This document shows positions 1-64,000 of a stretch of 64,000 nucleotides of DNA, piece by piece. Every line of letters starts with the position of its first letter. Position 1 is the first letter of the stretch. The stretch is from Bugula neritina (lineage: Eukaryota; Bryozoa; Gymnolaemata; Cheilostomatida; Bugulidae): the NCBI GenBank assembly GCA_964035545.1, contig OZ037769.1, forward strand, positions 2,821,001-2,885,000, in the 5' to 3' direction. Both the position numbers and the translations under genes were made by a program. Below the pieces are notes generated by a model. The model saw nothing but the letters and a program-made list of their open reading frames with translations, made no database searches and was not told the origin of the DNA.

Positions 1-1253
1 TGAAAATACATAATGAGCATATAGCAAAGGAAAAAGATAAAGAGTAAACATTAGATGAACGACAGATCTAACACCGAATGGCAAGAAAATGCATGCAAAG
101 GTAAGAGCAAAAGTTTTTTATGAGAATATGAGAAATATAAAACATTGTCAGGCACTTTATTGTAAGTATGAGGGTAAAAATAATAAAACTTTTGACAATT
201 TGAAACTCCACATTGAAAATTTTCTTTTTACACTTGCAATGAGCTGCTGGTGACACGTTGTCGAATAGTTGTTGAAACTGCTTACAGAAATAACTTTTTG
301 TTCATCTAATAACTGTTGTTGTATATTTGGTATATACTTATACACAGTTTATTTTGTGAGGTAACTTTTTTCTTTTTTTCGGTTATTTTTAATACGATCA
401 AGGCTTTTGCAAAAGTGTATATATATGGTAGCCTACTATAACAGTAGTTGAGTTATTATTTCTTTATTTCTTTAAATAGTGTGCCAAAAATGCTAAAATA
501 ACTATACTACTATTCATTTATTATGCAATAGCTTAATAGTGTAATAGCCCATAGCTGTAAGTAAAATATGAACGAAAATTAGAATATAATGATTAAATCA
601 AGTAGTAACAAAATAATTTATTTTAAAGCTAATTTTTGACATAGCAAATACAGCTGAAACTTTTAGAATAAATTTTACATTAGAAAAAGGTAAGAGAATA
701 TAGCACAAAATCTGAAAAAAACTATTATAGATTAGTGCTAGAATTTTATAGCTAATATACACTGTATCTCAATAGATATATACAAATATTTTTAAAACAT
801 GAACAACTCTTCTAGAAAGTTTAGGACGTCAATCAGAAAAAAAATAACAATATAAACAGGTTGCAAATTAGGCAACTAATAAATAAAAATAAACTATGCA
901 TGTATAATTTAGATTATTTTTGCTCTATCAAAATACTATATTTAGGCAGAAACTGTGTCACATAAATATTATATAATGTTTAAAATGGTGGTGTATTGAA
1001 ATATATTTAGAAAATAAAGAAAGAGTTTTACGTATTGCTGGTTGAGATTAATAAACTAAAATTAGTTTCTGCCTGTCACATCTTCCAAGTGTCAGCTGAC
1101 ACGGCAGCTATATTTATCTGCCAGCATATTGAAATATGACAGTTGACATAAGTGGCAGTAGTAAACAAATAAAACTGGATAAACTTGTTGAGATTAAGTC
1201 TGTGCTCATAACATCAGTCATAGGAAGTATAGTCAGTTGATATAACAGAAGGC
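1..1253. other. AT-rich non-coding sequence; left edge of a tandem duplication
   Basis: I see no convincing exon here. From about 356 the sequence matches 5451 onward almost base for base, which marks the left end of the first unit of the tandem duplication. The part before 356 has no partner in the window. Confidence 0.6.
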
Positions 1254-3422
<2,169 letters not shown>

Positions 3423-4734
3423 CACATTCTGAGCTCTTGCAGCTTGTGTAGTGTTTTGAAGTTCACGATAGAAGATCTGTAAAATAATAGCTCTCTAGTT
3501 GCAATATTTAGTTATCAGTATCTAATCGAATTTGCATTATAAAAAAATCGTTGAAAACTTACTACTAATTGCACAAGTAATATGTTTGCTGTTACGCAGC
3601 TTTTACCATAATAATTTTGTTAAATATAACTATACATCACATTAAACTAAACAGTTGAATCTTTATTCTTTTATCTATTTACCACAAAAGGGGGTAGGGG
3701 GTGGTAGTTGCTTCCTATTGCCTCGTTCTTTACAGATTATTGGTTACACGCTCGAAGTCCAAGGCTTGCAGTCTAGCCATTTATAAATATTCTTAGTTTT
3801 AGGGAACATAATTTTAAAATATTTCACAATTTAGATGGTAGAACAGGGAGATAATTTTTAAGCAAAAAAAAATATGCAGTAGTAACCAATTATTTTACAT
3901 CAATTTATTGCAAAAAACTCTATTTAGCTTTATTTATGGTAAATGTCAGCGCAGATGCCTTGATGTAGTAATCTTAGGCAGGCTGTTGCACAGTATACTG
4001 TAGAGTAAGCAATAGATAAAGGAAACTCTCTCGCAATTACTTTAGTATATTTTATTGGCTGCTAAATATTATTAAATAACAGATAAGTAAAACATGTAAT
4101 CTTCAGCAGAATGTTTGCTGTCAATAAAATAGAATAAAATAGATCAAGTAAATTATTAAAAAAAATCACTCCACAACCGAGTTTATTCAACGTAAGGGGA
4201 CTTTCATCAAACACAAACAGTTCCAGCAAAATATCTATGATGAGATTAAACTTTCTACAGAAATTCTCTCTATAACGTTAAGCCGTAAATCTTATTTCTA
4301 CTATACAGCTAAGATTCCAAGTCGAGAAAAATTTCAATTAAAAAAGAGATAATTCTCAAGAACACATTGTCTGTGATATTTCGTATTATTTTATCAGAGT
4401 TAAGACTTTGTACAGGGATGTCATTTGAGTCTCTATACAGGCCGTGAGGTGTAGATGTGACAAGTGATGGGTATGTACAGGTGAGTGGCAGGTGAGCATA
4501 TATGAGTACACAGTATATACAGAATGCAGACATATGAGTTAGCAGAGTGCAGACGTATGAGTTAGCAGAGTGCAGACGTATGAGTTAGTAGAGTGCAGAC
4601 ATATGAGTTAGCAGAGTGCAGACGTATGAGTTAGCAGAGTGCAGACGTATGAGTTAGTAGAGTGCAGACGTATGAGTTAGTAGAGTGTAGACGTCAAGCA
4701 GTTGGTTTATCAACAGCTACTAGCGGCTGCCATC
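3423..4734. other. Non-coding interval with 23-bp minisatellite
   Basis: This stretch separates the + strand small gene from the converging duplicated UBA2 end. It contains a 23-bp minisatellite (about 4537-4693, unit containing GTGCAGACGTATGAGTTAG). No exon is evident. The same layout recurs at 8989-10294. Confidence 0.7.
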
Positions 4735-5405
4735 TTAGCTGACTGTCAAATCATCAGCCTTGAGCTTCTTGCTGATCGTCTCATCACCACCATTCGGCGC
4801 CGACCTTTTCCTGTCTCCGGTGGCGGCCATATTTTGTTCAATAACCTCCATTTCATCATCTGAATCTTCTACAAGTTGAACAAAATTGACTCACAGTAAC
4901 TACAACAATCTACAGTAACTACAACAATCTACAGTAACTGGAACAATCTACAGTAACCACAACAATCTACAGTAACTACAACAATCCACATTCTACAGAG
5001 CTGCAACAGTTTACAGCAATTGCAGCAATATATGAGGAACATAACATTGTAATAAACAATTATAATATAGCAATTTAAAATCGTTATGTGTAATGATTAT
5101 GTATAACGAGAATAAAAACTAACTAGAGTAACATAAGAGGGCTAATAATACAGGAAATCCGCCATTTATCACCTGGAATTTGCAATATTAAGTAAAGTCA
5201 TATGCAGGCTGCCACCAGGCTGGTATAACTACAGAATATCCAACAAAATCCATGAGAGCTCAAAGAATAGAAGCTAAATGTGTGTTAATAAACTGCAGTG
5301 CACAACATACCTGTCTTAGCCTCGTTGGGAAGTTTTTCAGGCTGAGCGTTGAGTTGGGTTCTATCAACTATTAGCTTGTACAGTTTACCTTCCTCCAGTG
5401 AGGTG
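4735..5405 (-). other. Duplicated UBA2 exons 13 and 14
   Basis: Two - strand segments, 5405-5311 (95 bp) and 4868-4735 (134 bp), match UBA2 exons 13 (10872-10778) and 14 (10428-10295). Reading frames, AG acceptor, GT donor and the TAA stop are all intact. Differences are few, for example Val to Ile before SKKLKADD and Thr to Pro before NEAKT. They lie about 5.5 kb downstream of the genuine last exon, in the same orientation. They could act as an alternative 3' end for UBA2 through exon 12 splicing, or be inert remains of the tandem duplication. No UBA2 exon upstream of 13 was copied, so they cannot make a stand-alone protein. Confidence 0.88.
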
Positions 5406-6331
5406 CTGCAACATCAACACAGAGACGTATAACAACTCAATAACTCAATTGTGAGATTACTTTTTTTCTTTTTTTTTCATTATTTTTAATACGATCAAGA
5501 CTTTTGCAAAAGTGTAATATGGTACTAAAAATAAAGTTATCATTTCTTTATTTCTTTAAATAGTGTGTGAAAAATGCAAAAATAACTACTATTCATTTAT
5601 TATGCAATAGCCTAATAGTGTAATAGCCCATAGCTGTAAGTAAAATAGAAACGAAAATTAGAATATAATGATTGAATCAAGTAGTAACAAAATAATTTAT
5701 TTTAAAGCACATTTTTGGCATGGCAAATACAGCTGAAACTTTTAGAATAAATTTTACATTAGAAAAAGGTAAGAGAATATAGCACAAAATCCTGAAAATA
5801 CTGTTATAGATTAGTGCTAGAATTTTATAGCTAATATACACTGTATCTCAATGGATATATACAAATATTTTTAGAACATGAACAACTCTTCTAAAAAGTT
5901 TAGGACGTCAATCAGAAAAAAATAACAATATAAATAGGTTGCAAATTAGGCAACTAATAAATAAAAATAAACTATGCATGTATAATTTAGATTATTTTTG
6001 CTCTATCACAATACTATATTTAAGCAAAAACTGTGTCACATAAATATTATATAATGTTTAAAATGGTGGTGTATTGAAATATATTTAGAAAATAAAGAAA
6101 GAGTTTTACGTATTGCTGGTTGAGATTAATAAACTAAAATTAGTTTCTGCCTGTCACATCTTCCAAGTGTCAGCTGACACGGCAGCTATATTTATCTGCC
6201 AGCATATTGAAATATGACAGTTGACGTAAGTGGCAGTAGTAAACAAATAAAACTGGATAAACTTGTTGAGATTAAGTCTGTGCTCATAACATCAGTCATA
6301 GGAAGTATAGTCAGTTGATATAACAGAAGGC

Positions 6332-8988
6332 ATGAGATCTGTGCTTGTAAACTCTTGTGTGCTGCTGCTTTTTTGCCAAACATGGCTTATTGATGCATTG
6401 ACAGTCCGACCATTTATTTTGGCTGGTAAGTATTTTCTGTTATTATATTTTTGTGGTTGCAACTTTTCTGGAGAGGTTTTACATTGAAATAATTCTTTTA
6501 ACTTTTGTTACCATTAGAAACTAGAGAACCATTGGCCTGCAGAAATGGTTTCTAAATGAGTAAAGTGGAATATAGCTTGCATATTCCTATATATAATATA
6601 TTTATTGAACAGTTTTTCCATCTTATATTACAACATCTCTACCTGAGGTGGCCTATAATGATGTAAACTTTTTACTACAAACTCTCTGGTGTTCAAAGAT
6701 AATAAAAATTTAAAACTTTGTTTTAATTCAATGACGTAAACCAACTTTAAACTATTCATCCGGTATAAGCAATAGATAGTGCCATGACGAAATAGAATTT
6801 AATTTGGTATTCATTTCAATTTGGACAGATTTGACCAATGGGGTGGCAGCAGTGGTGAGTGAAGAAATCAGAGAGCAGACAACTCTGCTGGAGGCAGCAG
6901 CTGAGAATCAGAGGCTTGTGAATGAACAGTGCGCTGTCTTAGAGCAGCAGTCACGTGACAGCTGCTTGCAGTGCGCCACCGACAAATGTGAAGAAGAGTT
7001 GAGACTTTATAAACTTTATGTTCACGATTAGTATTTTAGTCTTAAAAACTATATAAACATAGTTTCTGGTAAAGTAAATTAACATTAATATGGCCAAACA
7101 AACAATAATTGTTTGGGTTGATGAAAAAGGACAACTCTTCATTATGAAAATTTAATGAACGACAATAATAATTGGTCATTTAATTTTACTGTTGCAAAAA
7201 ATATACTTCATTATTCATGTAGCATAAATCATTTTATAGTGAATGATATACATTAATTACCTTTACTGGTACATATACTGTGAAAGCTGTGTGTTGTTTT
7301 GTATAGGAGATCAAGTTGTACCGCCGCAGCCAACAATGTTGCGAATACTGTTGTAAAATCAGTGAAGAAAAAATTAAGGCGTTGGGGCAGGCGAGAGCTA
7401 AGGCAACTTAAAAAAAAATGTAAGCCCTATTATAGAGCACTGATATATGTATATGATAGCAAATAGGAAATAGTTTATATCAACTATGATTTTTACTAAT
7501 AAATTTATATTTGCTTTTATTTAATTTATATCAATACAAAATTGAAAAATCAAGCTCAATAAGAAAAGATTCTATCTGATTATTGTTTAGATTGCTAAGG
7601 ATAATGGTAAAAACCTAGAACAGATTATTTTGAATGATATACTGTAAATGATATACTATAAATAAAACACTGTGAATAATTTTATATTGTAAATAATATA
7701 CTGTAGATAACATACTGCAGTAAATAATAAACTGTAAATACAGCCAGCCATGCAATAGACTATTCTAACAGCCATTTGTATTAAACTACAAGGAACAATA
7801 ATTTTCAGCAAATGAAAGTCGTGAAAGAAGATTTCTTATAAGTTGTGACGTCTTCAACTCTGGTGGTCCAGTAGATTGTGAAGAATATGCAGATCCTTCC
7901 ATATGCCCTGCTTGTGTGTTTGACAAAGCATCAAGTGAGTACATATAGAGGTCATTGTTGCTGAACTATATATATATATATATATATATATTCATTTCAT
8001 TTATGTCAATACTAAAACAGACACTCATGTACTGCATTTACATGTTGATGTTTAAATGTATATGGTTTTTTACAACAGCCAATGTTTATATATGTAAAAG
8101 TTTACAGCGCCTGCAAACTGGAAATGTTTGGTTTATAGCTTGCATGCAATGAGCAACAAAGAGAGCCAAATAAGTCTGGTGGTTTATAAAGCTCATAAAG
8201 CTTTAAGCTATAATAAAATATTTTAAAAGAGTCTGAATGGATTAACTTGAAAGCACTTGTCATTTTGTGCCATATTCTGCCACTTAGGTTGTCCAGGCTG
8301 GTCAGCTGCTAATGCTGCCACTGAAAGACTTACTGCTGCCACACAATGGATAGAAGCTGCTCAAACAAACGGCAACATTGAAATCACTCAGGTAACAATC
8401 ATTCAGGTGTCAGTAACTCAGGTATCAGTCACTCAGGTATCAGCCACTCAGGTAACAGTCACTCAGGTATCAGTCCCTCAGGTATCAGTCACTCAGGTAA
8501 CGAGTTTGAGGCTACGGTTGTAATTCTTGCGAGAACACAACTTCTTTTGCTAAACTCTAATCTTGAGAACAGGCTTTTCCTGATTTCTCCATTGCTGCAC
8601 CTACCTCAAGATTAAGCCAACTTAAGGGCAAAACTTTGCTAATAATTATATTAAAAAGATTTGTAGTTGCTAGTGGGTTTTGACTGCAGTAAAATACCTT
8701 CCGGTTGCAGTTTTTCCTCAACTATCGAATTAAATTGTAAACCGACAAGGAATTACAACTCCGCATGAAATTGTAATGATTATCACTTTTCATTGGATAT
8801 TGCAGATGCTATATGAGAATAGAGATTATGACCTTGCAACGGGTGGGTTCAGGAACACCGGTGTATTTATAGACATGTTTGGAACTTCCTACACCTTCAC
8901 CATCAGCGAGCCCGTAGATCTCATCAACATTGTTGGGACAGCAAACTTAATCTCTACATACGTTATTAGTGCTGCAAGAAATGCTTAA
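6332..8988 (+). CDS. Small secreted protein, copy B (longer form)
   Basis: Best model: exons 6332-6425, 6829-6954 (or to 6987), 7809-7934, 8288-8391 and 8806-8988, giving about 210 or 221 residues. Residues 1-22 are a signal peptide (MRSVLVNSCVLLLFCQTW). The Glu/Gln-rich exon 2 is followed, with the longer donor choice, by DSCLQCATDK with a CxxC. The exon at 7809 adds Cys residues, including CPAC. Then come CPGWSAANAA and a 60-residue last exon with GGFRNTGVFIDMFGTSYTF. Both exon 2 donors are phase 1 and join 7809 in frame. No homologue is recognised. The clean signal peptide and Cys content suggest secretion into an oxidising space. The gene lies between the duplicated UBA2 3' exons and UBA2 exon 14, converging on the latter. 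Confidence 0.62.
8392..8496 (+). repeat. 15-bp minisatellite of repeated splice-donor sequences (copy B)
   Basis: Seven 15-bp units follow the exon end at 8391 and are followed by another GTAACG. Each unit starts GT(A/G)(A/T)CA and ends CAG. The frame stays open and would add five residues per unit (pattern V-S/T-V-T-Q), so there are up to eight equivalent in-frame 5' splice sites in a row. Confidence 0.85.
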
Positions 8989-10294
8989 CACATTCTGAGC
9001 TCTTGCAACTTGTGTAGTGTTTTGGAGTTCATGATAGAAGATCTGTAAAATAATAGCTCTCTAGTTGCAATATTTAGTTATCAGTACCTAATAGAATTTG
9101 CATTATAAAAAAAATCATTGAGAACTTAACACCAACTGCACAAGTTCTAGCAATATAGTTACATACGACAATATGTTCGCTGTTACGCAGCTTTTACCAT
9201 AATAATTTTGTTAAATATAACTATACATCACATTAAATTGAACAGCTGAATCTTTATTCTTTTATCTATTTACCACGAAAGGGGGTAGGGGTGGTAGTTG
9301 CTTCCCATTGCCTCGTTTGTTACAGATTATTGGCTACACGCTGGAAGTCCAAGGCTTGCAGTCTAAGCCACTTACAAATATTTTTAGTTTTAGGGAACAT
9401 AATTTTAAAATATTTCACAATTTAGATGGTAGAACAGGGAGATGGTTTTTAAGCAAAAAAAATATGCAGTAGTAAACAATTATTTTACATCAATTTATTG
9501 CAAAAAACTCTATTTAGCTTTATTTAACCGTAAAGGTCAGCGTAGATGCCCTGATGTAGTAATCCTAGGCAGACTGTTGCATAGTATAATGCAGAGTAAG
9601 CAATAGATAAAGGAAACTCTCTCGCAATTACTTTAGTATATTTTTATTGGCTGCTAAATATTATTAAATAACAGATAAGTAAAACATGTAATCTTCAGCA
9701 GAATGTTTGCTGTCAATAAAATAGAATAAAATAGATTGAGTAGATTGTTAAAAAAAATCACTCCACAACCGAGTTTATTCAACGTAAGGCGACTTTCATC
9801 AAACACAAACAGTTCTAGCAAAATTTCTATAATGAGATTAAACTTTCTACAGAAATTCTCTCTATAACGTTAAGCTGTAAATCTTATTTCTACTATACAG
9901 CTAAGATTCCAAGTCGGGAAAAAATTCAATTAAAAAGGAGATAATTCTCAAGAACACATTGTGATATTATGTATTATTTTATCAGAGTTAAGACTTTGTA
10001 CAGGGATGTCATTTGAGTCTCTATACAGGCCGTGAGGTGCAGATGTGACAGGTGATGGGTATGTACAGGTGAGGGACAGGTGAGCATGTATGAGTACACA
10101 TGTCCTGGGAGCTGCTGAGTATATACAGAGTGCAGACATATTAGCTAGTAGAGTGCAGACGTATGAGCTAGTAGAGTGCAGACGTATGAGTTAGTAGAGT
10201 GCAGACGTATGAGTTAGTAGAGTGCAGACATATTAGCTAGTAGAGTGCAGACGTCAAGCAGTTGGTTTATCAACAGCTACTAGCGGCTGCCATC
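8989..10294. other. Non-coding interval with 23-bp minisatellite
   Basis: This is the duplicate of 3423-4734, with the 23-bp array at about 10130-10252. No exon is seen. Confidence 0.7.
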
Positions 10295-13200
10295 TTAGCT
10301 GACTGTCAAATCATCAGCCTTGAGCTTCTTGCTGACCGTCTCATCACCACCATTCGGCGCCGACCTTTTCCTGTCTCCGGTGGCGGCCATATTTTGTTCA
10401 ATAACCTCCATTTCATCATCTGAATCTTCTACAAGTTGAACAAAATTGACTCACAGTAACTACAACAATCTACAGTAACTGGAACAATCTACATTCTACA
10501 AAGCTGCAACAGTTTATAGCAATTGCAGCAATATATAAAGAACATAACATTGTAGTCAACAATTATTATAATTATAGCAATTTTAAGTTGTTATGTCCTG
10601 CAGAGATAATCTACAACAAGAATAAAAAGCACACAAGCTGGAATTGGCCCATAACAATGAAAGTCCTATTGAAGCTGCCACCAGGCTGGTATAACTACAA
10701 AATAGCCAACTGGTTCCATGAGAGCTCAAAGAATAGAAGGTAAATGTCAAGTCAGCTGACTTTAGCACATAACATACCTGTCTTAGCCTCGTTGGTAAGT
10801 TTTTCAGGCTTAGCGTTGAGTTGGGATCTATCAACTATCAACTTGTACAGTTCACCCTCTTCCAGTGAGGTTCTGCAATACCAACACAGAGACGTGTAAC
10901 AACTCAATAACAAATCCATACACAGACACAACACAAAAACCTGCATACACTGCACAATAGTTAGATTATACCTGCATACACTGCACAATAGTTAGATTAT
11001 ACCTGCATACACCTCACAATAGTTAGATTATACCTGCGTACACCTCACAATAGTTAGATTATACCTGCAAGCACTGCACTGTATCTCCATATGCAAACAT
11101 ATGTATAAAATAACAGGTAAATGAGATACAGAAATTTGTCACATGTCACTCACGTCACGTTGACAATAATGACGAGGTTATACTCTTGTAGAAAATCGTC
11201 ACACTTGAGACGACTTCCCTCCAGAATGTTGAATTCGGAGAGATATTTGGTTTCATTTCCTTCCGTTACTCCCTCCTCATCAGTGAGCAGAATCGTGCCT
11301 TTACCATCATCCAGTTCAATGTCTGGTGACTGCATACCTAACTCTCCCTTCAGCACCTGTAGCAACACATGTACATGTAGTAACAGATGTACATGTAGCA
11401 ACACATGTACATGTAGTAACAGATGTACATGTAGTAACACATGTACATGTAGTAACACATGTACATGTAGTAACAGATGTACATGTAGTAACACATGTAC
11501 ATGTAGTAACACATGTACATGTAGTAACAGATGTACATGTAGTAACACGTGTACATGTAGTAACACATGTAGAGGTATAATCACTGTAGAGGTATTAGTA
11601 CTGTAGCAACACATGTACATGTATCAGTAACATTACAATACACACATGTACCCTGTGAGTATACCTTTTCGCTAAGACTCTGCAGTGTCATTGAGGAAGG
11701 GTCAACTTGTAGGATGACTTCAGGTTTGTCTGAGCAGACGTAGCACTTGGGGTTAGCTTTATCCAAGACACACGGGTTGAGTAACATCTTATGGGGGTTC
11801 GGTTTTCTTACCAGATATGTCTGCAATATACAATATAGTATTCATCATAGTATAGTACTCATAGTATAGTACTCATAGTATAGCACTCATAGTATATTAC
11901 TCATAGTATCGTACTCATAGTATATTACTCATAGTATAGTACTCATAGTATAGTACTCATAGTATAGTACTCACAGTATAGTACTCACAGTATAGTACTC
12001 ATAGTATAGTACTCATAGTATAGTACTCATAGTATATTACTCATAGTATAGTACTCACAGTATAGTACTCATAGTATAGTACTCATAGTATAGCACTCAT
12101 AGTATATTACTCATAGTATCGTACTCATAGTATATTACTCATAGTATAGTACTCATAGTATAGTACTCATAGTATAGTACTCATAGTATATTACTCATAG
12201 TATAGTACTCATAGTATAGTACTCATAGTATAGTACTCACAGTATAGTACTCACAGTATAGTACTCATAGTATAGTACTCATAGTATAGTACTCATAGTA
12301 TAGTACTCATAGTATAGTACTCATAGTATATTACTCATAGTATATTACTCATAGTATCGTACTCATAGTATATTACTCATAGTATAGTACTCATAGTATA
12401 GTACTCACAGTATAGTACTCATAGTATAGTACTCACAGTATAGTACTCATAGTATAGTACTCATAGTACAGTACACTACTTACAGCTTTACACTTTTCTA
12501 TGCCCCCACAAACAATCTTCATACACTCCATGACCTGTACAGCTGCTATGATAGCGTTGGTAGTGGCTATAGCGGGTATAATGTTACCAGCCATGGCTAA
12601 AACAATTATATACTATATATTGTATGCAGTATATGTTAGAGTATCCTACCGCTAGTAGCTCTTACCAATCATATACTATATATTGTATGCAGTACACGTT
12701 AGAGTATCCTATCGCTAGTAGCTCTTACCAATCATATACTATATACTGTATGCAGTACATGTTAGAGTATCCTATCGCTAGTAGCTCTTACCAATTATAT
12801 ACTATATACTGTATGCAGTACATGTTACAGTATCCTATCCTTAGCTCTTACCAAGTATACAAAACCACCTTGAAGTGTAAAAGAAGTATGTGAATTTACA
12901 CCCTGTGTAGTATAACTGCTTCATCAGAACACAACAGGGGTGTTTCAATATAATGTATCTTTTAGGACAACTTGTGTTGAGTGTATAATAAATAGAATCC
13001 AGCTTTAGTACGATTTCAAGGGTGAAGAAACAGTCAAAAACTTGAGAAAAACCTCGTCAAAAAATTCGGATTTTAAAATTCCATTAGACGGATTTTATGA
13101 CTTATTGTAATCATGCGCCAACTTTTCTATATAATCGTAGCGTAGAGTTATATACAGTATTAATAAGAAGTATACACAAAGTATACAAGTGGTTATAAGA

Positions 13201-16200
13201 AGTATACAGAGTATACTAGTAGTTATGAGAAGTATACAGAGTATACAAGTAGTTATGAGAAGTATACAGAGTATACAAGTGGTTATAAGAAGTATACAGA
13301 GTATACAAGTAGTTATGAGAAGTATACACAGAGTATACTAGTAGTTATGAGAAGTATACGAAGAAAGAGAGAGATAATTGCACTCACATTTGATGTCAAA
13401 ACGAGATTTCCTCTGTATGTGGAAAATCTGCATTCTCAAGTTGGCAGCACTGGCTACAAAGTCCATGGCGGCAGGTTCATCCTACCAACACCAGAGATGT
13501 ACAGACAACATATAATATTATACATACTCGTACATCATTAGACAATACTATGTAATATATTGTATTATGTACATTATGCAATACAATGTAATATATTATG
13601 TTACAACATGTATAATATATACAATGACATGTACTATATTGTACTATATTATGTATAATATACAATATTATGTAACAGATACCATATTGTATGATATGTA
13701 AAATATAACAGTGTGCCTGTTAGTTGGTATAAGAAACTGGGTTATGTGGCAATGCAGTATCGGGAATATTGTATCATTCTATAATATAACAAATGCTAAT
13801 AAATTGACATATGATAAAGTGGTGAGGGAAAGAGAGGATGCAGTGAACTATTAGAGGGGGAGGGAGAGGATGCAGTGAACTATTAGAGGGGGAGGAGAGG
13901 ATGCAGTGAACTATTAGAGGGGGAGGGAGAGGATGCAGTGAACTATTAGAGGGGGAGGATGCAGTGAGCTACACTAACCTTGTCCCACACAAGCGTATCG
14001 TCTGTGGAATTCTCTTTCAAAAGACGGAGATCTGCCAACGAGGAATAGAAAGTCTGTTTGCAGCCCTGCACCGACCAGACCTTCTGAGAGGAGAGACCAG
14101 AGTCTACACCACCATCTGCTTCAGCTGGTTGTGATAACGTACACATGTGTTAGACTGGATGTGATAACTAATGTACACATGTGTTAGACTAGGTGTGACA
14201 AACTGCGTGTTGCTGTGTCAAGGTCGCAATAGGCTACGAGATTACCTGCACTGTCAACTAGTTTATTCACATCAGAGTCTAGAGGTTGAGGCGCTCGTCT
14301 GCTCTTCCAGAGATTTTCCATAGACAGCAAGTAGTGTATGTCATTGATAAATAACTGCAAGGAAAGTCAGCAACCATGAGAGTAAAACCATAAAAACAGT
14401 AAACAGCATGAGATGTGAATAATTTACCAACATCATATTCCTACACTTGAATACAAAGTAATAATTTCTATTATCTATAAATAGATTTTCTATGAGTGTA
14501 GCAAGTATTTCTAGAGAATATTTCTACTAATTTATATACATAATATAGTGGATAGAGATCTAATTAATACAGTGAAATAATATACAGTACTTATTTCAAT
14601 CTTCTGACACAAGTAAACTGTGTAAAATTGGATTACATGTAGAAATTAACAGAACCGTATACTATATTAATGAAACTATATGCTATGCTATTTCCATAAC
14701 TTTAAATTGACCTCTAAAGTAACTCATCCAAATAGAAGTAGAACTCAAGACAATCACCTTAGTAAACAGTTTATCCGCATCATATTTGGTCTCCTCCGCC
14801 CACTGCCTGGTACTAGCTCGCTGTATGCCTCCTGTAGCTCCTTGCACGGCCTCTTTGTCCAGAGCTGACTTACCAGCGTCTGCTGCCAGCTCTGGGTCCT
14901 CTGTATCTGGAGAGACATCTTGGTCAGGATCTTCTTCCCCAAACAGTTGGCTGTCGAAATATAATGTAGTGTTTATTACTGACTGTTAGAGTGTGTATTG
15001 TATATGACTAACTCATATGGTATATAGCGTATATAACTAACTCAGAGGGTATATAGCATATAATATGTAGTGCATATAACACAGACTGAAAGTAAATGGT
15101 ATAGAATAGTAACAACATAAGAGTGAGTGATACAAAATATAAATTTCTCACCAAATTTACCTTCTATTAAAATTCACAAGTTTAACCAAGTATTTCCATT
15201 GTCATTATTTTTACCAAAACAAATAAAAGTTACAAACTTGACAAGCAAATCAACAAGCTAGTGAAATGACTTACTTGAACAAATGTTTGGCCCAGACTAT
15301 ACAGTGAATTGGTTCAGACGGTGTGTTGCGTATTGTACAGCCTGGGAACGACTTCTGTGGAGGTTTGGGTTGACACTCATAGCATTCAGTTAACCCCCTG
15401 AAATCAAGAAACATACCAGCTACAGTACAATATATAGACTAACTACATTACAATATATACTAACTACAGTACGATATATACTAACTACAGTACAATATAT
15501 ACTAACTACAATACAATACATACTAACTACAATACAATATACTAACTACAACACAATATATACTAACTACAATACAATATATACTAACCTCTTTATCACT
15601 TGCACTTGTCCGAGATACCCCGCAGTGCCGGCTTCTATCAGAGGTACCTTGGCAGCCAGACACATCCTGTTAACATGAGTTCGAGCAGCTAGAAAGTACA
15701 GCACACATATTCATAGTACACATATGATTGACTGTAGTATTACTTAACATGGGTTAAGAATAAACATAACTACTGAAACATTGTTTCAAAACCAAGCATA
15801 CAATTAAAAACTAGAAGCTCCAAAAAAAGAAAATAGAAAGGAAATAGCTAATTACTAAAGATGTATATACTGCGTCAGAGTTAGATTTAAAACATGTGAA
15901 CTAAGAGCCAATTTTACACTTTCTAGTTTAACTTTCAAAAGAGTTGTTTGCATTGGTGAAGTTTTGCATCATATTTTCACAGAATGTCAGTGAAACAGAT
16001 TAGAAACAAGCACTAGAAAGAGGGTTTACACACCCCGGTTATCTAATGCATTGAGGACGACGTCAAACTGTTTGAAGAACTGAACCCCATAGGCGGAGTT
16101 GAAGATACTGTCGTGATACGCTTTGATATTCACATCCTTCCGATATGCCAGAACACTTTCTCGGGCAACCTAAGAAAAAACAACACAACAATAAATAAGA

Positions 16201-18135
16201 CACAGAATAGATTTGTGAAAATAAATCATGTATGAAAAATGTGCTATTTGCTTAAACTCCCGTCTCTGTAAAACACAACTTTTGATAGAGTTAAGAGATG
16301 TATTTTAAACCATGCTGAAAGATAGCTTCATTTGAAGGACAAGAACAGGTAATATTGGGTGCTGTTCTATATTTCACTGATAACCATGAGCTGAGTATAG
16401 ATGGGTGTCCCCTCCCTCCCCCAAACCATATTATTTATCTGATAACAATGTTGAAGAAAAGTGCCAAAGAATGATCAAATATGGTTGAACATTTCTTTAC
16501 CATACTTACTTATCCCATTAATATGAATTGCATTCATATAAATGGAATTCATTATCAACAGCTTGTACAACAAACAGTGGGTTGACATAAGTTTATAATG
16601 AACAAATATATTTAATGGAGTTCCACACAGAAAAATAATATGCTTTTACTTCCAAGATCTTTATAACTACGACATGTTGTTCTTGAATGAAAATATCTAC
16701 AATACAAGAACTCCAGGCACCTACAAGACAACCTACCTGAGATTTAGACTTGCCAACGTGCTCTTTACGAAATAGAAACTGCCGGTTTAGATTGCTCACG
16801 TCAATTGTGTCTAAATCAATCTGTAACGGAATATTACAGCAAAAGTTAACATAAGTATACCATGTAACATAGTTTGCTATAGAGATGAGTTGAGAAAAGT
16901 GACTACTAGCTAAAACCTGAAAGCATAAAAGCAGTGAGGGCACACATAATATTCTGAATTAAAATTATCATTAACTTAAACAGACTTAACACTAGCATTA
17001 ACTTCAGATAATAATTTCATAGCTATAATAATGGTTAGGCAACAATTATTATGACTATGGTTACTCTTAGTAGGATGATAATGATGGCAAATAGACATCG
17101 AGAAGTTAATTAAGGCATATACTTCAAAATAATCAGTGTACATTCTTACAGTATAAATATTGCAACGATTTATTTTCATATGCTTGTAAGAATAGGCACA
17201 CAACTACATTATGTTAAGTAGTAGTACATATGAGAATAGGCACACAATTACTATTACTATAAAAAAATTTTAAAAACGTTGTTAAAATAAGTCCAAAATT
17301 ATATTTATCAACATATCTATATTCCTATTGATATTCATACTGATACTAACATTAAACATGACCATCTATAGTTATACTTAAAGTAATTCAAACTGTAACA
17401 TTTATACTTATACTTATAGTTAATTATTAATAATAATATTAACAGTCACACTAATACTTAAAGCCAAAAATTAAATTTAATTTATAATTGATAAAATTAA
17501 ATGTAATAGTAATACTAGCGTTTAACAGCAACACTAACACAGTAACAGTGTAAGTGTAATACTAATACTAATACTAATAGTTATAGTAATACTAATACTA
17601 AAAGTAAAACAATGCTAAAATGTAATACTACCAGTATTGCTATAACTATTACTAATTCATTCATTCACATTGTCATTGTGATTAACGAGATTGATCGCCT
17701 AGTAGTGACTGTGATACTAATGGTAATTTAGATTGTGCTTTTCAATTTTCTCATTTTCTTTTTGAGTAATCAACTAATACTGTTTTTGACTAATCGATCA
17801 AAACACAAGTAATTCCAAAAACTAATAAATTTTACATGCTCAACTTTAAATTTAACTTAAGGACAATATTTGAAGCTGTAATTGCTTACCAGATGAATAT
17901 CTTGGAATCCAACTAGAACCAAGTTTTTCAACAGTTCACACCCGATCCCACCTGCTCCGACAACAAACAACTTGGCATTTTTAATAGAAGAAACTAAATT
18001 TTGTTGAAAAGGACTGTTAGTGTTAGTACTGCCCGTGGCAGTAAGTAAATTGGAACCATTATTTATACTGTTATTAATATTGGCATTAGATTCCATAGTG
18101 ACAGGTTGAGTTTTCACTGTGGAGGAAGCTGCCAT
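10295..18135 (-). CDS. UBA2: UBA2, SUMO-activating enzyme subunit 2 (E1 catalytic subunit)
   Basis: Fourteen exons (- strand): 18135-17890, 16820-16737, 16169-16034, 15688-15589, 15397-15275, 14950-14758, 14354-14246, 14124-13979, 13481-13388, 12596-12484, 11820-11665, 11356-11154, 10872-10778, 10428-10295. All phases agree and the product is 643 residues (human 640). With SAE1 it adenylates SUMO and carries it as a thioester before passing it to UBC9, mainly in the nucleus. Visible features: nucleotide-binding GAGGIG at 60-65; [16 protein letters not shown]; the catalytic Cys209 in [10 protein letters not shown]; zinc-ligand pairs CYEC (194-197) and CYVC (474-477); a ubiquitin-fold domain at about 480-570; and a C-terminal basic NLS region ([13 protein letters not shown]). 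The N-terminus is about 36 residues longer than human, Asn/Ser/Thr-rich; Met14 is a second possible start. The last two exons are duplicated downstream. Confidence 0.97.
10941..11090. repeat. 31-bp minisatellite in a UBA2 intron
   Basis: About four to five copies of a 31-bp unit (CTGCATACACTGCACAATAG...) lie between UBA2 exons 12 and 13. Confidence 0.85.
11364..11572. repeat. 18-bp minisatellite AGTAACACATGTACATGT
   Basis: About eleven copies of an 18-bp unit lie just upstream of the UBA2 exon 12 acceptor. The unit contains the self-complementary ACATGTACATGT. It is open in several frames on both strands because 18 is a multiple of 3, which explains the long spurious ORFs here. Confidence 0.9.
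11830..12475. repeat. 14-bp minisatellite AGTATAGTACTCAT
   Basis: Roughly 45 tandem copies of a 14-bp unit (variants TATTACTCAT, TCGTACTCAT, ACTCACAG) fill most of the UBA2 intron between exons 10 and 11. Blocks of variants recur in the same order, which points to higher-order duplication. Confidence 0.92.
12605..12855. repeat. 62-bp tandem repeat, about four copies
   Basis: A 62-bp unit beginning TATACTATATA and including GCTAGTAGCTCTTACCAATC repeats about four times immediately upstream of UBA2 exon 10 (on its strand). Each unit contains a CTTACC motif, which on the - strand reads GGTAAG, a donor-like sequence. Confidence 0.85.
13150..13365. repeat. About 30-bp minisatellite in a UBA2 intron
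   Basis: About seven copies of a unit containing GAAGTATACAGAGTATAC and AAGTAGTTATGA sit beside UBA2 exon 9. Confidence 0.85.
13825..13968. repeat. About 33-bp G-rich minisatellite
   Basis: Four to five copies of a unit containing GGATGCAGTGAACTATTAGA and GGGGGAGG end only about 10 bp from the UBA2 exon 8 donor. Confidence 0.85.
15425..15588. repeat. 21-bp minisatellite ACTAACTACAATACAATATAT
   Basis: About eight degenerate copies lie between UBA2 exons 4 and 5 and run into the exon 4 donor region. Confidence 0.85.
16821..17889. other. First UBA2 intron with TAATACTA-type degenerate repeat
   Basis: This is the 1.07-kb intron between exons 1 and 2. It contains an imperfect ACTAATACTAATAG-like tract at about 17330-17660. 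No other exon was found. Confidence 0.7.
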
Positions 18136-18814
18136 ACTTTTTGCTGAGCACGTGATATTGCCTATGGTCTGTAATATTGCGAGTGAAGACAGTCTGGAAA
18201 AACCAATACATCATTTTATTTCAAAGCACATCTTTTTACTTTGTGAACACAGGTTTTTAAAAATAGCGATTCATATTATTTTTGTTTTATCTAACAGTGA
18301 ATTCGCTTTAATGAATAAAGTCCCAATCGGGCGCATATCTTTAGATATACCGAGCGCGTCGGTAATTTAGGACAGCTATTCAGATTTTGCAGCAATGTGC
18401 ATGTCATTGTGATTGTCATTGTGTGCTAGTGCTAGTCATTCACTTTCTGTACACTCACCACCGTGTCCAGTTATTGCAGTTAACTGTAAAGGTATTATTA
18501 ATATTCAATTCATATTATAACTATTGGATTGGAGTAACATTCATTCTGAAGTTAAAGCTTCATCTAATATTGCTATAGTTATTAATATTTAATAAATTAT
18601 ATGAATATCTTATATCTCATTAATATTATTATTAGTTATTACTAAGTCTAAGAGTAAGACTAGTAATTTATAAAAACAGATGAAGGATATTTTTTATTTT
18701 AGTACGAAGGCTAAAGTGAAGTCATTCATCATTGTGCTTAGTCTTTCAAATGTAGATGTAATATCAAATTTTAAAATGTTGAGCTGACAGTGACTATTGC
18801 ATTTGTTTTACTAG
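18136..18814. promoter_or_regulatory. Shared UBA2 / MMACHC head-to-head intergenic region
   Basis: The UBA2 start codon (18135, - strand) and the MMACHC start codon (18815, + strand) are 679 bp apart and point away from each other, so both promoters and 5' UTRs must fit here or in upstream non-coding exons. No TATA box stands out, which is normal for housekeeping genes. A TTTTACTAG acceptor-like sequence abuts the MMACHC ATG, so a non-coding first exon is possible. Confidence 0.6.
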
Positions 18815-20543
18815 ATGGATGCAAAACTAACTGAAGTGAGGGATGAAGCAGAAAGTCGAGGCTTTGTTACGTACACTTTTAAGGTATTTATTCAATTTCC
18901 ACGAGCATTTTTTCTCATTTTTTAGTATTTTTGATGACTCTCTATAAGTATAACTCAAACTTGTTTCATAATTTTTATTTTCTGTTCACTACTTGGTGAA
19001 ATCATTTTTACATGCCATACATTTAGAAGTCTGCAACCTAGACGTTTGTCATGTTAGGTTGGGTGGTACAATGATGCAGTGAGTGATGCCTTCAAGCTGC
19101 CTTTTAAATATGATGCCTTGGGTGTTTTACTGTTGAGCAGCCCAGATATGTTTGAACTCAATTTCCTTCCCTATCTCAAAAGTAACCCTACACAGGAAGT
19201 TCACCGTGACCCTCTAGATTGCTCCGTGGCTGACTTTGTGTCACATTTAAAGAAGGTATGGTTGTTAATAATATATAAAATATATATAAATATACTCAAC
19301 TAAATCTGTAAACAACAGTGATTTTGAGGCTTGTCTTCTCCTCATCATAGAACACAGTGGGTAGTGTAATATAAATAAATATAGATAATATTTTCAGTAA
19401 AACATATATATGATAGTAATTGATAATATTAGTCTAATAATAATTTTATATATTAGTAAAATATAGGTGATGTAGTTAGTAAAACTATTGAACATTATAT
19501 ACTTTGATGAGGGCTTTAGACTGTGGTGAATCATAAAATTTTGCAAGTGAATTTTTCAGCCAATTACCACATTCTATTCAGTACGTAATTATTTACCATC
19601 TAACATGCTGCAATGTCCATTATCATGTCAATATAGCTCTTGTGTGTGTTGGCAATAATTTTGCTAAACAAATAAAAACAACAAGGATATATGTAATTGG
19701 AATACAGATGGCTAACATTAAGGCTTTAAGATGAGCAGCTGTTTTATGTTTTAGAGCATTCTCAGGGATGAGGCAGTTGAAACTTATTTTGATTACGAAA
19801 TGGATCCCCGAACTCGGCGACCTCGAATTCTTCTGCAAACAGTCGGCCATGTTTCAGGGGCCGCCTTCTACTACCAGCAGATGCATGTCAGTGATTCGGA
19901 GTCGTCTAAGGTAAATATACGTGAAGTAATCTTTGGACACTTGCTAGTTTGAAGTGCATATGAGCCTGCCTTAAACGTACCTGTAATGTTTTAGTAATAA
20001 AGTGAATCAGGACAAGAAAGCTGCTTTGTCACCTGTATTGTTATTTTACCTCAGTTGCAGGAGTCACGTCAGGCCAGCAACAGGATATATGGTTTACTGT
20101 GCTTGTATGTACATTTATGAAGTTCAATAATAAATTAGTCTAGATCTGTGTAACAAGCTACTAAGACATTTCCTTGCTGCTCCTATCGCAGAAGACAATA
20201 ACATTAAACTACCTCAAAGCTTTTTTTTATTTTGCAGAAGCTTAATGGTGTCTCCATTCACCCCGACTATGGTGGTTGGTTTGCATTCCGTTCTGTGATG
20301 GTCTTTCCACATCATTTTCTTCCTCGTGATTTATCCCCCAAACCACCTGTTGATGTTGTCCCAGGAAATGAAGACAGATTAAAGTTACTCCTGTTATTCA
20401 ATGATCACTGGAAGGATAATAGGTTTAGAGACATAATACAGCCGAAGAAACGGTATAGTGAGCTGCAGCAAAAGTATTTTAACACTCTGCCTGCCGATAG
20501 AAAGATATTAGTGAATGATTATTTATCAGGGCTTCCTCTGTGA
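18815..20543 (+). CDS. MMACHC: MMACHC, cobalamin-processing protein (cblC)
   Basis: Four exons, 18815-18883, 19058-19255, 19755-19910 and 20238-20543, all phase 0, give 242 residues. MMACHC strips the upper ligand from incoming cobalamins (decyanase / glutathione dealkylase) in the cytosol and hands cobalamin on for the methylmalonyl-CoA mutase and methionine synthase pathways. The family signature is clear: LGVLLLSSPDMFE, RPRILLQTVGHVSGAAFYYQ (His121 in the conserved HV.GAA.YYQ), IHPDYGGWFAFR (GGWFAFR at 153-159) and the C-terminal RYSELQQKYF. It is shorter than the human protein because the Pro-rich C-terminal tail is absent, as is common in invertebrates. An AATAAA lies at 20884-20889. Confidence 0.96.
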
Positions 20544-20883
20544 ATACAACATGGAAGATTTGCTGCATTCCATCAAATTTTAGACAAATCTAATATAGAT
20601 TTTTGTTAATTTTATTATATTTTTGTGATTTTATTTTGTTAATTACTCATTTTTTATGTATACAATTCTATTAAGTTTTATTGTTGTGATGATCTCCCAA
20701 CTATTATTTTCTCTGTAATTGTTACCAGTGTGGTGTGGCTTTAGCTTTAACTTAAACTAGATTCACTTGTAAGATATTTTTGTAGTCCTATATTTTACTG
20801 CATTCTATTGACTGTGCAATATTGTTATATAGCATTTTGGTTTGTGTTGACAATTTTTTCCATTCTTAGTTTTTGTGTGAATT

Positions 20884-20889
20884 AATAAA
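20884..20889 (+). terminator. MMACHC polyadenylation signal AATAAA
   Basis: A canonical hexamer lies about 340 bp after the MMACHC stop codon, in AT-rich 3' UTR. Confidence 0.6.
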
Positions 20890-20899
20890 GGAATGAGGA

Positions 20900-22053
20900 A
20901 ACATGTTATAAGTTGAACATTGTTCACATAATTATCTGTGTTAAAATGTTGCAGTTTTGTGGTTTTATAATCCTAATGCCTTTTTATTTCAGTCCTATTT
21001 TTTATAGTAATTCTTATAAAAGTTGTGAAGCAATACAATTGTGTGAGTGTACACTTTTTATTTCTAGATATAGGATAACTTATGGATAAAATGTTGAGTA
21101 TGGTTGCTGCTGGAGCAAATCTCATAACATGATTTGCATCCAACTTGTCATAATTATCCCTCAACATGCATATTTCCAGCATTAAATATTAATACCAGGT
21201 TAATCTGCAGATGTGGTGCTTGCGTCAGAAAAGCTACTTCATAGTGGAATATGTCTCTAAAACTACACTAGAAAAAAAGTTAAAGCCAATGCATCGACAT
21301 ATTATTAGCATAAACTTCAAGTTAGTTTGAATTGATATATATATAATTTTGTTGAAAAAATTGTGTGTCAATCTTCAGCAGTTAAAAAAGTTTTTGCTGC
21401 CATGCTGCATTGAAAAGTTTTGTATTACTAATTACGCAACTTTGTAGTGTCAAAGTGTTGATTCTACACTTCTAGTATACTTCCACCCCAACAAGTTCTC
21501 ATCTACATAATAACCTCATATTTAATTAACAGTTACTTTGATTAAGCGAGACTAGCCTATTATAATTTTTATATATCTAGTATATGAAATACAAATTTGT
21601 ACTTATTCAATCTGATTTACTCTCATTATACAGTGAAACTGAAAGCTAATGTATACATTGGTCCATCACCTAAGCTGAGTGATGTCTGCCTCTACAAGTG
21701 TATTTATATTGAGTATTACCTGATCATGCACCTCTAGATAAAACCTTATTTTCCAATACTTAGTGTAGTAAAATTTAAAATACATATAATTCTTTATGTC
21801 TCCAAACTTTAGGATTGCTAGCATACTTGTATCATTGACAAAACACTTTATTGATCTAAAAATAGCTACAATTGCATGCATAAAGTTTCAAGAACATAGA
21901 TATGTTTTAGTTGTGTTTGTTTATCTGGAAAATAATTTGCTATATTTCAACAACAATACGAAACAGCTGTTTAGTTTACTATTACAAGTAGTCACAAAAA
22001 CAAGCATCTGCAGAGAGAGCAACTCTAGTCTTGTGGCTAGTTAGTATCGTTTG
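20900..22053. other. Intergenic, MMACHC to K1
   Basis: AT-rich sequence between the converging 3' ends of MMACHC and K1. No exon, RNA gene or strong repeat is seen. Confidence 0.6.
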
Positions 22054-25013
22054 TCATTGAGGGTACCCGGCTGCAAGGAAAACTTTCTTGGGGGACTTTT
22101 TGGCTCTTTTTGAAGAAATGATGTGAATCACAGGATTTTGGGATGAATTTGGATTTTTGCTGTTGACCATATTATTCTTGCCTTTTCCTGAGGTCTTTTT
22201 CTTGTTTTTACGATTATTATTTGGTTTCTTCCTGTTTACAGTTTTTAGGTTGTTTATTGCTACATCCCCTGTCTTGGAGTTCTTTTTGTCTTTGGCATTT
22301 TTCACATCTTTTTTGACCTGCTTAACTTTTTTCTGCTTTTGAACATTTTTCTTTCTGTCCTTAGTAATTTTTTTCTTCTGCTTTTGTGCTTTATTTTTTA
22401 TATTGTTTTCATTTTGCTTCTGCTTCTTTTTGTCATTTCTGATGTTTTTTCTTTCTTGATGTTCTTTTTCTGCCTTTTTAACCTTTTTCTTAGCTTCTTT
22501 TTTCTTCTGCTCTTTCTTTTTCTTCTTTATTTTTTCATGTTTGTGCTTTTGCTGCTCTTTTTGAATAGCGTCTAATATTGATGTTTGATGCTTCTTTCCT
22601 TGATTTTTCACAATGCTTTTAGGTATGTTTTGTTTCTTAGCACTTTTTTCTAGTTTTCTCGTTATCTTTTTAGCTTTTCTGACAGCCTTTTTGTTTTTGC
22701 CATGAACTTGAAGAAGCTCCCTAAGATCACTTTTCAACTTGTTCCTTTTTTTATCAGAGATTTTCCCAGGTTCTTCCAAAATATGCAGCACGTTACCAAG
22801 TGTTTCTCTAAAAGTTGAACTTTCAACTTTGTGTTTCAATCTTTTTTTGGTTTCATTCTCTTTTATTTTGCTATGTTTTGTTTTGTGCTCCAATTTTTTC
22901 AGCTCATGTTTTATTTTATCTTTAATCTCCTCCCCTATTTTCTTTTTATGATGCTTTTTTGCTTTCCGCTTAAGCTTTTTTACTTCATGTTTGATTTTTT
23001 CTTTAGCTTCTTTTCTCCCTTCTCCTTTCTTTGGAAGGTGCTTTGCTTTGTGCTCCAACTTTTTTAGATCATGTTTTATTTTATCTTTAACCTCCTTCCC
23101 TTTTTTCTTTTCATGATGCTTTTTTGCTTTCCGCTTAAGCTTTTTTACTTCATGTTTGATTTTTTCCTTAGCTTCTTTTCTCCCTTCTCCTTTCTTTGGA
23201 AGGTGCTTTGCTTTGTGCTCCAACTTTTTTAGATCATGTTTTATTTTATCTTTAACCTCCTTACCTTTTTTCTTTTCATGATGCTTTTTTGCTTTATGTT
23301 CAAGCTTCTTTATTCTGTGCTTGATTTCATCTTTAGCCTCAGCTCTCTTCTTTCCATCTTTTGGAAGATGTTTTGTTTTTCGCTCCAACTTTTTCAGATC
23401 ATGTTTTATTTTGTCTTTAACCTCTTTCCCTTTTTTATTTTCATGATGCTTTTTTGCTTTACGCTTAAGCTTGTTCACTTCATGTTTAATTTTTTCTTTA
23501 GCTTCTTTTCTTCCTTCTCCTTTTTTTGGAAGGTGCTTTGCTTTGTGCTCCAACTTTTTCAGATCATGTTTTATTTTATTTTTAACCTCTTTCCCTTTTT
23601 TATTTTCATGATGCTTTTTTGCTTTGCGCTTAAGCTTCTTTACTTCATGTTTAATCTTTTCTTTAGCTTCTTTTCTTCCTTCTCCCTTCTTAGGAAGATG
23701 CTTTGTTTTTCGTTCCAATTTTCTGAGTTTATGTTTTATTTCTTGTTGTGCTTCTTTTTTATGTTCAGGCTTTTGATGGTCATGTTTTACTTTATGCCCT
23801 ATCTTCTTCAAATCATGCCACAAGTTCCCATTTTCTTTCCATACATTCTTAACTTCTTCTTTTACCCAATGCCTTTCTTTTTCATGTTTAAGTTTACGGA
23901 ATCTTTTCTTCAGATCATTATATCGGTGTTTGCTCTCTTCCAGACGCTGTTCCAGCAGCATTTTTTTCAATCCTTCTTGCATTGGGTTCTTTTTGTGTTC
24001 CTTCCTGTTATGCTTCTCATCACCTTTAGCTTTTCCTTTAATTTTCTTTTTTATTGACCTCTCAATCTCTTTAGCTTTTGCTTTTTCACGACCTGTGTAA
24101 AAATTAAACAGCAATAAAGTAAGATTTTAATCTATACACTATTGGTTTTTAATTCAAGTTTATAATTATTTCACTTTTAAAAAATCTTAATTTTCCTAAT
24201 GAATGTAGATGAATATCCTAAACAGACTGAGTTTCAAAATCAAAAAGGCAACATTTGAAACATGGCTATAATAGAAGTTCACAGTGATTTGGACATCATA
24301 ACCCATTAAGACTTGTTACAAGTAAACCAGCTTACCATGTTTCTCTTCTTTAGCCTTGTGATGACTAATTGGGGACTTATGCTCAGCTGAATCAAGCTTG
24401 TCCACCACTTGTCTGGTCTTGTGGATAGCATGCTTTATGCCATGCTTAGCGTTTAGTGCATTTAAAAATGGATGTTTAAGTTCTAAAACATAAAACATTT
24501 GTTCGAATATTTGTAACCTTTTATACATAAAACGGCTGTTTTAGATTCACTTTCCAAGTTCTTGCTTGAAAGTTAAAAATCTAAAAGTGCCTACTATCCA
24601 TATACAAGTAAAGGGTCAATTAAAACTTTATCACATTGATATCAGCAACTCTACATTTCTCTTGATTTTCTGTAGCCAGATCCTTTTACTCAATATTTTT
24701 ACTGCTCTAGAATATTGTTTAAAGTTGTTAGATAACTAGCAGCGTTGTGATGGTTATTATATTTACACATTTCCAGCAAATTTGAGCTTATTCTCTATAT
24801 ACTATATCTAACGCTGTATATGCCTACTAATACCATATCTTTTCAAAAAACTAGAGTTGCTTTCTATGGGTTCACCTATAACAGTTATTTTTTACATGCA
24901 GCTAAAAATATAATTGAGTTATGCTCACCTGACAAAAATTTGTTTCCCTTTACTTCGTGATAATTTACAAGACATATTGCTGCCACGTAACCCAGCAGCC
25001 CCCAAACTTTCAT
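22054..25013 (-). CDS. K1: secreted Lys-rich 55-residue-repeat protein
   Basis: Exons 25013-24929, 24482-24336 and 24092-22054 (- strand), both introns phase 1, give 756 residues. Residues 1 to about 23 are a signal peptide (core LLGYVAAICLV). Exon 2 encodes a His/Lys-rich segment. Exon 3 is overwhelmingly Lys, with Glu, His and Arg. Residues about 200-480 are a tandem repeat of exactly 55 residues (165 bp), itself two 27-28-residue halves, with motifs such as KIKHDLKKLEHKAKHLPKKG and KIKHEVKKLKRKAKKHH. The heptad-like spacing suggests long charged helices. Further on, PGKISDKKRNKL resembles PEKLSEKKKDKL near the end of K4. There are no Cys in the repeat region. I recognise no family. A strongly cationic extracellular structural or binding role is inferred. 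It is the only member of the K group on the - strand. Confidence 0.85.
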
Positions 25014-26095
25014 GTTTGCAAATGACTGGAACTTGATAATAATATTTTGACGCTACTACCTGTATGCTGAATACTGCTTGTCCCTGCGGCATTCAAAGCT
25101 TGCACGAAGCCAAGCTAACTTTACTTGTTGTTTCTCATTCGTAGTTTATACAAAGCTTATAGCTGCATGGTACACATTTCTAGTGGACGCATCACAGCTA
25201 ACTATTTTAGCAAAACATCATAGCAGCATTTTTTCTGAAAAATTAACAGTTTTCATGCTAGAATTATTTGGAAAGTAGATGCGCAGATATATTATTGGTA
25301 GAAAGTAGCACAGATTACTATAGCTATTGTTTCATAATTTATCTGTATACAGGTAACAATACTACAATAACAATACTATATAAATAGACTTGAAAAATAA
25401 AATTTATATCTTAAACAAATTCATTATAAAGTTTAAGACTTCAATTCAATGGCTCTCATTATATTATATAGTCAACAATCTCTGCAAACAGTAACACTGG
25501 GCTAAATACTATATAAGGAAGATGGAATAAAATATCAGCAGAAATAAAATTGTCTATATAATAAAGTATGTCTCTATTTTAGTAATAGAGCTTCCATTGA
25601 TTTTAGGTAACATCTTTTTATGTTTCAATTTTACAGCTTTTTACATGTTGCATCGCTATACGTTCTATACGTTGCTTTTAGAAACTTCCATTTTCATTGT
25701 GTCATAATTAAAGGAGTAACTAGCTGTTAACTTGTCTACTGCTTTTGTACCGTGACTCTGAAATATTGGAAGTTGTCATACCTCTGGCCAATCTGTTTCC
25801 AACATCTATTAGAAGTTGCTCTATCTTGTGATTACTTTGTATATGAATTTAGCAACAGTAGCCAGTATATATTTTTAAGAAGAGATTATTGCTATGCTGC
25901 ACAGTAGGAATAGAGGTAATAAACTAACACCATATTCATAGACAGTGACTGAAATCAGACTTGAATTGGATGTTAATATTGAGATTAGCTGCTCTATAAT
26001 AGTTTGCAGTGTATCTGGGTATAATGTTGACTGAATATTGACTGAACTAAAATAATTACAATTATAAAGCTCTATTTTCACACGCACACACGCAC

Positions 26096-26174
<79 letters not shown>

Positions 26175-26181
26175 CACACAT

Positions 26182-26226
<45 letters not shown>

Positions 26227-26907
26227 CACACATACACGCACACATACAACACACACATGCGCACACAGGTGCTACATTTAATGGCATTTGGTCTATTTAT
26301 GTTTCAAACATTTGATTTGAAAGTATGTTTGTTTTATACACAATTATTTAACAAACCGTAATGCAGTCTGATCTTTTTGTTACGCAATATTACGTGCCAA
26401 TTAAACAGCATGTAATATAAACTATTTAATTTAATGCAGCAAGACAATACTTTTATTAGATAATTATAAGTTTAAGGTAAGGCCAATATTCTTCAACAAT
26501 TTACTTTTTTAAATGTATCTATGAAAAGTTATTAGAGTTTTTATTGATTAAATAGATTTATTTTAATGTATTGGAACTCTCTATATTGATTTGTTGAAAC
26601 TATTGAGATGTATTGCAGTAAACAGAACAACATATGTTTGTCACCTATCAGCACCAACAGCTTTTCTGTGAAAGATGAACAGGAGTGGATTGATCATCCT
26701 TTACTCTGGTAGGTTTTTAATAATTAATAGTAATATGTAATGATAATTATAATATTTGTTGCTGGCTTAAGCATTGTGTATCTTTTTTAAAAAGTCAGGC
26801 TGGTAAACTGTCTTAAAGTATTTATTCTTTCGACTTTATAGCATATAATATGTAATATTATAGTTTAAACCCCTCTTCGTTTTGTTTCTAAATAGATCAT
26901 TAATGTG
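25014..26907. other. Intergenic, K1 to K2, with CA repeat
   Basis: Divergent interval between K1 and K2, so it should hold both promoters. It contains a (CA)n microsatellite at about 26080-26260 with CACACGCA and CATACACG variants. No exon is seen. Confidence 0.65.
26080..26262. repeat. (CA)n microsatellite
   Basis: About 180 bp of CA dinucleotides interrupted by CG and TA variants; the Cys/Val-rich ORFs here are artefacts of it. Confidence 0.95.
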
Positions 26908-26925
26908 TATATAAAATTGACGTCA
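26908..26925 (+). promoter_or_regulatory. Candidate K2 core promoter: TATA box with CRE palindrome
   Basis: TATATAAAA at 26908-26916 is followed by a perfect TGACGTCA at 26918-26925, about 110 bp before the K2 ATG. Spacing suits a start site near 26940. Whether the CRE-like site is used is unknown. Confidence 0.5.
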
Positions 26926-27034
26926 CTAGTTGTGTTCTTGGGGAGAGGACAGTTGTGTTAGTGTGATGCTAATTGTAGGCCTATATAGCTTGCACTCAGC
27001 TTGCCCAAACCATTTGCATCTGGATGGTAGAGAA

Positions 27035-28402
27035 ATGAAGCCGATAGACTACCGGTGTTTAGTTCTGTTGCTTTCAGTTCTCAGCACTGCAAACGCTTGG
27101 TTCGGCAGAGAGGCTGCCGTTGAACCTGATTATGAATTAGTAGGACAACATAATTTTGGTGAAAACCAGAATTTTGAAGGTAATCCTGCGGCTGAATATG
27201 GCCAGCAAGGTATGTTCAATAATGAGCGGTATGAACAACCTCCTATGAACTATGAAGGTCAAAGACCCAGCAGTTATGGAGGCTCAATGGGAGAAAGGTT
27301 TCAGAACGGTATGCAGGCGATGCGTGGTTTTGCTTCGCAATATGGTGAGAGTCGAATGCCTGGCATGAGCAACATTCTGAACGCAGCCGTGGCGGCTCGT
27401 GATGGTAACAAAGAAGAGTTTCGGAAACAGCTTCTCACAGCTGGTATGAAAAAAGCTGGAAAGATAGCTTCACAGAATGGTGCTGCCTCAGCAGCTCAAC
27501 AGAGAAATGCAAACGAGCAGCAACCAAGCAGTGGTCATAGTGTCTTGCACAGCATACTCGGTGCTACTGCAGCTGCCCATAAAGGCGATAAAGAGGCCTT
27601 TCATAACCATTTATTAAATGTTGGCATACATAAAATAGCATCTAAAGTGGGAGGCAAGCATGGCGAAGTGGTGAAACAAGCTCTTTCCCTGGCCGCCGGC
27701 CACGGTAATGCGAAGGAGTTGAAGAAGCATTTACTGACTGAAGGACTGAAAGGTGTTACGGGGGTTCTTGCCAAACATGGAGGTAAAAAAGGACAGGCTG
27801 TTGCACAGGCTATCACAGGAGCTGCGGCAAGTGGAGGTGGTTTTAAGGCTATTCAAAAGTCTTTAATAAATACAGGCATAAAAGGAGCCACACAAGCAGG
27901 TGTAGATGCTGCCACTGGGCTTGTAACCGAGTTTGCTGGCCCGGCAGCAGGTATGATTGCTAACAAGCTCTTGGGGAAAGCTGGAGGTGCTTTGGACAAA
28001 GTTGTTGGCAAATATGCCGTCAAAGGAGCTGAAAAGCTAGAAAAAGTTGGCGTAAAAGAAGCTAAAAAGCTTGGCAAAGGTGCTGTAAAAGAAGCTAAAA
28101 AGCTTGGCAAAGGTGCTGTGAAAGAAGTTAAAAAAGTTGGCTCAGAAGCTAAAAAGATAGGAAAAGGTGCCGTGAAAGAAGCTAAAAAGATTGGACACAG
28201 CGTAGCTAATGCTGCTAAATCAGTGGGAAATAAAGTCAAACACTTCTTTCATGGCTGGGGTGAGCTACTAAAATCTACAAGAACTTGTAGATTTCTATTT
28301 AATTGTATAAAATAATAATTATTCCCTGCAAAACTATTCTGATAATATATTTTAATATGTTTGTTTGTTTTAGGAAAGAAAAGAAGGAGAAGAAGAAGAT
28401 AA
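27035..28402 (+). CDS. K2: secreted cationic repeat protein with GKK-Arg terminus
   Basis: Exons 27035-28259 and 28374-28402 (phase 1) give 417 residues. The start at 27035 is chosen because it begins a clean signal peptide (MKPIDYRCLVLLLSVLSTANA); the frame is open 35 codons upstream without one. A Gln/Asn/Gly/Tyr-rich linker is followed from about residue 111 by four tandem modules of about 43 residues, patterned A..AA..GN...K.LL..G.K, for example KELKKHLLTEGLKGVTGVLAKHGG. Then come TGLVTEFAGPAAG (about 292) and 11-13-residue repeats of GKGAVKEAKKLGKG. The last exon adds only GKKRRRRRR after HFFHGW. Gly before a dibasic run resembles an amidation/convertase signal. TGLVTEF and DKVV.KY.VKGA recur in K4. 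Function unknown; an amphipathic membrane-active or matrix protein is inferred. Confidence 0.82.
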
Positions 28403-28532
28403 AGTTCTCACTATTCCACATCTAGTTGATTTTCCTCGATGAAATGCCATTTGGTTGCAATTTTAACTCTTACTTTCATTTATCCCAGCATTTCAATATC
28501 AAAATGTAACAATATTGTCACAGTTCTTTTTT

Positions 28533-28538
28533 AATAAA
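28533..28538 (+). terminator. K2 polyadenylation signal AATAAA
   Basis: A canonical hexamer lies about 130 bp after the K2 stop codon. Confidence 0.65.
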
Positions 28539-28832
28539 GCTTTTATACTACAAACTACAACGGAATAATTTACTTGAAACAATTTATTTCTATAATAAAA
28601 CATATGCTGAGTATCATGATAATTTCAATTTAAACTTGTGGAGTAGCACAATAGATGGTCCTACATTGGGTTACACAGCTGCATTGAATTCAAGTTAACA
28701 GTTGGCAAGTTGATAATTAGCACCTTCTGCTTTTTGTATGCGGTACCTAAACTTCTAAATGTTAGGCTTAGGTCAACCAGAGCTTAGTTTCAGTTCCTTG
28801 TGACAAAGAAATAATTCTGCGGGACAAGAATC

Positions 28833-28985
28833 TTTCTATAAGCAACTTTGAGTTAGGTGACTGAGTGCTGTAGTTTGGGGTTCTTGAGTTTGGAGGCTTT
28901 TGTTGAAACTTTAAACTCGACCAACTCCAACTGGGAGACCCCAAACTACTACACTTAGTGACCCCCAACTCAGGGCTGCTGATAG
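28833..28985. mobile_element. Foldback (inverted-repeat) element
   Basis: Arms of about 65 bp (28833-28897 and, inverted, 28917-28985) share TAGTTTGGGGT, GAGTT.GG and TCTAT.AGCA. A third, partly matching copy at about 29036-29106 starts GTCTATAAGCAGCCCCAAG. This is consistent with a short non-autonomous inverted-repeat element or its nested remains. No coding capacity. Confidence 0.6.
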
Positions 28986-30149
28986 ATGATTGCACAAAAC
29001 AAGACTCCTAGCTTTACTTACTGTATCAAAGAACTAGTCTATAAGCAGCCCCAAGTTGGGGGTGAAAGACAAATTTAAAGTTTGGGGGTCTCAAGTTTGA
29101 AGTTTGCCTAAAAAGCCACTATATGTATGAAGTCATTTTCAGTCATTTAAAAACAGTTAACAATGGAAGGACAACTCCGTAGTATTATATATTCAATAAA
29201 AGTATAATTTTATATGCAGTTAATAATTTTAAATCATTAGAAAGAGCATTTGCAGGGTTGTGTTATGCTTGCACTCATCACATGCTTAATATATAAACTT
29301 ATCATCTCGAATTAATAAAAAATATGTCAAAAAGATACAAAGAATGTGGAATGCTGATTTATAGTAATAACAAAAGTATTATTTAAATCTTTACATGCTA
29401 AGAGCTTTTTTTTACACAAAGCTATCTACAGTGTGTAAAATCTAGTAAAGTTATAAGCAATTATACATTTTTTTTCAAAAGAATACATTGCTACTATTAA
29501 TAGTTTCCTGTGCTTTTAGCAGTTCTCAGTAAAAAATTGGGCTATGCAAAAATCTGAAGTTTAGTTATTCGGCACTATTGCTTACTATAATAGGTGCATA
29601 TTTTGCTAGCCAGAGAATTCCTATGTGCCACTTTTCATCTAATTGGCTCTCTATTTCACAGTCAAAAGACCATCTTTTCCTAATATCAAGTCTGCCTATA
29701 GGGAAGCTACTGTAATCTACAAACACCATAACTCAATAATTCTCACCTATTCTCACCTTATATCTCCTCTTTGTCTTGTTCAGTATGAGGGGGGGAGGGG
29801 GGGCCCATAACTCAATATTGTTGTTGTTATATATTATTATGTATTGTTGGATTATTTATAACAGAGTTGCTGCAATGCATTTTTATTAAACTGTGTAAAA
29901 TATTATTATATAGCTAAAATGTGTCATTAGATTATGATTATGATCATTATTGTTATACTATAATAGCTCGTTGTTAGATTCTATATAATACTGTTGTTGC
30001 AATATATTATTTTTAAATTATGAATGATATTATTGCTATATGATGAAAATGTAGGTTTTATCTCACATGCGATATGTTCTCTTTCAAATCTTAGCACTTT
30101 TGTCTTTAGAAATATTATCACAGCTTAATCTAGTTCATACCTGTTTATT

Positions 30150-30475
30150 ATAATATATAATACAACATAACATAATATAATATAATGTAGCATAACATAA
30201 CATAACATAATATAATGTAGCATAGTATGATATAACATAACAAAATTTAATAAAACACAATAATATAATATAACATAACACAATATAATATAACATAACA
30301 TAATATAATATATAACATAACACAATATAATATAACATAACATAATATAATATAATATATAACATAATATAATATAATATAATGCATTGTAACATAGCAG
30401 GCTAAAAAGTAATATAATGTAATATAAATTACACAATATAATATTATAACATAATATTATACATATATATTTTCA
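30150..30475. repeat. ATAAC/ATAATATA low-complexity tract
   Basis: Imperfect five- and ten-base repeats (ATAACATAAC, ATAATATAAT) over about 330 bp. The Tyr/Cys/Ile-rich ORFs on the other strand are artefacts. Confidence 0.9.
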
Positions 30476-31074
30476 CAACCATGGGTGACATCATGTTATA
30501 TTATAGATAATGGAATATGTACTAGCATCAGCAACTGGCTATAACTACAGTCACTCATGCTGCCTCGAATTACTAAAGAGATCAATGTCAACAAGCAAAT
30601 CAGCATATGAACAAGTCTCTCTAACAAAAACACAGAGCTCTGTAATAATAAGATATATCGAACAATAAACACCACATGTGTTCATAGACAAGAATTATAA
30701 TGACTTTATTTCATATATAACTAGGCACCAACAATTTTAAAAAGACTTGTTGTAGGAAATCGGAAAATATAAGTACCTATAGGTCTCCTATAATATACCT
30801 TTTTGATTTGGAGTTGTGACACAGCGTAACACAATAAAGCTGTGCAAGCATTTAATCGAATTAAAATAAAATTTAAACACCTTCATTTTGTATCGATAAA
30901 CAGTTTATAATTTATATTTAGTTTTCACCAGAACAGCTGAGCATCAGTAATTTCTATATATTAGTTTGGCTTGCTGTTGTGCCCCCAGCTTCATCACGGG
31001 ATGCATGCATCAGGTGACACGGCTACAGCTCATTGGCTGATTCAGTTCTCAACATTATAGTCGGGATTCGGGCA

Positions 31075-31080
31075 TATAAA
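31075..31080 (+). promoter_or_regulatory. K3 TATA box
   Basis: TATAAA lies 44-49 bp before the K3 start codon, with an inverted CCAAT (ATTGG) about 45 bp further upstream at about 31032. This compact arrangement implies a very short 5' UTR and supports the K3 start. Confidence 0.65.
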
Positions 31081-31123
31081 CTCTGCATCTTAGTTGTGAC
31101 TTTGCAGTGAGTATAAACTCACC

Positions 31124-32269
31124 ATGAAACTTGTATTAATAGGAATTCTGGTAGTGGCAGCTGGAATAGCAAACTCTCGAAGAATTCATAATGGTAAAAT
31201 ACTTATCATTCTTACAAAAAAGATTGAGTTTTACATTTCTCGAGTCAAGAACAAGTGATAGTTAATAGATAAATATAGAATGTCATATACAATCGAAAAG
31301 CTTAACAATTGTTTTTATAGCTCATCAGTCTTTAAGTCTTAAAAGACAAATTAAAAATTGTATTGTATATAGTTGGGATCTAAAACAATTAGTTTTCATT
31401 TTTCAAAATTTATTTTAGATGTCGAGTCATATAACATAAGAGCCCGGCGTGGGTTCTCTATGTCGCTAGACCAGTTAAAGTCATTTCTAAATGGACAAAG
31501 TGGAAGCACCAATGCCAACTCTAACACCAACACCAACACCAATGCAAATCAGCAAAGCTCCAGTTCGACAAAGAACCTGAAAAACAACTTGAAAAATACT
31601 GCTAGAAATTCGGTAACAAACTTGGCAACTGATTATGGCGGTCCAGTTGGTGGCGCGTTGGCGACGAGCCTGACAAGCAAAGGCACCATGAAAAAAGTTG
31701 GTAATATGTTCAAAGGACTGGGAAAAAGCAGTAAGTAAATTTCTTTTCTAATAACCAAATTTACGTTTCTAAAAATGGCTGTTGTATGTTAAATAATTAT
31801 AAATAGTTACTTGTGACTGTGCAGTGTCTTCTTACATTGTAGCGATTCAATGACTCAATGATGGTTCAGGCTTACTTGCACATATATGCATTGTTTTGGA
31901 GATGTATGAATTTATTTGCACGCTTTTATAGAAAAGAAGAAAAAGGAAAAGAAAAAGAAGAAAAAGGCTAAAGAAGCCCAGCAAGCTCAAAACAGTAACA
32001 ATGGTTGTACTTGCAATGGAAATAATGGGAGTAATGGCAGCAATGGAAATAATGGGAATAATGGCAATGGAAATAATGGGAATAATGGAAATAATGGGAA
32101 TAATGGCAATGGAAATAATGGGAGTAATGGTAGCAATGGAAATAATGGAAATAGTAAAAATAACAATAATCGCAATGGTGGCAATGGTAACAATGGGAAA
32201 TCAGGAAACAGCAATGGAAAGCATAAAAATAAGCATAAGAAACAAAATCGTAACAACAATAACAAATAA
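31124..32269 (+). CDS. K3: secreted cationic protein with Asn-Gly-rich tail
   Basis: Exons 31124-31193, 31419-31730 and 31932-32269, both introns phase 1, give 239 residues. Exon 1 is a signal peptide (MKLVLIGILVVAAGIANS). Soon after comes RARR followed by GFSMSLDQL, a likely furin-type site that would release a short propeptide (about residues 19-33). A Ser/Thr/Asn-rich stretch follows, then residues about 74-127 with NLATDYGGPVGGALATSL, resembling the K2 and K4 module. The last exon starts with a run of Lys/Glu, then CTC, then dozens of Asn-Gly repeats (GNNGNNGNG), and ends in Lys/Asn. The only Cys pair is in NGCTCNG. I recognise no family. AATAAA at 32302-32307. Confidence 0.8.
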
Positions 32270-32301
32270 TAGAGCTTTTGTCTATGACTTTTTTATTTTG
32301 A

Positions 32302-32307
32302 AATAAA
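32302..32307 (+). terminator. K3 polyadenylation signal AATAAA
   Basis: Lies about 33 bp after the K3 stop, giving a very short 3' UTR. Confidence 0.6.
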
Positions 32308-32309
32308 GT

Positions 32310-35158
32310 CATGAGACGAAATCATTTAATTTTATGTGAAGTTTTGAGCATTAGTAAAGATCAATTTGCATAAACATTAGCAATATTTTTCCGCATAGAA
32401 AAGTTCTCTTATTTAATAATTTTTTCAATAAATTTTGTAAGAGTAAAAACTCAATATGTATTATAGCCATTTCTCAAATTAACATTTTCAACAAGTTTTC
32501 AAAGACTTTTCAGTCAAGTTTATAGACAACAATTTTTGATCAACATTGGGCCTTCTTTCAATTATATTCTTTAGGTAGATTTTGTGAGTTTCCTTTAGAC
32601 AGATATATCCACATTTCTATAAAGCATATCATACTAATATATTTCATGATGATTTAACACAATGAGCAAAAAGTGTATATTCTATTGAAAACTTAATTAA
32701 AATTGAAAAAACATATCAAAGCTAAATTTTGACAAAGATACAAGCCCTGTTTTTATAATTAGAGATTTAACTTTGCTGTTGACCAATCACATGACTTGAG
32801 AAAAAAAATATATGGAACCATAGGCATTCTTTGCTACATCTTGTTAAGCACAATTTATATCTACATAATATAGCTATCTTCAATTAAGTTCTATAAAAGA
32901 AATTGAGATTATAGCTTTTGTGGAGAAAACTGCAAGAAAATCAAGTTTGGTTGCAGAAGGAGCCTTTATTTAAAACTGAAAGAGTTCAGGAGGCTGCAGT
33001 GTAACAAATATTTGAGCAAACTTAATAAGCCAACATACTAATCATGTTTTATGTTAGCTAGCCTGCTTACTGCTTATATATAGTGCTTACTGCTACAAAA
33101 TGAGAATACTGTGTTAGCTTTTATAACATATATTCCAGCCTTCAAAAGATTGACTGCAGCTGACATGGAAAGATGGCGATAAACATTCTTACAGTGAATG
33201 ATGCCTAAAATATGAATAGTTAAGTGTGCTTGTATGCGATTTGTTATAGATGTGCTTATATGTGAAAAGCTGGATGTGCTTAGAAGCATTTAACTGAAGG
33301 TTATTAGCTGAGTGTGATTATATATGTGGTCAGCTTAGGCTTGCAGTAATTTATAAATAATTTATATTAATTATCAGCATTAGAAAAATTTCTTTTCAAA
33401 ATTGACTGCGGAGTCATCAAACTGTCTAAAAGGCTTGCTTAAAAAGCTGTATTGTATTATGGTCATATGTTCTATGTTTTGAACCTGCCACACAATCAAT
33501 ATTTTAATTCAGCTAAAATTTAAAAGATATTGCTATGCCTCTAACTATTATATGTAGGCTAATTTGTAATAATCTAAATGCATGCAGATATAAGACTGCA
33601 GATCTTTTCCTTAGCTTTGAAGCAGCTCTGAGTCACCCCAGACTTTACTCTTCTTATATGTGTCAGATCAACAGAGCAGAGCACTTGCTTGACATGGCAG
33701 CTCTAGTTGAGATATTTGTAACACTTTTCATTCACTGAACAAGGATGAAACTCATGGGAAGTGAGTGTAGAGATAAACTTAATGATGAAATAGAGCAAAA
33801 GCATTAGCAATGCACCAACCCAGCAGACAGTAAAAACTAAAAAAAACAACTAATAAGAAGCTCAAAAAAAACATAAAATATTGAAAAATTAATTAATTTT
33901 AAAGTTTTAGTAACTTGAAAAATATTATGCATGGTTAACATAATACCCTATAACATTCTGTTAGACTGCTGCTACTTTTACTGCTGCTGCTACTACTACT
34001 GCTATTATTGCTACTACTGCTACTACTATACTACTAATGCTACTGCTACTGCTACTACTGCTGCTGCTACTACTGCTGCTGCTACTGCTACTGCTGCTAC
34101 TGCTGCTGCTACTACTGCTGCTGCTTCTACTACTGCTACTACTATAACTACAATTACTACTGCTACTGTTGCTGCTGCTGCTATTGCTGCGCTGCTAGAA
34201 ATATTTAGAATTGTGCCACATAGTTCTTTCTGTAGCTCTACTCCAACAAACCAGCCATATATATATGACAGTTCTGTTGTATAAGTGACACTCTGTGATT
34301 ACAGAACTTGTTAAAATTTAATCACATAAAATATGGTGGTAATATTGTACACTGATTACATGGCTATATTGTAGGTGTGAATTATATTCAGTATTTTTCA
34401 ATTAAACACTAAATTATAGGAACAGCCTTTATTATATACCACTTGGATAAATTTATAAATAACTAAAATAACTATTTATTAATTAAATATATAAAAACTA
34501 TGACATTGTGATATATAGAAGCTTGTAGAGTGAGAGTTTCTCTGAGACAACAGCTTTTTAGTTGTATAAACTTTCAGTATTCAGATTGGTTGATGCCAAT
34601 TGTTTAATCTCTGATACACTTTAATATGTAAACTATAGCTGCATGGTACTGTAAAGTCCAAATTTTAATGGGGCTCACATTAGCATCAAAACCAGGTTTT
34701 CATGCAAGGTATATAAAAATTATACTATACCATATAATATAGCAACTTATTATTATAGTATATAGTATCCTACTTTAGTACCATATTATAATATAGTACA
34801 TTATAATATATAGTACATGGTACAATATAATACTATGTTATAATATATGGTACTGAAATATAGAATACTATACCATGACAGTATATAACTATACAACAAT
34901 TCATGGAAATATTCCAAGTATAGGAAAAACTTGCGGCGTTTATTTAAAACACACCAACTTATGTTTTTCCACGGAATTGCCAATGCCCTCGTCCAGCATG
35001 ATTACATCAGTGTTTATCCACAATGATGTCTATTAAAATAAATGCACAAACAGCATTGGGCTTGGCTGTGGCATTTACCCTAGCTTGGCTGTATAGCGTC
35101 TGTTTAATATAAGCAAAAGGTATCTATGGCAATTCATATTATTTCCCAGTCCATCACC
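32310..35158. other. Intergenic, K3 to K4, with CTG/CTA triplet repeat
   Basis: No exon is supported. The region holds an interrupted TGCTGCTACTAC triplet repeat (about 33965-34190), which produces a spurious Ala/Thr-rich ORF, and an AT-rich TATAGTA tract at about 34720-34880. Confidence 0.65.
33965..34190. repeat. (CTG)n/(CTA)n trinucleotide repeat
   Basis: About 225 bp of interleaved TGC and TAC triplets. No splice or signal features make it coding. Confidence 0.9.
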
Positions 35159-38100
35159 ATGGGGTGGAAAATATTTCAGCGACTTCTTTTAACAAATCTT
35201 ATTCTACTGCTAGTGACTTACACTGCAAAAGGCTTGGCACTAGAAGCATCAGGTTTGATAATATTGTTTCTTTTGTTTAAATAAAATTTTATCTTATAGT
35301 TAATCAGAAAAGTTTAAATATGTATATAGTGTTCACAAGATTGAGAATACGAATTTCTCATGTGTTTACAATGTTTAGACTTTATAACAATAATGTAGGT
35401 TTTGTAGTTTTTACTATCATGGCAGTGTGAGTTTAAGAATAATACAGTTTAGAGTCATGAAACTCTATCAAAAGCAGACTAATAAGTAATATTTTTAAAT
35501 CTCTATAATGTATTGAAAATCAGAATTTGCTAGGCTGGTAGCAAGTTTGTAGAGCTTCTATAAAAATTTTCGAATAATTAAAACATGTGTTGCATTTTTA
35601 GATGCAACAGAAGATGTATTGGAAAAACGTGATAAAATTATGGATGAGGCAAAGAAAGCAATTTCTTCAGCTGTAGAGTCAAGTAATGGAGATCCAGTGA
35701 AGTTGAAAAAAGCGCTTGTGAAAGCAGGTGTGGATGGTGCAACAAAGTCTGGAATAAAGACTGCTACTGGTCTTGTTTCTGAATTTGTTGGGTCAAAGTT
35801 TGGAAAAATGGTAGAAGATATTATGAGCAAGGCAGAGAAAGATGTTGACAAGGTGGTTGACAAGTACACTGTGAAAGGAGCTATAAAAGTCAAGCATGCA
35901 GTAAGGAAGGTCTCTCCTCATAAAGAGAAAGGAGATAAGAAGGAATCTAAAAAGAAAATCTCAAAAAAGAAACCTAAATCCAGTGACGGTCATAGCTTAA
36001 AAAGCCATATTCAACAACGAGTTGGTAGTCTGCATGGTAAGTTAGAGAATCAAATTGACTGCAAAATTTCAAAGTATGTGATTTGAGTCTCTAGTGAAGT
36101 AGTGTGGTAATTTAGCGATATAAGTTGTTCGGTGTAGTATTCAATGCCTAAATAGCCTATAACCAACTGCAATTTTAGCACAACATTTTAGGAGGCAAAG
36201 ATAAAAAGCTCCCTGTAAAGAAGCATCATCTAAAGAAAGCTCACCCAAAAAAAGCTCATTCAAAGAAACCTCATTCAAAGAAAGACCACCCAAAGAATGC
36301 TCATCCAAAGAAAGACCACTCAAAGAAACCTCATTCAAAGAAAGATCACTCAAAGAAGGTTAAATCCAAAAAAGCTCACTTAAGGAAAACGCAACCGAAA
36401 AAAGCTTTGTTAAAAGCATCTCACCCTAAAACTGCAATTTCTCACAATCCTAAGAAATCTAATAAAAAAGAGAACCATCTTAAAAAGAAACAACCACTTA
36501 AACACCATTTAATAAAAACTGACCATATAAAACATGGAATACATCCTCCTAAAAACCCTAAGTCTGGTAAAAAGGAAAAGAACAATTTAAAAAAGCCATC
36601 AGCACCAAAGCAACAGACAAAGAAGCAAAAAGCAAAAAAGCAAAATATAAAAAAGATCAATGGTAAAAAGCAGAAGATAGAAGCAACTAAAGCTAAGAAG
36701 CAACAGAGCAGTAAAACTCACCCTAATAAGTTGAAGCAACACAAAGCCGAAAAGCATAAACTAAAAGATGCTTTACACAAAATTGAAAAACCGAAGAAAG
36801 GAAAGGTATCTAAAAAAGTGAAGCAAAAGGTAAACGATAAAAAGAAGTTGTCTGCTGCAAAGCATAAGACTGTGAAGATAGCTAATTCAAAAGCAAAAAA
36901 GTTAAAAGCTAAATCAACAAAAGTAAAAACTCCAAAACCATTGCCTCATTGCAAGCCAAAGGGTAAAAAGCCTTGCCTATTACAATCAGCCAAGAAGTCA
37001 GCAAAGCCTGCATCCAATTCAACTAAAAAAGCTCAAATTCATAAGCCCAAAGCTCCTCCAAAAGGTAAAAAGAAAAAGCCAAAAGTTGACTCAAAAAAAT
37101 CTAAAAACAAATCAGCAACCACTAAACATAAGGTGAAAATTTCCAAAAAGAAAGACCTTAAAAAGAAAACAAAGCCATTGAAGCCGTCAAAACCATCAAA
37201 ACCATCAAAACCATCAAAACCATCAAAACCATCAAAGCCATCCAAACCATCAAAGACATCAAAGACACCAAAACCATTAAAGAAATCAAAGACACCAAAA
37301 CCATTAAAGAAATCAAAGTCGCCAAAGAAATCAAAGCCATTAAAACCATCAAAAACACCAAAGCCATCAAAGACACCAAAACCATTAAAAGCTAAAAAAG
37401 TTAAGCTTCCTACACATAAAAGTCCTCTAAAGAAAAAGGCAAAGAAAAAAGAAAACTTGAAGAAAGCAAATTCTAAAGAACATAAAATCAAACTAGCTGT
37501 AACTAAAAGCAAAGCTAAGATTCACAAGAAAAAAGATCATAAAAATTTACAAGGAAAAAATTCTAAACCTTCTAAGCCTAAGGGCCCAGCAAAAAGCAAA
37601 GATAAGAAAAAAGGAAAGTCAAAGAAGAAGTCTAAACACTCTAAAGTCAAGCCAGCAGCTAATAAAAACACAGTAAAAAAGCCTAAAATTGCACCTGAAA
37701 AGCATGCAGCCCAAAACTCAGATAATAAAAGAGAAAAACGGAAATTAAAAGACATTTTGGGAAAAGTAAAGCTAAAGTTGGAAGTTAGTAAAATAAAAGT
37801 TGACCCAAAGCTTAGCCATAAGCCAGAGTTTTTGAAAGAGGTAGTTCATACTAGTCAGTCAAATAAAAAACCGGCATTAATGGTTGCCATTACAAAGCTC
37901 TTCAACAAAAAGAAACTTCGTGCATCTATGGCACACAAACTAAAGGGAGCAATAAGAAAAGCTCACATGAAGAATGCGATTAAAAATCTTAAATTAAAAC
38001 ATAAGGCTGCGAAAGGCACAAAGAAATTGACTAAGGCTTCTAGTGCTCACCACAGCACAAAGCATGTTTTGCCGAAACCTGCTCCTACTCACCAGAAAGC

Positions 38101-38755
38101 TTCACTCCAACATAAAGCAGAAAAGGTATTGAAGAAAAAACTAAAGAAGCATGATGCTAATAAGAAGGTAGTTCACACAAAAGAAGAGCACAAAGGTAAA
38201 CCAATTGTCAAAAGTCCCACAAACAAAACGAAACATGAAGCTAAGAGTCATAGCAAAGCAACTACAAAGATTACATCCGTAAAAAATGACAAGAAAAAGA
38301 AGAAAGGGAAAGAAGTGAAAGAGCAAGAAAAGTCACATGACTCAAAAAAATCGACACATAAAACTCATGCTGCAGATTCCTCAAAAAAAGCAAAAGAAAA
38401 AGATCAGCTGAAGAAAAAGCTGAAGAAAGTAGAAAAACAGCTCAAGAGGCCTTTAGAAAAAACTTTGGTCAAAGCTGGAGTAAAAGAATTAAAAGCACCT
38501 GAAAAACTCTCAGAAAAAAAGAAAGATAAACTGGAGAAGAAACTATCAACTCTAAAGAAATCACACGAGGAAACACAGAAAAAAGCTCTGAAAAAGGTTC
38601 AAGAGCTGAAGAAACAACTGAAAGATGCAATTAACAGTCCTACAATAACCATTGACAAAGTAAAGAGTCTTTTGAAAGAGATTGTTGCAGAGATCAAAGT
38701 AAAAAAAGCAAAGGCTGTTGGAAAAATAAAAAAGCTGCTTGATAATAAAGATTAA
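35159..38755 (+). CDS. K4: very large secreted Lys-rich protein
   Basis: Exons 35159-35252, 35602-36036 and 36192-38755, both introns phase 1, give 1030 residues. Exon 1 is a signal peptide (core LLLTNLILLLVTYTAKG). Exon 2 (to residue 176) contains KKALVKAGVDGATKSG then TATGLVSEFVG and DKVVDKYTVKGA, which by eye matches the last module of K2 in the same order. Exon 3 is about 850 residues dominated by Lys: it opens with SKKPHSKKDH-type repeats, has a KPSKPSKPSK/TPKPLKKSK tract at about 506-577, then a less repetitive part with predicted helices, and ends with KLKKVEKQLK, PEKLSEKKKDKL and a helical DKVKSLLKEIVAEI. Cys are rare. Function unknown. It looks like an extreme polycation with a small globular or helical N-terminal module. 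Confidence 0.85.
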
Positions 38756-39536
38756 CTCTGTCGTTAGTATATCCCGGCTTGAACCAAAAACCTTTTGGTC
38801 AGAATGCCTGTTATATTTAATAATGATAAGTTTTAGGAAATAGATTTATTTCCTTGAAACCTTTGTTAAACTGTTACAATATGTGCTTCTGCGCTGTACC
38901 AACTTTTTATGAGTTGTACAACATATGGATTACCAAATATTCACAAAAGTATTATAATAAATATAATATCATAATTTATGCAGCAAGCATTTTATTATAT
39001 ATGAAATAAATTAGAAGCAAATAAAATTAATGTAAACATTTATTATGTGGATGTTAATGCAATTTTTATTGGATCTACTATGTTTTTATAGACATTGGAA
39101 AAAAATAAGACACTAAAAGTGGTATTTTATCAATAAAATATATTAGCTTCACAATATTCTGTGCAGTTTTAAAATTCCAATAATATATTATTAGTAACAG
39201 ATGCTTGGGCATTCAACATAAAAAATATACATGCATTTCACACATTTCAGCAAGCAATAGTCTGTTGATGATTTAAAGTATAAAGCATTAATTAGTATAG
39301 CAGTAGTGGAGAAATTGAGAAAGTCTAAGTTCTTTAATTTTATTATTAAATTTTGGTTTGAGGCGTGGGTTGAAATTATCATAAGAACATATAATTTTTT
39401 CTGCTACATTTCTAATCTAGAACACAGGCTTAATTTCTCTATTTCTCCATTACTGCACCTACCACGTATAAAGTGCATATATGTACACACGATACGCAAG
39501 CACAGAATAAGATAACCTAACCAGTTCCTCCCCCCT

Positions 39537-39855
<319 letters not shown>

Positions 39856-42151
39856 TCTTATGTACTATTGATGATTCAGCTTTATTGTTCGTTCTGGCTC
39901 CTAATATACCACTATATGCAGATCTAGGATCTACTTTTTCTTGTTATAGCTGTAGCTTGAACATTTAAATCATCAATCCATATCTAATATTTGTGGTAGA
40001 GTTCTCTGGTCTCTGATAAAATTATATTAAAACTTTGAGATAGCTCTTGATTTTGACATAGCATGTAACTTGAGAAATATTCAATTAGTGGTTTAAAAGA
40101 CAATTATAGCTACAGTGCTATTGCGCCATAGGCCCTGTCATTTTGTTTATTTTTTTCTCAATTAATTTTTTCCCTACTATGACAAAATAAAAACAAACAA
40201 ACAAACAAACTGTATAGACTTTGTGTCAAGTCATAGCAAGTACATTTGTTACTAGACAACAATTCACCCAACTGATTCTATTTAGTAATTCCTGCAAAGT
40301 TTACACACACTGCCATGCTACATTTAGATAGCAGACAACTCCAGAGAAAGTAAAATCGTTTCGCATATCCTCTAATTATAGTTATTATTGGTGGTCTCAG
40401 AATTTTTCTGTCTGTTTATGAGGATGGATCAGACTTCAGTCATCATTGCAAAACCATGTCAAGATTGTATGCAGAGCTGAATGTATTTATATAAGCTATT
40501 TGGAAGTTTTCCACTGTATAAGTACTTATATCGTCATCTGCATATACCACATTTCACTTCAAATCTACTTCATTCAAGCTTTTGTATTACAGTGTAGGTA
40601 TTTGCTTCAGAGCTAGCAATATAATTCATATGACATAAAAAACATATAAAAAGCGCAATGAAAATCTAAGATTTGTTCAACAGGTTTGTTGGCATTAGAC
40701 CTAATTTTTCAGCACATCATATTTAGGGCATATGCTTATAGCAAGCTTTGTTATATGCTATAACAGCATTTTACACCATTTTATACATTCAATGAGCTGC
40801 CGCATCATGTTTGTTGCAAGTTTTGATAACTTACAAGTTATTAAGATAGACGAGTTTATATAAAAGTGAAGGCTTAAGTACCACGGAACACAAACTAGTT
40901 GAAACTTTCAACTATTCATACAAAAGGCTAATTTTTATAACTTTAGTTTGCAGTCATAGCAACCTGTTATATCTTAAAGGCAAAGCTTTACTGTGCATAC
41001 ACTTTAGAATAAGCTATTACACATAAGTTCTGATTGCAACAACAAAGCTGTTTTTACGCTGTGTGATGCAGGTTCCATTTTAATATTTATTGTTAAGCAT
41101 GTACGAATATTTCATTGTAAATTCCCAAATTCTATTAGCATGTTTCAACAGTGTACGGCATTTCTCTTTGACAAGTTTCAATTAAATTGCATTCTACTTC
41201 CTGAAGCATACCAGCTGTTCCATTTTTCTGCTAGTTTTACTAAAGCCAAGCCGAGGTAAAAATTTCTGGAAACACAAGCTGCTGTCAAGCAGCGTCATGC
41301 CTCTACAGTTAGAACTAGATGCAACAAACCATAAATTAGCCGCGTTTGTGTTTGGACCAGCCGCTTTGCCAAGCTAAGTGTATTGTAAAAGTTTCACATC
41401 GCGTAGTGGTTTGGGCATAATAAAGTATTTATAGATGTCTAATATATACCTAGTTATAAATTTACACAATCACAAAACCATAGCTCATAGTTTGTAGTAT
41501 AATATCTGTTACATTGGTGTCACTATAGGTAAATACTTTTTACTTTAATGCACTTGTTGAAAATGTTTTGCGTTAGAATTGGTAACATTTGTTTCCAAAT
41601 GCGGTTCCATAAATAATTTCACTTCTATGGTCAAATATGCAAAAAATTAGGTGGAAAAATAATGGAAGATGTTAATTTAAAAAGTTAATTTAGAATATTT
41701 AAAGTTTTAGGGTCTATATGCCACGCACGCAAATGACAACCATGCAGCCTAATTATAGTATGTCATAAACTCAGTCTAATGTAGCTATTGGGACATATAC
41801 TCTAAGTAACATCTCATTTATATGCTATTTGAACTATAGTAAACATATTATAAAAGGCTTTTTATTGCATTTTAAATAATTACCCCACAGTTTCTTATAA
41901 TTACAAAGCTTGTAGTTTGCAAAACCGTGCAAGGTGTATAAATGTGCCAACTACCTTTCTTGTAAATAGATTGAAACAAAATTGTGACATATAGCCTATT
42001 CTATATCAGTTTATAGCTAATGCGTGGGCTCTATCACCCACCCTCTACCCAGATAAATTTTCAACATTTGAAAAAGGCAAACACTTGCAGAATGATTTTT
42101 ACATTTTGAAATATTTGAACACTGTTAAAGCAAACTATAATATTCCCCATG

Positions 42152-42360
42152 CAGAGTTGGGGTCAATTACATATGAATGTAATTAATTACAATTATAATT
42201 ACATGAAAATTTGTCAATTTCAATTACAATTATAGTTACAGTTAAAATATATGTAATTAATTACAACTACAATTACATTTTATATACCAAATACAAGTTA
42301 CACTCAATTAATTGAAAAAATTTAATGAATTACAACCAATTACAATTACCCAAACCCTAA
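42152..42360. mobile_element. TAATTG-rich inverted-repeat element, copy 1
   Basis: It begins CAGAGTTGGGGTCAATTACA and is made of alternating TTACAATTA-type units, ending in ATTACCCAAACCC, an imperfect inverse of its start. The start matches the inverted right end of the copy at 61128-61533. A terminus beginning CAGAG is reminiscent of hAT-type MITEs, but no clear 8-bp target duplication was found. Confidence 0.55.
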
Positions 42361-42524
42361 ATTATCTTCTATAAATAATATATGCGCAATAGCTAGGAGA
42401 GAGGCAAGCGTGTAAAATTACCATCAGCTATACCCCCACAATTGTAGCGCATCTATAGGCTAGAAAGAGTTGTTATGTATTTTAATCATCAGGATCGCAG
42501 CTAATACTTGGAAGTGGTCGACCA

Positions 42525-44201
42525 ATGGAGGCCAGGGTAGCAGCTTTGCTTGCTGTTGTATTACTCATCACTTCTGCAGGTAAATTTTATTTTAGCTTAT
42601 GTGCAACTTGCATGCATATGTTTATTATTTAGATTTTATGATATGGTCATTGTTTACTGTATAGCTACATGGCATATACCAAGCAATGTCCATATGCTAT
42701 ATTATACATACATGAACCATAAACTCATTGATAATTTTTACAAATTATGTAACTGTTATGTTTTTTGCAAATTTTTTTAGTGTTGCATTCCGTATGCATC
42801 TTTATTTTGTATCAACACTACATTACAATATATATTTCAGTTACAAGTACTTCAGTTTCTAAGCTAATTAGTTCGTGCACAATGTTCATTTAAGTCACCA
42901 TTGTTTCGTGATGCTATATATTTCAAGCTCATTACAAGAGCATTCTGTATACCAATATTATTTTTTTCTATTTAAAACAAATCATATCATTACAAATAGC
43001 CATCAACTGCAAATTTCTTGGTATTTTTAATTATGTGTTGAATTGAAAATCAAATTCGAATTATTCATAGAATGAACATTGATTGTTAGACAAGCATAGA
43101 AAGAACCTGATCCTAAATTTAATTACAGTCCAAAAAGTATCATTAAATATAGAAAAGGAAAACATCCTATAAAAACTAGGTGGTAAAAAATCTTCAAACT
43201 ATAAAGAAAAGTTAAAACACCTAACAAATGTCATTTCACATTATCAGAGATGTTGCATTGATGTTATAGTGTATTATGTGTGAAAATTGTTCAAGTCAAT
43301 TTTCGAAATAAGAGTACAATACACATTTACAGCTATATACCTTTAATTTTCTCCTTGTAATATAATTGTTTTTTAAATTGATTGCTTTGATAGGCAGCAC
43401 AGAAAATAATGGCAGATTTGAAAATAAGCAGAATAGAAATAAAGAAGCTGGTAAGAAGCCACTAAAAGAGCTGATAAAAGACACGAAAGAGAAGTTGTCT
43501 TCTACTGGGCAAGGAAACGCTATAGACAAACAAAACAAGCTTCTGCAGCAAATCTTAGACCAGGCAAAAAAGCTGAACTCAAACACCGCAAACAGTAAGG
43601 TATATGTAAAACACCAAGCAGATACTGGAGCTCCATTGCTATCCATTGCTTTGTCACCTGGAAGTGGTAGAAATATACATATATCACCAAATGTCAGGCA
43701 GCATAGTAGAGGCCCAAAACATCATCAACCATCTCAACTGCCCTCTGATGAAAGTAGAAGTGTACACCCCTCACTTCCAGATCAGCATGGTGGATCCAAA
43801 GCTAACTCCAGTACAACATTTCATAAGTTAAAGGAAGCTCTAAAACACATCAACAAAACGAAACTAGCCAAAGGGGCAAAGAAAGCAATATCAGCGGGTA
43901 TATCTGCCTCTTTGGCAATGTATACTGGAGGATTGGGTAACATAGCCTATGAAATGTTGAAAGACCCGATGTCAAAGCTGGCCGACAAAGGTGCTAAGAT
44001 AGTTGCTTCTAAGGCAAAGAAAGGATGGCATTTGTTGAAAGACAAAGGAGCTAAGGCCAAGAATTTTATGAGAAAGCATTTTGGTTAGTATATTGACATT
44101 GTGGATATTGTCTTATTGATGCATTTATATTCATATTATTATAATAATACAAAACACTGAATATTATTATTTTAGGAAAGAAAAAGTCGAAGTCCAACTG
44201 A
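42525..44201 (+). CDS. K5: secreted cationic protein with GKKK terminus
   Basis: Exons 42525-42579, 43394-44083 and 44176-44201, both introns phase 1, give 256 residues. Exon 1 is a signal peptide (MEARVAALLAVVLLITSA). The central exon starts with a Lys/Asn/Gln-rich segment including QNKLLQQILDQAKKL, then a His/Pro/Ser-rich linker, and from about residue 164 an amphipathic region with KKAISAGISASLAMYTGGLG, DKGAKIVASKAKKGWHLL and KNFMRKHF. The last exon adds only GKKKSKSN. This micro-exon matches that of K2 in position, phase and opening bases (G|GAAAGAAAA). The Gly-Lys-Lys after an aromatic/basic helix could be a processing and amidation site. Family not recognised; a membrane-active or matrix-binding secreted protein is a guess. 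Confidence 0.82.
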
Positions 44202-46331
44202 AACCGTTGTCAGATCCAGTTCCAGACTTCAAGATACACATTGTTACCCAATGTCCAATCGTACGTGTGGACAATAGTATAATAATATAATGAATAATTT
44301 TATTGTTGAAAATAAAATATTATATATCATAACCATCTCTTGAAACATATAATACGATGTACTTTTTATGCAAATGATAGTTCTGTATGAAATTTAAAGC
44401 TGGCTGTAACAATTAAAATTTATTTGAAAATTGTTTAAAAGTGAAAAGAATAAAACACAAGGTTTATTTTTCAAAATACCATTTCCCAAACATTGGACTG
44501 TTTGCACATGTACTTATGCTGAAGCGATACAATTGCATAGTCAACAGAGGGAATTAGCTTTAACAGCCAGCTACAGTCAGCTGTTGGTCTCCATGGATAC
44601 CTAATATACATAATTATTATGAAACTATGTAATAAGAAATGATAATAATATAACAATGACACACATTCTTTTTCAAAAGTTTCTAGGATTTGAATTAGAT
44701 AAATGCATCTGTTTTTTTATTATGTTTCACATTTTGTATTGCTGAGATAAAGACAGATTGTAGCTTTTTGCAAAAAGATCGAAACTGGAATAAATGTTAT
44801 TTTTTTTAATAAAAATCTTGGTTTTCATAGACGTTTCTTATATAAGCAAATGCTTTATGCCCTTTAGCCATTTATTTAAAAGCAATTTAATAAATGACAT
44901 TAAGATCTCATGCACCCTAATATATTATATAATATGAGAAATAGAAATACAAAAATTTTACTGAAACAAATTTTGCAGATTACAAAAATGCAAATTTTAT
45001 AGAAAATATAATATGCTATTTGCTACACAAGTAATGTCCTGAATCTCATTTTGCCATGATTCAAACAACATTTCAACTTTTACCAGCTGCATTCAATAAT
45101 CTTGCAAATTATTTTAGTTCAGATCTGCAAGGTTAAATGGAACAAGTCACTGGAAAAATCATGCAATTATTGCAATCATAATTATGTCATTATAGTTACA
45201 ATGCTATTGTAAATCTTTGATGATAAAATATTAGGCTGGGGAAAGACAACTCTGCGTTGCGATAAAGTATGATAGAAATCTACCAACATTGACAACTATT
45301 TGTATGCTTTCAAGTCTGCGATGTCATGGGTATGTACATGTAGGTATCACTTTTAGCCCAACGTGATTTTAGTTGTTTTGTTATTCATGCTTTACAAAAG
45401 AACAATTTAAAACTGCAAACATTTCAAAAGAAGAAAATGATTTTATTAAAGTTGCATAAACAGCAAGAATCTAGGAAATAACTTATACACTTCAACTTTA
45501 TTATTTTACCAGTATATATTATATGTAGAGTTTAGCATTTATTTTTGTATGAGTACAAATGCAAGTATAGCAAAAATTGTTTATAATCTTACAAAAATCC
45601 AAGCTATTCTTAAGCAACACAACTAAGTCAACACCATCTTATATAGTGTGATTTAAAACTTTGTTTAATAGGTGAGAATTTAACATAAACTTTGTTTTAA
45701 AACAATTGTCCTGGCTAATTAAGCACCAATAAAAACATATATAACTGGAAATACAGAGTTATATATAATAAATGAAATGTATGTTAACATAAATCTGTGC
45801 TGTTTTTCGTTCATTAATCTTCAAACGCATTAACTTTTTTTTTTTAAAAACTTCGAAATATTTCTGATAAAAGCTGTAAATTATTAGCATATATGGCTGT
45901 CATTTGAATTTCTTTATGATATTGTTGGATGAGACGGCACTTTTCAGTTATGTCTACTCTATCAGCATTGTAGCACCTTTAGTAATGTGCATACACTACT
46001 GGACATATATATGTTGAAATTGACATTAACCATTTCACAAACATCGATCTATTGTGGCATCATTGTATATAACGCAATCAATTCTAGTAAAGTTTTGGTA
46101 GAAAAACAATGTTTACTGAATTATATTTAAATATAATAAATAGAATGCTACTGGCAAGCAACTCAACTGCATTTCATATGAAATTTGCAAACGTGGCAAA
46201 AATGCCATCATTGTTTAGCAAAGCAGCATCGCTGTATCTAGCCAAGCACCATTATTTAGAGCTTCACAGGTGCTGTATATCAAGTTATATTACAGTCTAA
46301 AGTTTCATTTCCAATCATTACTTCAGACACA
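44202..46331. other. Intergenic, K5 to K6
   Basis: AT-rich. An AATAAA soon after K5 (about 44310) could end that transcript. No exon, RNA gene or tandem array of note is seen. Confidence 0.6.
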
Positions 46332-47913
46332 ATGGACTCAAACAAGTTGGTGTTTAGTGTAGTAGTGTTTGCCTGTATTTGTGCAACTCTTCATGCAGCT
46401 GCTATTGGACAATCAGGCAAGTTCTAAGTTCTTTCCTTTGTGGTTCTCATGACACAAGACATTTCAAATAGAAGTTTCTTTTTTTTAAATAGATACACAT
46501 TTTACTTAAGTCTATTGTAAAAATATCTTTTGAAAACTCTCAAGGTGACTCAGTTAATCCAAAATTTAAAATGTTATTTTAGTTCAGAAAAGATCTCTAT
46601 TTGAGAACTATTGGAATGACTATAATAAAAGAAGTCTTGAGGATGACATCCGAATAAATAACCTAGAAGAGAGAAGTTTTGAAGACAACAGCTATGCAAA
46701 TGCAGAAAGTCTAGAAGAAAGAAGTTTCGAAGATGATTATAATAATGAAGATGATTTAGAAGAGAGAAGCTTTGAAGATGATTATGATTATGAAGATGAT
46801 TTAGAAGAGAGAAGTTTTGAAGATGGTTATGAAGATGAGGATGATTTGGAAGAAAGAAGCTTTGAAGATGATTATGATTATGAAGATGATTTAGAAGAGA
46901 GAAGTTTTGAAGATGATTATGAAGATGAGAATGATTTGGAGGAAAGAAGCTTTGAAGATGATTATGAAGATGATTTAGAAGAGAGAAGTTTTGAAGATGA
47001 TTATGATTATGAAGACGATTTAGAAGAAAGAAGTTTTGAAGATGATTATGATTATGAAGATGATTTAGAAGAGAGAAGCTTTGAAGATGATTATGAAGAT
47101 GGAGATGATTTGGATGAGAGAAGCTTTGAAGATGATTATGAAGATGAGAATGATTTGGAGGAAAGAAGCTTTGAAGATGATTATGAAGATGATTTAGAAG
47201 AGAGAAGTTTTGAAGATGATTATGATTATGAAGACGATTTAGAAGAAAGAAGTTTTGAAGATGATTATGATTATGAAGATGATTTAGAAGAGAGAAGCTT
47301 TGAAGATGATTATGAAGATGGAGATGATTTGGAAGAGAGAAGTTTTGAAGATGATTATGATTATGAAGATGACTTAGAAGAGAGAAGTTTTGAAGATGAT
47401 TATGATTATGAAGATGATTTGGAAGAAAGAAGCTTTGAAGATGATTATGATTATGAAGATGATTTAGAAGAAAGAAGCTTTGAAGATAATTATGATTATG
47501 ATATGCAACAAAGAAGCTTTGAAGACAGCTTTGAAACTGAAAATAGTTTAGAAAGAAAAAGTTTTGAAGACACAGATTTTGCAAATGAACAAAACCTAGA
47601 AGTTCGCAGTCTTGAAAGCAAAGGTAGATTATTTAAAATACTGAAATTGTTTTGTGTTGGGATGACAACTTGAAATCAAATTGCTTTTGAGCTTTATTTT
47701 TTTTGAGAAGAATCTAAACTTCACTGTATAAAACCTTTGCCCCACACCCCCCCCCCCCCCGGGATTCGAACCCGAGACTTCCGGCTTGCAAGCTATAGCC
47801 ATAAAGCCACAAGGACAACTGGGTGAACTCAACACTACACACTGGAATCAAATTCAATCAGTGTATCAATTTTTTTAGATGAATCAGCATATATTGAAAG
47901 CCTATGGAAATGA
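46332..47913 (+). CDS. K6: secreted acidic repeat protein (RSFED repeats)
   Basis: Exons 46332-46416, 46583-47623 and 47879-47913, both introns phase 1, give 386 residues. The first intron has a GC donor (CAG|GCAAGT). Exon 1 is a signal peptide (core LVFSVVVFACICATLHA). Exon 2 encodes about 21 copies of a 13-15-residue unit of the type DLEERSFEDDYDYED, preceded by KRSLFEN and KRSLED variants. The repeat is almost entirely Asp, Glu and Tyr with one Arg, Ser and Phe per unit. A 219-bp (73-residue) block is itself duplicated. Each unit has Ser-Phe-Glu, which fits the Ser-x-Glu preference of the secretory kinase Fam20C. The last exon adds DESAYIESLWK. It is oppositely charged to its neighbours K1-K5, and no family is recognised. 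Confidence 0.85.
47730..47826 (-). mobile_element. tRNA-derived SINE in last K6 intron
   Basis: On the - strand it reads GTCCTTGTGGC, GCTTGCAAGCC and the B-box GGGTTCGAATCCCGG, then a poly-G tract and GGGGCAAAGGTTTTATA. The same B-box and GGCAAA.GTTTTATA follow in the copy at 50215-50306, so the 3' body is shared. The D arm is poor, which argues against a working tRNA gene. Confidence 0.75.
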
Positions 47914-47960
47914 TCATGTGGATAAAAGGTAATTATTCTGTTGCACTTGTTTATATGAAG

Positions 47961-48267
47961 TTACCCCCTATTCACACTTACCATACCGTAGGCCGTAACG
48001 TAAAATATCAGCCATTTTTAATGTGTCCGAGCTAAAGTTCCCCAAGTTCGTTATTAGGTATGATCTATGACACTTCATTGGACAATTATATCCAATGAGT
48101 TGACGCAAAAGTTTTTCCGTCCAATAGTAGCCCACCGCAACTTATTTGAATCAAGCAGTGTTTGATTCTACCGTACCGCAACGCCGTACAGGAAGCTCAG
48201 ACATTTGCAAAAATGGCTAATATTTGCTGTTACGGCGTACGATACGGTAAGTGTGAATAGGGGGTAA
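47961..48267. mobile_element. MITE-like element with about 70-bp terminal inverted repeats
   Basis: The left end TTACCCCCTATTCACACTTA and its inverse at the right end (to 48267) continue as an imperfect inverted repeat through CGTA.GCCGTAAC and AGCCATTTTT for about 70 bp. The length is about 307 bp with no coding capacity. A TA target duplication is possible but the ends are palindromic, so it cannot be called firmly. Confidence 0.8.
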
Positions 48268-49388
48268 GCCTTTGTTTGCAGTAAATAAAATTGTCAACCT
48301 TACATTATGTTATTTATAATATTTTGTATTGCTAAATTATGTTACACCTATTTGTAGAGTTGACACAGAAATAAGAAAATACTCAAGAGAAAACCTGAAT
48401 GATATTTAAAAGATAATTTCTTGAATTCATGACATTTTTAATAAAACCCAAATTAACCTTTTTCTATGTTGTAATAACATGCCTATCAACTATATTCATA
48501 TATAAAATTAATTTGTGTTAAAATCAGAACATTTATCACAACATTTCAATCTAGAAATGACCTAGAAAATAATAGAAACATCAAATATGTTTACATAAGT
48601 GTGAGCAATATAAGTTGTTAATTCAAGTACAAAATACAGAGATCCAAGAGCCTATAATTGGTAAACAATAAGTGAACCATTAGCTGTAACATTCATTGTG
48701 GCTTCACAGAGAAAAATATAAAAGGCGTCACATAATAATATATATGCAGAAAAATTTAAGCTAATTCCATCAATATTATATGGTGATTATTGTGTATAAG
48801 ATTGACTTCAGCCTTAAATCCATTGTCTATTACTTACTGATAACTTGTTATATTGATTGCAAAGTTATATATCATTTGGTTTGTTACATAAAATTCATTA
48901 TTAACTTTAATTAATTAATTGCATTAATTATTAGTAATACTAGTCTATTATTTATGCAGCTACAATAATAATAACACCTGCATCTGATAGGCTCAAACAT
49001 GTCATATGGCAATAAAATGATGTGGTGTCATGCGGACTCTTGTCTTCTATAACTAACAGATTTTTCAACTTATTACCAAAATTAAAAAAAAACTCTAATT
49101 TTATGTTACCAGCTAACATAGGTTTTCCTAGCACTATAATCAACAGAATAATTATAATAATATACATTATATAATAGTGATATAATAACAACTAGCATAT
49201 TGTATGGCCTAAAGTTCAAAATTAGTAGCTAATATATATAAATAATTATCAGTTGTGACATGAACGCAACTTCGTCAGACTTCATAAATAAGTTATATAA
49301 AGCTTTAGCCTCAGGCTTGCAAGCTAACCATTGCACCACAGGGGCTGCTGGGTAGTAACATCAGAAGTTACATCGTGTTTTGCTCCTG
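48268..49388. other. Intergenic, K6 to sulfotransferase
   Basis: AT-rich, with AATAAA at about 48440 that could end K6. A truncated SINE sits at 49305-49355. No exon is seen. Confidence 0.6.
49305..49355 (-). mobile_element. Truncated tRNA-derived SINE
   Basis: On the - strand it reads CAGCCCCTGTGGTGCAATGG, TTAGCTTGCAAGCCTGAGGC. This is the tRNA-like 5' half of the same family without its B-box. It lies about 35 bp beyond the sulfotransferase stop codon. Confidence 0.65.
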
Positions 49389-52302
49389 CTAATACTGCTG
49401 CTCTTCTAGCTGTTTGGCCAATTTCCTCGACTGTTCTTCCAAGGCTCTCCTTTGGCTGTTCATCTTCTCTGTATATTCCATGGAGAGGAGATTGGTTAAT
49501 TCAGGTCCCCGAGCCACAAGGAAGTGACATTTCCGTATTGCTTCTCCTTCCCACGAAAGCTTCAGCTCTTCTCTGTTTATTACTTGTTTCACTTTACCAT
49601 CAGACCTTGGTAGGCAGAGTTGGCTTTCTATGTCGATTTCCTATAAATAATAAAAAGATATTTAATTTTATTTAAACTTTCAAAGGCTTTTTTTAATAAT
49701 GTAAAGGACATTGCCTAATTATATTTCTCTTTTCATCTTTTACCAGCTATTATTACAAATAGTAATTTTTTAGATTAGGTAATGCATTGTTCAACGATAG
49801 AAACTGATGTTGAGGGCAGATTTGGAGTTGTTTGTTCAGTGAGCAGACAACTTTGTTAAACAGAATTCAACATTTGACCAATCAGCGTTTTTGCTTTGAG
49901 CCTCAAAGCTTGCTGAGTATTATTGCAGGCTTATATTTTAATTGTAGATGCTATGTGAAGCATAACCATGGTGTAACAAAGCACATCTTTGGTTTTATGT
50001 AATCATTGTACATATTTTTTAATTTTATTCATACAACATCTGAATTTGAGATGGCTGTTGACAACATTGCTTCACCTTTTTGAGGAATGCCACTTCTTTC
50101 CTCATTCTCTCCACTCCAAAATCTTGAACCTTCTTATGAAACAAATCTACCAAAATTTCATACATCTTCATGTCCGCTGAAACACAAAAATCTCTCATCA
50201 GTCTCACTAATTAATGTGGTGATTATAAAACTTTTGCCTCACTGGGATTCGAACCCAAGACCTCTGGCTTGCAAGCAGACATGCTAGTCATTGCACCACT
50301 ACTGGGTAATTGCAAAGTTTCCCTCAAAGATATTTATATATCTTATAAAACATGGAGGCTGTTAATTCTCGAGTTGATGCAGTTGCATGCTCTTGTTAAT
50401 GCTCATGACAGCTTGGGAGCCTTCAATATGCAATGCCAATTTTATGTAATGCTAACCCAAAACAAAAATTAACTTTTTCTTGAATTTAGTTACATTGATC
50501 TACATTATATCTGAGAGTTTACATTAGTTGCAAGCATTGTAGCTCTATTTTAGCTATAAAGTCAATGTATTAAGTAATCAAGTCATTATGAGCAGCTAAA
50601 TTCTAAGGGGCACAGCTGTAATACTATTCAAACCAACCTTCATTGTAATGAATAATGGTTCTGTTAACGTCAGCTGTTAGTTCTCTCAAGTTGTAGCTTT
50701 CCGGGTGTGGATGAGTGCCAAAAGTAACCAAATCTTTATACTTCCAGTTAAGAGAATGTTTCAGTAAGACTAAAGACTCCATCATGTACTCTTGGAACAT
50801 GACTACGTCAAAATCTTTGTCTAGATACTTTACTTTGTGTTCAACATGTTCTCTATCTTCACTCTGTCGGGGTTGTGATCCCAGCATAAACATTTGAATG
50901 TTGCGATAAGGAAGATTCTTGTCGTAATCAAACGTCAGAGCAAACCGGTTGTAGTGGTCTTCAATAAATGTTTGAAAGGAAGCGCCACGCACGTAGTCCG
51001 ACCAATCATTGTCGTAGTAAGATGCTTGGAGATACAGTACAGGGTGCCTTAACAGTAGGATCTTCCTAGAAGTATATGAATGTCTCAGTTAACAATCGGG
51101 TCTGTCATGTTAATCAGTTGTACAATCAAAAATGTTTTTTATTTGGTTGATTTGTTGGCATGCAAAATACTGTTTTCAGCAAAAAAAGTTAAAACACATT
51201 TGTGTAGCAGTTTTTATAAGCTAGTAAGGTTAACAGATTGATAACAAATTAGTGACGAATTGACTTGTCATTTTACAAAAAAAATGAAAACATGGTATTG
51301 TTTTGAACATGTTTTTAAAGAAGGAAAATTAGAGTGAAGTGCTCGTATACTAGAAGTGATAAATAATTATTGAAAAGTTAGTAATTTTAAACATTGTATT
51401 GGATGGGCAGTTATGATGATTAAATAAAGTTATCCCCCCAGAAGTGTTAGACTGACTTACTTAGGGTTTGGTTTGAGGACAGAAGTAACTGATTCCCTAG
51501 AGTATCGGATCTGGTGAATCAACATGTCATACGGATATTCATTCAGATTCATCACACATGACCTGCGAAGTATATAATCATTCTTGTTATATTTACTTTA
51601 TACAATCGTTATTGGTATATTTACTTCATATTACATTCACTTGAAAAAAATAAGGCTTTTAAACATAATTCAAAAAAACTTTATAACATTATTGATTAAA
51701 TAAATAAACAAGTTGCTATTTTCAAGTCAAAACAATGGCACTTGCAATGTCACAACATATTACGCTTGTGCAGCAGAATTTTGCTGCGCAAGGGAGTTGC
51801 CTTACCTTTCGAATATCATAGGAAAACACATGATGTCTTGGTTGGGTTGAGGCAGAGCAATTTTTAGCTTAGATTCAATAGCTTTCCTAAGCAGTATGTT
51901 TTGTATAGAAGAGGCAAGTGTGCTAGGCGTGTTCAGGAGAAAAATTGTAGTATAATTGGGTCCTGTTGTTTCATCAACAGTCATCACTTCCTGTACGTCT
52001 GCTACGACTTCATTTGGCTTTGCAATATCAGCTGAGTCAGCTTTGGCAACTGGGTCAGCGGCAGCAACAGCAGTATCAACTGGTGCTTTGACATGGACAT
52101 CTCGCACATCCGATTGCATCTTCCTGTGATTACTTTTTATTGGTTGTTCTTGCATTTGCTCTGAGTTGTCTTCCTTTTTGTTAGAGTCATTTTGTTTTGT
52201 AGCCATGCTCCACATCGCATAGAGAAAAACTGTTTGTGTCAACAGGAGAAAAATGACCAATTTGTTGTTCATTATTGTTTTTCTAAGTTTTCTTTTTGAC
52301 AT
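49389..52302 (-). CDS. Galactose-3-O-sulfotransferase family protein (GAL3ST-like)
   Basis: Exons 52302-51806, 51562-51461, 51065-50638, 50176-50076 and 49640-49389 (- strand) join in phase to 459 residues. The family are Golgi type II membrane enzymes that move sulfate from PAPS to the 3-OH of galactose on glycolipids or glycans. The short basic N-terminus, one membrane segment (about 14-33) and a long stem fit. The catalytic core shows RHPVLYLQASYYD, KDFDVVMFQEYMMESLVLLKH, the C-terminal VQDFGVERMRKEVAFLK, and a charged Gln/Glu-rich tail. The usual 5'-phosphosulfate-binding loop (family pattern LLKTHKT.SST) reads LLNTPSTLASS at residues 122-132, with the key Lys replaced by Asn and the second Lys by Ser. 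It may therefore be inactive or use another substrate. No exon-level breaks are seen. Confidence 0.85.
50215..50306 (-). mobile_element. tRNA-derived SINE in sulfotransferase intron 3
   Basis: On the - strand: CCCAGTAGTGGTGCAATGAC, TAGCATGTCTGCTTGCAAGC, the B-box GGGTTCGAATCCCAG, then GAGGCAAAAGTTTTATAAT. The internal A-box-like and B-box promoter pair and a tail shared with the copy at 47730-47826 mark it as the most complete SINE in the window. Confidence 0.8.
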
Positions 52303-55223
52303 GTATACCTACAATGGGGGTGGATAAGTTACTAGTAGGTGTAAGTAGGTAAGTTACTAGTAGGTGTAAGTCAATAAGCTACTAGCTAGTAGGTGTGAGT
52401 ACATAAGTTACTAGTAGGTGTAAGTAGAAGGATTGCAGTTGTAGGTTGATGAGCTACTTGTAGATATAAATGGATAAGTTGCTAATAACTAGAGAAGTGG
52501 CAGAAAAAATAAATATTACTTTTATAATAATTGCTTTTTAAATTGCACATATAGATAGCACTAGCTGTTATAAAGTTTAAACACAGCTTAAATTAATGCA
52601 CTTTCCAACTTTACATTCTACAAAAATGTGACTACAACTGAGCATGCTCAACATGCTCTACCTAACCTTATTGGCTAACATAGTACCTATTTGCAAGCTG
52701 ATTGGCTAAACTATGAATTTGATGAAGAAACTAGGGAATAAGCTTGTAGATAAAAGAAAGGCAGTTCAAAGCCTTTGGAATAACTATGTAAATGTTGCAG
52801 TTTTATAATATTGTAATACTTTATATTTTTTTTATCTTAAGGAAAGTATGATTAATGTAGAATACTTGTTACACGATCCTCAGCCTAAAAATATGAACTA
52901 GATGATGATTACTCAAAGAAAAGTCCCATGTACTGATGTAATAGTATAGTTTATAGCATCTATTATATGCAGTAATATCTGTATACTACTGGAGTCAGCT
53001 TTCAATGGTATTTAAAGCATAGATAATGGAGATTAGTTGCTTATTATAGCTATTAGTTACACTTACCATTTTAGGTAGCACCGGCTTTCCTTTACTCACT
53101 GCACCCTTTCTACTCTTGGAATAAACTATTGCATGATTGTATTGACAAACTTATTGATTTTGATGAAAGTATTGCCATTTTCACAATAAAAAGAAATCAA
53201 ACCAACAATTGAAACAACCTGTCTTTTGTTTTCACAGTGGAACAATAAAAGCTGCAATCATAATCTGTAATAGAATGTATCCAGTATCCACTCTTATAAC
53301 ATACTAACCAATTGTTCAAGTTATCTTTTAAAATAATAACTGGCAAGAATTTTATAGCAGTTTTTTTATATTTAAAAGAATGTCATTGCGGTACATACCT
53401 ACATACTTACACACTCATACGCTCAGACACTTACATAGTTTAATACTTGCAGGCTCACGTATAACTCTCACACCTACATGTTTATTTTGGTCATACTTTT
53501 AATTTGTACATGCTACAGTGTAAATGAAGTTTATATATCACCAGAAATTGTTGTCATGCGTTGCTAGACAACTTAGAATCACAAAGATGTCTTTAAAAAC
53601 AAAATCTATTACATATGAACCATTTTAGCTTTTTTTTATGTATAATTTAGAGTTTTAATAAGAATATTCCACCTTAAATTATATAATTTAGTAAGCATAT
53701 AATTTTCAAGCGATATAAAATTTGTTCAGATGTATAAGGTGGCCTTCAAAGCTGTAACAAACTATAAACAGTTATATTGTTATATGAGCAGAGTCTTGCC
53801 TTGGTGTTGCTGAGTACAGATGATTATTATAGTAGCGCTACCTGTAGCGTTTAATCTTCAGAATCTGTCAGATATAGCTTATTAAGAGATGCAGCACAGT
53901 TTATGTGAGATGAAATCTACATAGGTCACGAAGATAACATGCGGGTATCACACATGTTTCATACATGTGTCATACAGGTATCATGCGGTTATATAGGACA
54001 GGTATTGCACAAGTATCATGCTGGTATCATACAGTTATAGAGAAGAGGCAAGTGTCTGTCAGGGTTGACAATGCATAGCATCTTCAGTGCTGTGTCTTGC
54101 ACGTCTAGCCATAAGTCTTGCTCTCTAAGTCGAATGTCTGTTGGGCATGAAGACTTTGCCTCCATTTAACACTATTGAATGTGTATACAGTTATAGAGAG
54201 ATCTACCTGCTCTACAGGCTAAACTATAGTTTACAATAAAATATAATTATATGTTGCTACGGTAAGTGTAATGTTTTAACACCCGTAACACTAAGTGCAT
54301 TGTATAAACTACATTATAAACCATATAATCATGGGTGAAATACGTATCTTGGTGCACATAGAAATCATAATAATGCTAACTCTACATAAGTACTTTATAA
54401 GTACTTGTAGTTGTTGAACTTAGACTGAATGCTGAATAACCCCTTTATTACTGTATATTCTGAGAAATACAAGACGGCATTCTGCATTCTAAGACATATA
54501 ATCAAGTAGCAGTCTATAGTCTAAAGCCCAATATTGAAATATAAATAATCAAAAGGTGGAATGCTACCAATTTCAAAACAACCATTGAATAAAAATTCTT
54601 GTAATAATATGGCACATAGTATATCTATTATCTTATGTGTCACAATATTACATATATTTTTCTATAGCTGTATTTCTATATAGTGGTAACTAGGTAAAGA
54701 TGTAACTATGTAAAGATTAGTCTATTTAGATTTGACCAAGAGATAAAATTATAGTATAAATGTATTCTATAAAATATAGTGTAGATTATATACAAGATGT
54801 TGTATGCTGCATTATACATTATATTCTGTACATTATATTGTAGTTTATGTTATTATATTATTCTGTATAATCATTATGTAATCTACTACACAGTTGGGTC
54901 GAAAATTTTATAACTGAAGTTTTGCAACTTTTTTTTTACTAACTCTGAGCTTTTCTACATGATAACACATGGAATGTATAAAATACACATTACAGATAGT
55001 AATACACATAAATCAATGTATAGAATGAACATTATAAGACACTATAGTAATGCACAGCATGCATAAAATACCAACTATAATAATAATAATAATACAATAA
55101 TACACTATAACTTCTTGTTAGCATGGCATTAGGCTTTGTAACCTTTGACCCTGCTATAATGAGAGACCCGTTGTCCTACTCTGTACAGCCTATCATTTGT
55201 CAACTTACAGTCCATCAGTAATC
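52303..55223. other. Divergent intergenic region, sulfotransferase to SLC22 gene
   Basis: It must contain both promoters. A 20-bp-class minisatellite (AGTTACTAGTAGGTGTAAGT) lies at about 52325-52430, a TACATAC/TCACAC-type degenerate tract at about 53385-53470, and a TATCATGC.GGTATCATAC-type tract at about 53940-54040. No exon is supported. Confidence 0.6.
52325..52430. repeat. Minisatellite AGTTACTAGTAGGTGTAAGT
   Basis: About five degenerate copies just upstream of the sulfotransferase start codon, in its likely promoter or 5' UTR. Confidence 0.75.
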
Positions 55224-58200
55224 ATGCAGTTTGATGATATTCTAAAAACAGTGGGAGAATTTGGAAAATACCAGAAGACTAAATACTTTTTAATCTGCCT
55301 TTTTGGAATATTAGCGGCATTTTATGCTCTGATTTCAGTGTTTTCTCTTCACACACCTGGACACAGGTTAGTTGATATATGTATATTCTTAGTAATTATC
55401 ACAGCAAAACCTTTGCTATATTGATTTCATAGCATGGCTGAAGGACATTGAACGTAAATGAAGACACTATAACTACTGATTATTTAGGGTAAAAATAGCA
55501 TTGTACTACTTTGGTAACTTTTCTGCAAAGAGATTTTTCTTTTCTAATCCAAAATGGGTTAGCGATGCAATATTATCAAACAAAACACTAGTATATTATT
55601 TAAGGATGCATCTATATAATCCTAGTAGAAATCATGTGCTTTGATTAGAGAATTAATATATTATTGTCATTTATTTATTATTTAGATGTTTTCATAATTC
55701 ACTGATTGATGGCATATAATTTTAAGAATCAATTGTAACCAAAAATAAAGTAGCATCGTATACATTTATGACGTTAAATACTTTATGTACTATTAGTCAT
55801 CAGTACCTACATTATTATAGCAAATAAAATAAAATTGCAATTTATTTTGTTTTTTCCCCATTTTAGAAAAGTAACTCTACCTTATTTGTTCTAATTTTTA
55901 TTTCTTCTCTAATCCTACATGAAGCCTATATGTATTAGTGTTCAGCCATGATTAAATGACACTATCAGTATGAAGCAACAATATAATGGTTACGTTACAA
56001 TTAGTTAATTACAGTAGAACAATCATATAACTTACACCTTCTTAGTATGATTTCAGTAAAGAGAGTATTTACTAAGATCGAGCACGATTCACTCAAGCAC
56101 CGTGACTGTAACAATTGTATTATGCAGGCTCTAAAGCTATGCTTGTTAAATACAATCAAATATTTATAGCCTTAGACCCACTAATAATATATTTATAGAT
56201 GTGCATTGGCCGACTCTGTGTTCAACGGTACAGACACATGGGAATCTCAGTCTCCAGAGCATCTGCGACTCATAGAGAAGTATATTCCTACTGATGAGTC
56301 TGGAAAATTCTCAAAATGTGAGATTTTCAACTCCGAGGGGAATAAAACAGAATGTGACCGTTGGGTTTATGACGAGACGGAGCGGAAGTCAACCGTTGTA
56401 ACAGATGTAAGTTTATGTTGCTCTACTTTTAGTATTACGTGTTTCTGCTTTCTATTGTAGCTTCAAAATTAGTTTATCCTCATGTCTTTCTATTTACATG
56501 TGAAGTGGAACCTGGTGTGTGGCAACTCTTTCAGGGCTACTGCTTCTTCCTCCATGTTTATGTTTGGTAACTTGGCTGGATCTTTGCTTTCTGGTCTAGT
56601 CTCTGATTTGTAAGTAGGCCTACTCACAATAGAGAACTATACAGTAACTCTTTAGAATTTGTAAGTATTGACATTACACGGGCTATGACTCTTTATTTTG
56701 TAAGTATTAGAGAATATGATATAAATAAAAATTGTTAAAGAAATATTCAAATGAAATAAAATATTAAAGTGATAAATAAATAAGTAAATTTAAATAAATT
56801 AAATAAGACAGAAATGAATTAAAATAAAGGTAAACTCTAGTAGTTTTGCTACAATAAGGTTAGTGCAGACTATTATTTAAAAAAAAGAAATCTAGAACAA
56901 TTGTTGGCCATCTTTCATCAATCAGCTGTTATGCAAAGACTAATTATTTATTAAATTTGAACCTTCTAACTTGTTTATGTTTAGACTATAAAGCAGTATA
57001 TATAACTGGTTTTTACCAACAGATTATCAAGTGTGTCTAGAAGTCAAAGTATCTGTAGACTATATGAAGATCTGTATTACATTCGGTTACCCTGTTGTAG
57101 TCTGGGGAGAAGAAAGACCTTGCTGATAGGCATTATGGGTTCAGCAGTTACCGGCATAGCCATGAGTTTCGCTCCAGAATATTACTCCTTCACCATTCTC
57201 AGGTTCTTCTGTGGTGTATTCAGCATGGCCTTGTATCTAACCGGTTTTATTCTTGGTACAAGTTACAAATTATTTTTTTAATTATTCTCTTAAAGTCTTA
57301 AACCCTACTGAGCAATCACACCTAAAAGCAGCTACTTGTGTATGTACAAATGAAGCACTATACTTCATGTAGTTTTTGCCTTAGTTGCTAGATCAGTATA
57401 CAAGTTATAAAATTTAGAAACACCTTTTCCTTTTCATTGATAGAATTATAGTTAGCTGTATATTTTAATTTTATTTTACGCTAAGCATAATATTATATTC
57501 ACTTGTTACTTTACGGCATATTCAACATTACAATTATATCATTGCTCTGTGAAACTCAAACCTTTGATTTTCCTGAATTGGTTTGACTTGTGCTTATAGA
57601 AGCAATGATTAACTCTATAAGTCTAAACTTTGCTTTTTAAATCTAGACGGGCTCTTGAAACAGTTGCACCTGTTTGAATAGTTTTCCATTCAGTAGTTGC
57701 TATTAGCTACAGACTATAGTCACAATGCTGGGCTATATTTATCACAGCACAAACGCCATAATTACACTAATCACTGCTTACCCCCTGCCCCTCCCCCTTC
57801 TTATTCCCCTCTAAACAAATCTTTGAAACATTGAAGTTACAGGACACAATCTCAAAACAGACGGCTGAATGCACCATAAACAGAATTGATAAAATACTAA
57901 CTCATTAAATGACTATATCAACGTATAGAGTCAGAGAATTATCCAACTCTGATAAATTTTACTCAAGTTAGGCTGCCTCTCTCCCCCCACCCCCACCCAA
58001 ACATATATACCTTGGAATTAGGCCCGAAATTTAGCTTCAGGTTTAGTTTTAACTTTAGCTTTATAACTTACCAAAAACGCTACTATTATGGGTATAAAGC
58101 AGTTGTGGCTGTTGGTTTTCAAGCCTGATTGACTATAATATTATTAGCCAGAGCAATAAACCTTCATCTATGACGTGTTACAGGAATGGAGATGATAGGA

Positions 58201-61200
58201 CCGCAGCACCGACTGATAGTTGGCATCGTCATCAACTTTTTCTGGGCTGCAGGTTTCCTTCTCCTTATTGCTATTGGCTATTTCATCAGAACCTGGAAAT
58301 ATTTACAACTAGCCACTTCCTTACCAACTTTACTCTTCATCTCCTACTACTGGCAAGTATCTGATAACTGCTTATTAAGTTAGTTGAAGGTTTTCCACCT
58401 TTATTCTTATAAAGTCATCTACCATAATCACATGTGCTAAAAGGATACAATGAAATAATTTGGCATTTTTGCTAAACGTCTTAAGAAATTTAACAGCTTT
58501 GTATAAAAATTTGAAAAAAGTAATTGGGTAATTGCTGAAAAAATTAATTTAGCCAAGTTTATATTTTGTTGTAGCTGTAATACGAATGAGTTTAAAATCT
58601 TACTTTTAAAAGCTATAATTTTTGTTTGTCCAAACCATCAAAAACTGACTGACTTTTAAACTGCTTTAAAAAACATGCAACCCAGGTACAATTACAAGAC
58701 ATTAGTAAACTTGTTTTATATATTATGTAACTTTTATCATAGAAAATATATGGTCAATATCAGAGTGCAATAAGACGCTGTACTAATAATCCTAACGGCA
58801 GCTTGTCTTTTGACTAAATATAGTTTTGCATTCCTTTAATTGAATAGTAGCAATTTAGAACTTTACACATATTATGGTAGGTATAGACTATAGACAATTT
58901 TACAAGTTACTAGCCTGTTTTAAAACACTCTCTATATATGAGTTTTAAAATCGAAAGAAAATTCTGACTTTTATAACTACATATATGCATTTTATAAACA
59001 CAAAAAAAGGTATTTAAGAGACGAAAAAAATAAAATAATTGAATGGAAAAACAGAGAGCAAACCACTGCACCAAATAGGGAATGTAGAAGGTGGATTACG
59101 CTACAAATTGGAGTTGTTGTGTCACAAAAACATGTAACAAAAACTTCATACACACGCATGACCTTTAAACTTGAAATACTAATAATTATATAACAACCAG
59201 CGTAGAACATGGTCAAAGAGCTTCTCTGTTGTATTCAAGCACCTTTTGAGTTCAGCTGCTTGCAAATAGCATACGTACTTATTCCAAAATCATTTATACT
59301 ATCCACTGCAGGAATGGAAGAATTATCTTCCCTTGTCATTGCCAGGCTATACTAATATTATCCTTATTTATCACATGATATTATATCATAATGATTTAGT
59401 AATACAATGTAATATAATATCTTAGGTTGTTACCAGAATCTGCCAGGTGGTTGTTGGTAAAAGGAAGAAATGCTGAGGCAGAGCAGGTTATATTGAATGT
59501 TGCAAAAACCAATGGTAAGTAAACAGAGTAGGTGTAATGTAAGTAATAGTAAGTAAATAGAGTAGGTGTGATGTAAGTATTAATAAGTAAACAAGGTAAG
59601 AGTAATTTTTCAACAAAAATTTGAATGATGTGGTATCTACATTTTATAATAGAGGCCTCAACCTATACAATACTATTGTGCTTTGTTATTCAAGAGTTAT
59701 TCTCTCTTAGTCTGTTAGCTTTTTTGATGCCTTATATTATATAAGAATGAAAGTCAAACTTGAATTTGATAAAAACATTAGCATCTAAACTTTGTTATTA
59801 TTACAACTAATATACGTTCCTTTGTAAGTTAAAAACAATAGACCTGCAATGAGATTTTAACTCGTATATAAATAGGAGCTAGCCATTCTTAGGTTCACAA
59901 CTTGCTTCAGTACTTTTTACTATCAGGCTTATTATATATAGGTTGAAAGAATGTTACAAATTCTAACCCTGACAGCATGATTTTACTATTATTTTGTGTG
60001 AACTGTTGTAGAAATGGGTGCTACATAAAGTTCCGTGCTTGTTACACATAGTTGTGTTCAATCATAATATTATCTTTTATAAATTTTACAAGCAATATAA
60101 GTTAAAAGAAACTTGAATATCGTATAATGATTGCATTTATTGATGTATATTTTATGTTAATAATAGTTGTAAATACTTGTTATTATATTATAGATATAAG
60201 AATAAAAATTAATGTCATGGTTTTTGTCAAATATTATATTTTGACAGGCAAGGCTATTCCCACTGATATGCTATCAAAAATAGAGGAACCGAAAACAGTG
60301 GAAAAGCTAAGCACACTGAAAAAATCCCCTAGATTTCTTTGCAGGACGGTAGTTGTCTTGCTTAACTGGTGAGGAGACAACTCTATACAAATATACTTGA
60401 AAATGTATGATATAGAATGTGGAACATTTCATTTAGTTAAATCTTTATTAAACTAAATTAGTGAGTACCTTCAACAAAAAGTAAAAATATTAACACATTA
60501 ATTGATTGAATTTTAAAAGAAGATTATAAAATAGCTATATTTATTTAGATAGTGATTTTTTTGAAATGATAAAGTTAAAGCTTCTACTCTTTTAACATTT
60601 GCTAAAGTCAATATGTTCATCTAAAAGTTGCTACGGATATTATATGTTTTGTCATACCTGTTTGTGAAATCCTAGAGGAAACTATTTTCATGACTACCCG
60701 CTGTATTTTCTAGGTTTGTCATATCTATAACCTACTATGGCCTGTCATTTAACAGCGGCAACTTGCCGGGTTCCCTCTACGTCAACCTGACAATCAGCGC
60801 TGTAGCTGAAGTCATCGGGTACTCTATATGCTTTCTCTGTTTTGTGTCTGGACGTAAGGCTATGCATGTGGTGGCCATGATCATCGGTGGTTTAGCCATC
60901 ATTTCCTCTGTCCCCGTTCTCTACTTGTTCCAAGGTAAATATTGTTGCAATTAGCATTACTGCCGCTATGACTTTTGTGTTTGGACTTTACATAAGCTGG
61001 GAAAGCTTTTCCCTAATTCATTATATCTTTTCTTGTATCATCACAGCTATGCCAGCTATATTATGCTTTTCCACACTCATTATGGCTACTACACAATATC
61101 TAACCTTTTTGAGTGGTATAAAAACCCTGAATTGGGGTAATCGTAATTGTAATTGGTTGTAATTAATTGCATTTTTTCAAGTAATTAAATGTAATTTGTA

Positions 61201-63924
61201 ATTGGTGTATAAAAATGTAATTGTAATTGTAATTGCAATTGTAATTAATTACATATCTAATGTAATTGACTTTTACAATTGCTTTATAATTACTTTTAAT
61301 CTTAAAAATTTCATACTTTTCCTACTATACCTACTGTTAAATAACAAATTCAGATTAATTCAATATAGTATAATATCACTGTTGAAAACAAAGGAGGTTC
61401 ACCACTGTCAAAATTGTACCTGGTAATTGGACCCTAGAAGTGGGATTATATAACTTCTATTTATCCCTTGCAAGAACAAAAGTAATTGTAATAGTAATTA
61501 ATTTACATTTATATGTAATTGACCCTAACCCTGAATTAAAAACCCATCATTTTTACTTATCATGACACTTGCGTCTTGCAACTTGCCACTTGAAACTTGC
61601 AACTACACTTGTAACTTATGATGTAACGTTTTTTCTTTCAGTCTTACATAAAAAACTTGTACAATTTAAAACACAAAATTTTGGTTAGTTATGCTATCTT
61701 GTTTTAGTATAAATATAGAGCAACATATTAGCGACATAAACGTTGTTGAATCTAGTAGTAAAATGTTATCACGTGACAAACATCCTTTTTCACTTTTTTA
61801 GGATCAGAAGATCAAAAAAACACAATTTTCATTGTGCTGAACAACATTGGTAAAGTGGGGATAACCATCGGGTTTGCTGTCATTTATTTCTGGTCTGTTG
61901 AGATTTTCCCAACAGTTCTGAGAAACTCTTTGATGGGTATTAGTTCCACATTTGCTCGGGTTGGGTCTATATTTGCTCCCGTCATTGCAGACCTTGTAAG
62001 TTTCCACTGTAATATTTCAAACATGAAGACACAGCAAAGTTTTTAGGCATAAATGCACACTTTTATAAAAAAAATTTCACTACTAATGCAGTATGAAATA
62101 GACACTTAATGTAGGTGTAGCTATAACAACTTTTGCTCTTTCCTTACCTTATTTGATATTCTTTATATAGAAATATTTAAATAATGAAAATTAAAGGAAA
62201 CTTATGTTCTTAGATTTTAAAGTGTACATAACATAGCATAGTTACAATATAATGATGTTTGCACTTACTCCAGATTATGATTTCTAAGCGTTATATTATT
62301 TCTTAAGATATGTAAAAATTAATATATGAATTTTTAGCATATAATTTGAGTTGCAACTTTTTATTGATAGTGCATAGAGAAGTTGCAGTGATAGTCAACT
62401 GTAAATTAGGAAAGTTATGCTCTCTTCTATTATTTTTGACCATCCTATATGAAATCATCAATCATTCCCATTTAGTACTGTAGGCTATTGGGAGTTGTCT
62501 GCTATATTGCTTCTTTTCGGAAGTTTTTCGATATGATTTGAGGCCCAGCATTAGCTTCTGAAACGAGCTCCGAATGTTACATTGCGTTGCACTAAATACT
62601 AGTTACTGTCTTTAAAGTCTGTCTGACTTTAATCTAAAAGCTATAATCACATCAAAGTGCAGAGTCTGCTTTACATTAAGGTGATTGCTGACATCGCTGG
62701 CATTGCTGACAGCTTCAGTGATTCAGTTACACAGAAAGTCTGTCACAGCTGAACTTTACATGAACCAGACTATGTAGCTCTGATTTTAGTAGCAGCACGG
62801 CATTTAGATCCTGCAGTGTAAATATGATGACAACACAATAAAATCTGTGTAACAGGAGCAGCCGTCTTTAATGCAATATTTACTAGTGTTAGAATTTAAG
62901 ATTTGGCATGTATACCAGAAATTTTGGCATCTTTTAAACTCAAAGCTGTGCATATTTTTCAGTGTATTATTATGCTGCCATTTTTAATATTAAAATGTTT
63001 GTCATTACAACAAGTGGATAGAAGAAGCAAATGGCTAGCCGGGATATCAATTTCTGCTGTATTACACTTACCTTAAACTTACATGCAAACTTATAAACTA
63101 TCTTCAGGCAAAGTTAGTACCGAGTAAACACAGCAGTATGTTACCCCCCATGATATTTGGAATATTCACCATCAGTGCAGGACTTCTCTCCCTCATTCTA
63201 CCAGAAACAACAGACAAAGTACTTCCAGAAACTATTGCTGAGGCTAATGTCTTCCCAAAGTAAGTGTTGGATCATCAGATACCAACATTACATACGGCGC
63301 AGGGCGTAGGTCATTGATAAGCATCATTGAAGCAAATATTAACTATTTGATGGAGTTAAAAAGATGCTTCAAGTTAATTTTAAAATACCTATATCTTTGT
63401 TTAAAAAATCTAACTTTAGTGACATTTCAAATCATGGAACTGAACTTAGGAAGGCATGGGAATTACTTGTATGTTTTTTCCAGAATTATAAATATCTTTT
63501 TAAATTACACATAATCAATCCGTTGTTTGAATGCATTCCCTAGAATTAATTATTTATTTGAAAAATGTGGCAATTAAATGAACTGACACTAAAATTATTA
63601 TGTATATAGTATAATATAGAATGGGTAGCTATCTCATAGCATAGTTAATGGTAGCATATCATATGGTAGCATAGCATATGGTAGCATAGCATAGCACATA
63701 GCATATGGTGCCAGGGGTTAATTTCCTAACCGTGAAGCAATTTTAGGCAATTGTTTTAATTCACATACTGTAATGCAGTTGATTGTTTATTTCAAGTTAT
63801 TTATAGCTGGTAATTTATATAAATGTATTGCTAATTTATTGTTTTATTTTGTAGAAAATTAGAAAATAAAGAAAATGAGATGATAGATGAAACTAAAGAG
63901 TATTTTGAGAGTACAAAAATATGA
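55224..63924 (+). CDS. SLC22-family organic ion transporter
   Basis: Eleven exons: 55224-55366, 56199-56406, 56506-56609, 57101-57255, 58184-58352, 59426-59514, 60248-60368, 60714-60934, 61802-61995, 63108-63259, 63855-63924. They join in phase to 541 residues, the usual SLC22 length. These are 12-helix plasma-membrane carriers of the major facilitator superfamily that move organic cations, zwitterions or anions. The N-terminus (FDDILKTVGEFGKYQ, then a first helix) and the large glycosylatable extracellular loop with Cys (CALADSVFNGTDTWES; N-x-S/T sites) are typical. So are WNLVCGNSF, the loop 2-3 signature SGLVSDFLGRRKT, LPESARWLLVKGR after helix 6, and EIFPTVLRNSLMG near helix 11. The exon 5 donor is GC (TG|GCAAGT). 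Cation versus anion specificity cannot be told from the sequence. Confidence 0.93.
61128..61533. mobile_element. TAATTG-rich inverted-repeat element, copy 2
   Basis: It lies in SLC22 intron 8. It starts CCTGAATTGGGGTAATCGTA, is filled with AATTGTAATTGTAATTA units, and ends TATGTAATTGACCCTAACCC. Its inverted right end matches the start of the copy at 42152. Non-coding. Confidence 0.6.
61996..63107. other. SLC22 intron 9
   Basis: A 1.1-kb AT-rich intron with no further exon, RNA gene or repeat that I can support. Confidence 0.7.
63640..63712. repeat. AGCATATCATATGGTAGCAT tract
   Basis: A short degenerate array of CATAGCATATGGTAG units inside the last SLC22 intron. Confidence 0.7.
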
Positions 63925-64000
63925 CGCAATCAAAGAGACAATTTATTTCATACCTCAAGATTAGGCATCTCTCACTGTATGTTGTATACAAATAGCAATG
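63925..64000 (+). other. SLC22 3' UTR, cut by the window end
   Basis: Sequence after the stop codon. No poly(A) signal is seen before the window ends. Confidence 0.6.

What the first reader, a model, noticed from the sequence alone, without database searches (positions are those of the whole stretch)
22054..47913. Cluster of six secreted, charge-extreme genes sharing a phase-1 exon plan
K1 to K6 are consecutive. In five of six, exon 1 is just a signal peptide and ends in phase 1 (K2 has no intron there). In all six the last exon is entered in phase 1. K1-K5 are strongly cationic and K6 strongly anionic. I recognise no described family. Shared architecture, shared motifs and adjacency suggest one expanded locus building an extracellular material or peptide set.
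Basis: partly seen in the sequence, partly recalled or inferred. Interest (0 to 1): 0.9.

Follow-up and report, generated by a model that had tools for sequence, protein, structure and literature searches.

The report
Bryozoan cluster of charged secreted proteins
Six neighbouring genes in the fouling bryozoan Bugula neritina predict secreted, highly charged proteins that match no described protein family we could test; three, probably four, of them share an ancestor, and they are candidates for a glue, coat or defence secretion, with no expression data yet.

Summary
In detail: all six spliced models read cleanly and all 11 introns are phase 1. The shared exon plan is weak evidence of kinship: phase-1 introns near the signal-peptide cleavage site are usual in animals (PMC1626468), and another duplicated signal-exon candidate in this window has the same donor phase. 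Sequence supports one family for K2 and K4 (blastp 9.9e-12, reverse 7.9e-8) and K5 (profile 15.2 bits, 0 of 1000 shuffles); K3 is probable (5 of 1000). K1 and K6 are not linked by sequence. The pieces searched found no copy elsewhere in the genome; no Pfam family passed its cut-off for the pieces scanned. Repeats in K1 and K6 are under purifying selection as protein. Best explanation: secreted polycations (K1-K5, +537 together) beside an acidic repeat protein (K6, -150, 26 S-x-E sites) forming a charge-complexed extracellular material. Antimicrobial peptides, or mere neighbourhood of K1 and K6, are the main rivals. Expression and structure are untested.

The parts
22054..25013 (-). K1, 756 aa, net +176: exons 24929-25013 (signal peptide), 24336-24482, 22054-24092 (polybasic, 678 whole residues)
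   Evidence: clean frame, phases 1,1
22876..23700 (-). K1: five 55-aa repeats (165 bp), each of two 27-28-aa half-units with Gly/Pro/His-containing joints
   Evidence: pooled pairwise pN/pS 0.21; neutral simulations 0 of 300 at each of four kappa values; helical moment p 0.0025 and 0.0005
27035..28402 (+). K2, 417 aa, net +35: exons 27035-28259 and 28374-28402 (tail KKRRRRRR)
   Evidence: JGI-sourced relative P0001, 323/349 identical
27365..27922 (+). K2: four diverged repeats of 39-43 aa (borders set by me)
   Evidence: self-alignment offsets 60, 100, 43, 44 score 56, 53, 53, 49 against a maximum of 44 in 100 shuffles
27794..28069 (+). K2: core shared with K4 and K5 (probably K3)
   Evidence: K2-K4 43% over 56 aa, E 9.9e-12, z 16.7
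28005..28189 (+). K2: cationic 11-residue repeats (KKLGKGAVKEA type)
   Evidence: 33-bp tandem array 28005-28141; best helical angle 98 degrees, moment 1.55
31124..32269 (+). K3, 239 aa, net +32: exons 31124-31193 (signal peptide), 31419-31730, 31932-32269 (Lys run then Asn/Gly repeats)
31607..31687 (+). K3: probable short piece of the core
   Evidence: profile 6.8 bits, 5 of 1000 shuffles as high; pairwise, a different K2 stretch aligns best (0 of 500), so the register is unsure
35159..38755 (+). K4, 1030 aa, net +264: exons 35159-35252 (signal peptide), 35602-36036 (core), 36192-38755 (853-residue Lys-rich tail)
   Evidence: JGI-sourced relative P0002 of the core, 92/94 identical
35646..35927 (+). 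K4: core shared with K2 and K5
42525..44201 (+). K5, 256 aa, net +30: exons 42525-42579 (signal peptide), 43394-44083, 44176-44201 (tail KKKSKSN)
43840..44055 (+). K5: core
   Evidence: core profile 15.2 bits, 0 of 1000 shuffles, shuffle maximum 8.7; pairwise support weaker (K2-K5 8 of 500, K4-K5 31 of 500)
46332..47913 (+). K6, 386 aa, net -150: exons 46332-46416 (signal peptide, GC donor), 46583-47623, 47879-47913
46712..47501 (+). K6: tandem SFEDDYDYEDDLEER units (22 segments over the exon, 16 of them 15 aa)
   Evidence: pooled pairwise pN/pS 0.17 for the 16; neutral simulations 0 of 300 at each of four kappa values; 26 S-x-E and 26 acidic-Tyr sites in the whole protein

Best explanation
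The locus encodes a set of secreted structural polyelectrolytes. K2, K4, K5 and probably K3 are diverged paralogues: signal peptide, a Gly/Ala-rich core, then a basic tail whose last exon grew very differently (7 residues in K5, 8 in K2, 111 in K3, 853 in K4). K1 is a further polycation of short amphipathic half-units, recruited or diverged beyond recognition. K6 is the polyanion, perhaps made more anionic in the Golgi by phosphorylation of its S-x-E sites and by Tyr sulfation. Mechanism (inferred): polycations and polyanion condense by charge in secretory granules or on release and set as a sticky or protective layer; amphipathic stretches bind anionic surfaces. Likely sites in this animal are the larval internal sac (attachment secretion, pellicle) or the colony cuticle. 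Shown: gene models, charges, kinship of K2/K4/K5, protein-level selection on the K1 and K6 repeats, FAM20-family matches in the genome. Inferred: secretion, helical structure, modification, co-expression, complexation, tissue.
For: Six adjacent models with hydrophobic N-termini and high charge, five positive and one negative. K6 has 26 S-x-E sites, the motif that PMC12621633 gives for FAM20C, and five FAM20-family matches occur in this genome. Sabellariid worm cement has basic and His-rich basic proteins with a phosphoserine-rich acidic protein, FAM20C being the proposed kinase (PMC12621633, passages). B. neritina larvae attach with the internal sac and its secretions and cover themselves with a pellicle (PMC3133996, passages). 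Repeats are held as protein. Long repetitive tails fit a structural role better than a small peptide (inference).
Against: No expression, proteomic or localisation data. K6 is not related by sequence to K1-K5 and may simply be a neighbour. Charges do not balance (+537 against -150 per one copy each). Tyr is scarce in K1, K3, K4 and K5 (2-4 each; K2 has 8), so DOPA curing as in Pc-1/Pc-2 is unlikely. No clear shared upstream motif. Two core stretches tested for amphipathicity were not (K2 repeat 3 p 0.14, K4 core p 0.37). FAM20 kinases act on many secreted proteins, so their presence is weak support. No structure could be predicted.
Confidence: 0.42

Rival explanations
1. Defence peptides: K2, K5, K3 and K1 are precursors or long forms of cationic amphipathic antimicrobial proteins that bind bacterial membranes, guarding larva or colony or controlling symbionts. 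K2 and K5 could be cut at G-K-K and amidated.
For: High helical moments in K1 units, K2 11-residue repeats and the K5 C-terminus (K5 repeated with the exact letters, p 0.0015). G-K-K at residue 409 of K2 and 249 of K5. The K2 profile gives dermcidin as best PDB hit at its 11-residue region, not significant (E 0.13).
Against: K1 and K4 are very long (756 and 1030 aa), K6 is acidic, and no described antimicrobial family passes its cut-off (Pfam; NCBIfam, where a bacteriocin-like model touches K5 at E 0.043, 13.8 bits against a cut-off of 40). K3 has no G-K/R-K/R site.
Confidence: 0.25
2. Mineral or cuticle matrix: K6 is an Asp/Glu-rich calcium-binding protein of the calcified zooid wall and K1-K5 organise anionic polysaccharide.
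For: K6 acidity and S-x-E sites. Gymnolaemate bryozoans make CaCO3 skeletons (PMC11358562, start of abstract in the search listing only).
Against: K1-K5 are the bulk and are basic; nothing seen ties the locus to mineral.
Confidence: 0.15
3. Not one system: a small duplicated family (K2-K5) happens to lie between two unrelated secreted genes, K1 and K6; the shared exon plan is the general pattern of secreted genes. (This overlaps with the other readings; the confidences are not exclusive.)
For: K1 (92-aa piece) and K6 fail the core-profile test. Phase 1 near signal-peptide cleavage is general (PMC1626468). Other signal-exon candidates in the window share the donor phase without matching the K proteins. 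K1 is on the other strand.
Against: Adjacency of six charge-rich secreted genes between UBA2/MMACHC and a sulfotransferase; K1 and K4 share a long Lys-rich last exon. K1 reached 3 of 1000 on the repeat profile and 3 of 500 against K4, both on short or Lys-rich stretches.
Confidence: 0.35
4. K6 is a peptide-hormone-like precursor releasing repeated acidic peptides.
For: KR precedes its first two SL segments, and R-S joins most repeats.
Against: Later repeats mostly end in E-E-R, not a dibasic site; only 2 KR/RR sites and no G-K/R-K/R site in the protein. Not compared with the 11 B. neritina neuropeptide precursors of PMC4990251 (part 2 of 6 seen), whose sequences are in a figure.
Confidence: 0.06

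Closest known systems
Sabellariid tubeworm cement (Phragmatopoma Pc-1 to Pc-5, Sabellaria Sa proteins)
   Same: secreted basic and His-rich basic proteins with an acidic, phosphorylated partner (PMC12621633, passages); K1 is 7.8% and K4 5.5% His
   Different: K1, K3, K4 and K5 hold 2-4 Tyr each; K6 is Asp/Glu-rich, not poly-Ser (longest Ser run 1); the six lie in one cluster; homology not tested, no cement sequence was compared
Drosophila salivary glue genes (Sgs)
   Same: secreted genes, some clustered, with a phase-1 intron at the signal peptide and a repeat-bearing later exon (PMC10835880, passages)
   Different: no IRXC[L/V]C or PCXXXXK motif in 6 of 6; the Sgs intron lies inside the signal peptide at residue 10, here after 18-31 residues
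Dermcidin DCD-1
   Same: weak match to the K2 11-residue region
   Different: E 0.13, not significant; K2 is a 417-aa protein
Perilipin family
   Same: weak match of the K4 core
   Different: E 0.009, 15.5 bits against a cut-off of 33; perilipins are intracellular lipid-droplet proteins (recalled)

Membership tests
Sabellariid-type cement | secreted strongly basic proteins plus a polyacidic partner | tested here: met
   charges and N-termini; secretion predicted only
Sabellariid-type cement | Ser-rich, polyphosphorylated acidic protein | tested here: not met
   K6 is 8.8% Ser with longest Ser run 1; it is Asp/Glu-rich; phosphorylation itself not testable
Sabellariid-type cement | Tyr (for DOPA) in basic proteins | tested here: not met
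   Y counts K1 4, K2 8, K3 2, K4 2, K5 3
Sabellariid-type cement | made in cement or adhesive gland cells | not testable with these tools
   no expression data
Drosophila Sgs glue families | IRXC[L/V]C motif, or PCXXXXK for the second family | tested here: not met
   0 of 6 proteins
Cationic antimicrobial peptides | cationic amphipathic helix (by helical moment) | tested here: met
   4 of 6 stretches tested: two K1 units, K2 11-residue repeats, K5 C-terminus; not K2 repeat 3 or the K4 core
Cationic antimicrobial peptides | match to a described family | tested here: not met
   none over cut-off in Pfam or NCBIfam (K2, K4 core, K5 only)
Cationic antimicrobial peptides | membrane or growth-inhibiting activity | not testable with these tools
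   needs bench assay
One K family | shared core by sequence | tested here: inconclusive
   met for K2, K4, K5; probable for K3; not met for K1 (92-aa piece) and K6

The most novel reading that the evidence does not exclude
One chromosomal locus encodes a complete charge-complexed bryozoan adhesive: a new polycation family (K2-K5) with a new core, a helical-string polycation (K1) and its Golgi-phosphorylated, Tyr-sulfated polyanion (K6), stored for the larva's attachment within seconds.
Probability: 0.15. Interest if true: 0.85.

Novelty: new variant of a known kind. Interest (0 to 1): 0.52.

Why it matters
Bugula neritina is a successful fouling animal (PMC11480708). The search listings I saw (5-15 papers shown per search of open-licence papers) showed no title or abstract on a sequenced bryozoan adhesive or pellicle protein; that is not proof that none exists. 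If the locus proves to be the attachment or cuticle secretion, it supplies named genes for an open question, an independent case of charge-complexed animal material, and possible antifouling targets. If not, it is still a clear case of a secreted family whose last exon ranges from 7 to 853 residues of basic sequence.

Tried and rejected
Rejected: (a) the exon plan as strong proof of kinship: it is general for secreted genes, while the neighbour MMACHC has three phase-0 introns (its last exon was set one base short there). (b) Paralogues elsewhere: none for the K2 core (which finds K4), K2 repeats, K3 exon 2 and K5 exon 2 at E up to 10, nor for a K1 repeat piece and the first 96 aa of K6 exon 2 at 0.01. 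Two K5 hits at E 4.1 and 7.85 were taken as chance. The K4 tail, the rest of K1 and the last exons were not searched. (c) A shared upstream motif: 14 AT-rich 8-mers in 4 of 6 upstream stretches (mean 4.5, 95% limit 13), and blastn matches of 13-26 bases between some pairs (best E 0.002); not pursued. (d) The repeat profile as a link: K3 330, K5 46, K1 3 of 1000 shuffles as high; the K1 match is 17 residues and not taken as proof. (e) Solved-structure relatives: none significant for K2 and K5.

Could not be done: structure prediction (alignment A2; the single protein) was answered 'machine busy' 19 times, so no fold search was run. Mistakes: wrong exon ends, corrected; a bad HMMER option, corrected; one mistyped letter in the K5 stretch, repeated correctly (p 0.0015); one piece of the left-hand gene read in a wrong frame.
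Full report
Where it is. Contig C1 of the window's assembly is 35,640,107 bases, C9 is 10,879,868 and C5 is 17,720,077. The first two equal the longest scaffold and the N90 scaffold of the Bugula neritina assembly tzBugNeri2.1, and C5 matches chromosome 5 at 17.72 Mb (PMC11480708, parts 1 and 2 of 4 read). The held assembly has 295 contigs and 215.85 Mb against 320 scaffolds and 216.01 Mb in the paper. The window is C5:2821001-2885000, so the cluster is at chromosome 5:2,843,054-2,868,913.

Observation. All six models have clean frames and all 11 introns are phase 1. The neighbour MMACHC has three phase-0 introns. An AATAAA or ATTAAA lies within 400 bases after each of the six stops, which in AT-rich DNA is weak support. 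K1 is divergent from K2-K6.

Are they genes? The five K1 repeats of 55 aa differ mostly at silent sites (pooled pairwise pN/pS 0.21), as do the sixteen 15-aa K6 units (0.17); the other 6 of 22 K6 segments were left out because of their length. Against the consensus, neutral simulation with transition bias 1, 2, 4 and 8 reached the observed silent fraction in 0 of 300 runs at each value, for both genes. Close relatives of K2 (P0001, 323 of 349 identical) and of the K4 core (P0002, 92 of 94) come from one JGI contig each, probably of a sibling in the B. neritina complex (inferred). The end of P0001 resembles the unspliced reading past the K2 donor, so it appears to be genomic DNA.

Kinship. K2 and K4: blastp 9.9e-12 one way and 7.9e-8 the other, z 16.7. 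A profile of the K2/P0001/K4 core gives K5 15.2 bits (0 of 1000 shuffles, maximum 8.7), K3 6.8 bits (5 of 1000), a 92-aa piece of K1 2.1 bits (136 of 1000) and K6 no match. Pairwise, 13 pairs were tested: K2-K4 and K2-K3 had 0 of 500 shuffles as high, K4-K1 3 (a Lys-rich stretch), K2-K5 8, and the other nine 31 or more. So K2, K4 and K5 are one family, K3 is probable, K1 and K6 unproven. Searches of the own genome with the pieces named in Tried and rejected found no further copies; only the best candidates are scored by that tool.

Anatomy. K2 carries four diverged repeats of 39-43 aa and 11-residue cationic repeats with best helical angle 98 degrees. K1 holds ten 27-28-aa half-units with high helical moment in the two tested. 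K2 repeat 3 and the K4 core showed none (p 0.14 and 0.37). The last exon codes 678 (K1), 8 (K2), 111 (K3), 853 (K4), 7 (K5) and 10 (K6) whole residues. K6 has 26 S-x-E and 26 acidic-Tyr sites by my rule; that such a context favours Tyr sulfation is recalled. FAM20-family matches occur on C5, C1 and C3 (5 matches).

How ordinary is the exon plan? Phase-1 introns are in excess around signal-peptide cleavage sites in animals (PMC1626468, abstract and passages). In this window the same scan also finds two near-identical signal-exon candidates at 1254 and 6332 with a phase-1 donor, whose pieces do not match the K proteins, and a hit at 60862 that lies in a transporter-like gene by my reading. Drosophila glue genes share a phase-1 intron in the signal peptide (PMC10835880, passages). 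The plan therefore adds little beyond saying that these are secreted proteins.

Function. The best reading is a charge-complexed secreted material, by analogy with sabellariid cement (PMC12621633, passages) and given the internal-sac attachment and pellicle of B. neritina larvae (PMC3133996, passages). Against it: few Tyr in four of the five basic proteins and no poly-Ser in K6, unbalanced charge, no expression data, no structure. In a B. neritina metamorphosis proteome paper (PMC2890537, term search of the main text only) the word beginnings adhes, secret and lysine do not occur. The antimicrobial reading is kept as a main rival because of the amphipathic cationic stretches and G-K-K ends. 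I also give real weight to K1 and K6 being mere neighbours. The confidences given overlap and are not exclusive.

Noticed in passing
window 1254-1347 and 6332-6425 (+), within about 1-10450: A tandem duplication of about 5 kb seems to hold a secreted-looking gene twice (near-identical signal exons, phase-1 donor) and a second copy of what may be a UBA2 C-terminal exon (4735-4890 and 10295-10450, minus strand). Joined pieces of the secreted gene match no Pfam family over cut-off, and pieces do not match the K proteins.
   Followed up: partly
window 50624-52269 (-): Galactose-3-O-sulfotransferase family exons (PF06990, 43.0 and 27.6 bits against a cut-off of 27) bound the cluster on the right.
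   Followed up: partly
window about 55226-63925 (+): Multi-exon transporter-like gene (PF00083, E 1.8e-15 on hand-joined pieces).
   Followed up: no
K6 intron 1, window 46417-46582: GC-AG intron with GCAAGT donor, the only non-GT donor of the 11.
   Followed up: no
window 18815-20543 (+) and 17857-18141 (-): MMACHC (PF16690, E 1e-33) and a ThiF-type exon consistent with UBA2, head to head, bound the cluster on the left.
   Followed up: partly
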